64,000 bases of DNA, taken from assembly GCF_021535135.1 (NCBI RefSeq), contig NZ_CP091036.1:124001-188000 (forward strand). The letters are read 5' to 3'. Below the pieces are notes generated by a model. It was not told where the DNA came from. It worked only from the letters and a program-made list of their open reading frames with translations, and did not search any database. This document shows positions 1 through 64,000 of this stretch, piece after piece. Numbering within the stretch: the stretch's first letter is position 1; every line of letters begins with the position of its first letter. The position numbers and the translations under genes are program-made. This DNA is from Antarcticibacterium sp. 1MA-6-2 (GTDB lineage: Bacteria; Bacteroidota; Bacteroidia; Flavobacteriales; Flavobacteriaceae).

Positions 1-2
1 AT

Positions 3-666
3 ATGAAAAAAATTATTCTAATTGGAGCTTCAGACCATTGTAGGTATACTATTGATATTATTGAACAGGAAGGGAAATATGAAATTTCCGGAATACTGGA
101 TAAAAACCTACCTGTGGGAGAAGAGTTTGGTGGATATCCGGTATTGGGATATTTAAATGATCTTCCAAAATTAATCGAGGATATGCAAATCGTTGGAGGC
201 GTTATTGCTATAGGAGATAATTTTACAAGAAAGAGATTGCAACAGGAAATAGAAAAATCTGTTCAAAATTTTACGTTTATAAACGCTATTCATCCCTCAG
301 TAATTTTTGGTAAAAAAGTAGAAATTGGTTCTGGTTGTGTTTTTATGGCTGGAGTTATTGTAAACAATAATTGTAAAATAGGGGATCATTGTTTTTTAGC
401 GACAAAATGTTCACTCGATCATGATTCCACAATAGGAAACTTTTCTAGTATGAGTCCCGGGGTTACTACAGGAGGTAGGGTGTCTATTGGCGATTGTACA
501 GCTATAGGAATAGGTGCCTCCATTCTACACTACAAGAGTATAGGTGATTACTGTGTCATTGGTGGAAATTCGCTGGTTAACAAAGACATAGAAGATTATT
601 ATGTAGCTTTTGGTATACTTAGCTAAACCAATTAAAAAGAGAAATCCTGAAGAAAAATATTTATAA
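3..666 (+). CDS. Sugar O-/N-acetyltransferase, NeuD/PglD family (frame broken near its end)
   Basis: This is a left-handed beta-helix acetyltransferase. The N-terminal part (MKKIILIGAS) is the Rossmann-like domain that binds the nucleotide sugar in PglD/NeuD proteins. From about residue 100 there are imperfect hexapeptide repeats (IGSGCVFMAG, IGDHCFLATK, IGNFSSMSPG, IGDYCVIGG). The conserved H-D pair of the active site is visible in SLDHDSTIG. The written frame stops at 624-626. Restoring one base at 618-622 (CTTAG, expected CCGG) gives the family-typical ending GIPAKPIKKRN and a stop at 664-666, for 220 residues. It sits 8 bp before an aminotransferase and then a 4,6-dehydratase, so acetylation of a 4-amino sugar nucleotide is the likely job. 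The exact substrate is inferred. Confidence 0.85.
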
Positions 667-674
667 AAAAATTT

Positions 675-1845
675 ATGGCAAAAAGTAAAATCTGGTTATC
701 CTCACCTCATATGGGGGGGACAGAACAAAAATACATAAATGAAGCATTTCAGGAAAACTGGATTGCACCTTTAGGCCCCAACGTGAGTGGGTTTGAGAAA
801 GATATTGAAAATTATCTTTTTAATGAAGGTGAAGGTCAGCATATTGAACCTGAAAAAGTATTTGTTGCGGCATTAAGTTCCGGAACTGCTGCTTTGCATT
901 TAGCATTGGTATTATTAGGAGTCAAGGCTGGTGATGATGTAATTTGCCAAAGTATGACCTTTGCGGCATCTGCTAACCCAATTGCCTATTTGGGAGCCAC
1001 ACTAGGTCTTTGTAGATAGTGAATCTGAAACTTATAATTTATCTCCTTATCACCTGGAAGAGGCGATAAAAAATCGAATTGCATTAGGTAAAAATGTAAA
1101 AGCGATAATTGCCGTTCATTTATATGGAATGCCCTATAAAATTGATGAGGTACATGAAGTAGCTCGAAAATATAATATTCCAATAGTAGAAGATAGTGCA
1201 GAAGCTTTAGGTAGTTCTTTTAAAGGTCAAAAATGTGGTACTTTTGGGGATATAGGAATACTGTCATTTAACGGAAATAAAATAATTACTACATCTGGTG
1301 GAGGTGCACTGGTGGCAAAGCGTAATGAACAAAAGCAAAAAGCGGTTTTTCTGGCGACTCAGGCAAGGGATGAAGCGCCCCATTACCAACATAGCCATAT
1401 TGGATATAACTACAGGTTGAGTAATATTTCCGCAGGTATTGGAAGGGGGCAAATGGAGGTTTTGGATGAACACGTTGCCAATCGCCGAAAAATGAACGAA
1501 TTTTATAAAGATATTTTTAAGGAGTTTAAAGGTATTACACTTCTAGAGGAACCTAACGAAAATTACTATAGCAATCATTGGCTTTCTGTGATCTTAGTTG
1601 ACGAATCAAAGACGGGAGGAATATCCAGGGAAGATTTAAGATTGGCCTTTGAATATGAAAATATCGAAAGCCGTCCTCTTTGGAAGCCTATGCATTTACA
1701 GCCCATTTTTGCAGGTGCTCCATATTTTGGGAATGGTGTTTGTGAAAAAGCCTTCACAACTGGATTATGTTTGCCTTCAGGATCCAATCTTAATGACAGT
1801 GATAGGAACCGGATTTCTGAAGTTATAAAAAGGGTATTAGGATAA
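675..1845 (+). CDS. DegT/DnrJ/EryC1 PLP aminotransferase, PglE-like (frameshift at 1002-1006)
   Basis: This is a PLP-dependent sugar-nucleotide aminotransferase. It starts with SKIWLSSPHMGGTEQKYI and has the family features SSGTAALHLAL (phosphate-binding region), VEDSAEALGS (the Asp that contacts the PLP pyridine nitrogen) and the Schiff-base lysine in NGNKIITT. The frame breaks after GAT: the sequence reads CTAGG at 1002-1006, where CCGG would give the very common GATPVFVDSE. With one base removed the gene is 389 residues, normal for the family. Only its second part has an apparent start of its own (1129), which is an internal Met and not a real gene start. Placed between the acetyltransferase and the dehydratase, it probably aminates the 4-keto sugar (PglE role); this is inference from family and order. 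Confidence 0.88.
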
Positions 1846-1866
1846 TAGATTAATTAAAAATCATAT

Positions 1867-3864
1867 ATGGGGAATCGCTTTAAAAACGCCCTTAAGTTTA
1901 GTTTAAACGGAGAAGATAGTTCTTTGGATTTGCGAAATATGAAATATTTACCGCGGTGGGTAATATTTCTTATAGATATATTCCTGGTGCTTATATCCTC
2001 TGTTTTAACAGTCCTCATAATTATTGATCTTACTCCAAATTACTATACCACTCTAGACTTTCCTTCTAAAATAGTCCTGGGGATTTTGGTTAATATCTTT
2101 TACTTTTTTGTATTTAAAACTTATGCAGGAATAATTAGATATTCTTCGAACATAGATGCTTTAAAGCTATTATTGGCAACTACTTCTTCTTTTCTTACTC
2201 TTGTCCTTATCAATTATATCACTTTTATCGTTATAGGTGAAAAAATATACCTTATTGGAGGACTCTTAATAAATCTATGGATTTCTTTCTCGCTGCTATT
2301 TCTATTTAGACTCGGGGTAAAACAAGTCTACGAGTTTTTTAAGATTGCACATAAGAATGAAGTATTAATAAGAGCAGTAATTTTAGGGGCGGATTCTAAT
2401 GCGATTTCCATCGCCGGGGCGTTAGATATTGAACATCCAAGAAGATTTAAAATTGTAGGGTTTCTCACAAAAGGCAAACATCACCGAAGCATAAGAATTT
2501 TAGATAAACCCGTTGTTCATTATTCCGATACTCTCCACTCTCAGGTTCGTGCTCTCAGAGCGTCTGCCGTTATTCTCTCAGAAGATAATTTCACATCAGA
2601 AGAAAAATTTGCTATCGTTGAAAATTGTTTGGAAAATGACATTAAAGTTTACAACGCTCCAATAGTGTCATATTACCAGGGAGAAGATAAACCTTTGGCT
2701 CAACAGGTAAAAACGTTGCAAATAGAAGATTTACTGGAGCGTGAGCCAATTCAATTAGACAAGGCAAACAAAGAAGCACAACTTACTGGTAAAACTATTT
2801 TAGTAACTTAGGTGCTGCCGGATCTATAGGTAGCGAAATAGTAAGACAGGTAGCTTACTATAATCCAAAGAAGTTATTGCTTCTGGATCAGGCAGAGACA
2901 CCACTGCACAATTTACAATTAGAAGTTGAATCCAAGTTTCCGGGCTTAAGTTATAAAGCAATAATTTGTGATGTAAATAACCAAAGAAGACTGGAATTAA
3001 TGTTTCAGAAACAAGATATAGATGTTGTCTATCACGCAGCTGCTTATAAACATGTCCCGTTAATGGAAGAGAATCCTCACGAGGCAGTTTTTGTAAATAT
3101 TAATGGAACTAAAAATCTCGCAGACTTATCTGTGAAATACAATGTTGGACATTTTGTTATGGTGTCAACAGACAAAGCTGTAAATCCCAGTAATGTTATG
3201 GGAGCTAGTAAAAGGGCTGCGGAAATGTATGTACAATCCCTTTTTCACAGTGAAATTGTAAAGAAAGAGAACCCTACAAGATTTATTACAACAAGGTTTG
3301 GTAATGTTTTAGGTTCCAATGGTTCGGTAGTTCCTTTGTTTAGAAAGCAAATTGAGAAAGGAGGTCCTATTACTATCACTCATCCGGACATTATTAGGTA
3401 TTTTATGACTATTCCTGAAGCTTGCCAACTTGTTTTAGAGGCTGGTACCATGGGTAAAGGTGGAGAGATCTTTGTGTTTGACATGGGAGAACCAGTAAAA
3501 ATTATGGATCTGGCTATTAAGATGATTAAACTTGCAGGCTATATTCCTAATAAGCATATAAAAATTAAAATTACCTGGTCTAAGGCCAGGAGAGAAACTC
3601 TATGAGGAATTGCTTAATAAGGAGAGTAAAACCCTCCCCACTCACCATAAGAAAATAATGATAGGAGTGGATAAAGTTCAGGATTATGAACGTATTAATG
3701 AAAAAGTTTCTACTATTATAAAATCAGCTCATAAGTTAAAAAATGACAAAGTAGTGGCAAAATTGAAAGACTTGATACCGGAATTTATAAGCAATAATTC
3801 CTCTTATGAGAGACTGGATAAATTAGAAAAAACATTAAAGAATACAGCAAATAAAACTATTTAG
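1867..3864 (+). CDS. Membrane-bound nucleotide-sugar 4,6-dehydratase, PglF/WbpM/CapD family (two frameshifts)
   Basis: The N-terminal 150 residues hold four hydrophobic segments (WVIFLIDIFLVLISSVL, IVLGILVNIFYFFVF, a third near FLTLVLINYITFIV, and LINLWISFSLLFLF), followed by a CoA-binding-like domain and a short-chain dehydrogenase/reductase domain. The NAD motif ILVTGAAGSIGSEI lies across the first lesion (CTTAGG at 2807-2812, expected CCGG). The catalytic block MVSTDKAVNPSNVMGASKR is intact. A second lesion (CCTGG at 3574-3578) separates the conserved TGLRPGEKLYEELL motif. Corrected length is 664 residues, typical of PglF/WbpM. The likely reaction is UDP-GlcNAc to UDP-4-keto-6-deoxy-GlcNAc at the inner membrane, feeding the two upstream enzymes. 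Confidence 0.88.
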
Positions 3865-3927
3865 GAAATAATATTCTTAGAATTACAGGTAACATCACTT
3901 ATCTTTTATATTGGCAAAAAAAATTTT

Positions 3928-4734
3928 ATGAGAGAAAAATTATTATTCTTACTTGCAATTCTATTTCTCGCAAGTTGTGCTTCGCGTAAAGAAATTGTCT
4001 ACTTCCAGGGAATAGAAAATATTGAGGGGACGGTTATTAATTCTAAGTTTGAGCCTGTATTCGAAAGCAACGATGTACTTCAAATAGATGTATCGTCTAT
4101 GGATCCGGCTGTGGTTGCTCCGTTTTTAATGAATGTTGCTTCTCAAAACCAAAGTAGTGGAAGCAGCAGTAGAAGCAGTAGTTCCGGATCCTCTGGTGGA
4201 GGAGGGAGAAGAAATTCAGCCTCCATAGGTTATCTCGTGGATGTTAAAGGGAATATACAGTTTCCTGTCCTGGGTCAGGTGGAGGTTGCGGGTAAAAGCC
4301 GTAGTGAACTTGAAGCACACTTAACACGGGAAATTAAAAAGTATGTTAGAGATGCTGTAGTTGCTGTAAGACTAATAAATTTTAGAGTTATAGTACTTGG
4401 TGAATCAGGTAGCCAGTCTGTAGTTCAGGTAGAGAATGAAAGAATTAGTGTTCCCGAACTTCTTGCTAATGTTGGAGGCATAACTTATGATGGGATGAGA
4501 GACAACATTCTGGTCATTCGTGAGATAGACGGTGTTATTACCCACGGATATCTAGATATGACAAGTGCAGATATTTTTAAAAATCCCTATTATTATTTAA
4601 AACAAAACGACATCGTTTATGTAGAACCTACCTATAAACAAGTAAAATCTGCAGGATGGATCACCAGCTGGCAAGGTATTTTATCTGTTATAACCTCGGC
4701 AGTTAGTCTCTATTTTATAACCCAAAACTTTTAA
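3928..4734 (+). CDS. wza: Polysaccharide export lipoprotein (Wza-like)
   Basis: This is an outer-membrane polysaccharide export protein of 268 residues. A signal peptide ends in a lipobox with Cys17 (FLASC). The Poly_export domain follows (DVLQIDVSSMDP, then YLVDVKGNIQFPVLGQV), and an SLBB-type region begins near residue 145 (VIVLGE). A low-complexity Ser/Gly/Arg stretch at about residues 72-92 interrupts the export domain where many homologues have a short loop. The C-terminus has one hydrophobic segment (GILSVITSAVSLYFI), as in other Bacteroidetes Wza proteins. The stop TAA shares its last base with the ATG of wzc (taATG), so the two are translationally coupled. Confidence 0.92.
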   Translation: MREKLLFLLAILFLASCASRKEIVYFQGIENIEGTVINSKFEPVFESNDVLQIDVSSMDPAVVAPFLMNVASQNQSSGSSSRSSSSGSSGGGGRRNSASIGYLVDVKGNIQFPVLGQVEVAGKSRSELEAHLTREIKKYVRDAVVAVRLINFRVIVLGESGSQSVVQVENERISVPELLANVGGITYDGMRDNILVIREIDGVITHGYLDMTSADIFKNPYYYLKQNDIVYVEPTYKQVKSAGWITSWQGILSVITSAVSLYFITQNF

Positions 4735-7133
4735 TGGAAGATTTACAGGAATATTCTGAAGAAAAAGAGTCAAATTTTGATTTAAAAGCTGAAATTTTTA
4801 AATACTTAGCTTACTGGAAGTGGTTGCTTCTGGGATTTTTATTAGGTGGTCTTTTAGCTTTTCTTTATAACCGTTACACCATTCCAAGGTATTGGAGTGA
4901 GGCCTCGATGATGATTGTAAAAGATAATCAAAGTGGAGTCGCCGGGGCTTTACCTTCCGGTGGAGGTTTTCTTACTCTTGAAGAAAATTCACTTGATAAT
5001 CAAATTGTTACTTTGAAATCTCAGCGACTCGTAAAAAAAGTAGTTGAAGATTTAAATCATAACATTTCATATTTTATAGAGGGTAAAGTAATTACAACTG
5101 AGGCATATAAGACAAGCCCTGTAATAATTGATTTTATTACTCACGATTCTATTGTAAATTATGTTTCTGAATCATTTTTTGTCACCCCTGTTTCATCGAC
5201 TGATTTTACTCTGGTAAATGAGAATCTCAATTACAATAAAAGCCATAAGTTAGGAGAAGTAATTTCTATAGGGGAATTGCATTTTACAATAGTTCCCAGG
5301 AAGACAGGTGCTTCTTCCAGTTTTCAAAATGCAGGAACTATTAGAATAGATGTAAATCCACTGGATCAAGTGGCTGCTGAATACATCTCTGCGCTGGTGG
5401 TAGCACCAAAAGGGAAGGCATTAGATATACTTTCTTTATCTATTATACAGGCTGAAAGTGACAAGTCTGAAGATTTTTTAAATAACCTGATGTTCCAGTT
5501 TAATGAAGACGGGGTTGCAGATAAGCGACAGGTGGCATTAAATACGACTGAATTCATAGAGGAGAGGCTGGAAATTATTACCATGGAACTGGACACTGTT
5601 GAAGGAGGAATGGCTGATTTTAAGAGAGAAAACCAATTTATGGATGTCGCCAGCGGTGCGAATCAATATCTCTCCAAATCCACTATGGCCGAGGAGGAAA
5701 TTTTTGATCTCGAACTCCAAATGCAAGTTATTTCCTCTATTGAAGACCTTATAAACAGAAGGGAAAGTTATCGTCTACTTCCTACTAATATGGGAATTGA
5801 TGCCGTAGAAGTATCAGGTCTAATTTCAACATATAATGAGTTAATATTGGAGAGGAATGCTCTTCTTCGAAATGGAACTGAAGAAAATCCAGCTGTCGAA
5901 CGTTTGACCGCAGAACTGGATTCTTTAAGGGAGAATTTAAAAGATAATATTGAGAGCACCAAAGATGCTTTAAATATTCAGTTAGCCGAACTTAATCAGC
6001 TGGACAGTCGTGCACAAGCGAAGTTCTCTACTTTTCCAGGAATGGAAAAAGGAATGAGAGGAATTGAGAGACAGCAGCTAATAAAAGAAGAATTATACCT
6101 GTTTTTACTACAAAGAAGAGAAGAAGCCGCCATAGAATTTGCAGTTACTTCCCCTGTAGCTAAAATTATTGACCCTGCATACACTGTTCCAACTCCAGTT
6201 GATCCCAAACCCTGGTTGATATTGACAGGTGGCTTCCTTGTTGGCCTTTTGTTACCTCTAATTGTTTTGTTTGTGAGGTTTATGTTAGATACTAAGGTAC
6301 ATCATAAAGGGGACCTTTCTTCTTTAACTAAGAACATACCATTTCTAGGAGAGGTACCTCAGATTGCTAACGAATCTGAAGAAGTTATTCAATTAAATGA
6401 TAGGTCCCCCCTTGCCGAATCCTTTCGGATATTAAGAACGAATCTCGCTTACTTAATGAAGGCGAAAAAGGAGAATAGGGGAGAAATTATCTTTGTTACG
6501 TCAACCATTAAAGGAGAAGGTAAAACGTTTATTTCTTATAATCTTGCCCGCACTCTTGCCACTACCAATAAAAGAGTAATTATACTTGGTGCAGATATTA
6601 GAAATCCAAAGTTGCACCGCTATCTTGATGTTCCAATGGAAACACAAGGTTTGTCGGACTATTTGTACAATTTGGATATTTCTTCATCAGATATAATCAC
6701 TAGCTCACAAGACAAAGAAATTAAAGTAGATCTCATTCTCTCGGGAGTTATACCACCTAATCCTGCTGAATTATTTATGAATGATCGTATGGAAATCCTG
6801 TTAAAGGAACTCTCTGCTACTTACGATTATATTATAGTGGATACAGCACCAACAATGATCGTTACAGATACCCTTCTTATTAGTCCTTTAGCCGATACTA
6901 CTTTGTACGTCACCAGGGCAGGTTACACAGATAAAAAGTTGCTGGATTTTCCTAAAGAGTTAAAACAGCAGGGAAAATTAAAAGGATTGGCAATCGTTCT
7001 TAACGATGTAGATTATTCCAAATTTTCATATGGTGCGAAATATGGATATAATTATGGTTATGGTTATGGTTACGGGGTAAACAAGGAGTCAAAATGGAAA
7101 AAGTTGTTCAATTGGGGAAAAGCTAGTAAGTAA
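4734..7133 (+). CDS. wzc: Polysaccharide chain-length/export tyrosine autokinase (Wzc-like BY-kinase)
   Basis: This 799-residue inner-membrane protein has a Wzz domain between two membrane helices (about residues 27-46 and 492-511), a long periplasmic coiled-coil region, and a cytoplasmic bacterial tyrosine kinase domain. Walker A is visible as TIKGEGKTF (about 589-600), Walker A' as ILGADIRNP (about 615) and Walker B as YIIVDTAP (about 700). The C-terminal tail is a Tyr/Gly-rich cluster (GYNYGYGYGYG), the autophosphorylation site in this family. It overlaps wza by one base. It is tail-to-tail with, and overlaps by 11 bp, the phosphatase gene that presumably dephosphorylates it. Confidence 0.94.
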   Translation: MEDLQEYSEEKESNFDLKAEIFKYLAYWKWLLLGFLLGGLLAFLYNRYTIPRYWSEASMMIVKDNQSGVAGALPSGGGFLTLEENSLDNQIVTLKSQRLVKKVVEDLNHNISYFIEGKVITTEAYKTSPVIIDFITHDSIVNYVSESFFVTPVSSTDFTLVNENLNYNKSHKLGEVISIGELHFTIVPRKTGASSSFQNAGTIRIDVNPLDQVAAEYISALVVAPKGKALDILSLSIIQAESDKSEDFLNNLMFQFNEDGVADKRQVALNTTEFIEERLEIITMELDTVEGGMADFKRENQFMDVASGANQYLSKSTMAEEEIFDLELQMQVISSIEDLINRRESYRLLPTNMGIDAVEVSGLISTYNELILERNALLRNGTEENPAVERLTAELDSLRENLKDNIESTKDALNIQLAELNQLDSRAQAKFSTFPGMEKGMRGIERQQLIKEELYLFLLQRREEAAIEFAVTSPVAKIIDPAYTVPTPVDPKPWLILTGGFLVGLLLPLIVLFVRFMLDTKVHHKGDLSSLTKNIPFLGEVPQIANESEEVIQLNDRSPLAESFRILRTNLAYLMKAKKENRGEIIFVTSTIKGEGKTFISYNLARTLATTNKRVIILGADIRNPKLHRYLDVPMETQGLSDYLYNLDISSSDIITSSQDKEIKVDLILSGVIPPNPAELFMNDRMEILLKELSATYDYIIVDTAPTMIVTDTLLISPLADTTLYVTRAGYTDKKLLDFPKELKQQGKLKGLAIVLNDVDYSKFSYGAKYGYNYGYGYGYGVNKESKWKKLFNWGKASK

Positions 7134-7871
7134 ACACCTGGTTGGTATTTTGGATAACCTTTTTAACCTGGTCTCCAAATTTTTTGTTCAATTTTATATT
7201 TTCCAGTTTATCCAGGTGTTGATCGCGGTGAGTATCACTACCAATAAAATCAATTATCCAGCTTCCAGGAGTCGAAAACCTATTTCCTGAATTTGAGATC
7301 CATAATGGGGGGATAGGGAGAGTGCATTGATTTGGAAAAGACATCCCCGGTTCTTTAAGTCGGCATATTTGCTTAGATCTTTGGAATGATAAAAGGCATA
7401 TCTTTCAGGATGTGCAAGAATGGGACGATAACCTTGTGTTTGTAATTTAAAGAGTATTTCGTTAAGATTTATTGGAGCCTGGAAAAAGGACATTTCAACC
7501 AGCACATAATTTTCATTGAGGCACAGTAATTCTTTCTTCTCAAGTATTTCCATAAAACTCTGGTCCATCATATATTCCGCAGCAGCTTTAATTTTTACCT
7601 TTTGAAGTTCCTGATCTTCAATAATTTTATTTTTTAAAAGGCTAAGTGCGTTATTGATTGTCTCCCGGGTGTTTGGATAATAGTCATTCATCACATGAGG
7701 AGTGGCAATAAATTTAGTTATTCCCAGTTCCTTAAATTTTAAAAGTAATTGAACAGAATCAATTTCATTAGCAGCACCGTCATCAATACCCGGTAAAATA
7801 TGATTGTGTATGTCAGTTATTCCTTGTAGGAGGTCTTTCAGGTATATCTTGCTTTTAAAAATATTTAGCAT
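7123..7871 (-). CDS. Tyrosine-protein phosphatase, PHP family (CpsB/YwqE-like), frameshift at 7254-7262
   Basis: This is a manganese-dependent PHP phosphatase that acts on BY-kinases such as Wzc. The metal ligands H22 and H24 lie in TDIHNHILPGIDDGA. ATPHVMNDYYPNT, LAHPERYAF and GSDTHR (after the lesion) are further metal-binding blocks. The written frame ends with LLEAG; one missing base near 7258 (GCTGGATA on the coding strand, where GCCGGTATA is expected) reconnects it to IIDFIGSDTHRDQHL and a TAG stop at 7123. Corrected length is 249 residues. It is convergent with wzc and overlaps its last 11 bp. The lesion is one of the less clear RCCGGY cases because a base was lost rather than gained. 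Confidence 0.88.
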
Positions 7872-8160
7872 ATGTTCTGTTATTAAGTAAATTTACAAAA
7901 AATCAGGTGATGCTTATAATTTTCCTATTAAGGAAAAGGGGCTGACGTAGTTCAAAATTTTCAGGTGAGCTTATTTTTTTCAGCATTAAGGAGCAGAATT
8001 AGGAATTGATAGTAGTTACTTTGTCTGGAATTTTTGTTTTAAACTTTCGACAACCTTATCGCCTTCATTATTATATTTTATCAGAAAGCTAAATAGTATA
8101 TTTACCAACTTTACTGGAATCCAGAATTACGAAAGTCAAAACTACAGAAAGTACCAATAA

Positions 8161-8553
8161 ATGCTGAAGGTCTTATTAATTGATGATGATGAAATAGTAT
8201 TGCTGGTGCAAAGGAAACTTCTCCAACGTTGCAATTTTGAGCAGGAGATTATTTCATATCGTTCTGCTAAATCGGCATTGAATTATCTCTCTCAGGTATC
8301 TGATAGTGATGATTTCCTCATATTACTGGATGTAAATATGCCTCAAATGAACGGGTGGGATTTCATATCTCAGTTATCAAAAATGGAAGTTGTAGATCGA
8401 ACTCACATTTTAATGGTTACTTCTTCAATAGAATTAAATGATAAAGAAGTTGCTGAGAATTATCCCAATGTATTTGATTTTATTGAAAAACCATTTAACG
8501 CAGACAATTGTAAAAAAATAAGATCTATCCCGGCATTAAAAAATTATTTTTAA
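8161..8553 (+). CDS. Single-domain response regulator
   Basis: This is a CheY-like receiver domain of 130 residues with no output domain. The acidic pocket is D8-D10 (LIDDDE), the phosphoacceptor is D57 (LLDVNMPQ), the switch residue T87 (MVTSS) and the conserved lysine K110 (FIEKPF). It is alone on its strand: the gene on the other strand ends inside its last four bases. The partner kinase cannot be told from context. Free-standing receivers like this one are common in Flavobacteriia and often belong to branched phosphorelays. Confidence 0.9.
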   Translation: MLKVLLIDDDEIVLLVQRKLLQRCNFEQEIISYRSAKSALNYLSQVSDSDDFLILLDVNMPQMNGWDFISQLSKMEVVDRTHILMVTSSIELNDKEVAENYPNVFDFIEKPFNADNCKKIRSIPALKNYF

Positions 8554-9629
8554 ACCTCTCTTTCGGTGGGATGTCCCTCTTCAATCTTTTCTTCTGCCCA
8601 TTCTTTTTCCTCTTCATCTGCTTCTTCAGGTTCTTCCTGAAGAATTTCGGCCCTCGGTTCGTAATTGAGTTTAATGAACATAGGAAAATGATCAGATCCT
8701 ATGTTTTCCAGTCTGGCTAATTCTATTAGAGTAAAATCTCTTGTGTGAAACACGTGATCCAACGGCCATCGTAAGAGACGGTGTCCTGCATGAAAGGTAT
8801 TATAAAAACCTCGTCCTATTCGGGGATCAAGAAGACCGCTTAATTTTTGAAATAAACGTGTCGTACGTGACCATGCAACATCGTTAAGATCACCAAATAC
8901 CAATACCGATTCCTGATCCTTTTTTACATCCCTTCCCACCAGGAGTAATTCTGCATCCCGGTTCGTTGATGTAGGATCTTCAGTTGGGCTTGGAGGTTTA
9001 GGGTGCAAGCAGTGAATTTTAATTCTTTTCTTATTGTTCATCCTAACGTACCCGTGGATAGAAGGAATGTCACCTTTAATTAAATATTTGACTTCAATAT
9101 CTTCCAATTTTAATTTGGAATACAAATGCATTCCATATAAATTGTCCAAAGGGATTTTTACACCGTATGGATATTGAGGCTCAATAACTTCCAACTCTTT
9201 CTCCCAGCGCTTATCTGTTTCAAGAGTGAGTAGGATGTCCGGCTCTTTCTTCTTTACAAGAGCAATAAGTTTATCACTTTGTTTATTAGTTGTAAGAACG
9301 TTGCTAACTAAAATAGAAATAATGGCCTCGGGATCATTTCCCTTAAATGAAAGAACCTGCTTTTTAGAAAGCACTGTGTAGGGGAAAATTTTCGATACCT
9401 GGTAAATTAAGCTTAAGACAAGAAGTCCACTAAGAACGAAATGTAAAGTCGCATCATACTCGTAAGTAAAAAAGGTGGAAACTAATATAATTAGTATAAA
9501 TAAACTTATCTGGATTCTCGGAAAATCAAATCCTCTTACCCACCATTGATCAAATCTTGTCAAAGATGCAATTGTGGGGATAAGCATAAAAAAACCTAAA
9601 AAAGTGACAACAAATTCTATAATTCTCAT
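8550..9629 (-). CDS. Membrane-anchored endonuclease/exonuclease/phosphatase (EEP) family protein
   Basis: This 359-residue protein has three hydrophobic segments in its first 80 residues (FVVTFLGFFMLIPTIASL, ISLFILIILVSTFF, FVLSGLLVLSLIYQV), followed by an EEP domain. Visible EEP motifs are DILLTLETDKRW (the metal-binding Glu), the catalytic VFGDLNDVAW and the terminal GSDHFPMFI. A strongly acidic tail (EEPEEADEEEKEW) closes the protein. Proteins with this layout (YafD/DUF-type EEP) have unknown substrates, and a nuclease or phosphodiesterase function is only inferred. Its stop overlaps the end of the response regulator by 4 bp. Confidence 0.85.
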   Translation of the reverse strand: MRIIEFVVTFLGFFMLIPTIASLTRFDQWWVRGFDFPRIQISLFILIILVSTFFTYEYDATLHFVLSGLLVLSLIYQVSKIFPYTVLSKKQVLSFKGNDPEAIISILVSNVLTTNKQSDKLIALVKKKEPDILLTLETDKRWEKELEVIEPQYPYGVKIPLDNLYGMHLYSKLKLEDIEVKYLIKGDIPSIHGYVRMNNKKRIKIHCLHPKPPSPTEDPTSTNRDAELLLVGRDVKKDQESVLVFGDLNDVAWSRTTRLFQKLSGLLDPRIGRGFYNTFHAGHRLLRWPLDHVFHTRDFTLIELARLENIGSDHFPMFIKLNYEPRAEILQEEPEEADEEEKEWAEEKIEEGHPTEREV

Positions 9630-9653
9630 TTATAGTTTTATCCGGGGTTTACT

Positions 9654-10474
9654 CTAGAATTGGTAACTAATACCTATTCCCTGAGAATTTATATTCATTC
9701 CACGGTGATTAAATCCCATGGCAGGATAAATTTGCAAATTTTTATTCTCTTTTTTATGTAATTCCGGAATTAATATTCCACTTGCTGCTCCAACCGCATA
9801 TCCAATAAGGTTATCTGTGAGGAAATGTTTTCCTGCTCTTATTCTTAAATATCCCACAGTTGCAGGAATTGCAGCTGCTACACCCCATACTACTGGCTTC
9901 CAGTTTGAATCGGGATGAAAATCATTATAAACTTTAGCAGCAAAAAAGAAGCGGCAGCTGTAGCTGCAGTATGACCAGCAAAAAAAGACCGTTGTTCATC
10001 ACTATCTATTCTTTCTTCAACAGGAATTGAAGTATTATATACCAGTGGTCTACTCTTTTGGACAAGTGCAGCTGTTATCGTAAATAAAGCTCCTGTTGTT
10101 GCCATTGATTCCACAAATAGTACAGAAATTTGACCTGCGTGAGATCTTTCATTCTTACTCAACATTAACACCACTGGCAAAGCAAAAGAACCAAACATTG
10201 GGATGTAGCTATCACTATTTGCTCTTTCACTATAATTTCCAGCTGCCCAACGATCTACCTTCCAAATATCTTCCTTTGAAAGATTGTTTAATTTAGTTTC
10301 AGTTAATGCATCTTTTTCCTGGATTAATAGTACGCCTAAAACATTAAGGCCTAAACCTGTCGTTATGAAAATCCCATCTTTCACCAGGTCGGTCTCATAA
10401 GGGGAATCATTATTTTGAGCAAAGCTGGTAAAATTTAATAAAATGGTTAATAATAGAAAATAAGCTTTCTTCAT
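9654..10474 (-). CDS. PAP2-superfamily phosphatase (frameshift in a T run at 9942-9947)
   Basis: This protein has a signal peptide (KKAYFLLLTILLNFTSFAQ) followed by a PAP2 domain. The acid phosphatase signature is readable as KSRPLVYN, FFAGHTA in the place of PSGH, and RIRAGKHFLTDNLIGY. The frame breaks at a run of six Ts (coding strand); seven Ts restore SFFAAKVYNDFHP and join the two pieces into 273 residues. The start is taken as the ATG at 10472-10474, because the upstream Met (10496-10498) would put charged residues before the signal peptide. The likely role is dephosphorylation of a lipid phosphate, perhaps undecaprenyl pyrophosphate or phosphatidylglycerophosphate; the substrate is not decided by sequence. 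Confidence 0.82.
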
Positions 10475-10670
10475 TTCTAATTTTTTTTCAAAAATCATAT
10501 TTCTCCATCAAACCACTTAACCATTTAAGAAAAGAATAACAGGAAATCAGGTCTTTAATGAATGTTTGAACCTAAAAATCGACAAATATTTTTTGAAATT
10601 ATAATTAACAAAAATTTAGTCCCTGTGCTGGTTGAATCTTTTCTATGTGCGCCTAAAATCCATTAACTTT

Positions 10671-11804
10671 ATGACTATGAAAAAGGATGAAAACAACATT
10701 AAATCGGGCTTTGTTTTTAAAAATTATGAAGAACCCAATCAGTCTCCTTTCGATAAGCTTTTTGAAATTTTTAAAGAGCTCATCACTCATACCTCCGGTG
10801 ATTTTGAAGAAGCTATTGACTGGTTGAGACAATTGGACAAAGAGTATGAACTTACAACTAATGAGTATTCTATTGATGATTTCATAGAAGATCTAAAGAA
10901 TAAGGGATACATAAGAGAGGAAATAACTCCGAATGGACCAGGAATGGCTATTACCGCTAAAACGGAAAGAGCAATCCGGCAACAGGCATTGAATCAAATC
11001 TTTGGAAAACTGAAGAAGAGCGTCTCCGGAAATCATACCACTAAATATCAGGGAACGGGAGATGAGCACACAGGTGAATTTCGATCTTTTAATTATGGAG
11101 ATCCGCTTGAAAAGATCTCTATGACTGAAAGTTTACGAAACGCCCATATTAATCACGGAGCAGGAGACTTTAAGATGACCGAAGATGATCTCGTAGTGGA
11201 AGAGACGCATCATAAATCCCAAATGAGTACGGTATTAATGATTGACATTAGCCATAGTATGATCTTATATGGGGAGGATAGAATTACTCCGGCAAAGAAG
11301 GTCGCCATGGCTCTTGCTGAACTTATTACTACCCGGTATCCTAAAGACACTTTAGATATATTGGTTTTTGGGAATGACGCCTGGGCAATTTCAATAGCAG
11401 ATCTTCCTTATTTACAGGTAGGACCTTATCACACGAATACGGTCGCAGGTCTACAACTGGCAATGGATTTGCTTCGCCGAAAAAGAAATACAAACAAACA
11501 AATTTTCATAATCACCGACGGTAAACCCAGTTGCATTAGGGAACGGGATGGAACTTATTATAAAAACAGTGTTGGCCTGGATCCTTATGTAGTAGATAAA
11601 TGTTATAATATGGCACAGCAGGCAAGAAAACTTCATATTCCTATTACCACTTTTATGATAGCAAAGGATCCATATTTGGAGAAATTTGTAAGGGAATTTA
11701 CACAGGCAAATCATGGAAAAGCCTTTTTTACAGGATTAAAAGGTCTGGGGGAAATGATCTTTGAAGATTATGAGGCAAACAGGAAGAAAAGAATAAAAGG
11801 ATGA
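10671..11804 (+). CDS. VWA-domain protein paired with a MoxR-type ATPase
   Basis: The second half is a von Willebrand factor A domain with a complete MIDAS: DISHS, a downstream Thr in YHTNTVAGL, and ITDGKPS. The N-terminal half (about 180 residues) is alpha-helical and lacks a recognisable domain. There is no signal peptide, so it is cytoplasmic. The start is placed at the ATG at 10671 (MTMKKDENN) rather than the earlier 10632, which would add an unlikely N-terminus. The next gene, 46 bp downstream, is an AAA+ ATPase of the Mg-chelatase/MoxR type. Such pairs act as chaperone-like or metal-insertion machines; the client here is unknown. Confidence 0.85.
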   Translation: MTMKKDENNIKSGFVFKNYEEPNQSPFDKLFEIFKELITHTSGDFEEAIDWLRQLDKEYELTTNEYSIDDFIEDLKNKGYIREEITPNGPGMAITAKTERAIRQQALNQIFGKLKKSVSGNHTTKYQGTGDEHTGEFRSFNYGDPLEKISMTESLRNAHINHGAGDFKMTEDDLVVEETHHKSQMSTVLMIDISHSMILYGEDRITPAKKVAMALAELITTRYPKDTLDILVFGNDAWAISIADLPYLQVGPYHTNTVAGLQLAMDLLRRKRNTNKQIFIITDGKPSCIRERDGTYYKNSVGLDPYVVDKCYNMAQQARKLHIPITTFMIAKDPYLEKFVREFTQANHGKAFFTGLKGLGEMIFEDYEANRKKRIKG

Positions 11805-11850
11805 AACTGGCGGCAATTAAAAAATAAAGTTGCTGCAAAAAAAGAAGTAA

Positions 11851-13314
11851 ATGAAAAGGGAAGAAATAAAGACATTAGAAGACTTAAAAAAATCAGGTTA
11901 CCAAAGTAGAAGTATAAAGGAGGAACTAAGACAAAATTTAATAGCTAAAATTAGAGCGGGAGAACCTGCCTTTGAGGGAATACACGGCTATGAATACACC
12001 GTAATTCCGGAGTTGGAGAGGGCAATTCTTTCCAAACACAATATCAACCTACTTGGACTGCGGGGACAGGCTAAAACCCGATTAGCGCGGCTTATGGTAA
12101 AACTACTGGATGAGTGGATCCCAGTTGTGGAAGGTTCAGAAATCAATGATGACCCGTTAAACCCCATTTCCCGGTACGCACGCGAAATAATTGCTGAAAA
12201 AGGAGAAAATACTCCAATTGACTGGATTCACAGGGATGAAAGATTTTTCGAAAAACTTGCGACTCCCGATGTTACTGTGGCCGATCTTATTGGAGACGTT
12301 GATCCTATAAAAGCAGCTAATTTAAAACTGAGTTATGCCGATGATCGTGTGATTCACTTCGGAATGATACCAAGGGCTAACAGATCAATTTTTGTAATCA
12401 ATGAATTACCAGATCTTCAGGCAAGAATTCAGGTAGCGCTATTTAATATTCTCCAGGAGGGAGACATACAAATTAGAGGTTTTAAGCTAAGACTGCCTCT
12501 CGATATGCAATTTATTTTTACAGCCAACCCAGAAGATTATACGAATAGGGGAAGTATAGTTACTCCCTTAAAAGATAGGATTGGGTCTCAAATTTTAACT
12601 CATTATCCTCACAATATTGAAACCGCCCGGGCCATTACCCAACAGGAGGCAAAATTAGATTCCAGGCAGAAGGAGATGATTTACGTGCCAGATCTTGCAA
12701 AGGATCTTCTGGAACAAATAAGCTTTGAAGCAAGGGACAATGAGTTTATCGATTCCCGAAGTGGTATAAGTGCAAGGCTAAGTATTTCAGCTTTTGAAAA
12801 CTTGTTAAGTACAGCCGAAAGACGTGCCATTAAAACAGGAGAAGAAAAAACTTCTCTAAGGTTTAGTGATTTTCTTGGCGTCATTCCGGCAATTACCGGT
12901 AAAGTTGAATTAGTATATGAGGGAGAACAGGAGGGAAGCGCAGTGGTGGCACAACAGCTAATAGCTGATGCTGTTAAGACTTTGTTCCCGAAACATTTTC
13001 CGAAGATTGAGAAACTCGAAAAACCCAAAGAGAACAGCCCTTACAATGATCTGGTTGAATGGTTTTTTGCTGAAAGCGGTTTTGAATTGCTCGATGACCT
13101 TTCCGATGATGAGTACCGGGAAAAATTAGATTCAATTCCTCCTCTAAATACTTTAGTTAAAAAATACCAGCCGGAAATAGCAAAAGAAGACAGCTATTTC
13201 CTGAAGGAGTTTCTGCTTTGGGGACTGGTAGAATTTAAAAAACTAAACAAATTTAGATACACTACCGGTATTCAGTTTAAGGATTTATACGGAAGCTATA
13301 TTAGCGGATTGTAA
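11851..13314 (+). CDS. MoxR/Mg-chelatase-type AAA+ ATPase
   Basis: This is a 487-residue AAA+ ATPase. Walker A appears as GLRGQAKT near residue 70, with Ala before the Lys as in RavA and Mg-chelatase-like ATPases. Walker B is IFVINELPDL (about 180-189) and sensor 1 is FTANPEDYT. The C-terminal 150 residues are specific to this subgroup. Together with the preceding VWA protein it resembles the ChlI/ChlD or RavA/ViaA pairing. The gene contains the only two intact RCCGGY sites seen in the window (12895-12900 and 13264-13269). A strong terminator follows the stop. Confidence 0.87.
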   Translation: MKREEIKTLEDLKKSGYQSRSIKEELRQNLIAKIRAGEPAFEGIHGYEYTVIPELERAILSKHNINLLGLRGQAKTRLARLMVKLLDEWIPVVEGSEINDDPLNPISRYAREIIAEKGENTPIDWIHRDERFFEKLATPDVTVADLIGDVDPIKAANLKLSYADDRVIHFGMIPRANRSIFVINELPDLQARIQVALFNILQEGDIQIRGFKLRLPLDMQFIFTANPEDYTNRGSIVTPLKDRIGSQILTHYPHNIETARAITQQEAKLDSRQKEMIYVPDLAKDLLEQISFEARDNEFIDSRSGISARLSISAFENLLSTAERRAIKTGEEKTSLRFSDFLGVIPAITGKVELVYEGEQEGSAVVAQQLIADAVKTLFPKHFPKIEKLEKPKENSPYNDLVEWFFAESGFELLDDLSDDEYREKLDSIPPLNTLVKKYQPEIAKEDSYFLKEFLLWGLVEFKKLNKFRYTTGIQFKDLYGSYISGL

Positions 13315-13336
13315 TTCAGATAAATTAGATTGATAA

Positions 13337-13384
13337 ATGAGAATAGGTAATAGCAATTGTTATTTCCTTATTCTCATTTTTTTT
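13337..13384 (+). terminator. Intrinsic terminator after the VWA/MoxR pair
   Basis: The arms ATGAGAATA (13337-13345) and TATTCTCAT (13369-13377) are perfect complements, with further pairing inside (TAATA/TTATT), and are followed by a run of eight Ts. It separates the ATPase gene from the threonine operon. Confidence 0.8.
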
Positions 13385-13725
13385 GCCATAACTCTTAAAA
13401 TGGTGGTGCGTGATTCTCAAAAAGCTTCACTTTAAATTATGGATATCTAAATTATAATACGTCAAAATGAGAAGACTGCAAATCTTCTAATATTTTTCAT
13501 TTTTTATTTTTTTGGTTGGGCTAATTAGCTACTTTTATAATCTACTTTTCAAAAATAGAATGATAATAGTACCATTTCACATTAATTTTTCCACTGCTGC
13601 AATCGCTACTGCAATAGTTGTAATTATTATGATTGGCACTGGTATTACCCCTATGGGGTACTAAGCTATATATCTTCCGTCCACGCACTTTTTTATCATT
13701 TCTTATTTAATAAAATTTAAAATCC
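13385..13725 (+). promoter_or_regulatory. Leader region of the threonine operon
   Basis: About 340 bases separate the terminator from thrA. They hold a small hairpin (AGAAGA/TCTTCT, 13470-13488) followed by T-rich sequence, a 34-codon Ile/Thr-rich reading frame (13560-13664), a short GC-rich hairpin overlapping its end (TACCCC 13646-13651 with GGGGTA 13655-13660), and a T-rich stretch at 13689-13705. This arrangement fits transcription attenuation by a leader peptide. No clear TAnnTTTG box was found; TATAAT-like sequence lies at 13535-13540. The mutually exclusive hairpins needed for attenuation could not be folded reliably by eye. Confidence 0.5.
13560..13664 (+). CDS. Putative threonine operon leader peptide (34 aa)
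   Basis: An ATG at 13560 opens 34 codons ending in TAA at 13662. The peptide has 9 Ile, 4 Thr and 3 Val, concentrated in a stretch reading ATAIVVIIMIGTGIT. It lies 61 bp before thrA on the same strand. In Escherichia coli the thr operon is attenuated through a leader rich in Thr and Ile codons, because threonine is the precursor of isoleucine; the same logic would fit here. The hairpin TACCCC/GGGGTA overlaps the last codons. No good ribosome binding site precedes the ATG, which is normal for Bacteroidetes. The alternative is a chance hydrophobic reading frame. Confidence 0.55.
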   Translation: MIIVPFHINFSTAAIATAIVVIIMIGTGITPMGY

Positions 13726-16173
13726 ATGAAAATTGTAAAATTTGGAGGTTCTTCCCTTGCATCCTCACAAAGAATAAAATCTGTAGCTCAAATTGTTTTA
13801 TCGCATTTACAGGAGGGATCTACTGTAGCTGTATTTTCTGCTTTTGGCGGGGTCACAAATGACCTTCTTTATATGGCTGATTTGGCAGCACGTGAGGATG
13901 AAAAATACAAAGAGATCCTGGAAAAGAATGAGAAGAGACATCTAGAGGTTGTACGGGAATTGATTCCTGTCCAAATGCAAAGCAGTATTCTTAGTAAGGT
14001 AAAAACTGAATTTAACAGGCTCGAGACATTATATGAAGGAGTGTACCTTCTAAATGAACTTTCAAATAAAACAAAACATGTAGTTGCAGGCTTTGGTGAA
14101 ATCCTCTCCTCCCTCATTATTGCTGAATATTTTAGAAGCATAAAAATTGAGACTCAATTTCTCGATTCCCGTGAATTGATCGTTTGTAAAAACCTGAACG
14201 AAAAGGTACAGGTTAATTACGAAAAAACTTACGCTAACATTAAGAACAGGTTCAACGAAAATTCATCAGGTCTTTTTGTTGCTCCGGGTTTTATTGCCAA
14301 GAATGATCAGGGAGTACCAAGTACTCTTGGGCGTGGAGGATCAGATTTTACTGCGGCTATTTTTGCAGGAGCCCTTGAGGTAGAGGAAGTATTGATCTAT
14401 ACAGATGTTGATGGAATGTATACGGCCAACCCGGCAATCGTTCCGCAGGCTTATCCCCTTAAAAATATTTCTTACGAGGAAGCCATGGAATTATCACATT
14501 TTGGTGCAAAAGTTTTATATCCTCCCACCCTGCAACCCTTACTGGAAAAACATATAAGAATAAGGATAAAGAACACTTTTAAACCGGAAGATGCAGGAAC
14601 TTTAATCTCTAAATCCAGCAAACAAAATTTTAGATCGGTAACCGGGATCACTCATATTGATGCAATTAAAGTTCTGAATTTTGAGGGAAGCGGTATGGTA
14701 GGCATTCCTGGATTTTCAAAGCGGTTTTTTGAAGTATTGTATCAGGAGAACATCAATATTGTTTTAATTACCCAGGCCTCATCAGAGCATAGCATTTGTG
14801 TAGCGGTTAAAGATGATGAAGCTTCAGCAGCAAAAGAAGCTTTGGATGAAGCCTTTGCTGTGGAAATTGAAAACAGGAAAATTAAACCTGTAGAAATAGA
14901 AGAAAATGTAGCTATTATAGCCCTGGTGGGTGATGCGATGAAAAGCCATCACGGCCTTAGTGGTAAAATGTTCAGTGCCCTTGGAAACAATAATATCAAC
15001 ATTCGCGCTATAGCACAGGGATCTTCTGAAAGGAATATTTCTGCAGTTATATCAAAAAAGGATGTAAAAAAAGCGCTGAACACTCTGCACGAACAATTTT
15101 TCGAGGTACCGTCCAAGGAACTTAATTTATATGTCACGGGAGTAGGAAATGTGGGGAGCAAACTTCTCGGCCAGCTTAAGAAACAGGAGAAATATCTACT
15201 GGAAAAACTTCGCCTTAAGGTTAGGGTACTGGGGCTTTCTAATTCTCGAAAAATGATATTTAATGAGGATGGAATTGATCTTGAAAACTGGCAGGAAATT
15301 TTAAAAGATGGAGAACCAGCCAACAAAGAAATTTTCTTTAAAAAAGTAAATCAATTCAACCTGCGCAATAGCATTTTTGTTGATAACACTGCCAGTGCAG
15401 AAATTGCTTCGTGGTATAAACAATATTTAGCCAACTCTGTTTCGGTTGTAACCTGTAACAAAATCGCCTGTTCCGATGATTTTGAGAATTACCAGGAACT
15501 TCAGGACCTGGCAAGGGAATATGGCGCTTCTTTCTTATATGAAACAAATGTAGGTGCAGGCCTACCTATTATTGATACACTAAAGAATCTGGTTGCCTCC
15601 GGTGATAAGGTCACAAAAATTCAGGCTGTACTTTCCGGAAGTTTAAATTTTGTCTTCAATACCTACAATGCAACAGAACCTTTTTATAAGGTTGTGGAAA
15701 TGGCTATGGCAGAAGGCTTTACGGAACCTGATCCCCGGATAGATTTGAGTGGAGTAGACGTGGCGAGAAAAATTCTTATTCTTGCCAGGGAGAGTGGCCT
15801 GCAGATGGAATTGGAGGATATTGAAAATGAAAGTTTCCTTTCTGAAGAAAGTTTGAATGCTGAAAACAACGAGAAATTTTTCCACCATCTTAAAGCTGAA
15901 GAATCCAGGTTTCAGGAAATATATAATAGTGCCTCTGCAAACGGAAAACGACTTAAATATGTAGCTCAATTGGAAAACGGGAAAGCTAAGGTGGGATTAC
16001 AGAAAGCGGGACCTGAAGATCCTTATTTTGATCTTAGCGGAAGTGACAACATAGTCCTTTTCTTTACTAGCAGATATCCACAGCAACCTTTAATAGTGAA
16101 AGGTGCGGGAGCAGGAGCTGATGTTACGGCATCAGGGATTTTTGCGGATATAATAAGAATTGGGAAAAAATAA
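13726..16173 (+). CDS. thrA: Bifunctional aspartokinase/homoserine dehydrogenase
   Basis: This 815-residue fusion catalyses the first and third steps of threonine synthesis. The aspartokinase domain starts KIVKFGGSSLAS and carries GRGGSDFTAA (about 202) and the YTDVDGMYTANP block. ACT domains occupy about residues 305-455, where feedback effectors bind in homologues. The homoserine dehydrogenase domain begins with the NAD(P) motif GVGNVGSKLL near 470 and includes ETNVGAGLPIIDTL and the catalytic Lys/Asp region around EPDPRIDLSG. The frame is intact. It is the first gene of thrA-thrB-thrC; thrB starts 4 bp after its stop. Confidence 0.96.
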   Translation: MKIVKFGGSSLASSQRIKSVAQIVLSHLQEGSTVAVFSAFGGVTNDLLYMADLAAREDEKYKEILEKNEKRHLEVVRELIPVQMQSSILSKVKTEFNRLETLYEGVYLLNELSNKTKHVVAGFGEILSSLIIAEYFRSIKIETQFLDSRELIVCKNLNEKVQVNYEKTYANIKNRFNENSSGLFVAPGFIAKNDQGVPSTLGRGGSDFTAAIFAGALEVEEVLIYTDVDGMYTANPAIVPQAYPLKNISYEEAMELSHFGAKVLYPPTLQPLLEKHIRIRIKNTFKPEDAGTLISKSSKQNFRSVTGITHIDAIKVLNFEGSGMVGIPGFSKRFFEVLYQENINIVLITQASSEHSICVAVKDDEASAAKEALDEAFAVEIENRKIKPVEIEENVAIIALVGDAMKSHHGLSGKMFSALGNNNINIRAIAQGSSERNISAVISKKDVKKALNTLHEQFFEVPSKELNLYVTGVGNVGSKLLGQLKKQEKYLLEKLRLKVRVLGLSNSRKMIFNEDGIDLENWQEILKDGEPANKEIFFKKVNQFNLRNSIFVDNTASAEIASWYKQYLANSVSVVTCNKIACSDDFENYQELQDLAREYGASFLYETNVGAGLPIIDTLKNLVASGDKVTKIQAVLSGSLNFVFNTYNATEPFYKVVEMAMAEGFTEPDPRIDLSGVDVARKILILARESGLQMELEDIENESFLSEESLNAENNEKFFHHLKAEESRFQEIYNSASANGKRLKYVAQLENGKAKVGLQKAGPEDPYFDLSGSDNIVLFFTSRYPQQPLIVKGAGAGADVTASGIFADIIRIGKK

Positions 16174-16177
16174 CAGG

Positions 16178-17099
16178 ATGAAAGAGATAAGAATTTTTTC
16201 TCCTGCTACCGTAGCTAACCTCTCCTGCGGTTTTGACGTTTTGGGCTGCTGCCTTGAAAACGTGGGAGATGGGATGTTGGTCCGTGAGAACGATTTACAA
16301 CAAATTAGGATCACTAAGATTATCGGTGAAGATCTGCCCCGGGATCCTGTAAAAAATGTCGCAGGAGTGGCAGCACAAAGTCTACTGAATCATTTGCAGA
16401 GTGAACAGGGTTTTGATATTGAAATCACCAAAAATATTAAAGTAGGAAGTGGAATTGGCAGCAGTGCTGCAAGTGCAGCCGGAGCTGTTTTTGCTGTGAA
16501 TCATTTGCTGGGAAGCCCATGCACCCCCGTAGAACTTGTTCCTTTTGCAATGGAAGGAGAGGCGCTTGCGAGTGGTAATGCACATGCTGACAATGTTGCA
16601 CTAAGCATTACTTGGAGGTTTTAGTCTTGTGAGAAGCTACAATCCTCTTGAAGTGTTATCCCTGCCAACTCCTCCTAAACTTAGGGTCGTTGTCCTCCAT
16701 CCTTTAATAGAAATAAAGACAAAAGATTCTCGCTCAATTTTACGGCAGAATGTAAGTCTTCAAAAAGCTATTGAACAGTGGGGAAATTTGGGTGCTTTTG
16801 TTAGTGCTCTGCATACCGAAGACTACGATCTCCTGGGAAGAAGCCTTAAAGATGGAATTATAGAGCCTACAAGATCCATTTTAATTCCTCATTTTGAAGA
16901 TTTAAAAAAGGTAGCTATGGAAAATGGAGCATTGGGCTTTGGTATTTCAGGCTCGGGACCTTCAGTTTTTGCCCTTTGTAAGGGAGACGAAAAAGCTCAA
17001 CAGGTAAAAGAGGCTATTCAGGAATTTTATGAACAACAAGGAATAGAATTCGATCTTCATCTCTCTGCAATCAATTCAGAGGGAATCAGGATTTTATAA
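16178..17099 (+). CDS. thrB: Homoserine kinase (frameshift at 16601-16605)
   Basis: This is a GHMP-family kinase that phosphorylates homoserine. It opens MKEIRIFSPATVANLSCGFD and has the ATP loop GSGIGSSAASAAG. The C-terminal GHMP motif is GISGSGPSVFAL. The frame breaks at CTAAG (16601-16605); with CCGG there the protein reads NVAPALLGGFSLVRS, the conserved motif of the family, and becomes 306 residues. The start is set at 16178, 4 bp after the thrA stop, rather than the earlier in-frame ATG at 16160 inside thrA, because homologues begin at MKEI. Confidence 0.93.
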
Positions 17100-17138
17100 A
17101 ATTATTTTAGTAAGTAGAAAAAAAATCAACATCAGCTA

Positions 17139-18434
17139 ATGAAATATTTTAGTTTAAAAGATAAAAGTCATAGTTCCACTTTTGAAAATGCGGTACTGAA
17201 AGGATTGGCACCAAATAAAGCTTTGTACTTTCCTGAAGTCATTCCGAAGCTACCTAAATCTTTTTTTGAAAGATTGAATACTCTAAGTCATACCGAAATA
17301 GGTTTTGAAGTAATTAAACAATATGTTGGTGATGAAATTCCTGTTTCTGAACTGAAAAATATTGTTGAAAAGACACTTAATTTTGATTTTCCGGTGGTGC
17401 CTGTAGAAGAAAATATTAAATGTCTAGAACTCTTCCATGGTCCTACTTTGGCTTTTAAAGATGTGGGAGCAAAGTTTATGGCGGGAAGCTTAGGTTACTT
17501 TCTCAAAAAAGGAAATGTGGGAAAAATTACAGTTCTGGTAGCGACATCGGGGGATACAGGTGGTGCGGTAGCAAACGGGTTTATTGGTGTTGAAGGAGTT
17601 GATGTCGTAATTTTATATCCTAAAGGTAAAGTAAGCGATATACAGGAAAGACAGTTGACTACCCTGGGAAAAAATATTATGGCTCTTGAAGTAGACGGTG
17701 CGTTTGATCTTTGTCAGGATCTCGTGAAACAGGCATTTCAGGATGAGGAAATTCAGAAAGAAAGGCAACTTACCTCAGCTAATTCTATTAATGTAGCGAG
17801 ATGGTTACCGCAAATGTTTTATTATTTCCTGGCATACAAGCAATTACCTTCCGAAGAAAAAAAGCTTGTCTTTTCAGTGCCTAGTGGAAACTTTGGAAAT
17901 ATTTGTGCCGGATTTTTGGCAAGGGAAATGGGATTGCCCATAGATCATTTTGTGGCTGCCAATAACGCTAATAGAGTGGTTACAGATTATTTAGAGACTG
18001 AGAAATACGAACCTAAACCGAGCGTACAGACGGTATCGAATGCAATGGACGTGGGAAATCCCAGCAATTTTGTGAGGGTACAGGAACTTTTTAATAATGA
18101 ATTTAATGGCCTGAAGAGTAATTTGTCCTCTTACAGTTTTGATGACGAAACTACAAAAGCAGCTATTAAGGATGTTTATGGAAGAACAGGTTACACTTTA
18201 GATCCTCACGGTGCTGTGGGGTATCTGGGATTGAAATGCTTCTTGAATCAACATCCTGAATATAACGGAGTTTTTCTCGAAACAGCGCATCCTGTGAAGT
18301 TTTTAGAAACTGTTGAAGAGGCTACAGGGGATCAGCTGGATCTCCCATCTTCAGTTAAAGATCTGTTGAATCTGGAAAAGAAATCTTTACCAATTAAAGA
18401 TTATAAAGAGCTAAAAGAGTTTCTGTTGAAATAA
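17139..18434 (+). CDS. thrC: Threonine synthase
   Basis: This 431-residue PLP enzyme converts O-phosphohomoserine to threonine. The PLP lysine sits in LAFKDVGAKF (about residue 109), and ATSGDTGGAVANGF and SVPSGNFGNICAGF are the phosphate-binding and cofactor loops. The frame is intact and no lesion is visible. It is the last gene of the threonine operon, 39 bp after thrB. A large inverted repeat follows the stop. Confidence 0.96.
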   Translation: MKYFSLKDKSHSSTFENAVLKGLAPNKALYFPEVIPKLPKSFFERLNTLSHTEIGFEVIKQYVGDEIPVSELKNIVEKTLNFDFPVVPVEENIKCLELFHGPTLAFKDVGAKFMAGSLGYFLKKGNVGKITVLVATSGDTGGAVANGFIGVEGVDVVILYPKGKVSDIQERQLTTLGKNIMALEVDGAFDLCQDLVKQAFQDEEIQKERQLTSANSINVARWLPQMFYYFLAYKQLPSEEKKLVFSVPSGNFGNICAGFLAREMGLPIDHFVAANNANRVVTDYLETEKYEPKPSVQTVSNAMDVGNPSNFVRVQELFNNEFNGLKSNLSSYSFDDETTKAAIKDVYGRTGYTLDPHGAVGYLGLKCFLNQHPEYNGVFLETAHPVKFLETVEEATGDQLDLPSSVKDLLNLEKKSLPIKDYKELKEFLLK

Positions 18435-18451
18435 ATTCTTCAGAAAAAAAT

Positions 18452-18562
18452 AGAGGCTGGATTAAAAGGTTAACTTGATCATAATGAAGTCATTTCAGCT
18501 TCTAACTTTTATAAAGCTGAAAAGTTAGCAGAAGGATTTTTTCATCTTTTAATACAGCCTCT
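18452..18562. terminator. Bidirectional terminator between thrC and the S10 peptidase gene
   Basis: AGAGGCTGGATTAAAAG (18452-18468) pairs with CTTTTAATACAGCCTCT (18546-18562) with one mismatch. A second hairpin (CAGCTT...AAGCTG, near 18498-18522) lies between the arms. It sits between convergent genes and probably ends both transcripts. Confidence 0.6.
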
Positions 18563-18577
18563 AATAATCAGAGTGAA

Positions 18578-20061
18578 TTAATACTTAGCCGATTTTCCTT
18601 CTCCCGGAAGACTGGTTTCAATAAAAGTCCTTATATCGTCATTGGCATTTTTAAGATCCTCGGCTCTCAAATACATCATATGACCGCTTCTGTAGCCTTT
18701 AAAGCTAAGCCTGTCCTGCATTCTCCCACTCGGGTCGAGTTGCCACATTGAGTATTTTGCATTAAAATAAGTAGTGGCACCATCAAAATAACCAGACTGG
18801 ATTAGCACATTTAAATTGGGATTCTGTGCCATTGCCTGCCTTAGATTCTCCCCGGTATTGTCTCCACTTCTATCCCATGGATGTACAGGCCCAAACATAT
18901 AGTACCGTAGATCTGTTTTAAATTTAAGTTCTTCCTGCAGGTAATAGTTTATAGCAGGGGTAAAGGAATGTAACCAGGAGGTGAGTTCTGCATTATAATC
19001 AGGAGAATCCCTGCCTCTTTAGAATCTATACCTAAATATCTGGAATCTAACCTCCCAACTGTGTAGCCTCCGTCTTCTCTCAACAAATCTTTCCAGAAGT
19101 ACTGGAAGGGCACGGCAAGATTGTTCTGAAGGATCACTTTTTCAGAAATACCGGAATATTCAGACATTTGAGCAGCTATCTTCTGCTTTTCTTCCTTTGA
19201 AGTAAAGCCACCCTTAATTAAAGCAGGTAATAATTTGTTAATAGTATATTCCTCTACTTCAGGAAGAAGTTCATCCAGATCTTTACTCTGCATATTCGCA
19301 GGTAATTTCTTGTGGTACCAGGCAGCAGCTGCAAAATAGGGTAGACGATTTGCGATTTCTACGGGACCTTCTCTATCTATTCCAATCTCTGTAGGCGAAA
19401 CCAGAATTACCCCATTAAGGTACATCCAGTGACTGTTTTGAAGTTCCAGTGCTAATCCTGAAACGCGGGTGGTACCATAACTTTCGCCTATTAAATATTT
19501 AGGTGATAGCCACCTGTTATTCCTGGTTACAAAAGTGTTAATCCAACCTGCCAGGTAACTAATATCTGCACTTACACCAAAAAAATCTTTTCTATCCGGC
19601 TTTTCTCCTCCGTCTTCAATTAATCTGGAATACCCTGTATTTACCGGATTCACATAAACTATATCTGCTATATCGAGTATAGAGTGCGGATTTTCTTTTA
19701 CACCATAAGGTTGTACAGGAAAACCTTCATCATCAATTTTTAATACCCGGGGCCCGGTGTAGGCCAGGTGCATCCAAACTGATGCGGAACCCGGACCTCC
19801 ATTGAAAGAGATAACTATTGGCCTGTTTTTGGTGTCTTTTATGTCACTTCTTTTATAGTAAGTATAAAAAAGGCTGGCTACGGTTTTCCATCGCTGTTCC
19901 AAACCTGGCTGAGTTCCTGCCTGAGCAGTGTAGTTAATAGTTTTTCCTTTAATATTTACGCTGTGGTTAGTTACTACAGTAGTGTCTACTAGTAGTTTAA
20001 CCTGTTGAGGAAAGGCTGTTACAGAAAATACTGCAATAACAACCCTTAAAAGATATCTCAT
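18578..20061 (-). CDS. Serine carboxypeptidase-like protein, peptidase family S10 (frameshift at 19009-19011)
   Basis: This is a secreted alpha/beta-hydrolase of the S10 family. A signal peptide (LLRVVIAVFSVTAFPQ) leads into FNGGPGSASVWMH, the oxyanion region, and the nucleophile motif IGESYGTTR near residue 190. The catalytic His lies in YRSGHMMYL near the C-terminus. The frame is lost at a G run (GGG on the coding strand); a fourth G gives KEAGDSPDYN and joins the pieces into 494 residues. This lesion is of the homopolymer class, not the RCCGGY class. It probably degrades peptides in the periplasm. Confidence 0.88.
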
Positions 20062-20115
20062 AAGGGGTCTAAAAAATTACGAGCTATAAATTTGAGGATT
20101 TTTCCTGAATTTTAC

Positions 20116-21768
20116 CTACTCGTCCTTAAATAATATTGTATAACTAAGTGCTATTCCTGCGACAGCTGCAATTAAAAAGAAAATTATTGCCAGTCCAGGA
20201 TATCCCATAATAACGAAAGTAGAGGGCACACTCATTAACATGGCTGCACCCACGATCATTGCAGCGATGATAAGGCCCAGAGTTATTCTGTTAGCTACTT
20301 TCTGAAAACCATCTGTCCAACGTTTTTCGTCAATTGCATTTACTTTTATTTCAAATTTGTTTTCAGCTAAATTTTCAGAAATTTTATTGAGTCTGTTTGG
20401 AAGATTTTCCGCAAGATTTTTTGCCTGCAGGGCCATGGAGAAAATGTTCTCCGGTTTTAGTTCAGCATACATCTTAGAGCGCATCATTTTATTTACATGC
20501 TCTCTAATTGCCTTTCTTAGATCAAATTCGGGTTCGAGGACTGCAACGATTTGGTCCATATTTAAAAGGATTTTCCCCAGAATATTGACCTCCACAGAGA
20601 TGTGAATGCCATTGTCTGCAGCTACCCGGTTCATCTGGATCAACAGCCTCCCGGTTTGCATTTCTTTTGCCCTGGTATTCTGGCTGTCCATTACAAGATG
20701 GTTTACCTGCGTCTTAAAATTTTTAATGTCTGCTTCTTCACCAACCTCGCTCATTGAAAGGAGCACATTTGCGCAAGCTTCCCCGTCATCCTGGCTAAGG
20801 GCGATTAGCAGTTGCAAAAGTTTGTCCTGCATGGTTGGGGTGAACTTTGCCACCATCCCAAGGTCAATTAGAGCAATTTGATTTTGATCGGTTAAATGTA
20901 CATTTCCGGGATGAGGATCGGCATGAACGAAGCCATCGGTAATGATCTGTTTAAGGTAAGCATCTACTAATTGGTCTACCAATGGACTAAGATCATTCTC
21001 CAACTGCTTTAAAGGAGAAATAGAAGTTATTTTTGTTCCCTGGATAAATTCCATCGTCAATACTTTAGAAGAGGAGTAATCCAAAATTGGTTGTGGAACA
21101 GTTATCCTGTCGTATTGCTTTAAATTATCACCCAAAGTCATTAAGTTTTGGGTTTCCCTGTGGTAATCCAGCTCCTGTAGCAGAATTCTTCTAAGCTCTG
21201 ACAAAACATCGTCAAAGGCGTATTTTCTGGCAACCTTCGTGTGTTTCACAGCAAATCCTGCAAGCTCTCTTAGAGTATCAAGATCATCCAGAAACTGTTT
21301 TCTTATCCCCGGCCGCTGTACTTTGACGGCAACGGGTTTCCCTGATCTAAGAGTGGCTTTATGAACCTGTCCAATAGACGCACTTGCTAAGGGCTTTTCA
21401 TCAAAAAAAGAAAAAGCTTTAGAGATACGTGACCCAATTTCCTCTTCTACTATCTTGTGTACTTCTTCATAAGAAATTGGAGGTACATCATCCTGAAGGG
21501 TAGCCAAAGCTTTTAAATAGGCATCGGGTAATAAGTCTGGCCTTGTAGATAGGAGCTGCCCCATTTTAATATAAGTAGGACCCATTTTTTTAAGGTCTTC
21601 AACCAGTTCTTCAGGGGTTTGGTCATAATTCTCGTTGCTGTGTTCCTCGCTGTCATCTTCATTAAGAGCAGTGGCTGCAGTTCTTTGAAATAAATCACTG
21701 TTCCAGTATTTCAGCATAAAACCCATAAATTTTTGGTAGCGCACCAAATTGTCAGGAAGTACAGACAT
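20116..21768 (-). CDS. ABC1/AarF/UbiB atypical kinase family protein
   Basis: This 550-residue protein carries the UbiB family signature KMGQLLSTRPDLLPD, the Ala-rich nucleotide loop ASIGQVHKATL followed by VAVKVQRPG, the catalytic-loop block VHADPHPGNVHL and the metal-binding LIDLGMVAK. Two hydrophobic segments close the protein (about 495-515 and 520-543), as in E. coli UbiB. UbiB proteins have ATPase activity and support isoprenoid quinone synthesis; in Flavobacteria the quinone would be menaquinone, so the role is inferred. The frame is intact. Confidence 0.9.
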   Translation of the reverse strand: MSVLPDNLVRYQKFMGFMLKYWNSDLFQRTAATALNEDDSEEHSNENYDQTPEELVEDLKKMGPTYIKMGQLLSTRPDLLPDAYLKALATLQDDVPPISYEEVHKIVEEEIGSRISKAFSFFDEKPLASASIGQVHKATLRSGKPVAVKVQRPGIRKQFLDDLDTLRELAGFAVKHTKVARKYAFDDVLSELRRILLQELDYHRETQNLMTLGDNLKQYDRITVPQPILDYSSSKVLTMEFIQGTKITSISPLKQLENDLSPLVDQLVDAYLKQIITDGFVHADPHPGNVHLTDQNQIALIDLGMVAKFTPTMQDKLLQLLIALSQDDGEACANVLLSMSEVGEEADIKNFKTQVNHLVMDSQNTRAKEMQTGRLLIQMNRVAADNGIHISVEVNILGKILLNMDQIVAVLEPEFDLRKAIREHVNKMMRSKMYAELKPENIFSMALQAKNLAENLPNRLNKISENLAENKFEIKVNAIDEKRWTDGFQKVANRITLGLIIAAMIVGAAMLMSVPSTFVIMGYPGLAIIFFLIAAVAGIALSYTILFKDE

Positions 21769-21986
21769 GTTAATCAGGTTTAGAAATGTTTAACTGGATT
21801 AAAGATATTTATTTAAAGTCATTGCGCAAACAGATTAAGAAAAGCACCCCGCAGTTTTTAGATTTTTGGCAAAGATTTAATAAAAAGCGGCTTCAACCTG
21901 AGAGAAATTAAAGATCATTTTATGTTATTAATAATAGTTGCTTTCAGCTGAAGTATATAAAGCTTTATAGAATAAATTTTCCCGCT

Positions 21987-23989
21987 TTATAAGGAAAGGT
22001 GCTGATTCAGTTTATTAATATTGGAAGGATTCCCGAAGAGGTACAAAAGGTCTCCCTGTTTAATCATGGTATCCGGCTGTACCTCGGTAATGTAATTCAC
22101 TCCTCTTTTAATGGTTAAGACCGTTACCCCGAAATTCTTTCCAATCCCGGACTTTTCAATAGTTTTTCCAACTATAGAATTGTTTTCTCTTTGTACACTT
22201 AAGGTTACAATTTCCTTGTTTGGAATATGAAGATGCTGGTAAGTGTGACGTGTGTGGACCTTTCTTGAGTGTCGTTAGCATTTCATAATCAGAGGATCTT
22301 ACCTGGTTAATAAAATCCTGAATTTCATTATGAGGTATGAGATACTTTCGTAAAACCCGACTAAAAATCTCTATTGAAGTCTCAAATTCTTCGGGAATTA
22401 CTTCATCTGCACCAAGTCTTAGGTTTTCTTCTATTTCCCGCACATACCTTGTTCGTACAATTAGATTGGCCGTTTGAGTTAGAGACCTTATTCCATTAAT
22501 TATTTTTTTAGTAGCATCGGGATCTGAAATTGCGATTACCACCACCCGCGCTTCCTGAACGTGCAGGTGTTTTAAAATTAAGGGATTGGTCGCATCTCCA
22601 AAAATTATAGGTTCTCCTGCCTTTTTACCTTTTTCAAAAGCATCCGGTTCAAGATCGGTTACTACATAGGGTATATTGGCATGCTTTGCGGCCTTAGAAA
22701 TATTTTGTCCGTTGATTCCAAAACCAATGATCACCAGGTGGTCATGGAAGTTCTTCCATTGGTGCCTCTGCACTCTTCATTTGTCTGTGCACATTATCGA
22801 GACGTTTTCTAACGGCTGCAGGTATGGGAATCTTTAAAATATTATAAGTGAGACTTGCTGAATAATTCATGACAAAAGGAGTGAGCCCCATTGTGATAAT
22901 TGAAATAGCCAGGAAATACTGGTACACACTTTCGGGTAGCAATTCGTTTTGTACACCAACCGTAGAAAGTAAAAGAGAAAACTCTCCTACCTGGAAAAGT
23001 GCAAAAACTGTCATGAACACTGTTCGTGGAGGATACCTTAATACCCAAACTGTACCTGCTATAATAAGCATCTTTAGAAGCAGAACGCCTATAACAAGCA
23101 ACAAAATCCAAACAATATTATTGAAGAAAAACTGAAGATTGAGAAGTGATCCTACCGAAATAAAGAAAAAACTAATAAAGATTTCCCGGAATGGAAGCAC
23201 ATTTGCGGTGGCCTGGTGGCTGTAATCAGATTCTGAAATAATTAATCCCGCGAAGAAAGCTCCCAAGGCAAGCGACAAACCTACAGAAGAGGTTAACCAG
23301 GCAACTCCAAAACAAAACACTATCGTTGTTAAAATAAATAATTCCCGGTTTTTGGTTTTGATCACCATTTTGAACACCCGTGGAACCACATAAAGGGCCA
23401 GTAAATAAATAAGTATACCTACTCCTAAAATCTTTAACAGCAGTATTCCCAGTGTCTCCAGAATATTATCAGATTTTCCTGCAAGAAGTGGAGTTAGCAA
23501 CATCATAGGAACTACCACTATATCCTGAAATATCAAAATTGCTACTGCAACCCTTCCATGAGGGGAGGTAATTTCTCCTTTCTCCTGTAAAATCTTTAGA
23601 ACAATTGCGGTACTGCTCAAAGAAAAAAGAAATCCTAAAAAGACCGCGGTATTTAAGGGTAATCCAAGAATGTTTGAAATGAGAGCGGTGAACAAAATAG
23701 TTCCTCCTACCTGCAACCCTCCGCCTATCAGGATAGTTTTTTTAATGGCAGCGAGACCTATTAAGGATAGTTCAATTCCTATTATAAAAAGAAGAAATAT
23801 AATCCCTATTTCACTCAATAGTTCAACCTCGTGTTGTGAACTTATTAGATTGAAGGCATAAGGTCCTGCAATTATTCCTGCTATTAAAAAACCCAAAAGT
23901 GATGGCAACTTAAGCTTTTGAAAGAGCAGAATTATAAATATCGACAGTCCTAGAATTACTACTATGTCCTTTAAAATTGGGATTTCCAT
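21987..23989 (-). CDS. Monovalent cation:proton antiporter-2 (KefB-type) with TrkA-N and TrkA-C domains (two frameshifts)
   Basis: The first 400 residues form a CPA2 antiporter with about twelve membrane segments. The cytoplasmic part begins with the Rossmann motif HLVIIGFGINGQN and includes the TrkA-N domain and a C-terminal TrkA-C domain (FGVTVLTIKRGVNYI). Two lesions interrupt it. One extra base near 22747-22756 separates the transporter from TrkA-N. A second, at 22239-22243 (GTAAG, expected CCGG), separates TrkA-N from TrkA-C. Corrected length is 666 residues. The predicted role is K+ or Na+ efflux coupled to protons, gated by nucleotide or redox state. The ion is not decided by sequence. 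Confidence 0.88.
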
Positions 23990-24092
23990 ATTATGTTTAA
24001 TCTTTCCTGAAGAGGTAAGATTGAAAGTTAAAACAAATCCCGAATTCCGCCGCTGTTCTATATATAATATTTTCGCGCTAAAAAGGGCATAA

Positions 24093-24123
24093 AAAAAAGC
24101 GGCAACCTTAGTTACCGCTTTTA
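24093..24123. terminator. Intrinsic terminator after the M61 peptidase gene
   Basis: AAAAGCGGCAAC and GTTACCGCTTTT form a near-perfect stem around a short loop (CTTA) with A and T tracts on either side, so it can work on both strands. It lies 4 bases beyond the minus-strand M61 stop. Confidence 0.8.
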
Positions 24124-24127
24124 AGCT

Positions 24128-26005
24128 TTAATTTTTAAGCCAGGCTTTTCTTAATTGCACCCGTTTATCATCTTCAGGAAGATCCATATCTCCCAAACCT
24201 GTTTCAGTATCGGTAGGTTGAGTAATTTTTCCTTTTAATTCCTTCTCTTCTTTATTTCTTATAACTACCATGGTTATATCATTGCCTACCTCCCAACGCT
24301 GGGATGCCATTACAAGTTCATAAACATTTTGAACATTATAATCCTTTCCATTTACGCTTTTTATGAGGTCACCGTTCTCTACTCCCAGTTCTTTTAAAAA
24401 TGAATTAAGATTAATTCCTTTCCTAAAGAAGAGTTCACCTGATTCAGGATTTCCATCTATGTAGGGGGTTTGTCCTTTTATAAAATAGGAGGTGTTAATC
24501 GTTTCTTCCTGCATTTCCACTCCTACCTTAGCAAAAAATTCGTCGTATGGAATTGGAGTTTCTCCTGTGACATATTTGCTGAAGAAATCTGCTATTTCAG
24601 GATAGGTCATTTGAACTATTGTAGGTATTAGTTCTTCATCTTCAAAAGGTTTGTTTTTACCGTATTTACCGCTTAACTCCTTCATGAGATCAAGGATACC
24701 TTCCTCTCCATTACTAAGTTCTCTTAGCCTTATATCTAATGCCATTCCTATCAATGCACCTTTTAAGTAAACATTATAATAAGCGTCCTTATAAGGTACT
24801 TCCAGAATTTTCTTGCTCATTAGAGTAAAAGGGACGGTATCATCAAAATTTTTGGAATTTTCAATTTTGGAAGACATTCGTTTGTAAAATTCTTCATTCT
24901 CAATTAGTTCCTGGTTTACCTGGAATAAATTGGCAAAATATTCAGTTACTCCTTCATACATCCATAAGTGCTGCGACATTTGAGGGTTATTATAATCAAA
25001 ATAATGGATTTCGTTAGAGTGAACATTCAGGGGAGTGAGAATGTGAAAAAATTCGTGAGAAACAACATCGGTCATTGTTTGCTTTAAACTTTCCAGCGGC
25101 ATTGTCTCCGGTAAAACCACGACTGTAGAAGTGTGATGTTCCAAAGCACCAAAACCTTTAGCACTTGCTACTTCAGGATTAGAAAGATACAGCAGTATTG
25201 CATAATTTGAAGTATTGTCAATTTCTCCCAGGAACTTTTTTTGTGCAGAGATCATTTCTGCAACTCCATCTTTTATGCTTTGGGCGGTGTAAACTTTGTT
25301 TGGGGAATACACGTGAAGCAGCACATTAATACCTTCAGTTCTTATTGATGCTGTATCTGGTGCCGCATACATTATAGGATTATCAATAATGTCAAAGTAA
25401 CGGGAGGCGTTGTATGTATCCGTAACTGCTGAAGCTTGCTTTTGGTTAGGTTGTGTTCCTGTCAATTGCATGGCTGTACCCGGGAAAAGAGCCTGTGGCC
25501 TGTCAATGGTTAATTTATAAGCGTGCTCTTTCAATTGATCAAAATAACCAATGAAACCATGAAGGTTCAGCATAAAATTTTCACCTTTTTCAATGTTAGT
25601 CCCCGAAGGAGAAAAAATTCCTTTTTCACCCTCCATATCAAAAGAATCATTGACCCAGTAAGTTATCTTATCCAGTTCAGTCGCATTATTTATGACCCAG
25701 GTATTGGAATTAGTATTCTCTAATGTCAATTCGTTTCCTTTATAGTCATAAGCTTTTACATCCTGTACCAGTTCTCCGTAATTATCTATTGAATAAGTAC
25801 CGGGAACAGTAGTGGGAATATAGAATGTGGTTTGAGATTGGGTAAATTTGTCAGGATCTACAGTTACCATCACCCTATCTTCCTTAATATTAAGAAGATC
25901 TATGTTAACCATTACAGGTTGTGGTATACTGGCTGATTGATTTTGTGGAGTTTTACAGCTATAAGTAACTGCGAGGACTCCAAAGAAATAAAGAATTTTT
26001 TTCAT
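24128..26005 (-). CDS. Lipoprotein M61-family aminopeptidase with PDZ domain
   Basis: This 625-residue protein has a lipoprotein signal (VLAVTYSC, Cys17). An N-terminal beta domain precedes the M61 catalytic domain, with the zinc motif HEFFH in VVSHEFFHILTPL near residue 315 and the third ligand in EGVTEYFANL near 350. A PDZ domain follows near residues 515-590 (GVENGDLIKSVNGKDY). The family includes glycyl aminopeptidases. Export to the periplasm or outer membrane is predicted from the lipobox. The frame is intact. Confidence 0.92.
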   Translation of the reverse strand: MKKILYFFGVLAVTYSCKTPQNQSASIPQPVMVNIDLLNIKEDRVMVTVDPDKFTQSQTTFYIPTTVPGTYSIDNYGELVQDVKAYDYKGNELTLENTNSNTWVINNATELDKITYWVNDSFDMEGEKGIFSPSGTNIEKGENFMLNLHGFIGYFDQLKEHAYKLTIDRPQALFPGTAMQLTGTQPNQKQASAVTDTYNASRYFDIIDNPIMYAAPDTASIRTEGINVLLHVYSPNKVYTAQSIKDGVAEMISAQKKFLGEIDNTSNYAILLYLSNPEVASAKGFGALEHHTSTVVVLPETMPLESLKQTMTDVVSHEFFHILTPLNVHSNEIHYFDYNNPQMSQHLWMYEGVTEYFANLFQVNQELIENEEFYKRMSSKIENSKNFDDTVPFTLMSKKILEVPYKDAYYNVYLKGALIGMALDIRLRELSNGEEGILDLMKELSGKYGKNKPFEDEELIPTIVQMTYPEIADFFSKYVTGETPIPYDEFFAKVGVEMQEETINTSYFIKGQTPYIDGNPESGELFFRKGINLNSFLKELGVENGDLIKSVNGKDYNVQNVYELVMASQRWEVGNDITMVVIRNKEEKELKGKITQPTDTETGLGDMDLPEDDKRVQLRKAWLKN

Positions 26006-26121
26006 GTAGAGAAATTATAGTTTTTGATAAGACGCTATTTTATTGGCAAATGTTACAATTTAACAGCAATAATCTGCAATAACTTATTGTTAACAGTTCG
26101 TTAATAAGAAGATTAGGATTC

Positions 26122-26140
26122 AAATGAATTTTATTCATTT
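26122..26140. promoter_or_regulatory. Inverted repeat upstream of the secreted nuclease gene
   Basis: AAATGAAT and ATTCATTT flank a TTT spacer, 30 bp before the ATG at 26170. The size and place would fit an operator, but no regulator is identifiable. Chance AT-rich symmetry is possible. Confidence 0.3.
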
Positions 26141-26169
26141 CTTGCATATGTAAAAAAAATCCTACGAAA

Positions 26170-29100
26170 ATGAAGAAGAAATTACACATTATCGGCTTTA
26201 TAGCCAGCTTTTTAGTCACCTTTTTACTACCCGCTCAGTCCGTTTTTATCAATGAAATTCATTATGATAATGACGGTGGTGATCTTGGAGAGGCAGTGGA
26301 AATTGCCAGTCCTGCCGGAACAGATTTAGCGGGATGGACTGTTGTTCTATACAATGGGAACAACAGCGCCTCTTACGGAACAATTAATTTAGAAGGAACT
26401 ATAGCCGATCAGCAAGGCGGTTTTGGAACAGTATCCTTTACGCAATCAGGTATTCAAAACGGAGCTCCGGATGGATTGGCATTAGTGAATGCCGAAGGAG
26501 TTGTCGTTCAGTTTCTTAGTTACGAAGGAACTATGACTGCAACAGATGGTCCTGCAGCAGGAATGACAAGTACAGACATTGGTGTTGCGCAATCAGGATC
26601 AGATCCTGTTGGTCATTCCCTGCAATTAGGAGGAGAAGGAAATACCTATTCAGAATTTGCATGGCAAACTTCAATTGAAAATACTTTTGGAGCTATTAAT
26701 ACCAACCAAAGCTTTGGGGGAGAGGTTACTACTCCAGAGCCTGAGCCTGAACCGGAACTTCCACTCAAGCGCCTGCCGTGGATATCGTTTTCATTAACGA
26801 GATCCATTATGACAATGTAAGTGGGGATATAGAAGAAGGTTTTGAACTGGCAGGAACTGCCGGAACAGATCTTTCAGCATATAGCATTTTGCTTTACAAT
26901 GGTTCAGTCGGAACGGTTTATAACACAATTACTTCTAATGAAGTAATTCCTGATCAGCAAAATGGTTACGGAACTGTATCGTTTATTTTGCCTGCTAATG
27001 GCCTTCAAAATGGTGCGCCAGATGGAATTGCTCTGGTAAAAGGAGATGAAGTTATTCAGTTTCTGAGCTATGAAGGAGAAATGGTAGCAACTGCAGGAGC
27101 TGCAAATGGAATGACCAGTACAGATATTGGAGTGGAAGAAGGAAGTTCCACATAGGTTGGATATTCGCTACAATTGACAGGAGAAGGTTCTAATTATAGT
27201 GATTTTACCTGGGCACCTGAAGCACAAAATACCTTTGGAGAGGTAAATAATGCTCAGACATTTCTTTCTCCCGAGCCTGTTCTTTTTGTGAATGAGATCC
27301 ACTATGACACTGCAGGGACAGATGCCGGAGAGGGAATAGAAGTGGCAGGTACTGCAGGTCTAGAACTTTCAGGCTACAGCCTTATTTTGTACAACGGAAA
27401 CGGTGGTTCATCTTACAAAACTATAGCTCTTTCAGGTAGCTTACTAAATCAACAATCAGGTTACGGAACCAAAGAATTTTTTATCCCTGGTATTCAGAAC
27501 GGAGGCCCTGATGGGGTTGCTCTTGTAAAAGGAGATGAAGTGCTTCAATTCCTTAGCTATGAGGGAACATTTACAGCTGTTGATGGTCCTGCTGCAGGAT
27601 TGGTAAGTACAGAAATTAATGTTTCTGAAAATGGTGCAGACGCAGGAACTTCTCTTCAGCTTGGCGGAACAGGATTTAATTATGCTGATTTCACCTGGCA
27701 GGAGTCTCTTGCAAATACTTTTGGTGCTGTTAACCTTAATCAATCTTTTGGAGGTACTGTAACTGAGCCGGAACCGGAGCCTGAAGTCCCTGCAGAACCG
27801 GGTACAATTGCGTATGCCAGAGCTGCTGATATTGGAACTAAATTAGTGGTAGAAGGTACTTTAACGGTAACAGATCATCACGGAAACACCGCCTTTTTTC
27901 AGGATGAAACTAGGTGGTATTGCCATTTTCGGAGATCTTGTAACTGAAGCCAGTCTTTATCAAATTGGAGACAGCATTCGGGTGACCGGAACAAGAGCTG
28001 TTTATAATGAACTTATTCAAATCTCAGAAGTTGAAATCGTAGAATATCTTGGAGTAGCTAAAGAACCTATTGAGCCAAAAGCGATATCTCTATCTGAAAT
28101 TGAAAAATATAGAGGACAACTTGTAAAGATTACTGATGTAAGTTTTCCGAATCCGGGACAACTTTTCTTTGGCAACGCAAATTACACTGTGACTGATGCT
28201 GCAGGTGGTACGGGAGAATTAAGAATAGACAGTGATGTTTCTACTTTGGTAGGAAAACTTCAACCGGAAGTTTGTGCTGAGGTGGTTGGAGTAGTAGGCA
28301 GATATAATCAGATCAATCAATTGCTTCCAAGAAATCTTGAGGATCTTCCCTGTGCAACTGAGTTTAATCCAACCTATCCGGGAATGGATATTTCCAGAGA
28401 GCTTACTTTTGATGCTGTGACCTGGAACATCGAGTGGTTTGGTGATGCAGAAAATGCTCCTTCTGCCCGAAATGAAAATTCAGATGAAATTCAGAAGGAA
28501 GCTGTTAAAGCTGTGCTTTTAAAATTAGACGCAGATGTAATTGCGGTTAATGAAATTTCTGATGAGGTCCTGTTCGGACAAATGGTTTCTGAAATGGAAG
28601 GTTACGATTATATTTTATCAGATGCTACTTCTTATCCGGACAGTCCGGGAGGCCAAAAGGTTGGGTTTATTTATAATTCAGAAACTGTAAGCGTGACCAG
28701 CACAAGAGCGATGTTTACTTCGGTTCATCCTTTTTATGATGGTGACGGTTCCCTTCTTCAGGATTATCCTGAGTCTCCGGATCGTTTTTACGCTAGCGGA
28801 AGATTGCCATTCCTAATGGAAGCAGAGGTGACCATTGGAGGAGTAACTCAGGAAATGAAGTTTATTGCACTTCATGCCCGGGCAAATGGTAGCAACGGAG
28901 CACAGGGTCGTTACGATATGAGAAAGTATGATGTAGAGGTTCTTAAAGATTCTCTTGATACTTATTATCCTCATGATAAAGTTATGATCCTGGGTGATTA
29001 TAACGATGACGTGGATTTCACGGTGGCGAATGTTACCACCACGGTTTCCACGTATGCCAGTTTTGTTCAGGATGCAGAGGATTATTTTATTCCGACTGCT

Positions 29101-30161
29101 ACTTTAAATGAGCAGGGCTTCCGTTCTTATGTTGTTGGGGATTATAATGATATGATCGACCATATTATGCTTACAAATGAGCTGGAAAATAATTACATAA
29201 CAGGATCTGCAAGAGTGCACTATGAGCTGTATAACGGGGATTATACATTCACGACTTCAGATCACCTTCCGGTATCTGTAAGACTGACCATTCAGGCGCT
29301 TAAAGATTCATCTGTAAAATCCACTTTTCTTTGTAATGAGACCGATACTGCAACTGCTACAGTTAATGCTGAAGGCGGAATCGCTCCTTACACTTATTTG
29401 TGGAGCAATGGGCAAACAACTCAAACAGCTACAAGTCTTGGAGCAGGTAATTATTCAGTAGAAGTTACTGATGCTCTTGGAACTACTGTTTCTTCAGAAG
29501 TTACCGTTGAAAATGCTAATCCTATCCTGGTTGAAATGATTGAAGATCAAGTTGTATACCTTGGTTTTGGAAGCGACTGCACTACTTTAAGCGCAACTTC
29601 AATATCCGGAGGTTCAGGATCATATAGCTATGAGTGGAGCACCGGGGAAACTTCGGAATCTATCTCTGTTTGTCCTACGGAAAGTTCTGCTTATACTTTA
29701 ACGGTAACAGATGCCAACGGCTGCAGCACTTCTTCCGAAGTAAAAGTGGAAGTTCAGAATATCTCCTGCGGAAATGGAAATAAAACTGATAAAGTTCAGG
29801 TTTGTTTTCAGGGTAAAACACATTGTGTTGCCCAACAAGCTGTACCTGCTTTATTGAAGAATGGAGCGCAACTGGGAAGCTGTGGAACTTCTTCTGCCTT
29901 AGATATTGAAGAGATTACTGCTTCTCCAAATCCAACTTCGGGATATTCTGTTGTACGTTTCAAAAGCACAACTTAGGTGGTAAGGCAGTACTTGCTGTTT
30001 ATGGATTAAGTGGAAATAAAGTCCAGGAAGAAAAAGTAACTGTATTTGAAGGAACTTCAGATTTTCAGATAAACCTTACAAGAGCAATTCCCGGAATTTA
30101 TATAGTAAAAATCCAGGGAGCCAATTTTGAAAGCGATCCTGTTAAGATCATTAAATACTAA
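26170..30161 (+). CDS. Large secreted nuclease: three lamin-tail domains, OB-like domain, EEP nuclease, T9SS sorting signal (four lesions)
   Basis: Domains in order: signal peptide (HIIGFIASFLVTFLLPAQ), three lamin-tail domains each opening with the pattern (V/F)xNEIHYD and separated by PEPEPE linkers, an OB-fold-like region (about 530-740), an EEP nuclease domain, two Ig/PKD-like repeats with SNGQTTQTA and STGETSES motifs, and a C-terminal type A T9SS sorting domain starting ASPNPTSG. Nuclease motifs are VTWNIEWFG, AVNEISDE, ILGDYNDDVD and TSDHLPV. Lesions are one base lost at about 26764-26768, TAGG at 27153-27156 (in-frame stop, expected CCGG), CTAGG at 27910-27914 and CTTAGG at 29972-29977. 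Corrected length is 1329 residues. It resembles ExeM/NucH-type extracellular DNases; DNA as substrate is inferred. Confidence 0.9.
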
Positions 30162-30177
30162 GCAACCATATTTGTAT

Positions 30178-30210
30178 AAAAAAAGGGAACCAAATTGGTT
30201 CCCTTTTTTT
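30178..30210. terminator. Bidirectional terminator between the nuclease gene and proA
   Basis: GGGAACCAA (30185-30193) and TTGGTTCCC (30195-30203) are perfect complements, flanked by A and T runs. It serves two convergent genes. Confidence 0.88.
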
Positions 30211-30228
30211 ATTCCTGTAAAATAACAT

Positions 30229-31428
30229 TTACTCTCTTATATGTCCTTCACCAAGAACATAATACTTATTAGTAACCAGTTGTTTTAAACCAAGTGGCCC
30301 GCGGTGGTGAAGTTTATCTGTACTTATAGCCAATTCTGCTCCCACACCCATTTGTCCGCCATCGGTGAATCGGGTAGAGGCGTTGTGATAAACAGCCGCA
30401 CTGTCTACCTGTTCCATAAAATTAATTGCTTCCTCTTTTTCCGTAGTTATAATTGCTGCAGAATGTCCTCCGGAATATTTGTTGATCTTTTCAATGGCTT
30501 CGTCAAGGTTCTCTACACTGCCAATTACCATTTTCATCGCAAGAAATTCCTCATACCAGGTTTCTTCATTTGGAATTTTAGTAGCTTCTCCCAAGACTTT
30601 TGCAGCTTCCTCATCTACCAGAATCTCTACATTGTTTTTCTTCATAAGATTTTCAAGCTCTTTTAGCTGATCTTCATAGTTCGGAAGGTTTTTGTCTACC
30701 AAAACTTTATCCAATGCATTACAACCGGAGATCTTATCTATCTTAGCATTCAAAATTACTCTCTTTGCTACCTCCACATCGGCATTTTTAGAGACATACA
30801 AAAAGTTATTTCCACGTCCACTTACAAGAACAGCTCCTGTAGCATGTTGTTTAACAAATGCGATCAATCTTTCTCCACCTCTGGGAACTATAAGATCCAG
30901 CTTTTCCGGCGGATTTTTGAGAAATTCCTGTGTCTGGGTGCGGTCAAGCTGGAGCAATTCTATCCAATTAAGATCAAGTCCATTTTCTTTAAGAGCTTCG
31001 TGCCAGCATGCTACCAGAATTTTGTTACTAAAGTTGGCTTCTTTTCCACCTTTAAGGTAGATCTTGTTATTGGCTTTAAAGGCGAGAACGGCTGCCTCAA
31101 TAGTAACATCGGGTCTTGATTCATAAATGATCATAATGGTACCAAAAGGTGCGGTTCTGTTAGTAATATCCAAACCACTTTCCAGTACCCTGTGGGAAAT
31201 CGTCTGGCCAACAGGGTCTTCCTGTTCCATTACTTCCCTTACAGACTGGATCATGCCGTCAACTTTTTTGTTGTCCACTATTAGCCTGTCGTACATCGCA
31301 CCTTCAGTTTCTCCAAAGGCTTCAAGGTCATCTTTATTTGCTTTTATTATTTCGGCACGTCTTTTATCCAAAATATTAATCATGAATTTTAAAACGTTGT
31401 TTTTTGTATTTGTGTTTATCAACTTCAT
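30229..31428 (-). CDS. proA: Glutamate-5-semialdehyde dehydrogenase (gamma-glutamyl phosphate reductase)
   Basis: This is the second step of proline synthesis, NADPH-dependent reduction of glutamyl-5-phosphate. The protein of 399 residues has the cofactor-binding stretch APFGTIMIIYESRPDVT, the GGKEANFSN loop and the catalytic Cys in KISGCNALDKVLV (about residue 235). The C-terminal RGPLGLKQL is family-typical. It is the last gene of proC-proB-proA on the minus strand. The 91-bp gap to proB contains a 7-bp tandem repeat. The frame is intact. Confidence 0.95.
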   Translation of the reverse strand: MKLINTNTKNNVLKFMINILDKRRAEIIKANKDDLEAFGETEGAMYDRLIVDNKKVDGMIQSVREVMEQEDPVGQTISHRVLESGLDITNRTAPFGTIMIIYESRPDVTIEAAVLAFKANNKIYLKGGKEANFSNKILVACWHEALKENGLDLNWIELLQLDRTQTQEFLKNPPEKLDLIVPRGGERLIAFVKQHATGAVLVSGRGNNFLYVSKNADVEVAKRVILNAKIDKISGCNALDKVLVDKNLPNYEDQLKELENLMKKNNVEILVDEEAAKVLGEATKIPNEETWYEEFLAMKMVIGSVENLDEAIEKINKYSGGHSAAIITTEKEEAINFMEQVDSAAVYHNASTRFTDGGQMGVGAELAISTDKLHHRGPLGLKQLVTNKYYVLGEGHIRE

Positions 31429-31440
31429 ATTATAATTTTT

Positions 31441-31482
31441 TCTAACTTCTAACTTCTAACTTCTAACTTCTAACTTCTAACT
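31441..31482. repeat. Tandem repeat, six copies of TCTAACT, between proB and proA
   Basis: Six perfect 7-bp units fill 31441-31482. On the mRNA strand the unit reads AGTTAGA, directly upstream of the proA start. Seven-base units change length without changing any coding frame here, so the effect would be on spacing or translation. Just beyond it is CAGCTTAAGCTG (31484-31495), whose centre may itself be an altered GCCGGC site. Confidence 0.9.
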
Positions 31483-31519
31483 TCAGCTTAAGCTGTAAAT
31501 TTTGTTCCCACGTCTTTAC

Positions 31520-32275
31520 CTAAGCAACGATATCCAAGATCACGTTCCTGCGTTTACCATTCGCTATATAGGTTGGGATGTTTTTAGCGGCAGTACCTTT
31601 TGCGATTTTAATTTTGGATTCCATGCCTCCACGACCTTCACCTTCGCCTTTATCTGATTGCTGAACATATTTTTCTACGTTCTCATCAATCGTAACCTTG
31701 TTAAGTTTTTCTGACTCATCATCATTAGGATGCCCTGTATAAAGGCCTTCCGTATCACTTAAAATAATCAAAGCATCTGCCTTTATGAGTTCTGCCACCA
31801 GGCTCGCCAGCTCGTCATTATCAGAGAACATAGACATTGTTACAGAAACTGCGTCGTCCTCATTTGCTATAGGAATAATTCCTTCAGAAAGTAAAGACTC
31901 ATAACAGTTAATCATATTTTCCCTATGTAACCCCGGAGCAAAATCCCGTTTGGTAGCAAGTACCTGGGCGCAACGCATTCCAAAATCATTAAAAATTCCA
32001 TAATAATGCCTCATCATCCTAGGTTGCCCTACAGAGGAATAAACCTGTCTCCTCTTGGAGGGATCTTTTATGCTTATTTCGCCCAAAATTTCCTTACCCG
32101 CGATCGCAGATCCTGATGAAACAAGTACTACCATTACATCCTCTTCGTATAATGAAGCTATTTGTTCTACCAAATGTTTTAAGACGGGACCTAAAATCCT
32201 GTTGTCTTTGTTGGTCAATACATTAGTACCCACTTTTACTACAATTCTTTTTGCGTCTTTTATATCTTTAATCAA
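31520..32275 (-). CDS. proB: Glutamate 5-kinase, short form without PUA domain
   Basis: This amino acid kinase of 251 residues phosphorylates glutamate at the start of proline synthesis. It opens KRIVVKVGTNVLTN and contains VLVSSGSAIAGKE, ANEDDAVSV and the SDTEGLYTGHP nucleotide-binding block, followed by GRGGMESKIKIAKG. It ends after the kinase domain, so it lacks the C-terminal PUA domain of the E. coli enzyme; short forms are common in Bacteroidetes. It lies 25 bp after proC. The frame is intact. Confidence 0.95.
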   Translation of the reverse strand: MIKDIKDAKRIVVKVGTNVLTNKDNRILGPVLKHLVEQIASLYEEDVMVVLVSSGSAIAGKEILGEISIKDPSKRRQVYSSVGQPRMMRHYYGIFNDFGMRCAQVLATKRDFAPGLHRENMINCYESLLSEGIIPIANEDDAVSVTMSMFSDNDELASLVAELIKADALIILSDTEGLYTGHPNDDESEKLNKVTIDENVEKYVQQSDKGEGEGRGGMESKIKIAKGTAAKNIPTYIANGKRRNVILDIVA

Positions 32276-32300
32276 AATATATGTTTTATTAACTAATTTT

Positions 32301-33106
32301 TTATTGTTTTCCTAATTCCACTGCACGATCAAAGGCTGCATAAGCAGCATCCTTAATCAATTCCTTTACATTATTATCTTCCATGGAATCCAGCGCAGCT
32401 CTTGTAGTTCCGCCTTTGGAAGCAACTCTTTCCATCCAGGTCTCCGGCGAGAGATCACTTTGGTTGAAAAGCTCAACGGCTCCCTCAAACGTCTGACTTA
32501 CCAGCACCTTGGAATCGTTTTTTGAGAAGCCCATTTTTAAAGCAGCTTCCAGCATAGATTGCATAAAATAAAAAACATAGGCCGGGCCACTTCCTGAAAT
32601 ACCTGTTGAGGCATCTATATAATTTTCAGTTTCAACATGAATAGATTCTCCTGTGGTATCCAGTAAATTCCTTATCATTAAAAGTTCCACCCTGGAAACT
32701 TCTTTTGACTCTGTATACGAGGTAACTCCTTTTCCCACCTGTGCTTAAGTAAGTTAGGCATTGCCCTTACCACCTTGGGTATATTCAATCCCTTCTGGAT
32801 TTTATTTATGGTAACACCTGCCATAATTGAAACTATGATCTGCCCATTATTTACCATTGATTTTATTTCTTCAAATAAACCATCAATATGATAAGGTTTA
32901 ACTGCAAGAAAAACTACATCAGCTTCCGGAAGGCAATCTTCCAGGTTATCGTAAACATCAAAATGTTCAATTTTACTAAGGGATATAAGCAATTCCGGAG
33001 ACTTATCATAGATCATTAACTTGTGCCGGGTCAACAATGGAGATTTAGCCATTCCCTGGGAATATGTTAGGCCCATATTTCCTGCTCCAATTACTAGTAC
33101 TTTCAT
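32301..33106 (-). CDS. proC: Pyrroline-5-carboxylate reductase (frameshift at 32744-32749)
   Basis: This is the last enzyme of proline synthesis, at the head of the proC-proB-proA operon. The NADP motif is VLVIGAGNMG at the start, followed by VVFLAVKPYHI and the catalytic-region motif SGISGSGPAYVFYFM-like sequence (STGISGSGPAY). The frame breaks in the conserved block MPNLPAQVGKG: the plus strand reads CTTAAG at 32744-32749 where CCGG is expected. Corrected length is 267 residues, the normal size. The second piece's apparent start (GKGVTSY) is internal. Confidence 0.93.
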
Positions 33107-33430
33107 TCTTTTTGTTTTAATTACTTTGATTGATCGTCTAAAAAATTACTTCTATTTGGGTATAATGGTACAAAGACCATGCAATGCCACCTTATTGTAG
33201 GAAAGATTTTAAGAAATCTCCCCGGAATAAGATAACTATAATTAAAAAGATGAAGATTTAGAATTTGTAAATTAACGAAACCTGCAGTATTAGTGGAATG
33301 AAAAGATAAATGATAGGAAGAGGTAATAAAACCCGGGGAGGGCGGAGTGTAGGAAAAAAGAGGCAAATAATTTTAAGCTTAAAATTAACCCCCGCCGCAA
33401 TGTCGTTAAAAATCTGTAAAAATGGCAGGT
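33107..33430. other. Intergenic region with no gene seen
   Basis: The 324 bases between proC and the next gene hold no convincing coding frame; the 81-codon frame at 33121-33366 has no conserved features and unusual composition. The region must contain the proC promoter on the minus strand. Its only clear structure is a 20-bp palindrome at 33368-33387. Confidence 0.5.
33368..33387. repeat. Perfect 20-bp palindrome
   Basis: TAATTTTAAGCTTAAAATTA is identical to its reverse complement. It lies 44 bp from the end of the minus-strand gene at 33431 and could be a terminator stem or binding site; no T tract or regulator supports either. Confidence 0.5.
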
Positions 33431-33856
33431 TTAGTTACTATTACGTTTTAGTAAAGGAGTTGTAAAACGAAGAATTCTTAATTTGAGATCCTGCATTTTT
33501 TCAATATGTTTCTCAAGACGAATAGAAAGTTTTTGATGTTGTGAATGGTAAAAAGATTCACAACTTATATCCTCGCATTCCATCATTCCATTCAGGTCGT
33601 TTTTATGATTGTGCAACTCTTCGTGTAATTCAATTTTTTCAGCCTTTCTTTCTTCAACCTCATCATAAAATTCCTGGAGTCGCTCAAATAAATTAGGGAT
33701 TGAATCCTGGTAAATGTCAGAGGTAAGAAATTGTTTCAAAAAGTGAATTTCTTCAGTATCAATTTGTAATAATGAGTCCCAACGAAGGGTATCTGCCTGC
33801 AATTCATCTACACTTTTTTCGTTCGCCGAGCGGCGGCAATTCATGGTTGTGGACAT
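33431..33856 (-). CDS. Hypothetical coiled-coil protein (141 aa)
   Basis: I do not recognise this family. The protein is charged, without signal peptide or membrane segment. From about residue 55 it is predicted to be helical and coiled-coil (ERLQEFYDEVEERKAEKIEL, then LSIRLEKHIEKMQDLKLRI). Three cysteines occur (one near residue 7, two in CEDISCESF). It has a codon pattern like its neighbours and a clean ATG at 33854-33856. It stands alone between proC and a divergent small lipoprotein. A cytoplasmic stress or scaffolding protein is possible, but nothing in the sequence proves a function. Confidence 0.7.
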   Translation of the reverse strand: MSTTMNCRRSANEKSVDELQADTLRWDSLLQIDTEEIHFLKQFLTSDIYQDSIPNLFERLQEFYDEVEERKAEKIELHEELHNHKNDLNGMMECEDISCESFYHSQHQKLSIRLEKHIEKMQDLKLRILRFTTPLLKRNSN

Positions 33857-34180
33857 AGCTGAAAATTTTAGGGGGTTAATAAATGTACAACAAGATTAAC
33901 TAAATGCTCATCAATATTAAGCTAATTTTTAATTAAAAAAGAGATGCCAATATTCCTCATTTTGACCTTTGGAAAATTTAAATTGAGCACAGTTTTTGTT
34001 TTCTAGCTGTCATCTGGAATATTTTTAATCTTTCCTGAGATGTGTGGAGAAAGGAAAATTTGAGAAATTGTAGTAAAATCAAGGGTTGAGGTCGAAAAAT
34101 ATTTTTTTTGTCCAATGTTTTTTCGAACAATTTTTCACATACATTTGGCCCATAAATCAAACAATAAACTCATTTTTCAA
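33857..34180. other. Intergenic region between two divergent genes
   Basis: These 324 bases hold no convincing coding frame on either strand. They should contain both divergent promoters. The only candidate element seen is the TACATTTG box at 34140-34147. Confidence 0.5.
34140..34147 (+). promoter_or_regulatory. Candidate Bacteroidetes -7 box (TACATTTG)
   Basis: The sequence matches the TAnnTTTG consensus of the Bacteroidetes primary sigma factor and lies 33 bp before the ATG of the small lipoprotein gene. No TTG was found at the usual -33 spacing, so support is partial. Confidence 0.45.
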
Positions 34181-34399
34181 ATGAAAAAATCATTTTTAAC
34201 TCTTGCAGCTATCGCACTAGTTTTTAGTTTTACTTCTTGTAAAGAAACTACAGTAGAAACTACTGAAGATCCAGCAACAGAGATGGAAGTTCTTGAAACA
34301 GAAACTGAATCTACTGAAGAAGTAATCGAAGAAGCTCCTGTAGAAGAAGTAGATACTACTACTGCTACTACTGGTGAAGATGCTACAATTGTAGAATAA
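34181..34399 (+). CDS. Small acidic lipoprotein (72 aa)
   Basis: A lipoprotein signal peptide (LAAIALVFSFTSC, Cys20) is followed by about 50 residues made almost only of Glu, Thr, Val, Asp and Ala (TEEVIEEAPVEEVDTTTATT). No domain is recognisable. The start is placed at 34181, because the upstream in-frame Met at 34115 precedes the promoter-like box and has no conserved features. The gene has its own strong terminator, suggesting a single-gene, well-expressed unit. Small acidic lipoproteins of this kind are frequent in marine Flavobacteria; their role is unknown. Confidence 0.75.
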   Translation: MKKSFLTLAAIALVFSFTSCKETTVETTEDPATEMEVLETETESTEEVIEEAPVEEVDTTTATTGEDATIVE

Positions 34400-34445
34400 A
34401 AATATAAATGATCTCCTGATCCTTCAGGATTCTCAGTATTTTAAT

Positions 34446-34468
34446 GGGGCTTCGGCCCCATTTTTATT
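34446..34468 (+). terminator. Intrinsic terminator of the small lipoprotein gene
   Basis: ATGGGGC and GCCCCAT pair around a TTCG tetraloop, followed by a short T tract. Confidence 0.9.
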
Positions 34469-34518
34469 TGCTATTCTTTCTTTACTGGCGCACATTGATT
34501 TTAAATTTATCTCAAAAT

Positions 34519-36806
34519 CTAAAATGGATAGCCAATAGCTAAATTAAACACCAGATTTTCTCTTCTCCAATCCCTGTTTCCAAAATCTACCTGATCAAAT
34601 ACCCAGCGATTTCCTTCAGGTAAATAGGGCAGGCGAATAGGGAAGGCGAGATCTGTTCTTAAAATGAGGAAATTAAAGTCAAACCGTAAACCTACTCCCG
34701 TTCCAACAGCTAACTCCTTTAAAAAATCTTTTGAAAATTCTGCTCCGGGTTTATTGGGATCTTCATTCATTAACCACACATTTCCTGCATCTACGAAAAC
34801 AGCACCTTCTACGACACTGTAAATATGTGCACGTAATTCAGTATTTAATTCCAGTTTTATATCTCCGGATTGGTCTGGTAAGAAAGATGAGGGTGGTACT
34901 TCTTCATGGTAAGCTCCCGGTCCTACAGATCGTGCTCTGAAGGCCCGGACACTGTTAGTTCCTCCCACAAAAAATTGCTTAATAAAAGGCATCTCGCGGG
35001 AATTTCCATAAGGTAAACCTGTTCCAACAATAATCCTGCTTGCAAGATCCAGACCTCGACCCAGGTTTAAATAATGCCTGAAATCATTTTCCAGTTTTAC
35101 ATATTGGCTAAATGGTACCCCAAATACTTCTTTTTGTTTCCCGGCATCAACATCTGCCCCGGTTATAAGGCCTGTAACATTACCTGCAAGGTCTACATGT
35201 CCCTGATAATAAAAAGTATTCTTCTTCGCCGTTTCCATAGTGTTGGTAAACGTGAAGGTATAGGTAGGGCCAAATATTAATTGCTCTTCAATTATTCTCT
35301 CAAGATTGGGATTTAAAGCGATTTGTTCCCGGTAAAGATCAGAAACGTTGAACGGATTCACATACTGAATGTCCATTACCTTTAAATGATGTTCTGTCCG
35401 TATATTTTCTTTCCATAGGTATGCAAAGGATGCACGAAAGGAATTTAGTCCATAAAGCTGTTGCCGGGCTTGATATTCATAAGCCAGAGTAGCCCTTGTT
35501 CGGGGAATAAAAGCACTGGGGGAATGAACTGGAAAAGGAGTTACGAACTTGGGCCATGTTAAACTGGCTTCCCCCCTAATCTAAAAACATTAAATCCCTG
35601 GTTTTGCCCGGAAATTTGTGCTTCGTAACCTGCAAAGGCTGAAATTGTCAATAATTCTGCTCCTCTAAACGTATTCCTGTTGCTCCAGCTGAGGTTGACC
35701 TCAGATCCCGCATAATTGGCTGAATTCGTCTTTCCCAGTAACTCCAGTCTTAGAGACTTTTTAGGCATTGGGGTTAAGTAATAATATGCATCCAGAACGT
35801 TATCTGCAGAGTCCGATACCCGGAACTGGTTTTTTACGAACCTGAATATTCCCAGGTTGATAAGACGGTTAATTGACTTATTATGGTCTGTACGATTGTA
35901 AAGTTCTCCCTGGTCAAAAAGCAGGGATCTCTCAAATAATTGAGGTTTAAAATTATTTTCAGAATTTATTAGTGTGAATTGCTGATATTCTTCCCCTGTT
36001 GCTTCATTGGCAGGAATAGAATCTCCGGTTATTGAATAATTAGGATAGATATATACATTTCCAATAGTGTATTGTTGCGTAGCTTTTTCCGGAGTTTCTT
36101 CTTTTAAAACCATATTAAGAGTGACCTCGTGATTTCCTGCGGTGCTATCTACCTGCGCAAGAAGGTAATCTGGATTAAAGTAATAATAACCTTTTTCCTT
36201 TAGATTAGCATCTATTCTCAACCTTTCATCCTTTATTACTTCCAGGTCATATGGATTACCTACTTTTAAAAAACTACCTTCCTTTGTTTCTCTTATATCT
36301 TCAGTAAGAGGGATGGAATCATTGGGAAAAGAAATTTCTTTCATTATATACTGGTTCCCCAGCTCCACAAAATATTGTGCAGTTACTTTTTTATTTTTCG
36401 CGGTTGAATCGGGAATTGCACTGGCATTAAAATATCCCCGGTTTTCAGCATATCCCTGAACAAGATCGGCGTTGTATTCTAAATCTACCTGTTCAAAAAG
36501 CACAGGAGGTTGTCCCAGGTTTTCCCGAATCCATTTGCCTATTCCTTTTGCATCCTCTCCTCCGGAAATATTATAGAACCAGAGTTGTGGTCGCAGACCG
36601 AGAAATGACGAATTAGGATTTGGCCTTAGAAGACCTTCCATGTTGGCTTCAAGAGTTTTTCTTTCGCTTTTGGAAACATCCTGTCCTTCTACTTTCACTT
36701 CTCCACCCACATATAACATTTCTCCCTCGTCCAAATATTTTGCATTGCCACAACCGCATATGAAAACGACAATAAACAAGCTTAAGAGAAGATATTTATA
36801 ATTCAT
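34519..36806 (-). CDS. tamL: TamL, lipoprotein outer-membrane assembly factor of the Omp85 family (frameshift at 35571-35576)
   Basis: This Omp85-family barrel is preceded by POTRA-like domains and, unusually for Omp85 proteins, a lipoprotein signal (VVFICGC, Cys19). That combination is the Bacteroidetes TamL form of TamA. The barrel C-terminus includes GGTNSVRAFRARSVGPGAY, the conserved VRGF-like motif of Omp85, and a final strand ending in F (AIGYPF). The frame is lost in a C run (six on the plus strand; seven expected), restoring FRLGGEASLTWPKF. Corrected length is 762 residues. It lies immediately downstream of tamB and probably forms the TAM complex with it. Confidence 0.9.
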
Positions 36807-36825
36807 AACTGTGTTTCGTATTTAT

Positions 36826-39800
36826 CTATTCCTCATTTGGCTGCTTTCCAAAAATCTCCATGAAATGGTCGTAGTCCATGGTTATAATAAATGCCACCCC
36901 GGTTTCAATAATTTGACCTTGTAAAGCTACTTCATATTGATTTTTTCTGTAAGCCCTTAGTTTATATCTTCCATCCTTGGAGAGATCATAATCTACAGCA
37001 ATATCACCTGCAATATTGTTTGCCTGCTGGTTAGACTGTTGAGGGCCTTCTAATCCAAAGCTGCTTCCAATAGAAACTTTTAACTTAGTCATTTAATAAG
37101 CTTTTGGATAGGCCTACGTTAAGATCTGTTCGTTGTTCCCGCTGTCCTGTTGTATAATCATCAGTAGATTCAAGATCAAAATTTAATTCTACTCCACCTA
37201 TAAGATCCCCGGCAAGATCATTTAGTTGTTGTGATAAGATCTTACTCACACTCTGCCTCGCAAGTGACTCTGCACTGGTGCCGCCTGCCTCACTGGCAAA
37301 AGGATTTTCACCTATGAACCTGTTGAGAAGGAGTAAAGCGAAAACCTGTTTATTTAATTCTGAAGGTTGTTGACGAAGTTGCTCCAGTTTAGCCCTGGAA
37401 CTATTCAGGATTTCAGTGGCAACACTGTAATTGCCTTCAGGTAATCTTATGTCAAAGGTCAACTCCGGTTCCAGAAGGTCTCCCCTCATTTTCAAAAGTG
37501 TTTGAAAAGGCAATTCCTGCTTGTACATATTCCTTGCAGATTGTGTTAGATTAGCAAGCTGGTTGCCTAAAAGATCTATAGGAGCGGTTTCAGTTTCATA
37601 AATAGCTGTTATGTTTATTGTTGCATTTGTAGGTTCCCCGTTCCATTGGATAAAACTACCCGGTTCTATTTCAAATCTTCTTTTTATAAAATTGAAGGAC
37701 ATTTCATAAGCTCCTTCTGTAAATTCATACCTGCCGGAAAGACTGGTATTTCCTGAAGGATCAATGCTCGCAGTCAACTGTGCTTCTCCCTGCAGGTTTA
37801 AATAATCCCCGTTTCCTTCGTCTACAACTATGGTGAACTCCGCTTCTTCATTTATGTCAATATTAACTGATACGTCCATCCCTTGCAGTTCAGAGGTATT
37901 TACAGTTTCTTCTATTTCCCTCATTTCTTTCATTCTAAGGCTGGTTTCGTCTACAAATTCCACCACTCCTTCTCTGTCTGCAATTGTGGGATCTTCCTGC
38001 GGCAATACAATACTTAGATCTGTTCCTTCATTTACACTTACACTTCCATTTACCACGGGAGTATCAAGGCTGCCGCCAATGGTAAGCCGGGTATCCAAAA
38101 CCAGGGTTCCGTAGTAGAAATCATTGTCATCTTTAGTAGAGTTGATAGCCCTGAAATTATCGGCATTTACGGTTAATTCAAATCCATAATCAGTGTAATC
38201 TGTAGTTGCAATGGTACCATCCACTACCAATTCGTTATTATCTTCATCAGATATGGTAAAGTTATTCATAGTTATACCCTGCCTGTCAAAAGAGATCCGG
38301 TCGTTCATATCTTTAAAATAACTGTTGAGAGTGGTAACCCTGAAGCCCACCTCGTGAAATAACAGGTCCCCAATAACTGCTTAGTTCGCCCATGGTACCT
38401 TCAATCTTTAAATCTCCAGATAAATATCCTGTACCATCATTAATACTGCCCATTGAGAATCCCTGAATACTTTCTATTTCCAGTCGTTCCAGGTCAAAAA
38501 GGAAATCTAAAGCACCAGTTTCGGTATTATAATTTCCTGCGAGTTCTGCATCATTTCCCTGTCCTGTGATCGTAACAACTGCCTGTAGGGAATTCACAGT
38601 TTCATTATTAACCTTTATACCAACATCTCCCACAGTGTCCTGTTTAAAACTAAAGTTAGAAATGTTTAAATCTGCTTCATATTGAGGTGCGGCGGTAAGA
38701 TCCTCTATAACTACCTGCCCGTTTAAAGCCCCGGCGGCCAGAAGAGTGTCTTTGGAAATCATTGCACTTATAGTCTCAAGTTGAAAGGATTCAAATTCAA
38801 CTTCGAGGGGGGAGGAGGGATCGTCTGTTGTAGAATTTATCCTGATTGCGTTGCCCTGATGGCTTAGGTTAAAATTAGTGGCCTGTATTCCACCTGGTCC
38901 AAAGGTGATACTGTTATTGTCGGGAATTTGCCATTTGTCATAGTTAAGCAACAAATTTTCAACTTCCAGTGAAATTCGTTGATTGCCTTCTACAGCTTCC
39001 AGGTCTCCGGCTATTCGATAATGAGGTTCTCCTTTAGAGTCATCTATCTGGAGTTCATAAAATATAACATTATCAGTAATTTTTCCTGTTATTTCGGTGT
39101 GGAATAACTGCAGTTGTGGGCTGTCTACATCTTCAATTATAATGGCATACTCAATAGCATCGCCTACTGTTGTAACATCGATATTCAAATTGGTGAGATC
39201 ATAATCAAGATATTTAAGACTCACGATTTTTCCCTGTAAGCCAAGAGAATCAGTTTCGCTATTGAAGCCCCCGGTGAATTTTACCTAGCTCTCTAAAATC
39301 TAATTGGGGAACCAGTTGTGCGAAAACAGGATCATTATCAATGTCTACTTTAAAGGTGAATTGTTGAGGTTGGATAGTATCTGTTTCCACCTCAATTGTA
39401 TCAATAGGAGGGAGAGATCATAATAATTGGAAATGGTATTTGTTAAGGCGGTTCCAATTTTAGTTAGTTGATATTGCCCTTCAATTTTGGCATCTACAAA
39501 CTGCGAATTAAGTTTTAAACTATCCAGTGTTGGTGAAGCGTAGGAGACAATAGAAATAGTGTCTAGAGGATATCGTTCCGTGGCATTTTCTGCAATAAGA
39601 TCAGTAATGTAAATCTCCCCGTTTAAATAATCTGGATCTGCGGTTTGAAGATCGGCAGTAAGGTTCCCTTCAATCCTTAATGGGCTTCCGTAGAGGTTAA
39701 GGGAATCAAGTGCTATGTTGCGTAAATCGGCCTGAAGTTGGATAGATGGATATTCTCCCTGGAAATTTCCTGTTGCCTCAAGGTTGAAATCTAAATTAGA

Positions 39801-41837
39801 ATCATCCATTTCTGCCTGCGCAGTAAGATTTCCGTTTTCCATTGAACCTTCAAACTGAAGGTCATTGTAGGTGTAGCTATTGTATTCAGCCTTTTGAATT
39901 GTCCCCGATGCAGTAGCGTTAGCCGTGGCGGGATCAAAACCAATTCCGTCTACTTTTAAATTTAAAGTGAGCTCACCTATAGAATCATTCCGCATCAATC
40001 TTCCTAAATCAAAATCATTCAATGCGACATCTGCTCTGTACCTTTCTGCATTCTCCTGTCTCATGTCAATGGTAGCATCAATTTGAGCATTTCCGGAGCT
40101 GCTTTGAAGATCAATCTTGGTGTCGAAATTTTCAGCTGTTCCCCGAAAATTTCCAGTTGCACTAAAAGTTGCAGGTAATTGAATACTATCTGGTATAGTT
40201 CCCGGCGGAACAAATTCATTAATGTCAGCTGCTGTTGTCCTAAAATTGCGAATGTTCAGGTTGTAGTAAGCATTTTCAGCATCTGGTAATCCTGAAATAG
40301 ATCCATTTATGGACACGGCAGTGCTACCAATTCCTGAAGCTTCAAAATTGTCTATTTTTAAGTCGTTTACCTTACCTGAAACTTCTCCATTAATATTAAG
40401 AACTGCATTAGGATTACTTGCAAAAGGTGGAGTATCTTTAAGATCTGGTGCAAGAATTAAAATGTCACTAAAGGCAATTTTGCTATTGTTAAGATTAGCT
40501 ACCACCCTTGCCTCACCTATATTTTCCTGAAGACTTTCCAGGGATTGATAATCTAAAACAATTTTTTCCCTTAGGAGCGTGTTTGGGGTCTCCAGGTATA
40601 AATTTTTTAAGTAAGCAGCAGTATTTGCATACGCAAAATCTGTTTCTAAAGATTTGATATTAAGACCGCTTTTATCTTTTAAAGTGAAGGAATTTATTCT
40701 TCCGGAAATTGAATCGAGACTATAATAAAAGTTCTCTGCATTAAGGTTCAAATTTGTAAGGTCGAGATCCATATAGTTGATCCCTTGCTCCTGTTTAGGT
40801 GCATTTTGATCCTGAAAACGAAAAGCAACATTTTGAAAATCTGCATCATCAATTTTTACCTTCCAGTTATTTGAAGCTTCTGTTGTTGCGGTGGAATCTG
40901 TCTCAGTCTCTGTTCCTGTTTCTGCGGCACTTGCAGTTTGAGGCATAATTAGCTCTCCCTCTAATCCTTTAATTTTAAGGTTTGAAAGATCTACAAATTG
41001 TTCCTGAAGTTTAAAATCTTCAAATTCGGCCTGTAGTTCCTCTAATCCAAAAACACTGTTGATATTGGCTGATTCACTGTTGAAGCTCACCTGAATATCT
41101 GATAAAGAAATATCTCCAAGACCAATATATAATGGTGCAGTCTCTTCCTCTTCTTCGGTTTCCGATGTACCTGAAGTAGATTCAGTCAAAGATTCTGTAA
41201 GTCCCTGATCCATTTTTAGAATAAGACCATCAATGGTAATTTCGGGAATTTCATAGATCATATTCTCCAGATCAAAAGTCCCAATGCGGGTTTCAAGATG
41301 ATTTAGATTAGCATCTATGTTAGTTTTGGTGAGCTGGTCATTCATCCGGAAACGTACCTTATTAAGATCAATGGTACCCAAAGATATTTCCATAGCTGAT
41401 GTCGTAGTGTCTTTAGGAGTGTTCGTCGCAAAAGCCTCGGCCATATAATCAAAATTGAATACTGAATCCTGATCTCTTTTTAAATGAACAACAGCGCCCT
41501 GAAGCTCAATTGCTCCAATATCAAACGTATTACTTACTAATTTGTAAAAATTTATGTTTACTGCCAGGCGTTGTCCCGCAGCAAGAGTGTCACCTTCCTG
41601 GTCTTCCAGATAAAAATCTTCAAGGACGATCTTTTTTGGGAAATCTATATCAAGGTTTCCAACACGTACGGGAGTTTTAAATTTGCCTTCAAGGAATGAG
41701 ACTGCCTCCTTCTTAGCGTAATTTTGAACGGCAGGGATTTGAATAAGGAGAAGCAGGAGCAACAAAATACCAATTATGCTCCCTAATATCCATAAAATTA
41801 CTTTTAAAAACTTGCGAAGAAACTTTTTCAAGTTCAA
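36826..41837 (-). CDS. tamB: TamB/AsmA-type translocation and assembly module protein (four frameshifts)
   Basis: This is a very long periplasm-spanning protein with one N-terminal membrane anchor (VILWILGSIIGILLLLLLLI), an AsmA-like start (VRVGNLDIDFPKKIVLED) and repeated beta-rich segments typical of TamB. The C-terminal TamB domain (DUF490) is readable as MSFNFIKRRFEIEPGS, QLNDLAGDLIGGVELNF and NDRLKVSIGSSFGLEG. It is written as four pieces. Lesions are GGG at 39410-39412 (one base lost), CCTAG at 39284-39288, CTTAG at 38380-38384 and CTTAG at 37084-37088; the last three are altered RCCGGY sites. Corrected length is 1669 residues. It bridges inner and outer membranes and works with TamL, 19 bp downstream. 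Confidence 0.9.
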
Positions 41838-41914
41838 ATACTTTTGCCATAAAGATAGGCACTTGCAGAGGGAAGTCTGTTAAATTTAAGCGAAACCTGT
41901 TGTTGCTGTTAAAC

Positions 41915-41953
41915 AAAAAAAGGCTGTATAATTTTCATTAACAGCCTTTTTAT
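41915..41953. terminator. Intrinsic terminator after the M3 peptidase gene
   Basis: AAAAAGGCTGT (41917-41927) and ACAGCCTTTTT (41941-41951) form a perfect stem. On the minus strand it follows the peptidase stop at 41971 and ends in Ts. Confidence 0.85.
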
Positions 41954-41970
41954 AATTGTTGAAGCTAATT

Positions 41971-44169
41971 TCACTTAGGTTCTCCTTCGGGAACAGGAAA
42001 TCCTCTGTCTCTCATAAGAGCATTAATAGTTGCATCTCTTCCACGGAATTTTTGGTATGCTTCGGCAGGATCCATTGCGTTACGAGGTGCAAATAGATAT
42101 TGTACCAGCCTGGTCGCTAAACTCTTATCATAAAATCCACCAGGAGATTCAGCAAAAGCTTCTGCAGCGTCTGATGTAAGAACATCGGCCCACAAATATC
42201 CATAATATCCTGTGGCATATCCTTCGCCGGAGAATACATGCCCAAAATGAGGAGAACGATGTCTCATTACTATTTCTTCTGGCATTCCCAATTCCTCAAG
42301 GGTTTCTTTTTCAAAAGTTCGTGGATCTATGTTCGCAGGATCAGTAGTGTGATATTTCATATCCATTAAAGCTGAAGCAAGAAATTCTGTTGTTTCAAAT
42401 CCCTGGTTAAAAGTCGAAGCTTTTTTGATCTTCTCTACCAAATCGGCCGGAATGGGTTCCCCGGTTTCGTGATGTAAAAGAAATTGATTAATGACTTTGT
42501 CAGTGGACAGCCATCTTTCGAGCAGCTGTGACTGGAATTCAGTATAATCTCTCACCCCTCCATTAAGGGTAGGGTATTTCACGTTTGAAGATAGAAAGTG
42601 AAGGGCGTGTCCAAACTCATGGAAGAATGTTGTAGCATCATCCCAGGAAATTAGGGCTGGTTCTCCCGGAGCAGGTTTTACAAAATTTGAATTATTGGAG
42701 GATAATACCGTTTCCTTTCCATCAAATGTGGTGTGGCTTCTGTAGGTGGTGGCCCAGGCACCAGATCGTTTTCCTTTGCGGGCAAATGGATCCAGGTACC
42801 ATAATCCAATATGTTCTCCGGAATCTTTATCGGTCACTTCCCAAACTTTTACCTCCTCGTGAAAAACGGGAACACTAGCTTCAGGAACTGGGGTGAACTT
42901 AAAATTAAAAAGTTCCCCTGCTGTAAAAAACAGAGCCTGGGTAAGCTTGTCCAGTTGCAGATATTGCTTTACCTCGTCGCTGTTAAGATCATATTTGTCT
43001 TTTCTCACCTTCTCTGCATAGTAGCGATAATCCCAGGGTTTAATTTCAATATTGGCACCTTCAGCATTAGCCAGCTCCTGCATATCGGCCACCTCTTCTT
43101 CAACCCTGGCTAGTGCGGCAGGCCATACGGCCATCATTAGGTCCATTGCGTTTTCAGGATTTTTAGCCATTCGGTTTTGCAGTCGCCATTCAGCATAATT
43201 ATCATATCCCATTAAGCTTACTCTCTCATCCCGCAGCTTTAAAATTTGTTTAATTATATCATTATTGTCGAACTCATCATTATTATCTCCGCGGGAATAG
43301 TAATTTGTCCAAACTTTTTTTCTTAGTTCTCTTTCATCGGAATAGGTGAGAAATGGATCCATTGAAGAGCGGGTATTTGTTATGGCGTATTTTCCGTCTT
43401 CTCCACGATCTTCAGCAGCTTTGGCTGAAGCTTTTACAAAAGATTCAGGAAGGCCGCTTAGCTGGTCCTTTGTAAGAAAAACAACATAATTTTCCTCCTC
43501 GGCAAGGACATTGTTTGAAAACTTAGTATATAATTGAGAGAGTTCTTTATTTATTTCGGCGTAACGTTGTTTGGCTTCATCGTTTAATTCTGCTCCGTCT
43601 AAAGCAAAGTTCTCATATACAAGATGTACTACTCTTTGCTGATCTTCCGGTAATGGTGTTTGCCGGGAATTATCATAAACTGTTTTTATTCTTTTAAAAA
43701 GCTTCTCGTTTTGAAGAATTTTTGAAGAATACTCAGAAATTTGTGGAGCAAGTTCTGCCTGTATCTCACGAAATTCCGGTGAGGAGATATTACTGCTCCA
43801 TATACCATAGTAGGTAAAAGCGCGATTAAGAGGTTTGCCTGCTCTTTCCATTGCCACAATAGTATTTTCAAATGTTGGAGGCTGGGGATCATTTGCTATC
43901 TTCTGAATTTCCTGCAAATGAAGCTCCATACCTCTTTCAATTGCGGGTTCTAATTGGTCCAGATTCATTTTATCAAAAGCCGGGACTCCTCCATATGGTC
44001 CCTGATATTCTTTTAGGAGAACATTTTCCTCTACATTTTTTCTGTTCATTTCAATTTTTGTTTGTGGTGAGTCCTGGGCTAACATAGAAGTTGGAAACCC
44101 ACTAATTAGAGTAACACCTGCAAGGAGCTGCAAGGACATCATTTTCAATTTTTTTTGATCTTTCATCAT
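41971..44169 (-). CDS. M3-family oligopeptidase / peptidyl-dipeptidase (Dcp-like)
   Basis: This 732-residue zinc metallopeptidase has an N-terminal signal sequence (LQLLAGVTLISGFPTSMLA). The zinc motif HEFGHALH lies near residue 517, with the surrounding FFHEFGHALHFLSSN typical of M3. Conserved blocks near the C-terminus include SGEGYATGYYGYLWADVL, which holds the substrate-binding Tyr residues. It would remove dipeptides or cleave short peptides in the periplasm. The frame is intact. It stands alone, transcribed away from the light-sensing operon. Confidence 0.92.
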   Translation of the reverse strand: MMKDQKKLKMMSLQLLAGVTLISGFPTSMLAQDSPQTKIEMNRKNVEENVLLKEYQGPYGGVPAFDKMNLDQLEPAIERGMELHLQEIQKIANDPQPPTFENTIVAMERAGKPLNRAFTYYGIWSSNISSPEFREIQAELAPQISEYSSKILQNEKLFKRIKTVYDNSRQTPLPEDQQRVVHLVYENFALDGAELNDEAKQRYAEINKELSQLYTKFSNNVLAEEENYVVFLTKDQLSGLPESFVKASAKAAEDRGEDGKYAITNTRSSMDPFLTYSDERELRKKVWTNYYSRGDNNDEFDNNDIIKQILKLRDERVSLMGYDNYAEWRLQNRMAKNPENAMDLMMAVWPAALARVEEEVADMQELANAEGANIEIKPWDYRYYAEKVRKDKYDLNSDEVKQYLQLDKLTQALFFTAGELFNFKFTPVPEASVPVFHEEVKVWEVTDKDSGEHIGLWYLDPFARKGKRSGAWATTYRSHTTFDGKETVLSSNNSNFVKPAPGEPALISWDDATTFFHEFGHALHFLSSNVKYPTLNGGVRDYTEFQSQLLERWLSTDKVINQFLLHHETGEPIPADLVEKIKKASTFNQGFETTEFLASALMDMKYHTTDPANIDPRTFEKETLEELGMPEEIVMRHRSPHFGHVFSGEGYATGYYGYLWADVLTSDAAEAFAESPGGFYDKSLATRLVQYLFAPRNAMDPAEAYQKFRGRDATINALMRDRGFPVPEGEPK

Positions 44170-44354
44170 TCAGGTAAATTAGAGAAAAGAAGTATTTTTT
44201 CTGGCAAAATTTATTATTTTTATTTCGCCCACTTACTAAACGGTGTAAAATTAGTGAGAATACCGTCAATTTACGTTTTCCCTCTGCTTTATCCTTTTCT
44301 AATATTTACTAATTTTACAAAACTTTAAACCTAAAACTTCCTTTTCACCTTTAC

Positions 44355-47300
44355 ATGAAAAATAATAATTCATCTGCCCGCCCTAAAGTAAAAACTTCTT
44401 CAGTGGCAACTACAAGATTAATAGCTGTTGGTGCAAGTGCAGGAGGGTTAGAAGCTTTAAAAGCCTTTTTTCAGAATCTTCCGGGTGATGACAATAATTC
44501 ATATGTAGTCATTCAACATCTTTCGCCAGACTATAAAAGTATGATGGGGGAACTATTGGCAAAATCTACCAATCTTCAAATTGAACAAATTAAGGACAAT
44601 ATGGAGATTCTACCGGGTAGAATTTATTTAATTCCTCCGGTAAATAACCTTGTGATCCAAAATGGCATGCTTCATCTTCTTGAAAAACCCAAGGATCAAA
44701 AGCTTAATTTGCCAATAGATATGTTTCTTCAATCCCTCGCCGAATATAAAACCGACAAAGCAATTGCTGTTATTCTTAGTGGTACTTAAGCAGTGACGGT
44801 ACCAGAGGAATTAGAGCTATAAAGGAAAAGGATGGGATGGTAATGGTCCAGGATCCTGAACAGGCAAAGTTCGATGGCATGCCTCAAAGTGCTATACATA
44901 CAGGATTGGTGGACTATGTTTTAAAAGTTGAAGATATGGGTGAGGAGCTAAGCAATTTTATTAATGCTCCTGTGGTATTACACTTTACTGAAGGTAATAT
45001 TGAATATGATGAACATACCTTATCTAAAATTCTTCACCTGGTAAATGAAAAAACAGGTTTGGATTTTAGGGAATACAAACATTCAACGCTTGCCAGGAGG
45101 GTTGCCAGGAGAGTAAATGTATGTAGATGTAATTCATTGGGAGAATATTACAGCTTATTACAGTCCAATGAAAATGAAATTCCTGTGCTTTATCGGGAGT
45201 TTTTAATAGGGGTCACAAAATTCTTCAGGGATTCGCGGGTGTGGGATATTTTAAGGGAGGAAGTAATTCCAGATCTTATTAAGAATAAAAAGGAAGGTGA
45301 AATTTTAAAAATATGGGATGTTGGCTGCAGTACAGGAGAGGAAGCCTATTCTCTTGGTATGCTTTTGAACGAAGAAATTGAGCGGCAGGACAAAAAAGTA
45401 GAGGTTAAGATTTTTGCGACTGACATTTCACAAAAACACCTTGATATAGGAAGCCAGGGAATATATTCAGAGAGTATAGTTGCAGACGTTGCACCACATC
45501 TCATGCAAAAATATTTTTGTGTTAAAAGCAAAGGATATCAGGTTGTAGAACAAATAAGAAGAATGGTTATTTTTTCTAAACACAACGTGATCAAGAATCC
45601 ACCATTTAGTAATATGGAAATGGTTTTGTGCCGTAACCTATTGATTTATTTTCAGCCCTCTATTCAAAGGAAAGCTTTAAATGTACTGCACTACGGTTTA
45701 AAAGAAGAAGGTGTTTTAGTGTTGGGCACAAGTGAAACTGTTCAAACTCACCGGGAATTTTTTGAGGATATAAGCCGAAAATGGAAAATTTACCGGAACA
45801 TTAATCCTCGTAAAAGGCTAAATTCTGAAAATTTACATTCATCTTCCCGTATTCTGGTTGAAAATAAGACGTTTAGAAAACGTAGTAATGTTTCTGCTTC
45901 TCAGGGGAATATAAGACAGAAGTTCGTCAACGAACTTAATGAAGCTATTCTGGAACAATTCGGTGGGGCTAGTGTTTTTGTTGATTCAGAATTTAATATT
46001 CTACAGGCAATTGGTCAATTTAGAAGATACGCTAATTTACCTGTTAACGGTTTTTCTATCAATCTCCTGGATATGTTAGAGCAGGACCTGAAGCACATAG
46101 TGCAAGCTACCGTGAGAAATGCCGAAAAAGAGAACGATAAGGTATATTACAAAGATGCAGTCTATGAACACAATTTTGAGAAGAAATCTCTGGATCTAAT
46201 TGTAAAACCTTTTAAACAGCACAACCTCGACAACGAAAATAGTTTTGTTATTACGTTCTTAGAAAAAGAAATTGAACTGCATAAAATAACAGAAGTTGAG
46301 AAGGTTACCCTTACCAGCAGGACTAAAGAGTACATTGCAGAACTTGAGACCGAACTAAAGAGGACTAAAGAGGAATTGCAAACCTCCCTTGAGGAAATTG
46401 AAACCAGCAATGAAGAATTGCAGGCGGCTAATGAAGAATTGCTTGCCAGTAATGAAGAGTTGCAAAGTACCAATGAAGAACTACAGAGTGTAAACGAGGA
46501 GATAAATACAGTGAATGCAGAAAATGTTCAGAAAATGGATGATCTGGCTGAACTAAATGCGGACATGAATAATCTTCTCGAAAGTATTGATATAGGTACC
46601 ATATTTCTCGACAGTTCCCTGAGAATAAGAAAATTTACACCAGCTATTAAAAAACACTTCAGCCTTATAAATTCTGACATAGGAAGGCCTATTCATAATT
46701 TCACAACCAATTTTGGAGTTTTAAAAGGACGTAAAGATCTTCTTTCAAGATGTAAAAAAGTAATTGAAACAGGAAAAAAGCAGGAAAGACATATAGTTTC
46801 ACGGGAAGGAAATCATTATTTACAACGTATTTCCCCTTTTATCAATTCCGGAGAAAAACCCGATGGTGTTGTAATAACTTTTGTAGATATAGAGACTTTA
46901 CAAAAGGCCCAGGATAAATTAGTGGCAAGTGAAAAGAAATTTAAATCTTTTTACGAAAAAGATCCTGTGCTTCACTTTAGTGTAGACCCTAATACCTCTA
47001 TAATAAAAGAGTGTAATGAAAAGGCAGTTGAGAAGCTGGGATATTCCTCAAAAGAGGAATTGATTGGCAGGCCTATGTATGAACTTTATGAAGATGAAGC
47101 TCAGCTTAAAGCTGTAAAACTCAATAATTTGTTTATAAAGCAGGGGGAACTTACTAATGTAGAGCAGGAAATGATTACCAAATCTGGTAAAAAATTACCA
47201 GTACTTCTTAATTCTACAGTGGAGTTGGATGAGGATAACAATGTGGTGAGTAACAGGTTCACCTGTGTTGATATATCTGAACTTAAGGAGGCCCAGGTAA

Positions 47301-48004
47301 GACTACGAAAAAAGAAAGTAGCTTTGGAAAGAGCAAATAAAGATTTGGAGCAATTTGTTTCCATTTGTTCTCATGACCTGCAGGAACCTTTAGCAACTAT
47401 TAAATTTGGAAGTGACATTTTGGGCAAGATATATTCCAAACAGCTGGACGAAAAGGGTAAGGAATATATTAAATATATTGATGAAGCTTCAGACAGGCTT
47501 TCGAACCAGATCAAAGCTTTACTCGATCATTCCAGGATTGGCCAAAATACTGAAAAAACTTTGGTAAATACCAAAGAACTTGTCGAGGTAGTGAAGTATG
47601 ATCTTGGAAAACGAATTAAAGATACAAGTGCAAAAATTCATGTTGGTGCCCTGCCAAAAATAATGGCCTACCAGGTGGAATTAAGGCTCCTGTTTCAAAA
47701 CCTTATAAGTAATGCTTTAAAATATAAAGCTGAAGACCGGGATCCGGAGATTAGAATTTCAGCTTTTCCCGAGGGGAACTTTTGGGTTTTCTCAATTATG
47801 GATAACGGTATAGGAATTTCGGAAGAAGATCAAAAAAATATATTTACCATATTTAACCGGGTTAAAACACGTGAAAAATATGAAGGTACCGGGGTGGGAC
47901 TTGCTCACGCTGAAAAAATCGTTTTACTCCATGAAGGAACAATTTGGGTAGATTCTCAACCGGGAGTAGGAAGTACTTTTTATTTTAAAGTGAAAACGGA
48001 CTAA
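44355..48004 (+). CDS. CheB-CheR-PAS histidine kinase fusion (frameshift at 44785-44790)
   Basis: This multidomain signalling protein has, in order, a CheB methylesterase domain, a CheR methyltransferase domain, a coiled coil, PAS domains and a histidine kinase. CheB shows GASAGGLEALKAFF, VIQHLSPDYKS and the Asp motif SGTGSDGTRG. CheR has the SAM motif WDVGCSTGEEAYSLG. The coiled coil is a run of SNEEL-type repeats (about residues 665-720). The kinase part has CSHDLQEPLATI, then DNGIGIS and EGTGVGLA. The frame breaks within the CheB Asp motif at CTTAAG (expected CCGG). Corrected length is 1215 residues. It is followed after one base by the phytochrome gene. No chemotaxis genes are near, so methyl-group signalling of another kind is likely. 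Confidence 0.92.
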
Positions 48005-48005
48005 T

Positions 48006-50228
48006 ATGAAGTTACTTAGCAGAGGATTATCCTTCTCAAATAGATGTAACCAATTGTGACCGTGAACCCATACATATAATAGGAAAATCTCAGGCTCACG
48101 GGGTGATTCTCGCCTGTGACAAAAGAAACTTCAGGATAACTCAGTGTAGTGAAAACTCTTCTGAAATTCTGAGGTTTAAAGTTTCTGAGCTTGTAGGAAA
48201 ACCACTGTCTGTCCTGTTAGCTGAAAACTCTTACAAAGGTTTAAATCCGGGAAAAGGAGAAAAAATCCTGCTTCCCGAAGCAAAGTTCAATAATTCCTCT
48301 TTTCTCGTTATTGCGCATACTTCCGAAGAAAGTTTGATCCTGGAGTTTGAGCCATTGGCAGGTAGTACAACACCTGTCAATTATCAGGAGCAGCTAAGTA
48401 GGATCCTCAATGAATTAACAGCGGCAGAATCTATCGAGCAAATGTGCAATAAGGCTGCTTACCTGGTAAAGACGCTTTTTGGGTATGACCGGGTAATGCT
48501 TTATCACTTTGACGAGGAGTGGAACGGGGAAGTAATTGCCGAAGAGAAAGAGGAAAAGCTGGAGAGCTGGTTAGGACTTCATTATCCAGCTACAGATATT
48601 CCAAAACCTTCAAGAGATCTATTTTTAAAACAGGGGGTAAGAATGATTAGCGATGTTAATTATTCTCCTGCAGTAATTACTCCCGAATATTCTCCAATAA
48701 ATAATAAACCACTGGACCTTTCCCGGTCTGAGCTTCGGGCTGTGTCTCCCATTCATATTGAATATTTAAAAAATATGGGTGTTGGAGCTTCTTTAACGGC
48801 AGCTATTGTTTTAAACGGTAAGTTGTGGGGTCTCCTTGCCTGCCACCATTACATAGCAAAATTTGTAGATTATTATCAACGGCAATCGGTAAAATTTCTT
48901 ACCCAGATCTTTACCAACAGGCTTGCCGTAAAAACTACCGAAATATCTATAGAAAAATCCCGGTATTCTTTGGAGATAAGGAAGAAGCTCGTGGAGCAAA
49001 TGGATAATAACCAGGATATAATTTCAGCAATAACAAAAGATAAAACTTCTTTTACCGAAATCATTTCCTGTTCTGGTGGAGCAGTTTTTTTAGAAGATGA
49101 AATTGAACTTGTTGGTAAAACACCCTCCCGGGAGGAAGTGCAGCATTTAGTAGAAAATCTTCTTAATAGGCAAAAGATATTTCACACCAATCAACTGGAA
49201 AAGATCTTTCGTGCTGCGGGTGCTTATAAGGACGTAGCTTCGGGAGTACTTTCAGTACAAATAGGTGAAAGTGAAAAAAACCTTCTAATATGGTTTCGGG
49301 AAGAAACTTCAGAAAGTGTAAATTGGGGAGGAAAACCTGAAAAAGATGAAGTCATTAAGGGAGGAGTAAAATATTTAAGCCCTCGCAACTCTTTCAAAAA
49401 ATGGACACAGAAGGTATCAGGAATTTCGAGACCCTGGAGAGATTATGAATTTGATGCAGCGATTGCACTGCAGGAGAGTATTACCCATAAAATTGTTCAG
49501 CAACAAAAAGAGGAAATAAATGACCTAAATAAGCGCCTTACCCTGGTCAACAAAGAACTTGAGGCGTTTTCTTATAGTATTTCCCACGATTTACGAGCCC
49601 CATTAAGAGGAATAAGTGGTTATGCAAATATTTTATTGCAAGATCACGGTTCCCAATTAGATGAAAAGGGAGTGAAAGCATTAAATACAATTAAAAATTC
49701 TGCTGCAGGATTAAATCTCCTTATAAACGATCTTTTAAGTTTTGCGAAGCTTGGAAACGAGAAAATTCAGAGGAAACTTAGAGACCTGGAAAAGCTTATA
49801 GAGGAAATACTGGCTTCTTTAAACCTGGAGGACAATTATAGCAACACTCAAATTTCGATTAAAAACGGCTTTCCCGGTATTACCGGAGATGAAAAACTCA
49901 TATTTCAATTGTATAGTAATCTTATTGAAAATGCTCTAAAATATTCTTCAGGAGTTGCCAGCCCTACGATAGAAATGGGTGCCATGCAACAAAGTGAACA
50001 GCCAGACGTTTTTTATGTAAGAGATAATGGAATAGGCTTTAATCCCAAATTAAGCAATAAAATATTTGATGTGTTTTCCCGGCTGGTGGGTGAGGAATAT
50101 GCAGGAACCAGATAGGTTTAGCTATTGCCAGGAAGGTAGTTGATAAACACCAGGGGAAAATATGGGCTGAAAGCTCCCCCGGCCAGGGTTCCACTTTTTA
50201 TTTTACTTTAGCGGGTAATGCTGAATAA
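48006..50228 (+). CDS. bphP: Bacteriophytochrome histidine kinase (two frameshifts)
   Basis: This red/far-red photoreceptor has PAS, GAF, PHY, HisKA and HATPase domains. The biliverdin-attachment Cys17 lies in [18 protein letters not shown]. The GAF domain has [14 protein letters not shown] and the chromophore His in [17 protein letters not shown]. The PHY tongue motif is SPRNSF. The phosphoacceptor His is in [14 protein letters not shown] lesion at codon 4 (CTTAG, 48015-48019) hides the true start, and another at 50108-50113 hides the end ([15 protein letters not shown]). Corrected, it runs from the ATG at 48006 to TAA at 50226-50228, 740 residues. Without correction the first apparent Met (48103) would remove the chromophore Cys. 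Confidence 0.93.
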
Positions 50229-50240
50229 ACCTTGTAAAGA

Positions 50241-50831
50241 ATGATCACGATTCCACTACGAATCCTTTTGGTTGAAGATGTAAAGACAGATGCAGAGCTT
50301 ATAATCTGGCATATCAATAAAATAGTGGAATTTCCACACGTAAAAGTGGTGGATGACCTGGAAGATTTTGAACTGGCACTCCAAAGTTTTGTGCCAGATG
50401 TTGTGATATCTGATTATAACCTCCCTACCTCTTCAGGAATTGAAATTTTTGAAAGTGCACGATCTACAGATGATTCAATTCCCTTTATATTTCTCACGGG
50501 AACAATAGAAGATGAGGTATTGGCTTCTAACACCTTTCTTGCAGGTGCCAGTGGTTTTATTCTAAAAAAGCATATGGATAATCTCGATGCGAAGTTAGGG
50601 CCTCTACTGAAGCAGATTGTTTTTAATATGGTAGGGAGAACAGAGATAAGGGAGAAGGTAAGGCAAAACAAGATCGCGGTGAACCAAATTTACAATTACC
50701 TCGATAACCTCAATGTTGATACAGAGGAGCAAAGGGAGAATATTATTCAAATAAGGAAGAACATAGAAAACATAAAATCAGATGCTGGAAAGGTTAAGGG
50801 AAGAAACAAAGGAGCTTCACAGGGAGATTGA
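50241..50831 (+). CDS. Response regulator with helical extension
   Basis: This receiver domain has the acidic pair E12-D13, phosphoacceptor D58 (VISDYNLPT), T86 (FLTGT) and K110 (FILKK), followed by about 60 residues that look helical or coiled-coil (VNQIYNYLDNLNVDTEEQRE). There is no DNA-binding domain. It starts 12 bp after the phytochrome stop and overlaps the heme oxygenase start by 50 bp, so it is the natural partner of the phytochrome kinase. Confidence 0.9.
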   Translation: MITIPLRILLVEDVKTDAELIIWHINKIVEFPHVKVVDDLEDFELALQSFVPDVVISDYNLPTSSGIEIFESARSTDDSIPFIFLTGTIEDEVLASNTFLAGASGFILKKHMDNLDAKLGPLLKQIVFNMVGRTEIREKVRQNKIAVNQIYNYLDNLNVDTEEQRENIIQIRKNIENIKSDAGKVKGRNKGASQGD

Positions 50832-51366
50832 GAAAGGAAATTTAGCTGAATTTATCCTCTCCCATACTATTACACGGGATCAATATAAGCTGCTATTGCT
50901 GCAAAATTATATAGCTTATTCAGTTACTGAAGGACAAATAAAAGTTTTCCTTGTTGAATTCCCGGCTGATAAGTGTGAACAGCTTCAAAAGGATTTGGAA
51001 GGAGAGGGAGTGGATTATTCTATCGCTAAAAATTTTCAAAAATACTTCAGCATAAACAATAGAGCTGAAGCCATAGGAGCTGCTTATGTTGTTGAAGGCT
51101 CCTCTTTGGGAGGAATGATGATTTCCCAACAAATAGCAAAATGTCCTTCTCTATCAGAAATAGAAAAGCATCATTTCTTTAGTGGGAACAGGCAAGCCGT
51201 AAATGGCTGGAAGCAGTTCTGCAAAATGGTAAAAAAGGAAACATTTTCAGCTTCTGAAGAAGAGCAGGCAGTGCAAAAAGCCAGGGAAACATTTCAGTTT
51301 TTTGGCAAAGTTTTTTCTGAAGTGAAATTGCTTACCCCTTCCGAGGTTATACCTGTGAATAAATAA
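50782..51366 (+). CDS. bphO: Biliverdin-producing heme oxygenase (BphO-like)
   Basis: This heme oxygenase of 194 residues opens heme and so makes the biliverdin chromophore. The proximal heme ligand is His13 in REETKELHREIEK. The distal-helix Gly motif is VVEGSSLGGMMI. It is the last gene of the light-sensing operon, overlapping the response regulator by 50 bp in another frame; the ATG at 50782 fits the known family start. Phytochrome and heme oxygenase together provide both apoprotein and chromophore. The frame is intact. Confidence 0.9.
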   Translation: MLERLREETKELHREIEKGNLAEFILSHTITRDQYKLLLLQNYIAYSVTEGQIKVFLVEFPADKCEQLQKDLEGEGVDYSIAKNFQKYFSINNRAEAIGAAYVVEGSSLGGMMISQQIAKCPSLSEIEKHHFFSGNRQAVNGWKQFCKMVKKETFSASEEEQAVQKARETFQFFGKVFSEVKLLTPSEVIPVNK

Positions 51367-51527
51367 TTTTCAGGTTAATGGAAGCCTTAAAAACAAAGCT
51401 TACTAATGCTGAATTATAGAGAGTGGCAACAATTATTCACTTAATTAAGTTCAGCGGCAAAGGGTTTATTTAATTGCTCCTGCACCATTTCCTGATCAAA
51501 CCTTCTTGTGGCTGTAGAATGTTTTTA

Positions 51528-52115
51528 TTAAATATCCAGAAGAAACTCTGATACTTCTCTGACCTCTCCCGGCGAAAACCCCTCGATAGTTTCCTGGCCA
51601 ATCCGCACACGAACCAGCCTAAGGGTGGGATATCCTACTACGGCCGTCATTTTCCTAATTTGCCGGAATTTTCCCTCTACCAAGGTTATAGAAATCCAGC
51701 TGCTGAGACCATGGCGATCATCTCTAACTTTCTTAAGGCGTACGGGTAGAGCAGGAGGAGTCTTAAGAAGATAAGCCCGGCAGGGAAGTGTTAAATATTT
51801 TTGACCATTAACCGAAATTTCAACCCCATCCTTTAATCTTTCAATGGCCTGTGGATCTATAGAACCATCTACCTGTACGTAATATTCCTTTTCAACCTTT
51901 TTACTTCTTACCTCCTCACTTATATTTCCACTCGTAGTAATAAACAGCAAACCTTCTGAATCTTCATCAAGACGTCCAATGGCCATGGAGCCGGGAGGAA
52001 ATTCGTGCAATTCGCCAAGCAACTTTTTATTCTTCCGTTTAGTCTGATTATTGAGGAATTGGCTTAAAAAACCATAGGGTTTATAAAGTTTAAAGTTTTC
52101 AACTTTCATAATCAC
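51528..52115 (-). CDS. Ribosomal RNA pseudouridine synthase, RsuA/RluE family
   Basis: This 195-residue enzyme has the catalytic Asp in GRLDEDSEGLLFITTSG, the start VENFKLYKPYGFLSQF (family motif I) and the ending EGKFRQIRKMTAVVGYPTLRLVRVRIG, where the Arg-rich motif III sits. It lacks the S4 domain found in RsuA, which fits the RluE type that modifies 23S rRNA. The target uridine is inferred from family only. The start could be the first or third residue Met. Confidence 0.9.
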   Translation of the reverse strand: MIMKVENFKLYKPYGFLSQFLNNQTKRKNKKLLGELHEFPPGSMAIGRLDEDSEGLLFITTSGNISEEVRSKKVEKEYYVQVDGSIDPQAIERLKDGVEISVNGQKYLTLPCRAYLLKTPPALPVRLKKVRDDRHGLSSWISITLVEGKFRQIRKMTAVVGYPTLRLVRVRIGQETIEGFSPGEVREVSEFLLDI

Positions 52116-52212
52116 TTTCTCATAAGTTATTACTATTCAGAAACCAGTAATTTTTTTTTGCTGAATGCTCGTGTTTTCGGGCCAAATGTAAGGTTATTCT
52201 ATTAGAATCAAT

Positions 52213-52220
52213 TATCTTTG
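52213..52220 (+). promoter_or_regulatory. Candidate Bacteroidetes -7 box (TATCTTTG)
   Basis: It matches TAnnTTTG and lies 64 bp before the azurin-like gene. No TTG at -33 spacing was seen. Confidence 0.4.
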
Positions 52221-52284
52221 GAGAGCCTTTATAACTACCTTTTTTGAGGTAAAAGGTTTAAATCTTTAACCTAAAAATTTTAAA

Positions 52285-52836
52285 ATGAAAAACTTAAGTA
52301 AAATATTATTTGTGATGGCAGCCACTGTTTTAATAGGTTGTGGTAACGAGAAAAAACAGGAAGAAAACGAGGATTTTACAATTAGTGGAGAGAATACAAC
52401 TGTAGACGCGGTAGAAAGCACCCTAGACGATGAAGATGCGGTTAACTCTTCTTCTGATTCCAATGTTGTTGAAATTTCTCTAACTGCTAATGATCAAATG
52501 CAGTTTGGTAAGAATGAAATAAAAGTAAAAGCTGGCCAAACTGTTAGATTGACCTTAGAGCATGTGGGTCAAATGCAGGAAAATGTGATGGGCCACAACT
52601 TTGTTCTATTAAAACAAGGTACTAATATTAACGAATTTGGTCAGGCAGCAGCTCAGGCAGCTGATAATGATTATATCCCTCAAAATTCTGATAAAGTAAT
52701 AGCTCATACCGAAATAATTGGTGGAGGAGAAACTACTACAATAGAATTTACTGCACCAGCAGCCGGAACTTACGACTTCATTTGTAGCTTCCCCGGACAT
52801 TATGCTTTAATGCAGGGAAAATTTATTGTGGAGTAA
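52285..52836 (+). CDS. Azurin/plastocyanin-like blue copper lipoprotein
   Basis: A lipoprotein signal (MAATVLIGC, Cys19) and an acidic linker (residues 22-60) precede an azurin domain. The four copper ligands are visible: His in MGHNFVLL, then Cys, His and Met in FICSFPGHYALMQG. It would carry electrons at the cell envelope, probably to a terminal oxidase or nitrite reductase outside this window. The acidic linker likely lets the domain move away from the membrane. The frame is intact and a strong terminator follows, so it is a single-gene unit. Confidence 0.93.
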   Translation: MKNLSKILFVMAATVLIGCGNEKKQEENEDFTISGENTTVDAVESTLDDEDAVNSSSDSNVVEISLTANDQMQFGKNEIKVKAGQTVRLTLEHVGQMQENVMGHNFVLLKQGTNINEFGQAAAQAADNDYIPQNSDKVIAHTEIIGGGETTTIEFTAPAAGTYDFICSFPGHYALMQGKFIVE

Positions 52837-52860
52837 AAATTTAAGTCTTTTAAAAAAGAA

Positions 52861-52884
52861 CGCAGCCCCCGGCTGCGTTTTTTT
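52861..52884 (+). terminator. Intrinsic terminator of the azurin gene
   Basis: CGCAGCC and GGCTGCG form a perfect 7-bp stem around CCC, followed by seven Ts. Confidence 0.93.
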
Positions 52885-53190
52885 GTTTCTACAAATTGCC
52901 AAACTTTTTTATTTCCTGCTGTTTCTTACCAGATGATCTTACTCTAAGTATTCTTCCTCTCAATCCCAAAAACGCAAACGGGGATCATTTTATAGACAAA
53001 AAGCACTTCGCGATATTTAGGAATTCTAATTTAGCGCCAGGAAATTTCAGAAAAATTAAATCGATTCCAGATTTTGTTAGTGATTCAATAATGCCTGCAG
53101 ATTAGAAAATTTTCCTGAAATATTTTCCCAAAAATAAGCTTTCCAAAATTGGAGAAAGCATTAGCTTTAGGGCAAATTTTAGGATTACCT
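52885..53190 (+). other. Intergenic region before the serine biosynthesis gene
   Basis: The 306 bases between the azurin terminator and the proposed start at 53191 hold no convincing gene. The 69-codon frame at 52896-53105 has no conserved features. The region should carry the promoter of the downstream gene, but no clear box was seen. Confidence 0.5.
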
Positions 53191-55083
53191 ATGGAAAATA
53201 ACCGACATTTTGTAATTGATTTTGATAGCACTTTTACGAAAGTTGAAGCTCTGGATGTTCTTGGAGAAATTTCTCTTGCAAATGATAAAGAAAAGAAGGA
53301 GAAATTAAAACAAATTGAGGATTTGACCGATCTTGGAATGAAAGGTGAAATATCTTTTAGAGAATCTCTCGTAAAACGGCTGGATTTACTACAGGCGAAT
53401 AGAGATCACCTGGATCCTCTCATTGAAAACCTTAAAGACAAAGTTTCCCAGTCCTTCATTCGTAATCGTGAATTCTTTAAAGATAATTGCGACAATGTTT
53501 ATATAGTTTCCAATGGCTTTAGAGAATTTATTGTCCCTATTGTAGAAGAGTATGGAGTAAAAGGAGAAAATGTTTTTGCGAACACCTTTGAGTACAATGA
53601 AGAGGGAAAAATCACGGGATTTGATTATAACAATGTTTTATCTTCAAACAACGGTAAAGTTGAAAAATTAAAAGAGCTTAATCTTCAGGGTGATGTATAC
53701 GTGATAGGCGATGGGTATACAGACTATGAAATAAAAGCCTCCGGACTTGCCAATAAATTTTATGCATTTACTGAAAATGTGGAGCGGGAAAAAGTACTCG
53801 CAAAAGCAGATCATATAACTCCCAGTCTTGATGAATTTCTTTTTTTACACAATATGAACAAAGCCATTTCTTACCCAAAAAACAGAATTAATGTTTTATT
53901 GCTTGAAAACGTACATCCCGATGCTTTAAGAAAAATGAAAGAGGAAGGATATAATGTTACTACTCATCCGGGAGCTATGGATGAAGAGGAACTGGCAGAG
54001 CGAATTAAGGATGTTTCAGTAATTGGTATTAGATCCAAGACCCATCTTACCAAAAAAGTATTAGATAAAGCCAACAGGCTTATTGCCGTAGGAGCTTTTT
54101 GTATTGGAACAAACCAAATAGATCTCGAAGAATGTCTTAAGAAGGGCGTGGCAGTTTTTAATGCTCCTTATAGTAATACACGATCTGTAGTTGAGCTGGC
54201 TATAGGTGAGATTATTCTGCTTATGCGTAACCTTCCTGATAAAATCAAGTTGATGCACGAAGGTAAGTGGGACAAATCTGCAAGTAATAGTTTTGAAATA
54301 CGTGGTAAGAAATTAGGAATTGTAGGCTATGGTAACATTGGAGCACAACTCTCTGTGGTTGCAGAATCTATTGGTTTTGATGTTTATTATTTTGATGTTG
54401 AGGAAAAGTTGCCATTAGGAAATGTTACCAAATGCAATACATTAAAAGAATTACTTAATAAAGTAGACATTGTTACCCTACACGTAGATGGAAGGAAAGA
54501 AAATAAAAACCTCATTGACGAGGAAAAATTTGACCAGATGAAAGAGGGGGTTATCTTCCTTAATTTAAGCCGTGGTCACGTGGTAGATATTGTAGCTCTT
54601 AAGAAAAATATTGAAAGCGGAAAAGTTTTAGGAGCAGGAATAGACGTTTTCCCGAGTGAGCCAAAAACGAATAATGAAGAATTTGCATCAGAACTTCGTG
54701 GACTGCCAAATGTAATTCTTACTCCACACATAGGAGGAAGTACCCTGGAAGCTCAGGAAAATATTGGGAATTTTGTTCCTGCGAAGATTATGGAATATAT
54801 TAATACAGGAAGTACCACCAACAGTGTTAACTTTCCAAATCTGCAACTTCCGGTTTTAAAGAATGCTCACCGCCTAATCCATATACATCAAAATGTACCC
54901 GGTATTTTGGCTGAGATAAACCGTATCCTGGCTGGTCATGATATCAACATAGTGGGCCAATACCTTAAAACAAATGAAACTATTGGATATGTAATTACCG
55001 ATATTAACAAGGAATACGACAAAACAGTTATAGGTGATCTAAGGAAATTAAAAGGAACAATACGTTTTAGAGTATTGTACTAG
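53191..55083 (+). CDS. HAD phosphatase-D-3-phosphoglycerate dehydrogenase fusion (SerB-SerA-like)
   Basis: The N-terminal 220 residues are a HAD phosphatase with the nucleophile motif DFDSTFTKVEALD, then IVSNGFREFI and the metal-binding GDGYTDYEI, as in phosphoserine phosphatase. The rest is a D-isomer 2-hydroxyacid dehydrogenase with the NAD motif GIVGYGNIGAQL, the catalytic HIGGSTLEAQENIG block and a C-terminal ACT domain (HIHQNVPGILAEINRIL). The two domains are the first and last enzymes of serine synthesis. The start is placed at the ATG at 53191 (MENNRHFVIDFDSTF) rather than the TTG at 53149. The protein is then 630 residues. Fused forms occur in Bacteroidetes. The aminotransferase SerC is not in the window. 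Confidence 0.92.
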   Translation: MENNRHFVIDFDSTFTKVEALDVLGEISLANDKEKKEKLKQIEDLTDLGMKGEISFRESLVKRLDLLQANRDHLDPLIENLKDKVSQSFIRNREFFKDNCDNVYIVSNGFREFIVPIVEEYGVKGENVFANTFEYNEEGKITGFDYNNVLSSNNGKVEKLKELNLQGDVYVIGDGYTDYEIKASGLANKFYAFTENVEREKVLAKADHITPSLDEFLFLHNMNKAISYPKNRINVLLLENVHPDALRKMKEEGYNVTTHPGAMDEEELAERIKDVSVIGIRSKTHLTKKVLDKANRLIAVGAFCIGTNQIDLEECLKKGVAVFNAPYSNTRSVVELAIGEIILLMRNLPDKIKLMHEGKWDKSASNSFEIRGKKLGIVGYGNIGAQLSVVAESIGFDVYYFDVEEKLPLGNVTKCNTLKELLNKVDIVTLHVDGRKENKNLIDEEKFDQMKEGVIFLNLSRGHVVDIVALKKNIESGKVLGAGIDVFPSEPKTNNEEFASELRGLPNVILTPHIGGSTLEAQENIGNFVPAKIMEYINTGSTTNSVNFPNLQLPVLKNAHRLIHIHQNVPGILAEINRILAGHDINIVGQYLKTNETIGYVITDINKEYDKTVIGDLRKLKGTIRFRVLY

Positions 55084-55092
55084 TATCTTAAT

Positions 55093-55296
55093 TTAGATCG
55101 AGGTTCTAAATACTTTAGGATATATCTTCTCAAAAACAAGGAGCATAGCCTCCTCTGTGATATACTCAAAAGAGATACTGGCCTCTTTGGGATTAATCCT
55201 TATATTGTCCAGACCGCTTATAGCTGAAAGTTTTTTAGTCAGGTTTAAAAGTTCTTCTTCCCAACTAAAATTTTCTATAAATATTTTGGCTCTCAT
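55093..55296 (-). CDS. Small protein, possible ferredoxin-like (HMA-type) fold, 67 aa
   Basis: The pattern of strands and helices (KIFIENFSW, EEELLNLTKKLSAI, DNIRINPKEASISFEYI, EEAMLLVFEKIYP) fits a beta-alpha-beta-beta-alpha-beta fold, like heavy-metal-associated domains. The CxxC metal motif is absent, so metal binding is not supported. It is convergent with the serine biosynthesis gene, ending 9 bp from its stop. Function unknown. Confidence 0.65.
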   Translation of the reverse strand: MRAKIFIENFSWEEELLNLTKKLSAISGLDNIRINPKEASISFEYITEEAMLLVFEKIYPKVFRTSI

Positions 55297-55623
55297 AGCT
55301 TTAGAAAAAAGTGTTATGCTTTATTTTTAATTTCAATAAAGGTCACTATTACGGCCGAATGTTTTTATGACCGTGATCAGGTTTTGGAGAATTTTTTGTT
55401 TTCCATAGTTCCTCTGTTCCAATAATGCACTTTCCCGAATTAGGTGAAAACCCTTATAGGTCAATTTGAAGAAAATTACCTAATTTAAACATTCCTCCTA
55501 AATAGATTACAGCTATAAAGCAATACAGCATTACTGCTGTTTTGCTTGTTATTTCTACCCCATTGAATTTTCGTAACCATCATATACATAATTTAAGTCG
55601 GAAATTAATTTAATAGAGTAATA
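55297..55623. other. Intergenic region with one strong hairpin
   Basis: No gene is seen in these 327 bases. AAGCAATACAGCA (55518-55530) and TGCTGTTTTGCTT (55535-55547) form a 13-bp stem with one mismatch and a TTAC loop, 74 bp before the lipoprotein start. There is no T tract, so it is not a typical terminator. Confidence 0.5.
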
Positions 55624-56652
55624 ATGAAAAAGCTGAACATTTTTGTTGGGATATTTGCAGTGCTTACAGTACTTCTTGCGTGTTCAGGAGATTCGGAAAA
55701 TTTACAGCAAACTAGTAGTCCTGATAAATCAATTTTATCCTTTGGAGCTGTTCTTAATGATCTGGCTTCTCTTAAAGAAGCTTTAAAACAGGAGATTGGA
55801 GAAATCCCGGATTGTTCTGAAGATGTTCCCGCTTTTCTGGAGGTAGTTATATCCAGGAACGATATTGAAGTGGTGGGAAGCATGGAGAAGCCATTCAAAA
55901 TTAAGATAAATCCTAATGCAGTAGATTCAAATGGAGACGGCATGGTCGAATATATTTCTCAAAAAGCAGCAGAAGTTGAACTTGAGCCAGGGAATTACAC
56001 ACTTGAACATTTCACTGTTTTAAATTCTTTAGGAGAGGTAATATGGATTGCTCCAGTAGTAATTGAGGGAAATCAATTTTTTGCGAGCATCATGGATAGG
56101 CCTCTTCCTTACCGTTTTAGCTTGGCACCAGGTTTAAAAAAGTATTTAGATATTCAGGTATTTTGTTTTAACAACCGTTTCGTCTTAAATGCAGATCCTC
56201 TTGAAGCAATGGAATTTTGCATCTTTGGCAATTACTGTAATGAAGATGACAGGCACGCAGATGCTATGGGAATTATAGCCAGTATATGGAAATATAGTGG
56301 AAATGAAGAAGAGCCGCGGGGAACACTGTTATATGAAAATGTGAAGAACGGAATAGTGGTAACCGATTATTTTGAGGAAGGTTATTCTGAAACAACTGCC
56401 GATCCTATTTGTGTCTCCCTTCCCGGTACCGCAGAAAATGATGAGTTTTATATTGAAATAACCCTGGGAAGTGGTGTAGGTTACACTGCTGAAGAAAAAC
56501 TAATTAGAAAGGGAATAATTAACGAAGAAGATATTAAACTTCTTTATGACGGTGCAGATAGGCTTGATTACTACCACATAAGAGAGGGTAATTGTAATTT
56601 AGCTGATTCTCCTGAACTTCTGAATGTTATTGTTTCTGAAGATGCCAATTAA
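55624..56652 (+). CDS. Hypothetical lipoprotein (342 aa)
   Basis: A lipoprotein signal (LTVLLACSG, Cys20) leads a protein with no family that I recognise. Beta-rich sequence predominates. A short acidic motif, DSNGDGMVEY, near residue 100 resembles a calcium-binding loop. Two cysteine-containing blocks follow (VFCFNNRF, FCIFGNYCNEDD). It is flanked by intergenic regions, so it is a single-gene unit. Surface exposure is likely from the lipobox. Function unknown. Confidence 0.8.
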   Translation: MKKLNIFVGIFAVLTVLLACSGDSENLQQTSSPDKSILSFGAVLNDLASLKEALKQEIGEIPDCSEDVPAFLEVVISRNDIEVVGSMEKPFKIKINPNAVDSNGDGMVEYISQKAAEVELEPGNYTLEHFTVLNSLGEVIWIAPVVIEGNQFFASIMDRPLPYRFSLAPGLKKYLDIQVFCFNNRFVLNADPLEAMEFCIFGNYCNEDDRHADAMGIIASIWKYSGNEEEPRGTLLYENVKNGIVVTDYFEEGYSETTADPICVSLPGTAENDEFYIEITLGSGVGYTAEEKLIRKGIINEEDIKLLYDGADRLDYYHIREGNCNLADSPELLNVIVSEDAN

Positions 56653-56732
56653 GATATAATATCAGGAGAGCATTAAACCGGGATGTCTATATTTCTTGTA
56701 CTGGTTTTATATGAAGTTTTCGTAGCCGGACA

Positions 56733-57585
56733 TTACTTATTAAATTTTCCTGAAGGGATTACAAGTAGGGGTATTTTTAAATTAAATCCTATCTCATTGA
56801 TCACAGGCCGAAAAAGTAGATTCTCGAAAAATGAGTGTTTATTGCTCACCATTACCATCATATCCGTCTCCGTTTTCTCCTGAAAAGCGTATATGCCACG
56901 TGATACAGTTTGTTCTTCCAAATTGTGAAACTCGTGTGGAATTTCTGAAAGATAGGAAGAAAGGAGATCTTTTTGTTTTAACTGTTGAGGTTGTAAAGCA
57001 ATCCCAAAATTGACATGGAGAATATGTATGGTTGATTTACAACCTACAGCGAGATCTTTGAGGACATTAAGCTGGTCGCTAAGTGTAATTCACATCATAA
57101 TCTGTAGGAAAAAGAATGTTATGGGGAAGCTTAAAATGAAATCCTGAAGGAATAGCCAGGAGGGGGCACTTAATTCTTTTAATAGCATGCACTGTGTGGG
57201 TTCCAAAGAGGATTTGTTCCGCACCCGTAGCTCCCTTTGTACCCATTACCACCATATCTATATTTTGGTCCTTTACTATTTCCCTGATGGATTCGTTTAA
57301 CAAATTAAATTCAGCAATTTTCTCAAAACAGTGCTTTTTGTTATTATAGTCCTGCCTTATCTTTTCTTCGATCTTTTCAAGTCCTTTCAGGGAATTTTCA
57401 TTGTAGATCTCATCCAGGCTTAGACTGGAGGAATTGTACAAGATGAAAACAGAATCATATAATACCGGAGTGTAAGTATTCAATAGATAAAAGGTACACT
57501 CTTCATTCCATAGAAGTTGTATGGCATATCGTATTGCGTTAAACGCATTCTGTGAAAAATCTGTGGGCAATAAAACTCTTTTCAT
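56733..57585 (-). CDS. Two-domain universal stress protein (frameshift at 57079-57083)
   Basis: Two tandem UspA domains. The first has VLLPTDFSQNAFNAIRYA and the nucleotide motif MGTKGATGAEQILFGTHT. The second has ILFPTDYDVNYTGDQL and ends LLVIPSGKFNK. The frame breaks at CTAAG (plus strand 57079-57083; expected CCGG), which splits the second domain. Corrected length is 283 residues. The second domain lacks the G-x2-G-x9-G motif, so only the first is likely to bind ATP. It is one of a pair with the gene at 58483-59314. Confidence 0.88.
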
Positions 57586-57792
57586 AACCTAATATATTTA
57601 TTAAAATTACCCGATAATTTTTTACTGTAAAATGACCTATATCAGTTCTCGCTTTTTTTGTTTAGAGCGGTACCAATAAGGTAAGAATCCCTATTAGATT
57701 AATAAAATTTTGGCACAATCCTTTTTCTTTTAAAGTTAGATTTAAACTATATTTAAAAGAGACCCATAGGGGTCCGGAAAAATTATCTTATT

Positions 57793-58201
57793 ATGAAAAA
57801 TTCTGTAAGCCTTAATACTGCTCAAACTTTTTACCAAAAACTTGGGAAACCTATTTTACGCTATTGCCGCGGCCGATAATGATGTCAATGAAGTGGAAAT
57901 TCAAACTTTAAAATCAATTGTTGAGGAAGAGTGGGTGAAACTGGACGAAACAAAAGACGAATTTGGAACAGATACTGCTTACCAAATTGAAATAATCTTT
58001 GATTGGCTCGATGAAAACACACCTGATCCTGAAGAAGCATTTACCCAATTTAAGGATTATCGTGTAGAGCATGAAAATCTTTTTGATGAGGAGACAGATC
58101 ATTTAATTTGGAAAACCGCCTATAAAATTGCTGTGTCTTTTGCAGGAAAAAATGAAGATGAAATGATTATGTTATCAAAATTGAAAGCACTCTTAAAATG
58201 A
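57793..58201 (+). CDS. TerB-like helical protein (frameshift at 57847-57849)
   Basis: A 135-residue alpha-helical protein. YAIAAADNDVNEVEIQTLKSIVEEEW resembles the tellurite-resistance TerB / DjlA N-terminal fold, with an acidic metal-binding pattern (DNDVNEVE). The first 18 codons (from ATG 57793) are cut off by an extra A in the run at 57847-57849. Its stop overlaps the next start by four bases (ATGA), so it is coupled to the zinc-ribbon gene. Assignment to TerB is by pattern only. Confidence 0.75.
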
Positions 58202-58464
58202 AAGATCTTCCCATTTGTCAAAGTTGTGCTGTCACTCTAAATGAGGAGAATAAAGGTACCAACCGGGACCGCAGCATTAATCAGGAATACTGCAGGTCCT
58301 GTTTTGACAATGGGAAATTTTTGGATCCCTCACTTAGCCTGCATTGCCTGGAAGTTCAAATAATGGAAATGGCAAAAGTCCATAACGATTTTTCTCTGGA
58401 GGAGGCTCAACAAATGATCAAACTTTTACCAGGCTTAAAGAGGTGGAAAATGAACCATCTTTAG
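58198..58464 (+). CDS. Small zinc-ribbon protein (88 aa)
   Basis: Two Cys pairs, ICQSC near residue 7 and YCRSC near residue 32, form a zinc ribbon. The C-terminal half is helical (LEEAQQMIKLLPGLKRW). It matches the putative zinc-ribbon family found as small stand-alone proteins. It overlaps the TerB-like gene by four bases. Partners unknown. Confidence 0.8.
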   Translation: MKDLPICQSCAVTLNEENKGTNRDRSINQEYCRSCFDNGKFLDPSLSLHCLEVQIMEMAKVHNDFSLEEAQQMIKLLPGLKRWKMNHL

Positions 58465-58482
58465 GGGAAGGATCGTTAAACT

Positions 58483-59314
58483 TTATCGTGCTTCTCTAAT
58501 ACTTAATAATGGGATCCTCGTGCTGGATTGCATTTTTTTTACAAGATCACGGTGAACCATAGCCTTAAAACTTAATTTAGATAGATGTTCCATCATAACT
58601 ATAAGATCGGCATTGGTTTCCTCAAGGCAATCTATGATGGATTCAATAACATCTGTGGAACTTAAGGTTCTAAATGATATATTTTTATAGCCCGTTTTTT
58701 CAAACAGCAGTTCTTTAAACCATTCCATAAGTTCATTAGCTTCGCTTTCCCGCCCAATTGCTACGTGAACAATGGTAATGTTTAATTGTAATGGCTTAAA
58801 GGTTAGGAGTAACTCACAAATATTCTTAATGTCTTCTTCAGCAAAATCTGTAGTGTATAAAATATTTTCCAGGCTTTTAAAAATAAAATTTCCGGGAACA
58901 GTAAGAACAGGAATGGGTGAGGCAGAAATTAACTGTTCTGCTGTACTACCAGGGGAAAATCCTTTAACAGTTCCTGAGCCACAGGAGCTTAGTGACTACC
59001 ATAAGCACATCTATGTCTCTTGTGAATTTAATTATTTCCCGACAAACATTTTCTCCTTTTACTACTGCAAGCGAAAGATCCAGATTCTCGAAATTTTCCT
59101 GAAGGTTCAGGCTACAAAATTTTTGAAGCCTCCGGGTATGGTGAGAAATAATTTCCTTTTTTTCTGAAGGAGTTCTCGCAGAAGAAAGATCATCAGGATT
59201 AAAAGTATGCAGGACAATAACATCTTTTTTTAGAAGCTTCCCCAGTTCATAAGTGTATCTTAAAGCAGCAACAGAATTTTCTGAAAAATCTGTAGCATAA
59301 ACTATTTTTTTCAT
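58483..59314 (-). CDS. Two-domain universal stress protein (frameshift at 58988-58992)
   Basis: Tandem UspA domains. The N-terminal one begins VYATDFSENSVAALRYTYEL and continues LMVVTGSCGSGTVKGFSPGSTAEQLI after correction. The second begins NILYTTDFAEED. The frame breaks where the plus strand reads CTTAG (58988-58992) in place of CCGG; the correction gives the nucleotide-binding Gly-rich motif. Corrected length is 276 residues. It lies convergent with the zinc-ribbon gene. Confidence 0.87.
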
Positions 59315-59506
59315 AACCCGGAATTTTAAATAAAGTTAATCCACAACTTGTTGATCTGGAATGATATTCCTCAGCTTTCCCGGTTAATGAAATATTTTCC
59401 TGAGGTTTATAATTTATAGTTTTTTGGGAAGGGTTTACATTTTCTTTAAAACCAATTCAATTTGTAGTTCAGTATCTTGAAGTAAAATAATTAAGTAAAT
59501 AAAATT

Positions 59507-60313
59507 ATGAGCGAGAATAGAAAAACTGTATTAATAACCGGAGCATCAAGTGGAATAGGGAAGGAGCTGGCAAAAAAGTTTGCTTCAGAAGGTTATGACA
59601 TAATTGGGGTTGCACGTAACGAGAAGGAACTGGAACAGTTAAAATACGATCTAAAACAACAGCATAAGGCTGAAATGTTTGTAATTACCAAAGATCTTGC
59701 AGAGGATGGCGCTGCTAAACAGGTATATGAGGAGGTAAAGCAATTCGGTAGGCAGATAGATGTTTTGGTAAATGACGCTTAGGTGGGGCAAAGTGGAAAA
59801 TTCTTTGACCTGCCTTTTGAAAGGGATACCGAATTAATTCACCTTAATGTAATTTCCCTTACTCACCTCACGAAACTATACTTAAAAGAAATGGTGGCAA
59901 GGGATGAAGGTAAAATACTCCAACTAGGATCTGTTGCAGGATTTCAACCGGGGCCGGGAATGGCTGTTTATCATGCAACTAAAGCTTATGTAGTTTCACT
60001 TTCTGAAGCAATTGCGACAGAACTTCAGGATATAGACAGCCATGTTTCTATTACCTGTCTTTGTCCAGGACCTACAGATACAAAATTCTTTTCCCGGGCA
60101 GATCTGGAGGAATCCAATGTAGTCCACTACAAGGATATGACTATGCAGCCGCCTGAAGAAGTGGCTAAAGGAGCTTATAAAGCTTTAATGGATGGAGAAA
60201 GAATTTATATTCCCGGAGCAACTAATAAAGTTATGACCTTTATAAGAAGGGCTATCCCTAAAAGTATGCAAGCCAACTTGCAGAAAAAATTCTATGAACA
60301 TCACGAAGATTAA
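59507..60313 (+). CDS. Short-chain dehydrogenase/reductase (in-frame TAG at 59780)
   Basis: A classical SDR of 268 residues. The NAD(P) motif is TGASSGIG at residues 10-17, followed by NDAGVGQSG in place of NNAGxxxxG, the catalytic Ser in QLGSVAGF and YHATKAYVVSLSEA. The written sequence has TAG in place of the Gly of the NNAG motif (59780-59782), where GCCGGT is expected; the reading frame is otherwise continuous. It acts on an unknown alcohol or ketone. Readthrough of TAG is not needed to explain it. Confidence 0.88.
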
Positions 60314-60334
60314 ATTTTACAGAATAATCTCAGG

Positions 60335-60360
60335 GAGAAATGAAAATTTCTCATTTTTTT
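60335..60360 (+). terminator. Intrinsic terminator after the SDR gene
   Basis: GAGAAAT and ATTTCTC pair around GAAA, followed by a T run (60354-60360). Confidence 0.82.
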
Positions 60361-60479
60361 ATAATTAAAATCCTACGGAAGCAAAATGAAGATAAGGTCA
60401 ATTTAAAAGTTCCTTAAAATATTAATGCTGGTTTTATTCTTAAAAAATAAGCACAGATATTTGCACCTCACTTTCTGGA

Positions 60480-61632
60480 ATGTCATCAAAAAAGCAACAA
60501 CGTCTATCCTTAAGCATATATTTCTTTTTGTCAGGTTTTGGTTTTGCCACCTGGGCTTCCAGAATACCCAGCATAAAGATGTTTTTTGACCTCAATGAGG
60601 CACAGTTAGGAAATCTTCTTCTGGCTATGCTTAGTAAGTTCTCTAATAGGTTTACCAATTTCTGGCTGGCTCGTTTCCAGGTTTGACAGTCGACAGCCAT
60701 TATTAATCTCCTTTTTATTTTTTTCCATTGCACTTGTTTTCATTGGGTTTGCTGAAAATCTCCTGATGATGGTTCTCTCCATAGGCATGTTTTCCTTTTC
60801 CATGAGAATCCTGAATATTTCTATGAACACCCAATCTTTAACGCTTCAAAAATTTTATGAAAAAAGAATTATCGGGAGTTTCCATGGTTTATGGAGTGCG
60901 GGTGGACTCTTTGGGGTTGGCTGCTCAACTTTAATGATTCATTACAATGTTTCCATGGAAACACATCTCGCTATAATAGGAGGATTCTTTCTTCTGGCAG
61001 CAGGAATTGCATATCAAAATCTTTTAAAAAAAGACAGGGCAAAAAGTGGAAATAAATTACAATTAAAAAATCCCGATAAGTTTATTCTCTACCTGGGTAT
61101 CATGATATTTTTTGCAGCAGTTTGTGAGGGTGGAATGTTTGATTGGAGTGGGGTGTTTTTTAAAGAGGTGGTGAAGGAAGATACCTTTACGTTAGGCTAT
61201 TTTATATTTATGTTATTTATGGCAATTTCCAGGTTTTTTTCTGACAGGTTAATTGACAGCCTGGGAATGCAAAATATGTTCATTTTAAGTGCCTCTATAA
61301 TTTCAATGGGTATTTTGCTAATGGTATTTTTTCCTGTTTTTTGGCTTAAGCAATTATAGGTTTTAGCCTTGTAGGTTTTGGGGTAGCGGCTATTATTCCT
61401 ATGATCTATGCCCTCGCTAAGTACTTCCAAAAAATATTCCCCGGGAATGGCTGTTTCCATTATTGCAACTTACGGTATAATAGGAATGTTGCTGGGACCA
61501 CCCCTCATTGGATATCTGGCACACATATTTAATTTAAAAATTGCATTTTTGCTTTTGCTCCTGTGTGGATTAATGCAAATTCCTATTTCACGAAAATTTT
61601 TTAGACTACGGAAGACAAATGATTCGGATTGA
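60480..61632 (+). CDS. MFS transporter, YbjJ-like (three frameshifts)
   Basis: A major facilitator of 382 residues with about twelve membrane segments. It opens LSGFGFATWASRIPSIK and has LGNLLLAMPVSSLIGLPISG, typical of MFS proteins annotated YbjJ/fucose-permease-like. Three RCCGGY-class lesions cut it into four pieces: CTTAG at 60630-60634, CTTAAG at 61345-61350 and CTAAG at 61417-61421. Correction gives an unbroken chain including FWPAIIGFSLVGFGVAAI and YALAGTSKKYSPGMAV. The substrate is unknown. Confidence 0.85.
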
Positions 61633-61694
61633 CAAAATTTTCAATGAGAGTTTCGGAAAAGATATTTCTCATTCGGAAATTAAAAAATTTTAAA

Positions 61695-62552
61695 TTACTT
61701 CAGCAAAAATTCAAGGGGAATATGCGCTCTTTTTTTCCAGCTTTCTTCATTATGAGCAGCCCCTTCAAATTTTTTTGACACCCAGTTTTGATTGTTAATG
61801 TAGCCTCTGTTTTCCATGATCCTGTCTACTCTTAGTTGATAAGGTTCATAGGCAGCATCCATAGTTTCTGTACCATGATCAAAATAGATCTTATGATCTT
61901 CCGGGTCGGGAAGGGCAGAAGCTAATCCCCGAATATAGGCTTCTCCAATAAGAGGCACTTACCAATGTGTAGAGATACATCCTGCGGCTCCAAAAATAGC
62001 AGGATACTTAGAGATAGCATATAGAGATATTAGACCGCCCATGGACGATCCCATAATAACTGTATCCTTCTTCTCATTTGAAATAGGGTAAGTAGTTTTA
62101 ATAAATGGAATAAGTTCTTCTACTATAAATTTCAGGTAATTGTTAGATTGTAATTCTGTAACTCCAAAATTAGCTTTTAGAATGGCCCTGGCCTGAGGAG
62201 TAGAGGTATATTCTTTTGGTACCTCGGGCATATATTCAATGAATCTTTTAAAACCATTATTGTGAATAGCTACTACAATGGTGGGAGCTACTTTTCCCTC
62301 ACTTATAAGATTTTCCAATGTTTGTCCAATACCCCATTGTTTAGAATTGTTTTGAGAGCGATCATTAAAAATGTTTTGCCCATCATGAACATAAAGGACT
62401 TTATATTTTTGAACCTTATCAAAAGTGAAGCGTGGCGGTATCCAGACATCTACTGTACGATTGTCCACGTACCGGGATTCAAAATTCTTATGCTGTATAA
62501 TGCTGCTTTTTGATCTTTCAGTAATTGCAAATGCAGATTCTCTTTCTGTCAT
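61695..62552 (-). CDS. Putative esterase, alpha/beta-hydrolase (in-frame TAA at 61958-61961)
   Basis: Esterase family (IroE/Fes-like) of 285 residues. The nucleophile lies in MGSSMGGLISLYAISKYP. The catalytic Asp and His are probably in YFDHGTETMDA and EGAAHNEESW, downstream of the lesion. The coding strand reads CATTGG-TAAG-TGCC where CCGG would give THWPVPLIGEA; the change creates an in-frame TAA. The substrate is unknown. No signal peptide is seen. Confidence 0.85.
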
Positions 62553-62624
62553 AATTTATTTTCCTTCTGGTAATTCTAAGAAGATTTAGCGAAAAAGAAA
62601 TCTGAGAGTCAAAATGAAGTGATT

Positions 62625-63465
62625 TTATTTTAAAAGCTCTAAAAATCGATTCCACGCAGCATCATGTGCTTTTTCGTTTGCCTCACTGGCATCCGGTTGA
62701 TGTGCTCTTTTCATAAAAGCGTGCCCGGCTCCTTCGTAAATTTTATAGTCGAAGGTTTTGCTTAGCGCCTTGCATTTGTTGGGAAGTTTTTTCAATGGTT
62801 GCATTTACTCTTTCATCGTCTCCTCCATAATAACCGTACACGGGAGCTTTTATTTCTTTCAGGACGCTGGCATCATCGGGAGCCGTCCCATAAAACACAT
62901 GTGCCGAAGAAATTTCAGAATTATTAGTTGCATAGCGAAAGGTTTGCGATCCACCCCAGCAGAAACCCACGACAGTAACTTTACCTGTAGCTGCCGCATC
63001 ATCTTTTACATAAGCAAAAGCGGCATCGAGATCTTCCGTGACCTGAGCAGGATCCAGGTCATAAATGGCGTCTCTGGCTGCATCTGGGTTTTCAAAATCT
63101 GTAGTGCGTTTTTTTCCGTGGGTGTTTGAGATCATATCTGGTGCTATAACCAGGTAGCCTTGTGCCGCAAGTTTATCTGCAAATAATCTCGCCCAGTCGT
63201 CTAAACCCCTATTCTCGTGTATTACAATAACAGCCGCTGTTTTTTTTCTGGATTCGGGATATACTACAAACGCCTGTAACTCCCGGTTGCCATGAGATAA
63301 GCTTACCCACTCATGGTGTCTTGGTGAATTGGACAATTGCTCAGTTATAGTTCTTTCAGAATTTTCAATTTGAGGAGATCCTGATTTTTCTGTTTTAAAC
63401 AGGGCACAAGAAATCGTTGTGTAGCAAATCAATATAATCATCAGCCCATTGTATAATCTCTTCAT
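62625..63465 (-). CDS. Dienelactone hydrolase family lipoprotein (frameshift at 62761-62765)
   Basis: A lipoprotein signal (LICYTTISC, Cys20) precedes an alpha/beta-hydrolase of the dienelactone hydrolase family, with VIVIHENRGLDDWARLFADK, nucleophile Cys in VVGFCWGG and the catalytic His in EGAGHAFMKRAHQPD, which lies beyond the lesion. The frame breaks at CTTAG on the plus strand (expected CCGG), restoring QGAGKTFDYKIYEGAG. Corrected length is 279 residues. The natural substrate is not known. Confidence 0.9.
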
Positions 63466-63489
63466 ATCAAAAAAATTAATTGTATTTAC

Positions 63490-64000
63490 CTAATATGTTC
63501 CCGATGGAAAGACTACAGGGCTTTCATGGCCATTTTTACCAACCGCGGCAACACCAAAATAAAAATTGTCTATTACTATACCATTTAAAGTAAACTCATT
63601 TACATCTCCCACAAATCTGGAATGTTGCCATTGAGGAGCAGTAGTATCACGCCAGTAGATTTTATATCCAGCAATATCTCCAGTTACTTTTTCCCACTTT
63701 AAACGGGTAGAGGCTTCCACTATTCCTCCAATCTCCACCTTTTCAGGTGCAGGAGGTGCCCAGGCAAGGCTCGCAAGATTAATGGCATTGACAGCCGTTA
63801 ATTTAGCAGCGTAGTCAAAATTGACCCCTTCGATTACATCGCCATATTCTACGCCATTTTCGGTTCTTACATCCTGGTGCTGCCGATTGTAGTTTTCGTG
63901 AGCTTCCATTATTCTAACACCGGGATACCCCAAATCATTAAAAGGACGGTGGTGCCCCCCACGGCCAAAACGGTCCAAGCGATAGATCATCATAGGATTC
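63490..64000 (-). CDS. C-terminal part of an M28-family peptidase with fibronectin-like domain (runs off the window)
   Basis: The reading frame is open to the window end. FGRGGHHRPFNDLGYPGVRIMEAHENY is typical of the metal site region of M28 peptidases, and the C-terminal 90 residues form a fibronectin type III-like domain (KVEIGGIVEASTRLKWEKV, GYKIYWRDT). The stop is at 63490. The N-terminal part lies beyond the window. Confidence 0.82.
   Translation of the reverse strand, partial: NPMMIYRLDRFGRGGHHRPFNDLGYPGVRIMEAHENYNRQHQDVRTENGVEYGDVIEGVNFDYAAKLTAVNAINLASLAWAPPAPEKVEIGGIVEASTRLKWEKVTGDIAGYKIYWRDTTAPQWQHSRFVGDVNEFTLNGIVIDNFYFGVAAVGKNGHESPVVFPSGTY

Follow-up and report, generated by a model that had tools for sequence, protein, structure and literature searches.

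Genome-wide loss of RCCGGY from the Antarcticibacterium sp. 1MA-6-2 assembly, probably through consensus errors at a modified motif

The assembly of Antarcticibacterium sp. 1MA-6-2 is missing 96-98% of its RCCGGY sites, and it seems, with a probability that we put at roughly 90%, that they were lost as consensus basecalling errors at a modified motif, the mark being set by a system of the NmeDI/Cfr10I type and the data probably being nanopore reads alone. An initial annotation had drawn the link to RCCGGY from 25 broken reading frames in one window (i.e. the whole stretch of 64,000 nucleotides that was analysed, positions 124,001 to 188,000 of contig NZ_CP091036.1). This link is confirmed as real, and it extends over the entire genome.

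Loss of RCCGGY across the genome

In the window RCCGGY occurs only twice (12895..12900 and 13264..13269), versus 55, 66 and 67 occurrences of CCGG in the contexts R..R, Y..Y and Y..R, so that the initial claim of a loss restricted to one context holds. The same is seen in a sample of the genome itself (20 x 20 kb; R..Y 7 versus R..R 380, Y..Y 333 and Y..R 377), compared to nearly equal counts in 22 named loci of relatives (470.8 kb; 361 versus 364, 315 and 355, respectively). The genome-wide count that had been proposed as a check yielded 62 sites (49 + 0 + 13) in 4.38 Mb, where 3,006 are expected by the yardstick of the relatives and 3,953 by that of the genome's own other CCGG contexts. In an unbiased comparison of hexamers with the relatives, the three RCCGGY hexamers were the three most depleted (ACCGGT 4 versus 228, GCCGGC 0 versus 99, and ACCGGC 7 versus 181, both strands counted). 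The loss is therefore confined to one short, strand-symmetric motif, with the other CCGG contexts kept. Besides it, a few run-length lesions and a few unassigned ones exist.

The surviving sites are not a random subset: 49 of the 62 are flanked by A/T on both sides (309 of 748 in the relatives, p 7e-9) and 42 have an ACCGGT core (245 of 748, p 1e-7), a flank dependence that a k-mer signal effect would give. The pooled sets of relatives behind the hexamer and survivor comparisons, as well as that of string forms below, include, for two genomes, stretches that overlap one another (L003 and L120 or L125-L128; L013 and L129-L132). In the collection searched, the species is represented by the genome of this strain alone.

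Frame lesions in the window

A motif-blind, frameshift-tolerant alignment of the window to the proteins of eight relatives recovered 23 of the 25 listed lesions, of which 20 are backed by at least two genomes. The remaining three (58988, 59778 and 61958) are each covered by one genome, which backs them. At 618..623 (+), near the end of the ORF 3-626, and at 48015..48020, just upstream of the alignment of a phytochrome-like kinase, none of the eight aligned, and these two are known from the sequence (the former also from the ORF). In total the alignment gave 39 clusters, 30 with at least two genomes and nine with one, three of the latter being among the listed sites.

As had been claimed, both strands are hit (13 of the recovered lesions lie in plus-strand genes and 10 in minus-strand genes), and so are different codon phases, judged by the relatives' residues at the breaks. 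On the plus strand, frames are broken in genes for a DegT/DnrJ/EryC1-type aminotransferase (1002..1007; 4/4 covering relatives, named after the Pfam assignment of a relative's protein), polysaccharide biosynthesis (PF02719; 2807..2812 and 3574..3579, each 4/4), a GHMP kinase (16601..16606; 5/5), whose location, flanked by thrA- and thrC-like genes, suggests homoserine kinase, a CheB/CheR/PAS/histidine-kinase protein (44785..44790; 3/3), a phytochrome-like histidine kinase (50108..50113; 4/4) and an MFS transporter, which is broken three times (60630..60635, 61345..61350 and 61417..61422; each 2/2). A gene with nuclease-like and SprB domains carries an in-frame stop (27153..27158; 5/5) and two frame breaks (27910..27915, 5/5; 29972..29977, 4/4), and a short-chain dehydrogenase gene carries a further stop (59778..59783; 1/1). 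On the minus strand, frame breaks affect a CpsB/CapC-like gene (7254..7259; 4/4, of a form unlike the other lesions), a Na+/H+ exchanger gene with TrkA domains (22239..22244; 5/5), a pyrroline-5-carboxylate reductase gene (32744..32749; 3/3), a TamB-like gene at three places (37084..37089, 38380..38385 and 39284..39289; each 2/2), two universal-stress-protein genes (57079..57084, 3/3; 58988..58993, 1/1) and a dienelactone-hydrolase-like gene (62761..62766; 3/3), and an esterase-like gene has an in-frame stop (61958..61963; 1/1). At 3574, 16601 and 27910 the aligned column of the relative G011 reads RCCGGY.

The initial list was incomplete, since the alignment revealed lesions of the same type at 26763..26770 (cluster centre 26757; +, 5/5, RCCGGY in the G011 column) in the nuclease-like and SprB domain gene, at 31519..31524 (-, 3/3) in an amino-acid kinase (PF00696) gene, and probably at 19009. 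A candidate at 26817 was rejected as an in-frame difference. Three lesions of another appearance (9947, 35574 and 39414) are probably errors of run length. The assertion that essential genes are hit stands as far as biosynthetic genes are concerned (GHMP kinase, amino-acid kinase and pyrroline-5-carboxylate reductase), though not as regards their essentiality. The breaks had been placed exactly where protein conservation predicts RCCGGY. Of the 20 listed lesions backed by at least two genomes, 13 have [AT]G or P[AV] in the relatives opposite the break in half or more of the alignments (background 7.5%, p about 1e-10), whereas the other seven fail this dipeptide test.

Under one support rule (at least two supporting relatives) the window has 23 lesions in 47.7 kb, versus 4 in 46.2 kb, 0 in 46.1 kb, 0 in 45.5 kb and 1 in 32.6 kb in the homologous stretches of G011, G010, G007 and G002, respectively, where three genomes were able to give support compared to four for the window; for all clusters the counts are 26 versus 7, 3, 5 and 3. 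ORFs overlapping a longer ORF by more than 40% were left out of this comparison, because antisense ORFs of the relatives gave spurious stops. At the nucleotide level (blastn columns), only 2 of 92 aligned RCCGGY of the relatives are identical in the window, versus 13/97, 8/107 and 15/92 for the other contexts. Length changes were not in excess in this weak test (6/92 at RCCGGY versus 4, 4 and 5 elsewhere).

Substitute strings, methyltransferase and origin of the lesions

Part of the broken forms described initially recurs throughout the genome. R-CTTAG/CTAAG-Y (171 occurrences, where three different yardsticks predict 82, 103 and 65) and R-CTTAGG-Y rank first and second of 168 forms tested; R-TAGG-Y and R-TAAG-Y show no genome-wide enrichment, R-CTAG-Y and R-CTAGG-Y fall below the rate of the pooled relatives and R-CCTGG-Y below that of G011, and the lesion at 7254 appears to fit none of the listed forms. 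Recurrent substitute strings that depend on their flanks, as found here, are what is looked for in methylation-induced consensus error. Among products of the substitution type, R-CTGG-Y and R-CTAG-Y are enriched against context and a change of the outer C to T is not, which indicates the inner C of RCCGGY.

The search for a methyltransferase like M.Cfr10I or M.BsrFI, which had also been proposed, led to the one C5-methyltransferase found in the genome. Its reading frame is open throughout, and it lies outside the window beside Vsr and a restriction enzyme, in an island at about 3.944-3.947 Mb, the three genes being close together as in an NmeDI-like system. A Moraxella osloensis methyltransferase encoded beside a close homologue of Cfr10I shares 53% identity with it, and one of Nostoc sp. 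HK-01 that adjoins an enzyme resembling Bse634I shares 54% (the two neighbouring restriction enzymes match Cfr10I and Bse634I). The recognition region is conserved. From the neighbours of these homologues and from the lost word we infer that it acts on RCCGGY, a specificity predicted by homology. The restriction enzyme of the island belongs to PF27126 and by sequence falls outside the Cfr10I/Bse634I family: a sequence search of the PDB up to E = 1 gave no match for it, though Cfr10I, Bse634I and SgrAI are represented there. A remote fold relation to Cfr10I/Bse634I may exist, and in a low-confidence predicted model its C-terminal half appears BspD6I/FokI-like.

The count of 62 sites, the top-ranked strings and the putative Cfr10I-type methyltransferase together support the initial proposal of miscalling at a modified RCCGGY. 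A type II system of NmeDI/Cfr10I specificity would methylate a cytosine of the motif on both strands, and a signal-based long-read basecaller untrained on the modified motif would convert it into a few recurrent strings, mainly R-CTTAG-Y (R-CTAAG-Y on the other strand), but also R-CTTAGG-Y, R-CTTAAG-Y and others. Because the reads would err alike, the error would be kept in the consensus, which would then be wrong at these lesions, with the chromosome most likely intact there. The enzyme is presumably active, its mark 5mC, and the assembly built from nanopore reads with no polishing by short reads. Run lengths of homopolymers appear normal, so that the probable long-read origin rests on the few run-length lesions and on the assembly being a single contig.

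It is unlikely that the miscalling stems from another mark or enzyme, i.e. an unrecognised, perhaps bulkier, modification at RCCGGY. A methyltransferase of matching predicted specificity is present, no PF01555 enzyme was found in the genome, the PF02384 matches that were found belong to an adenine-type family, and no tailoring gene stood out in a non-systematic visual look through the L100 ORFs. What speaks for such a mark is that the loss is near-total, often with one or two added bases, and thus heavier than the errors described for native R10 data of Neisseria in the available text of that study (PMC12506013). We likewise hold it improbable that the cytosine bears a further-processed base heavier than 5mC, so disruptive to the pore signal that many sites gain one or two bases in the read; a word missing from a finished assembly would then allow these marks to be mapped in public genomes with no need for raw data.

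Less probable still are real mutations, in which the restriction enzyme cut its own genome at RCCGGY and error-prone repair then inserted a few bases, or the sites were selected against. The island does encode a restriction enzyme with its methyltransferase, and of three other carriers of the same system (G173, 75 sites in 220 kb; G474, 138 in 200 kb; G577, 103 in 160 kb) two have RCCGGY at lower counts than the other contexts (138 versus 225-267 in G474, 103 versus 149-165 in G577). Nevertheless, all three keep most or all of their sites, compared to the loss of 96-98% here, so that having the system does not in itself erase the motif. Moreover, selection would act silently rather than by breaking frames in capsule, transporter, amino-acid and envelope genes, the frame breaks are backed by nearly every covering relative, and on both strands the same few strings appear again and again. 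Biological recoding, in which the genome is really altered but ribosomal frameshifting or transcript editing still yields complete proteins, is scarcely credible, as it has nothing beyond the recurrence of strings in its favour. Against it, one- and two-base insertions, deletions and an in-frame stop occur among 20 listed lesions, lesions lie in different codon phases and on both strands, and the word is lost across the whole genome.

With basecalling error at a modified RCCGGY as the preferred reading, a complete-looking genome seems to be wrong in some 1,600 to 3,900 places (the counts give 2,900 to 3,900, and the lower figure of 1,600 allows for natural avoidance as strong as in G474). So many false breaks would suffice to make many healthy genes look like pseudogenes and to mislead analyses of gene loss, of recoding or of codon usage. 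The signature of a methyltransferase would also be readable from a finished assembly alone, as a missing word, the strings replacing it and a gene of matching specificity elsewhere.

Comparison with known systems

By gene set, the island is like NmeDI (RCCGGY) of Neisseria meningitidis, a type of system whose restriction enzyme makes distant cuts on either side, although the host here is a marine flavobacterium. With RCCGGY systems of the Cfr10I/Bse634I type it shares a methyltransferase resembling those adjoining such enzymes (53% and 54% identity), but it differs in its PF27126 restriction enzyme. VchM of Vibrio cholerae and EFSG_00659 of Enterococcus faecium are described, in the portions of the reports available, as m5C methyltransferases of RCCGGY modifying the first C (position 2) (PMC13201069, PMC6328761); the likeness to the enzyme here is one of description, the predicted target word being the same. 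VchM is reported there as an orphan (PMC13201069), whereas the methyltransferase here adjoins a restriction enzyme and Vsr. Its first C is also at odds with the inner C that the products here indicate, a mismatch with the proposed explanation for which a signal offset could be the reason.

Systematic errors at modified words in consensus sequences of native DNA have been reported, as far as the available texts go, for Dcm sites, Listeria, Klebsiella and Neisseria (PMC6591954, PMC10687267, PMC11610573, PMC12506013). The Dcm-site errors came from default nanopore models (PMC6591954), and native N. meningitidis nanopore assemblies had substitutions and indels at methylated positions that were nearly absent after PCR; for native R10 data that study counts 311 mismatches across the typing loci of 23 isolates, with no motif named in the text available (PMC12506013). 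As these Neisseria errors appear far milder, an older basecaller or a heavier mark would be needed here. No report of RCCGGY as the motif of such errors was found in the literature. In the Listeria, Klebsiella and Neisseria texts the errors are mainly substitutions, compared to the near-complete loss of one word and the common insertions of one or two bases observed here; modification-linked consensus error is thus already known, and the present genome is a severe instance of it.

Near-absence of RCCGGY from the assembly

Within the window, which spans positions 124001-188000 of the contig (G000:C1), CCGG occurs as RCCGGY 2 times versus 55, 66 and 67 times as RCCGGR, YCCGGY and YCCGGR, respectively, and in a sample of 20 stretches of 20 kb distributed across the genome (a single contig of 4,383,004 bases) the corresponding numbers are 7 versus 380, 333 and 377. 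In 22 named loci of relatives, RCCGGY was found 361 times versus 364, 315 and 355 in the other CCGG contexts. When all hexamers were compared between 464 kb of this genome and 851 kb of relatives (some stretches overlapping), the three forms of RCCGGY were the three most depleted. The genome-wide count proposed in the initial annotation, made with three patterns jointly taking in every flank, yielded 62 sites (49 + 0 + 13), compared to 3,953 expected from the other CCGG contexts of the genome itself and 3,006 expected from relatives. About 98% of RCCGGY is therefore missing, or ~ 96% if natural avoidance equalled that in G474, another genome carrying a related C5-methyltransferase.

The surviving sites are not a random selection: 49 of the 62 have A or T at both flanks (309 of 748 in relatives) and 42 are ACCGGT (245 of 748 in relatives). 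One repeat retains an intact RCCGGY in each of four copies (L093:1079, 1519, 3280 and 3500), on a 20 kb stretch that it shares with a ribosomal RNA operon.

Frame lesions and substitute strings

The aspartokinase/homoserine dehydrogenase of the window matches those of Salegentibacter, Gillisia and Christiangramia at 76-80%, and the organism falls within the Gillisia group of flavobacteria. The window was compared with intact proteins of relatives by an alignment program that tolerates frameshifts and was blind to the motif. Four relatives revealed 23 lesions with support from at least two of them in 47.7 kb (26 clusters in total), versus 4, 0, 0 and 1 in the homologous stretches of the relatives G011, G010, G007 and G002 (7, 3, 5 and 3 clusters), which had three comparison genomes each instead of four. 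The four lesions of G011 (L121-L124; three fs-1, one fs+2) are located at or close to runs of C or G. Extending the comparison to eight relatives gave 39 clusters in the window, and 30 of these had support from at least two genomes. The initial annotation had listed 25 lesions at predicted RCCGGY sites, and 23 of these are among the 39 clusters, while those at 618 and 48015 lie outside the coverage of all relatives.

RCCGGY encodes [AT]G or P[AV] in two of its phases. At 17 of these 30 lesions, and at 13 of 20 from the initial list, half or more of the alignments show one of these pairs in the relatives at the break, compared to a background of 7.5% (p about 4e-12 for the 30). The lesions near 3573, 16600, 26763 and 27909 align exactly with an RCCGGY in a relative, and at 26817 an in-frame R-TAAG-Y stands opposite a relative's RCCGGY. 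Length changes were no more common in columns with RCCGGY (6/92) than in those with other CCGG contexts (4/97, 4/107 and 5/92), although this is a weak test.

Not all lesions follow the motif. The frame breaks at 9947, 35574 and 39414, which coincide with or adjoin runs of A, C and G and are supported by 4, 2 and 2 relatives, respectively, look like run-length errors additional to the motif effect. Those at 19892, 20118, 22746 and 57845 (2 to 5 relatives) could be assigned neither to RCCGGY forms nor to a long homopolymer. Elsewhere, two matches to the adenine-methyltransferase family PF02384 (G000:C1:2830659-2831607 and 244251-245189) are split or contain an in-frame TAG, damage that may be the same artefact.

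Several strings that stand between R and Y where RCCGGY is expected are over-represented genome-wide relative to context, pooled relatives and G011, i.e. CTTAG/CTAAG (171 versus 82, 103 and 65), CTTAGG (37 versus 16, 24 and 14) and CTTAAG (38 versus 22, 17 and 26). R-CTAG-Y (76) and R-CTAGG-Y (28) are more frequent than expected from context and from G011, though not from the pooled relatives. R-CCTGG-Y (282) is more frequent than expected from context and from the pooled relatives, though not from G011; R-TAGG-Y and R-TAAG-Y are not enriched. A ranking of 168 five- and six-base forms with initial C and final G, each placed by the lower of its two scores, put CTAAG at rank 1, CTTAGG (as CCTAAG) at rank 2, CCTGG (as CCAGG) at rank 4 and CTAGG (as CCTAG) at rank 8. 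Relative to context, C to T is enriched at the inner C and not at the outer C.

Miscalling versus mutation

The initial annotation was correct in its observation, both in the depletion of RCCGGY alone and in the lesions, 23 of 25 of which were recovered by motif-blind alignment. Its explanation, consensus miscalling at a putatively modified RCCGGY, is supported as well, since it accounts for the motif, its symmetry, the recurrent strings and the flank dependence. Alternatively, the lesions could be real mutations, accumulated in a genome that encodes Vsr, a C5-methyltransferase and a restriction enzyme on one island (~ 3.944-3.947 Mb). Carriers of such a methyltransferase are rare in the genome draws searched, with 2 in 397 genomes at family level (E up to 1e-100) and 4 in 395 at phylum level (E up to 1e-90), both including this genome and G173. 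In three carriers with methyltransferases of 62-66% identity, RCCGGY versus other CCGG contexts amounts to 75 versus 53-68 in G173 (220 kb), 138 versus 225-267 in G474 (200 kb) and 103 versus 149-165 in G577 (160 kb), i.e. mild avoidance in two of the three carriers and loss in none. Relative to the average over the other contexts, the motif stands at ~ 0.55 in G474 and 0.66 in G577 (L204-L221), a level that mild restriction avoidance would give. Possession of the system, as judged from sequence, therefore does not erase RCCGGY in these carriers. As carriers retain most or all of the motif, and the frame breaks affect genes of capsule, envelope, transport and amino-acid functions, it is very unlikely that the lesions arose by real mutation.

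Comparison with known basecalling errors

With ONT basecallers of 2019, Dcm sites reportedly held ~ 70% of the consensus errors in one K. pneumoniae genome (PMC6591954). The quality of Listeria assemblies is described as lowered by untrained marks and restored upon amplification (PMC10687267), and ambiguous positions in K. pneumoniae outbreak genomes have been linked to motifs (PMC11610573). In the typing loci of 23 meningococcal isolates, native R10 assemblies contained 208 substitutions and 103 indels, compared to 0 and 1 after PCR, in a section that names no motif (PMC12506013). The errors given there are much milder than the loss of RCCGGY in the present assembly, which would therefore require either a heavier mark or a basecalling model of an older kind. 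Miscalling at modified motifs is a phenomenon of a known kind; distinctive here are the RCCGGY motif, the severity, and the fact that a finished assembly by itself points to a candidate enzyme.
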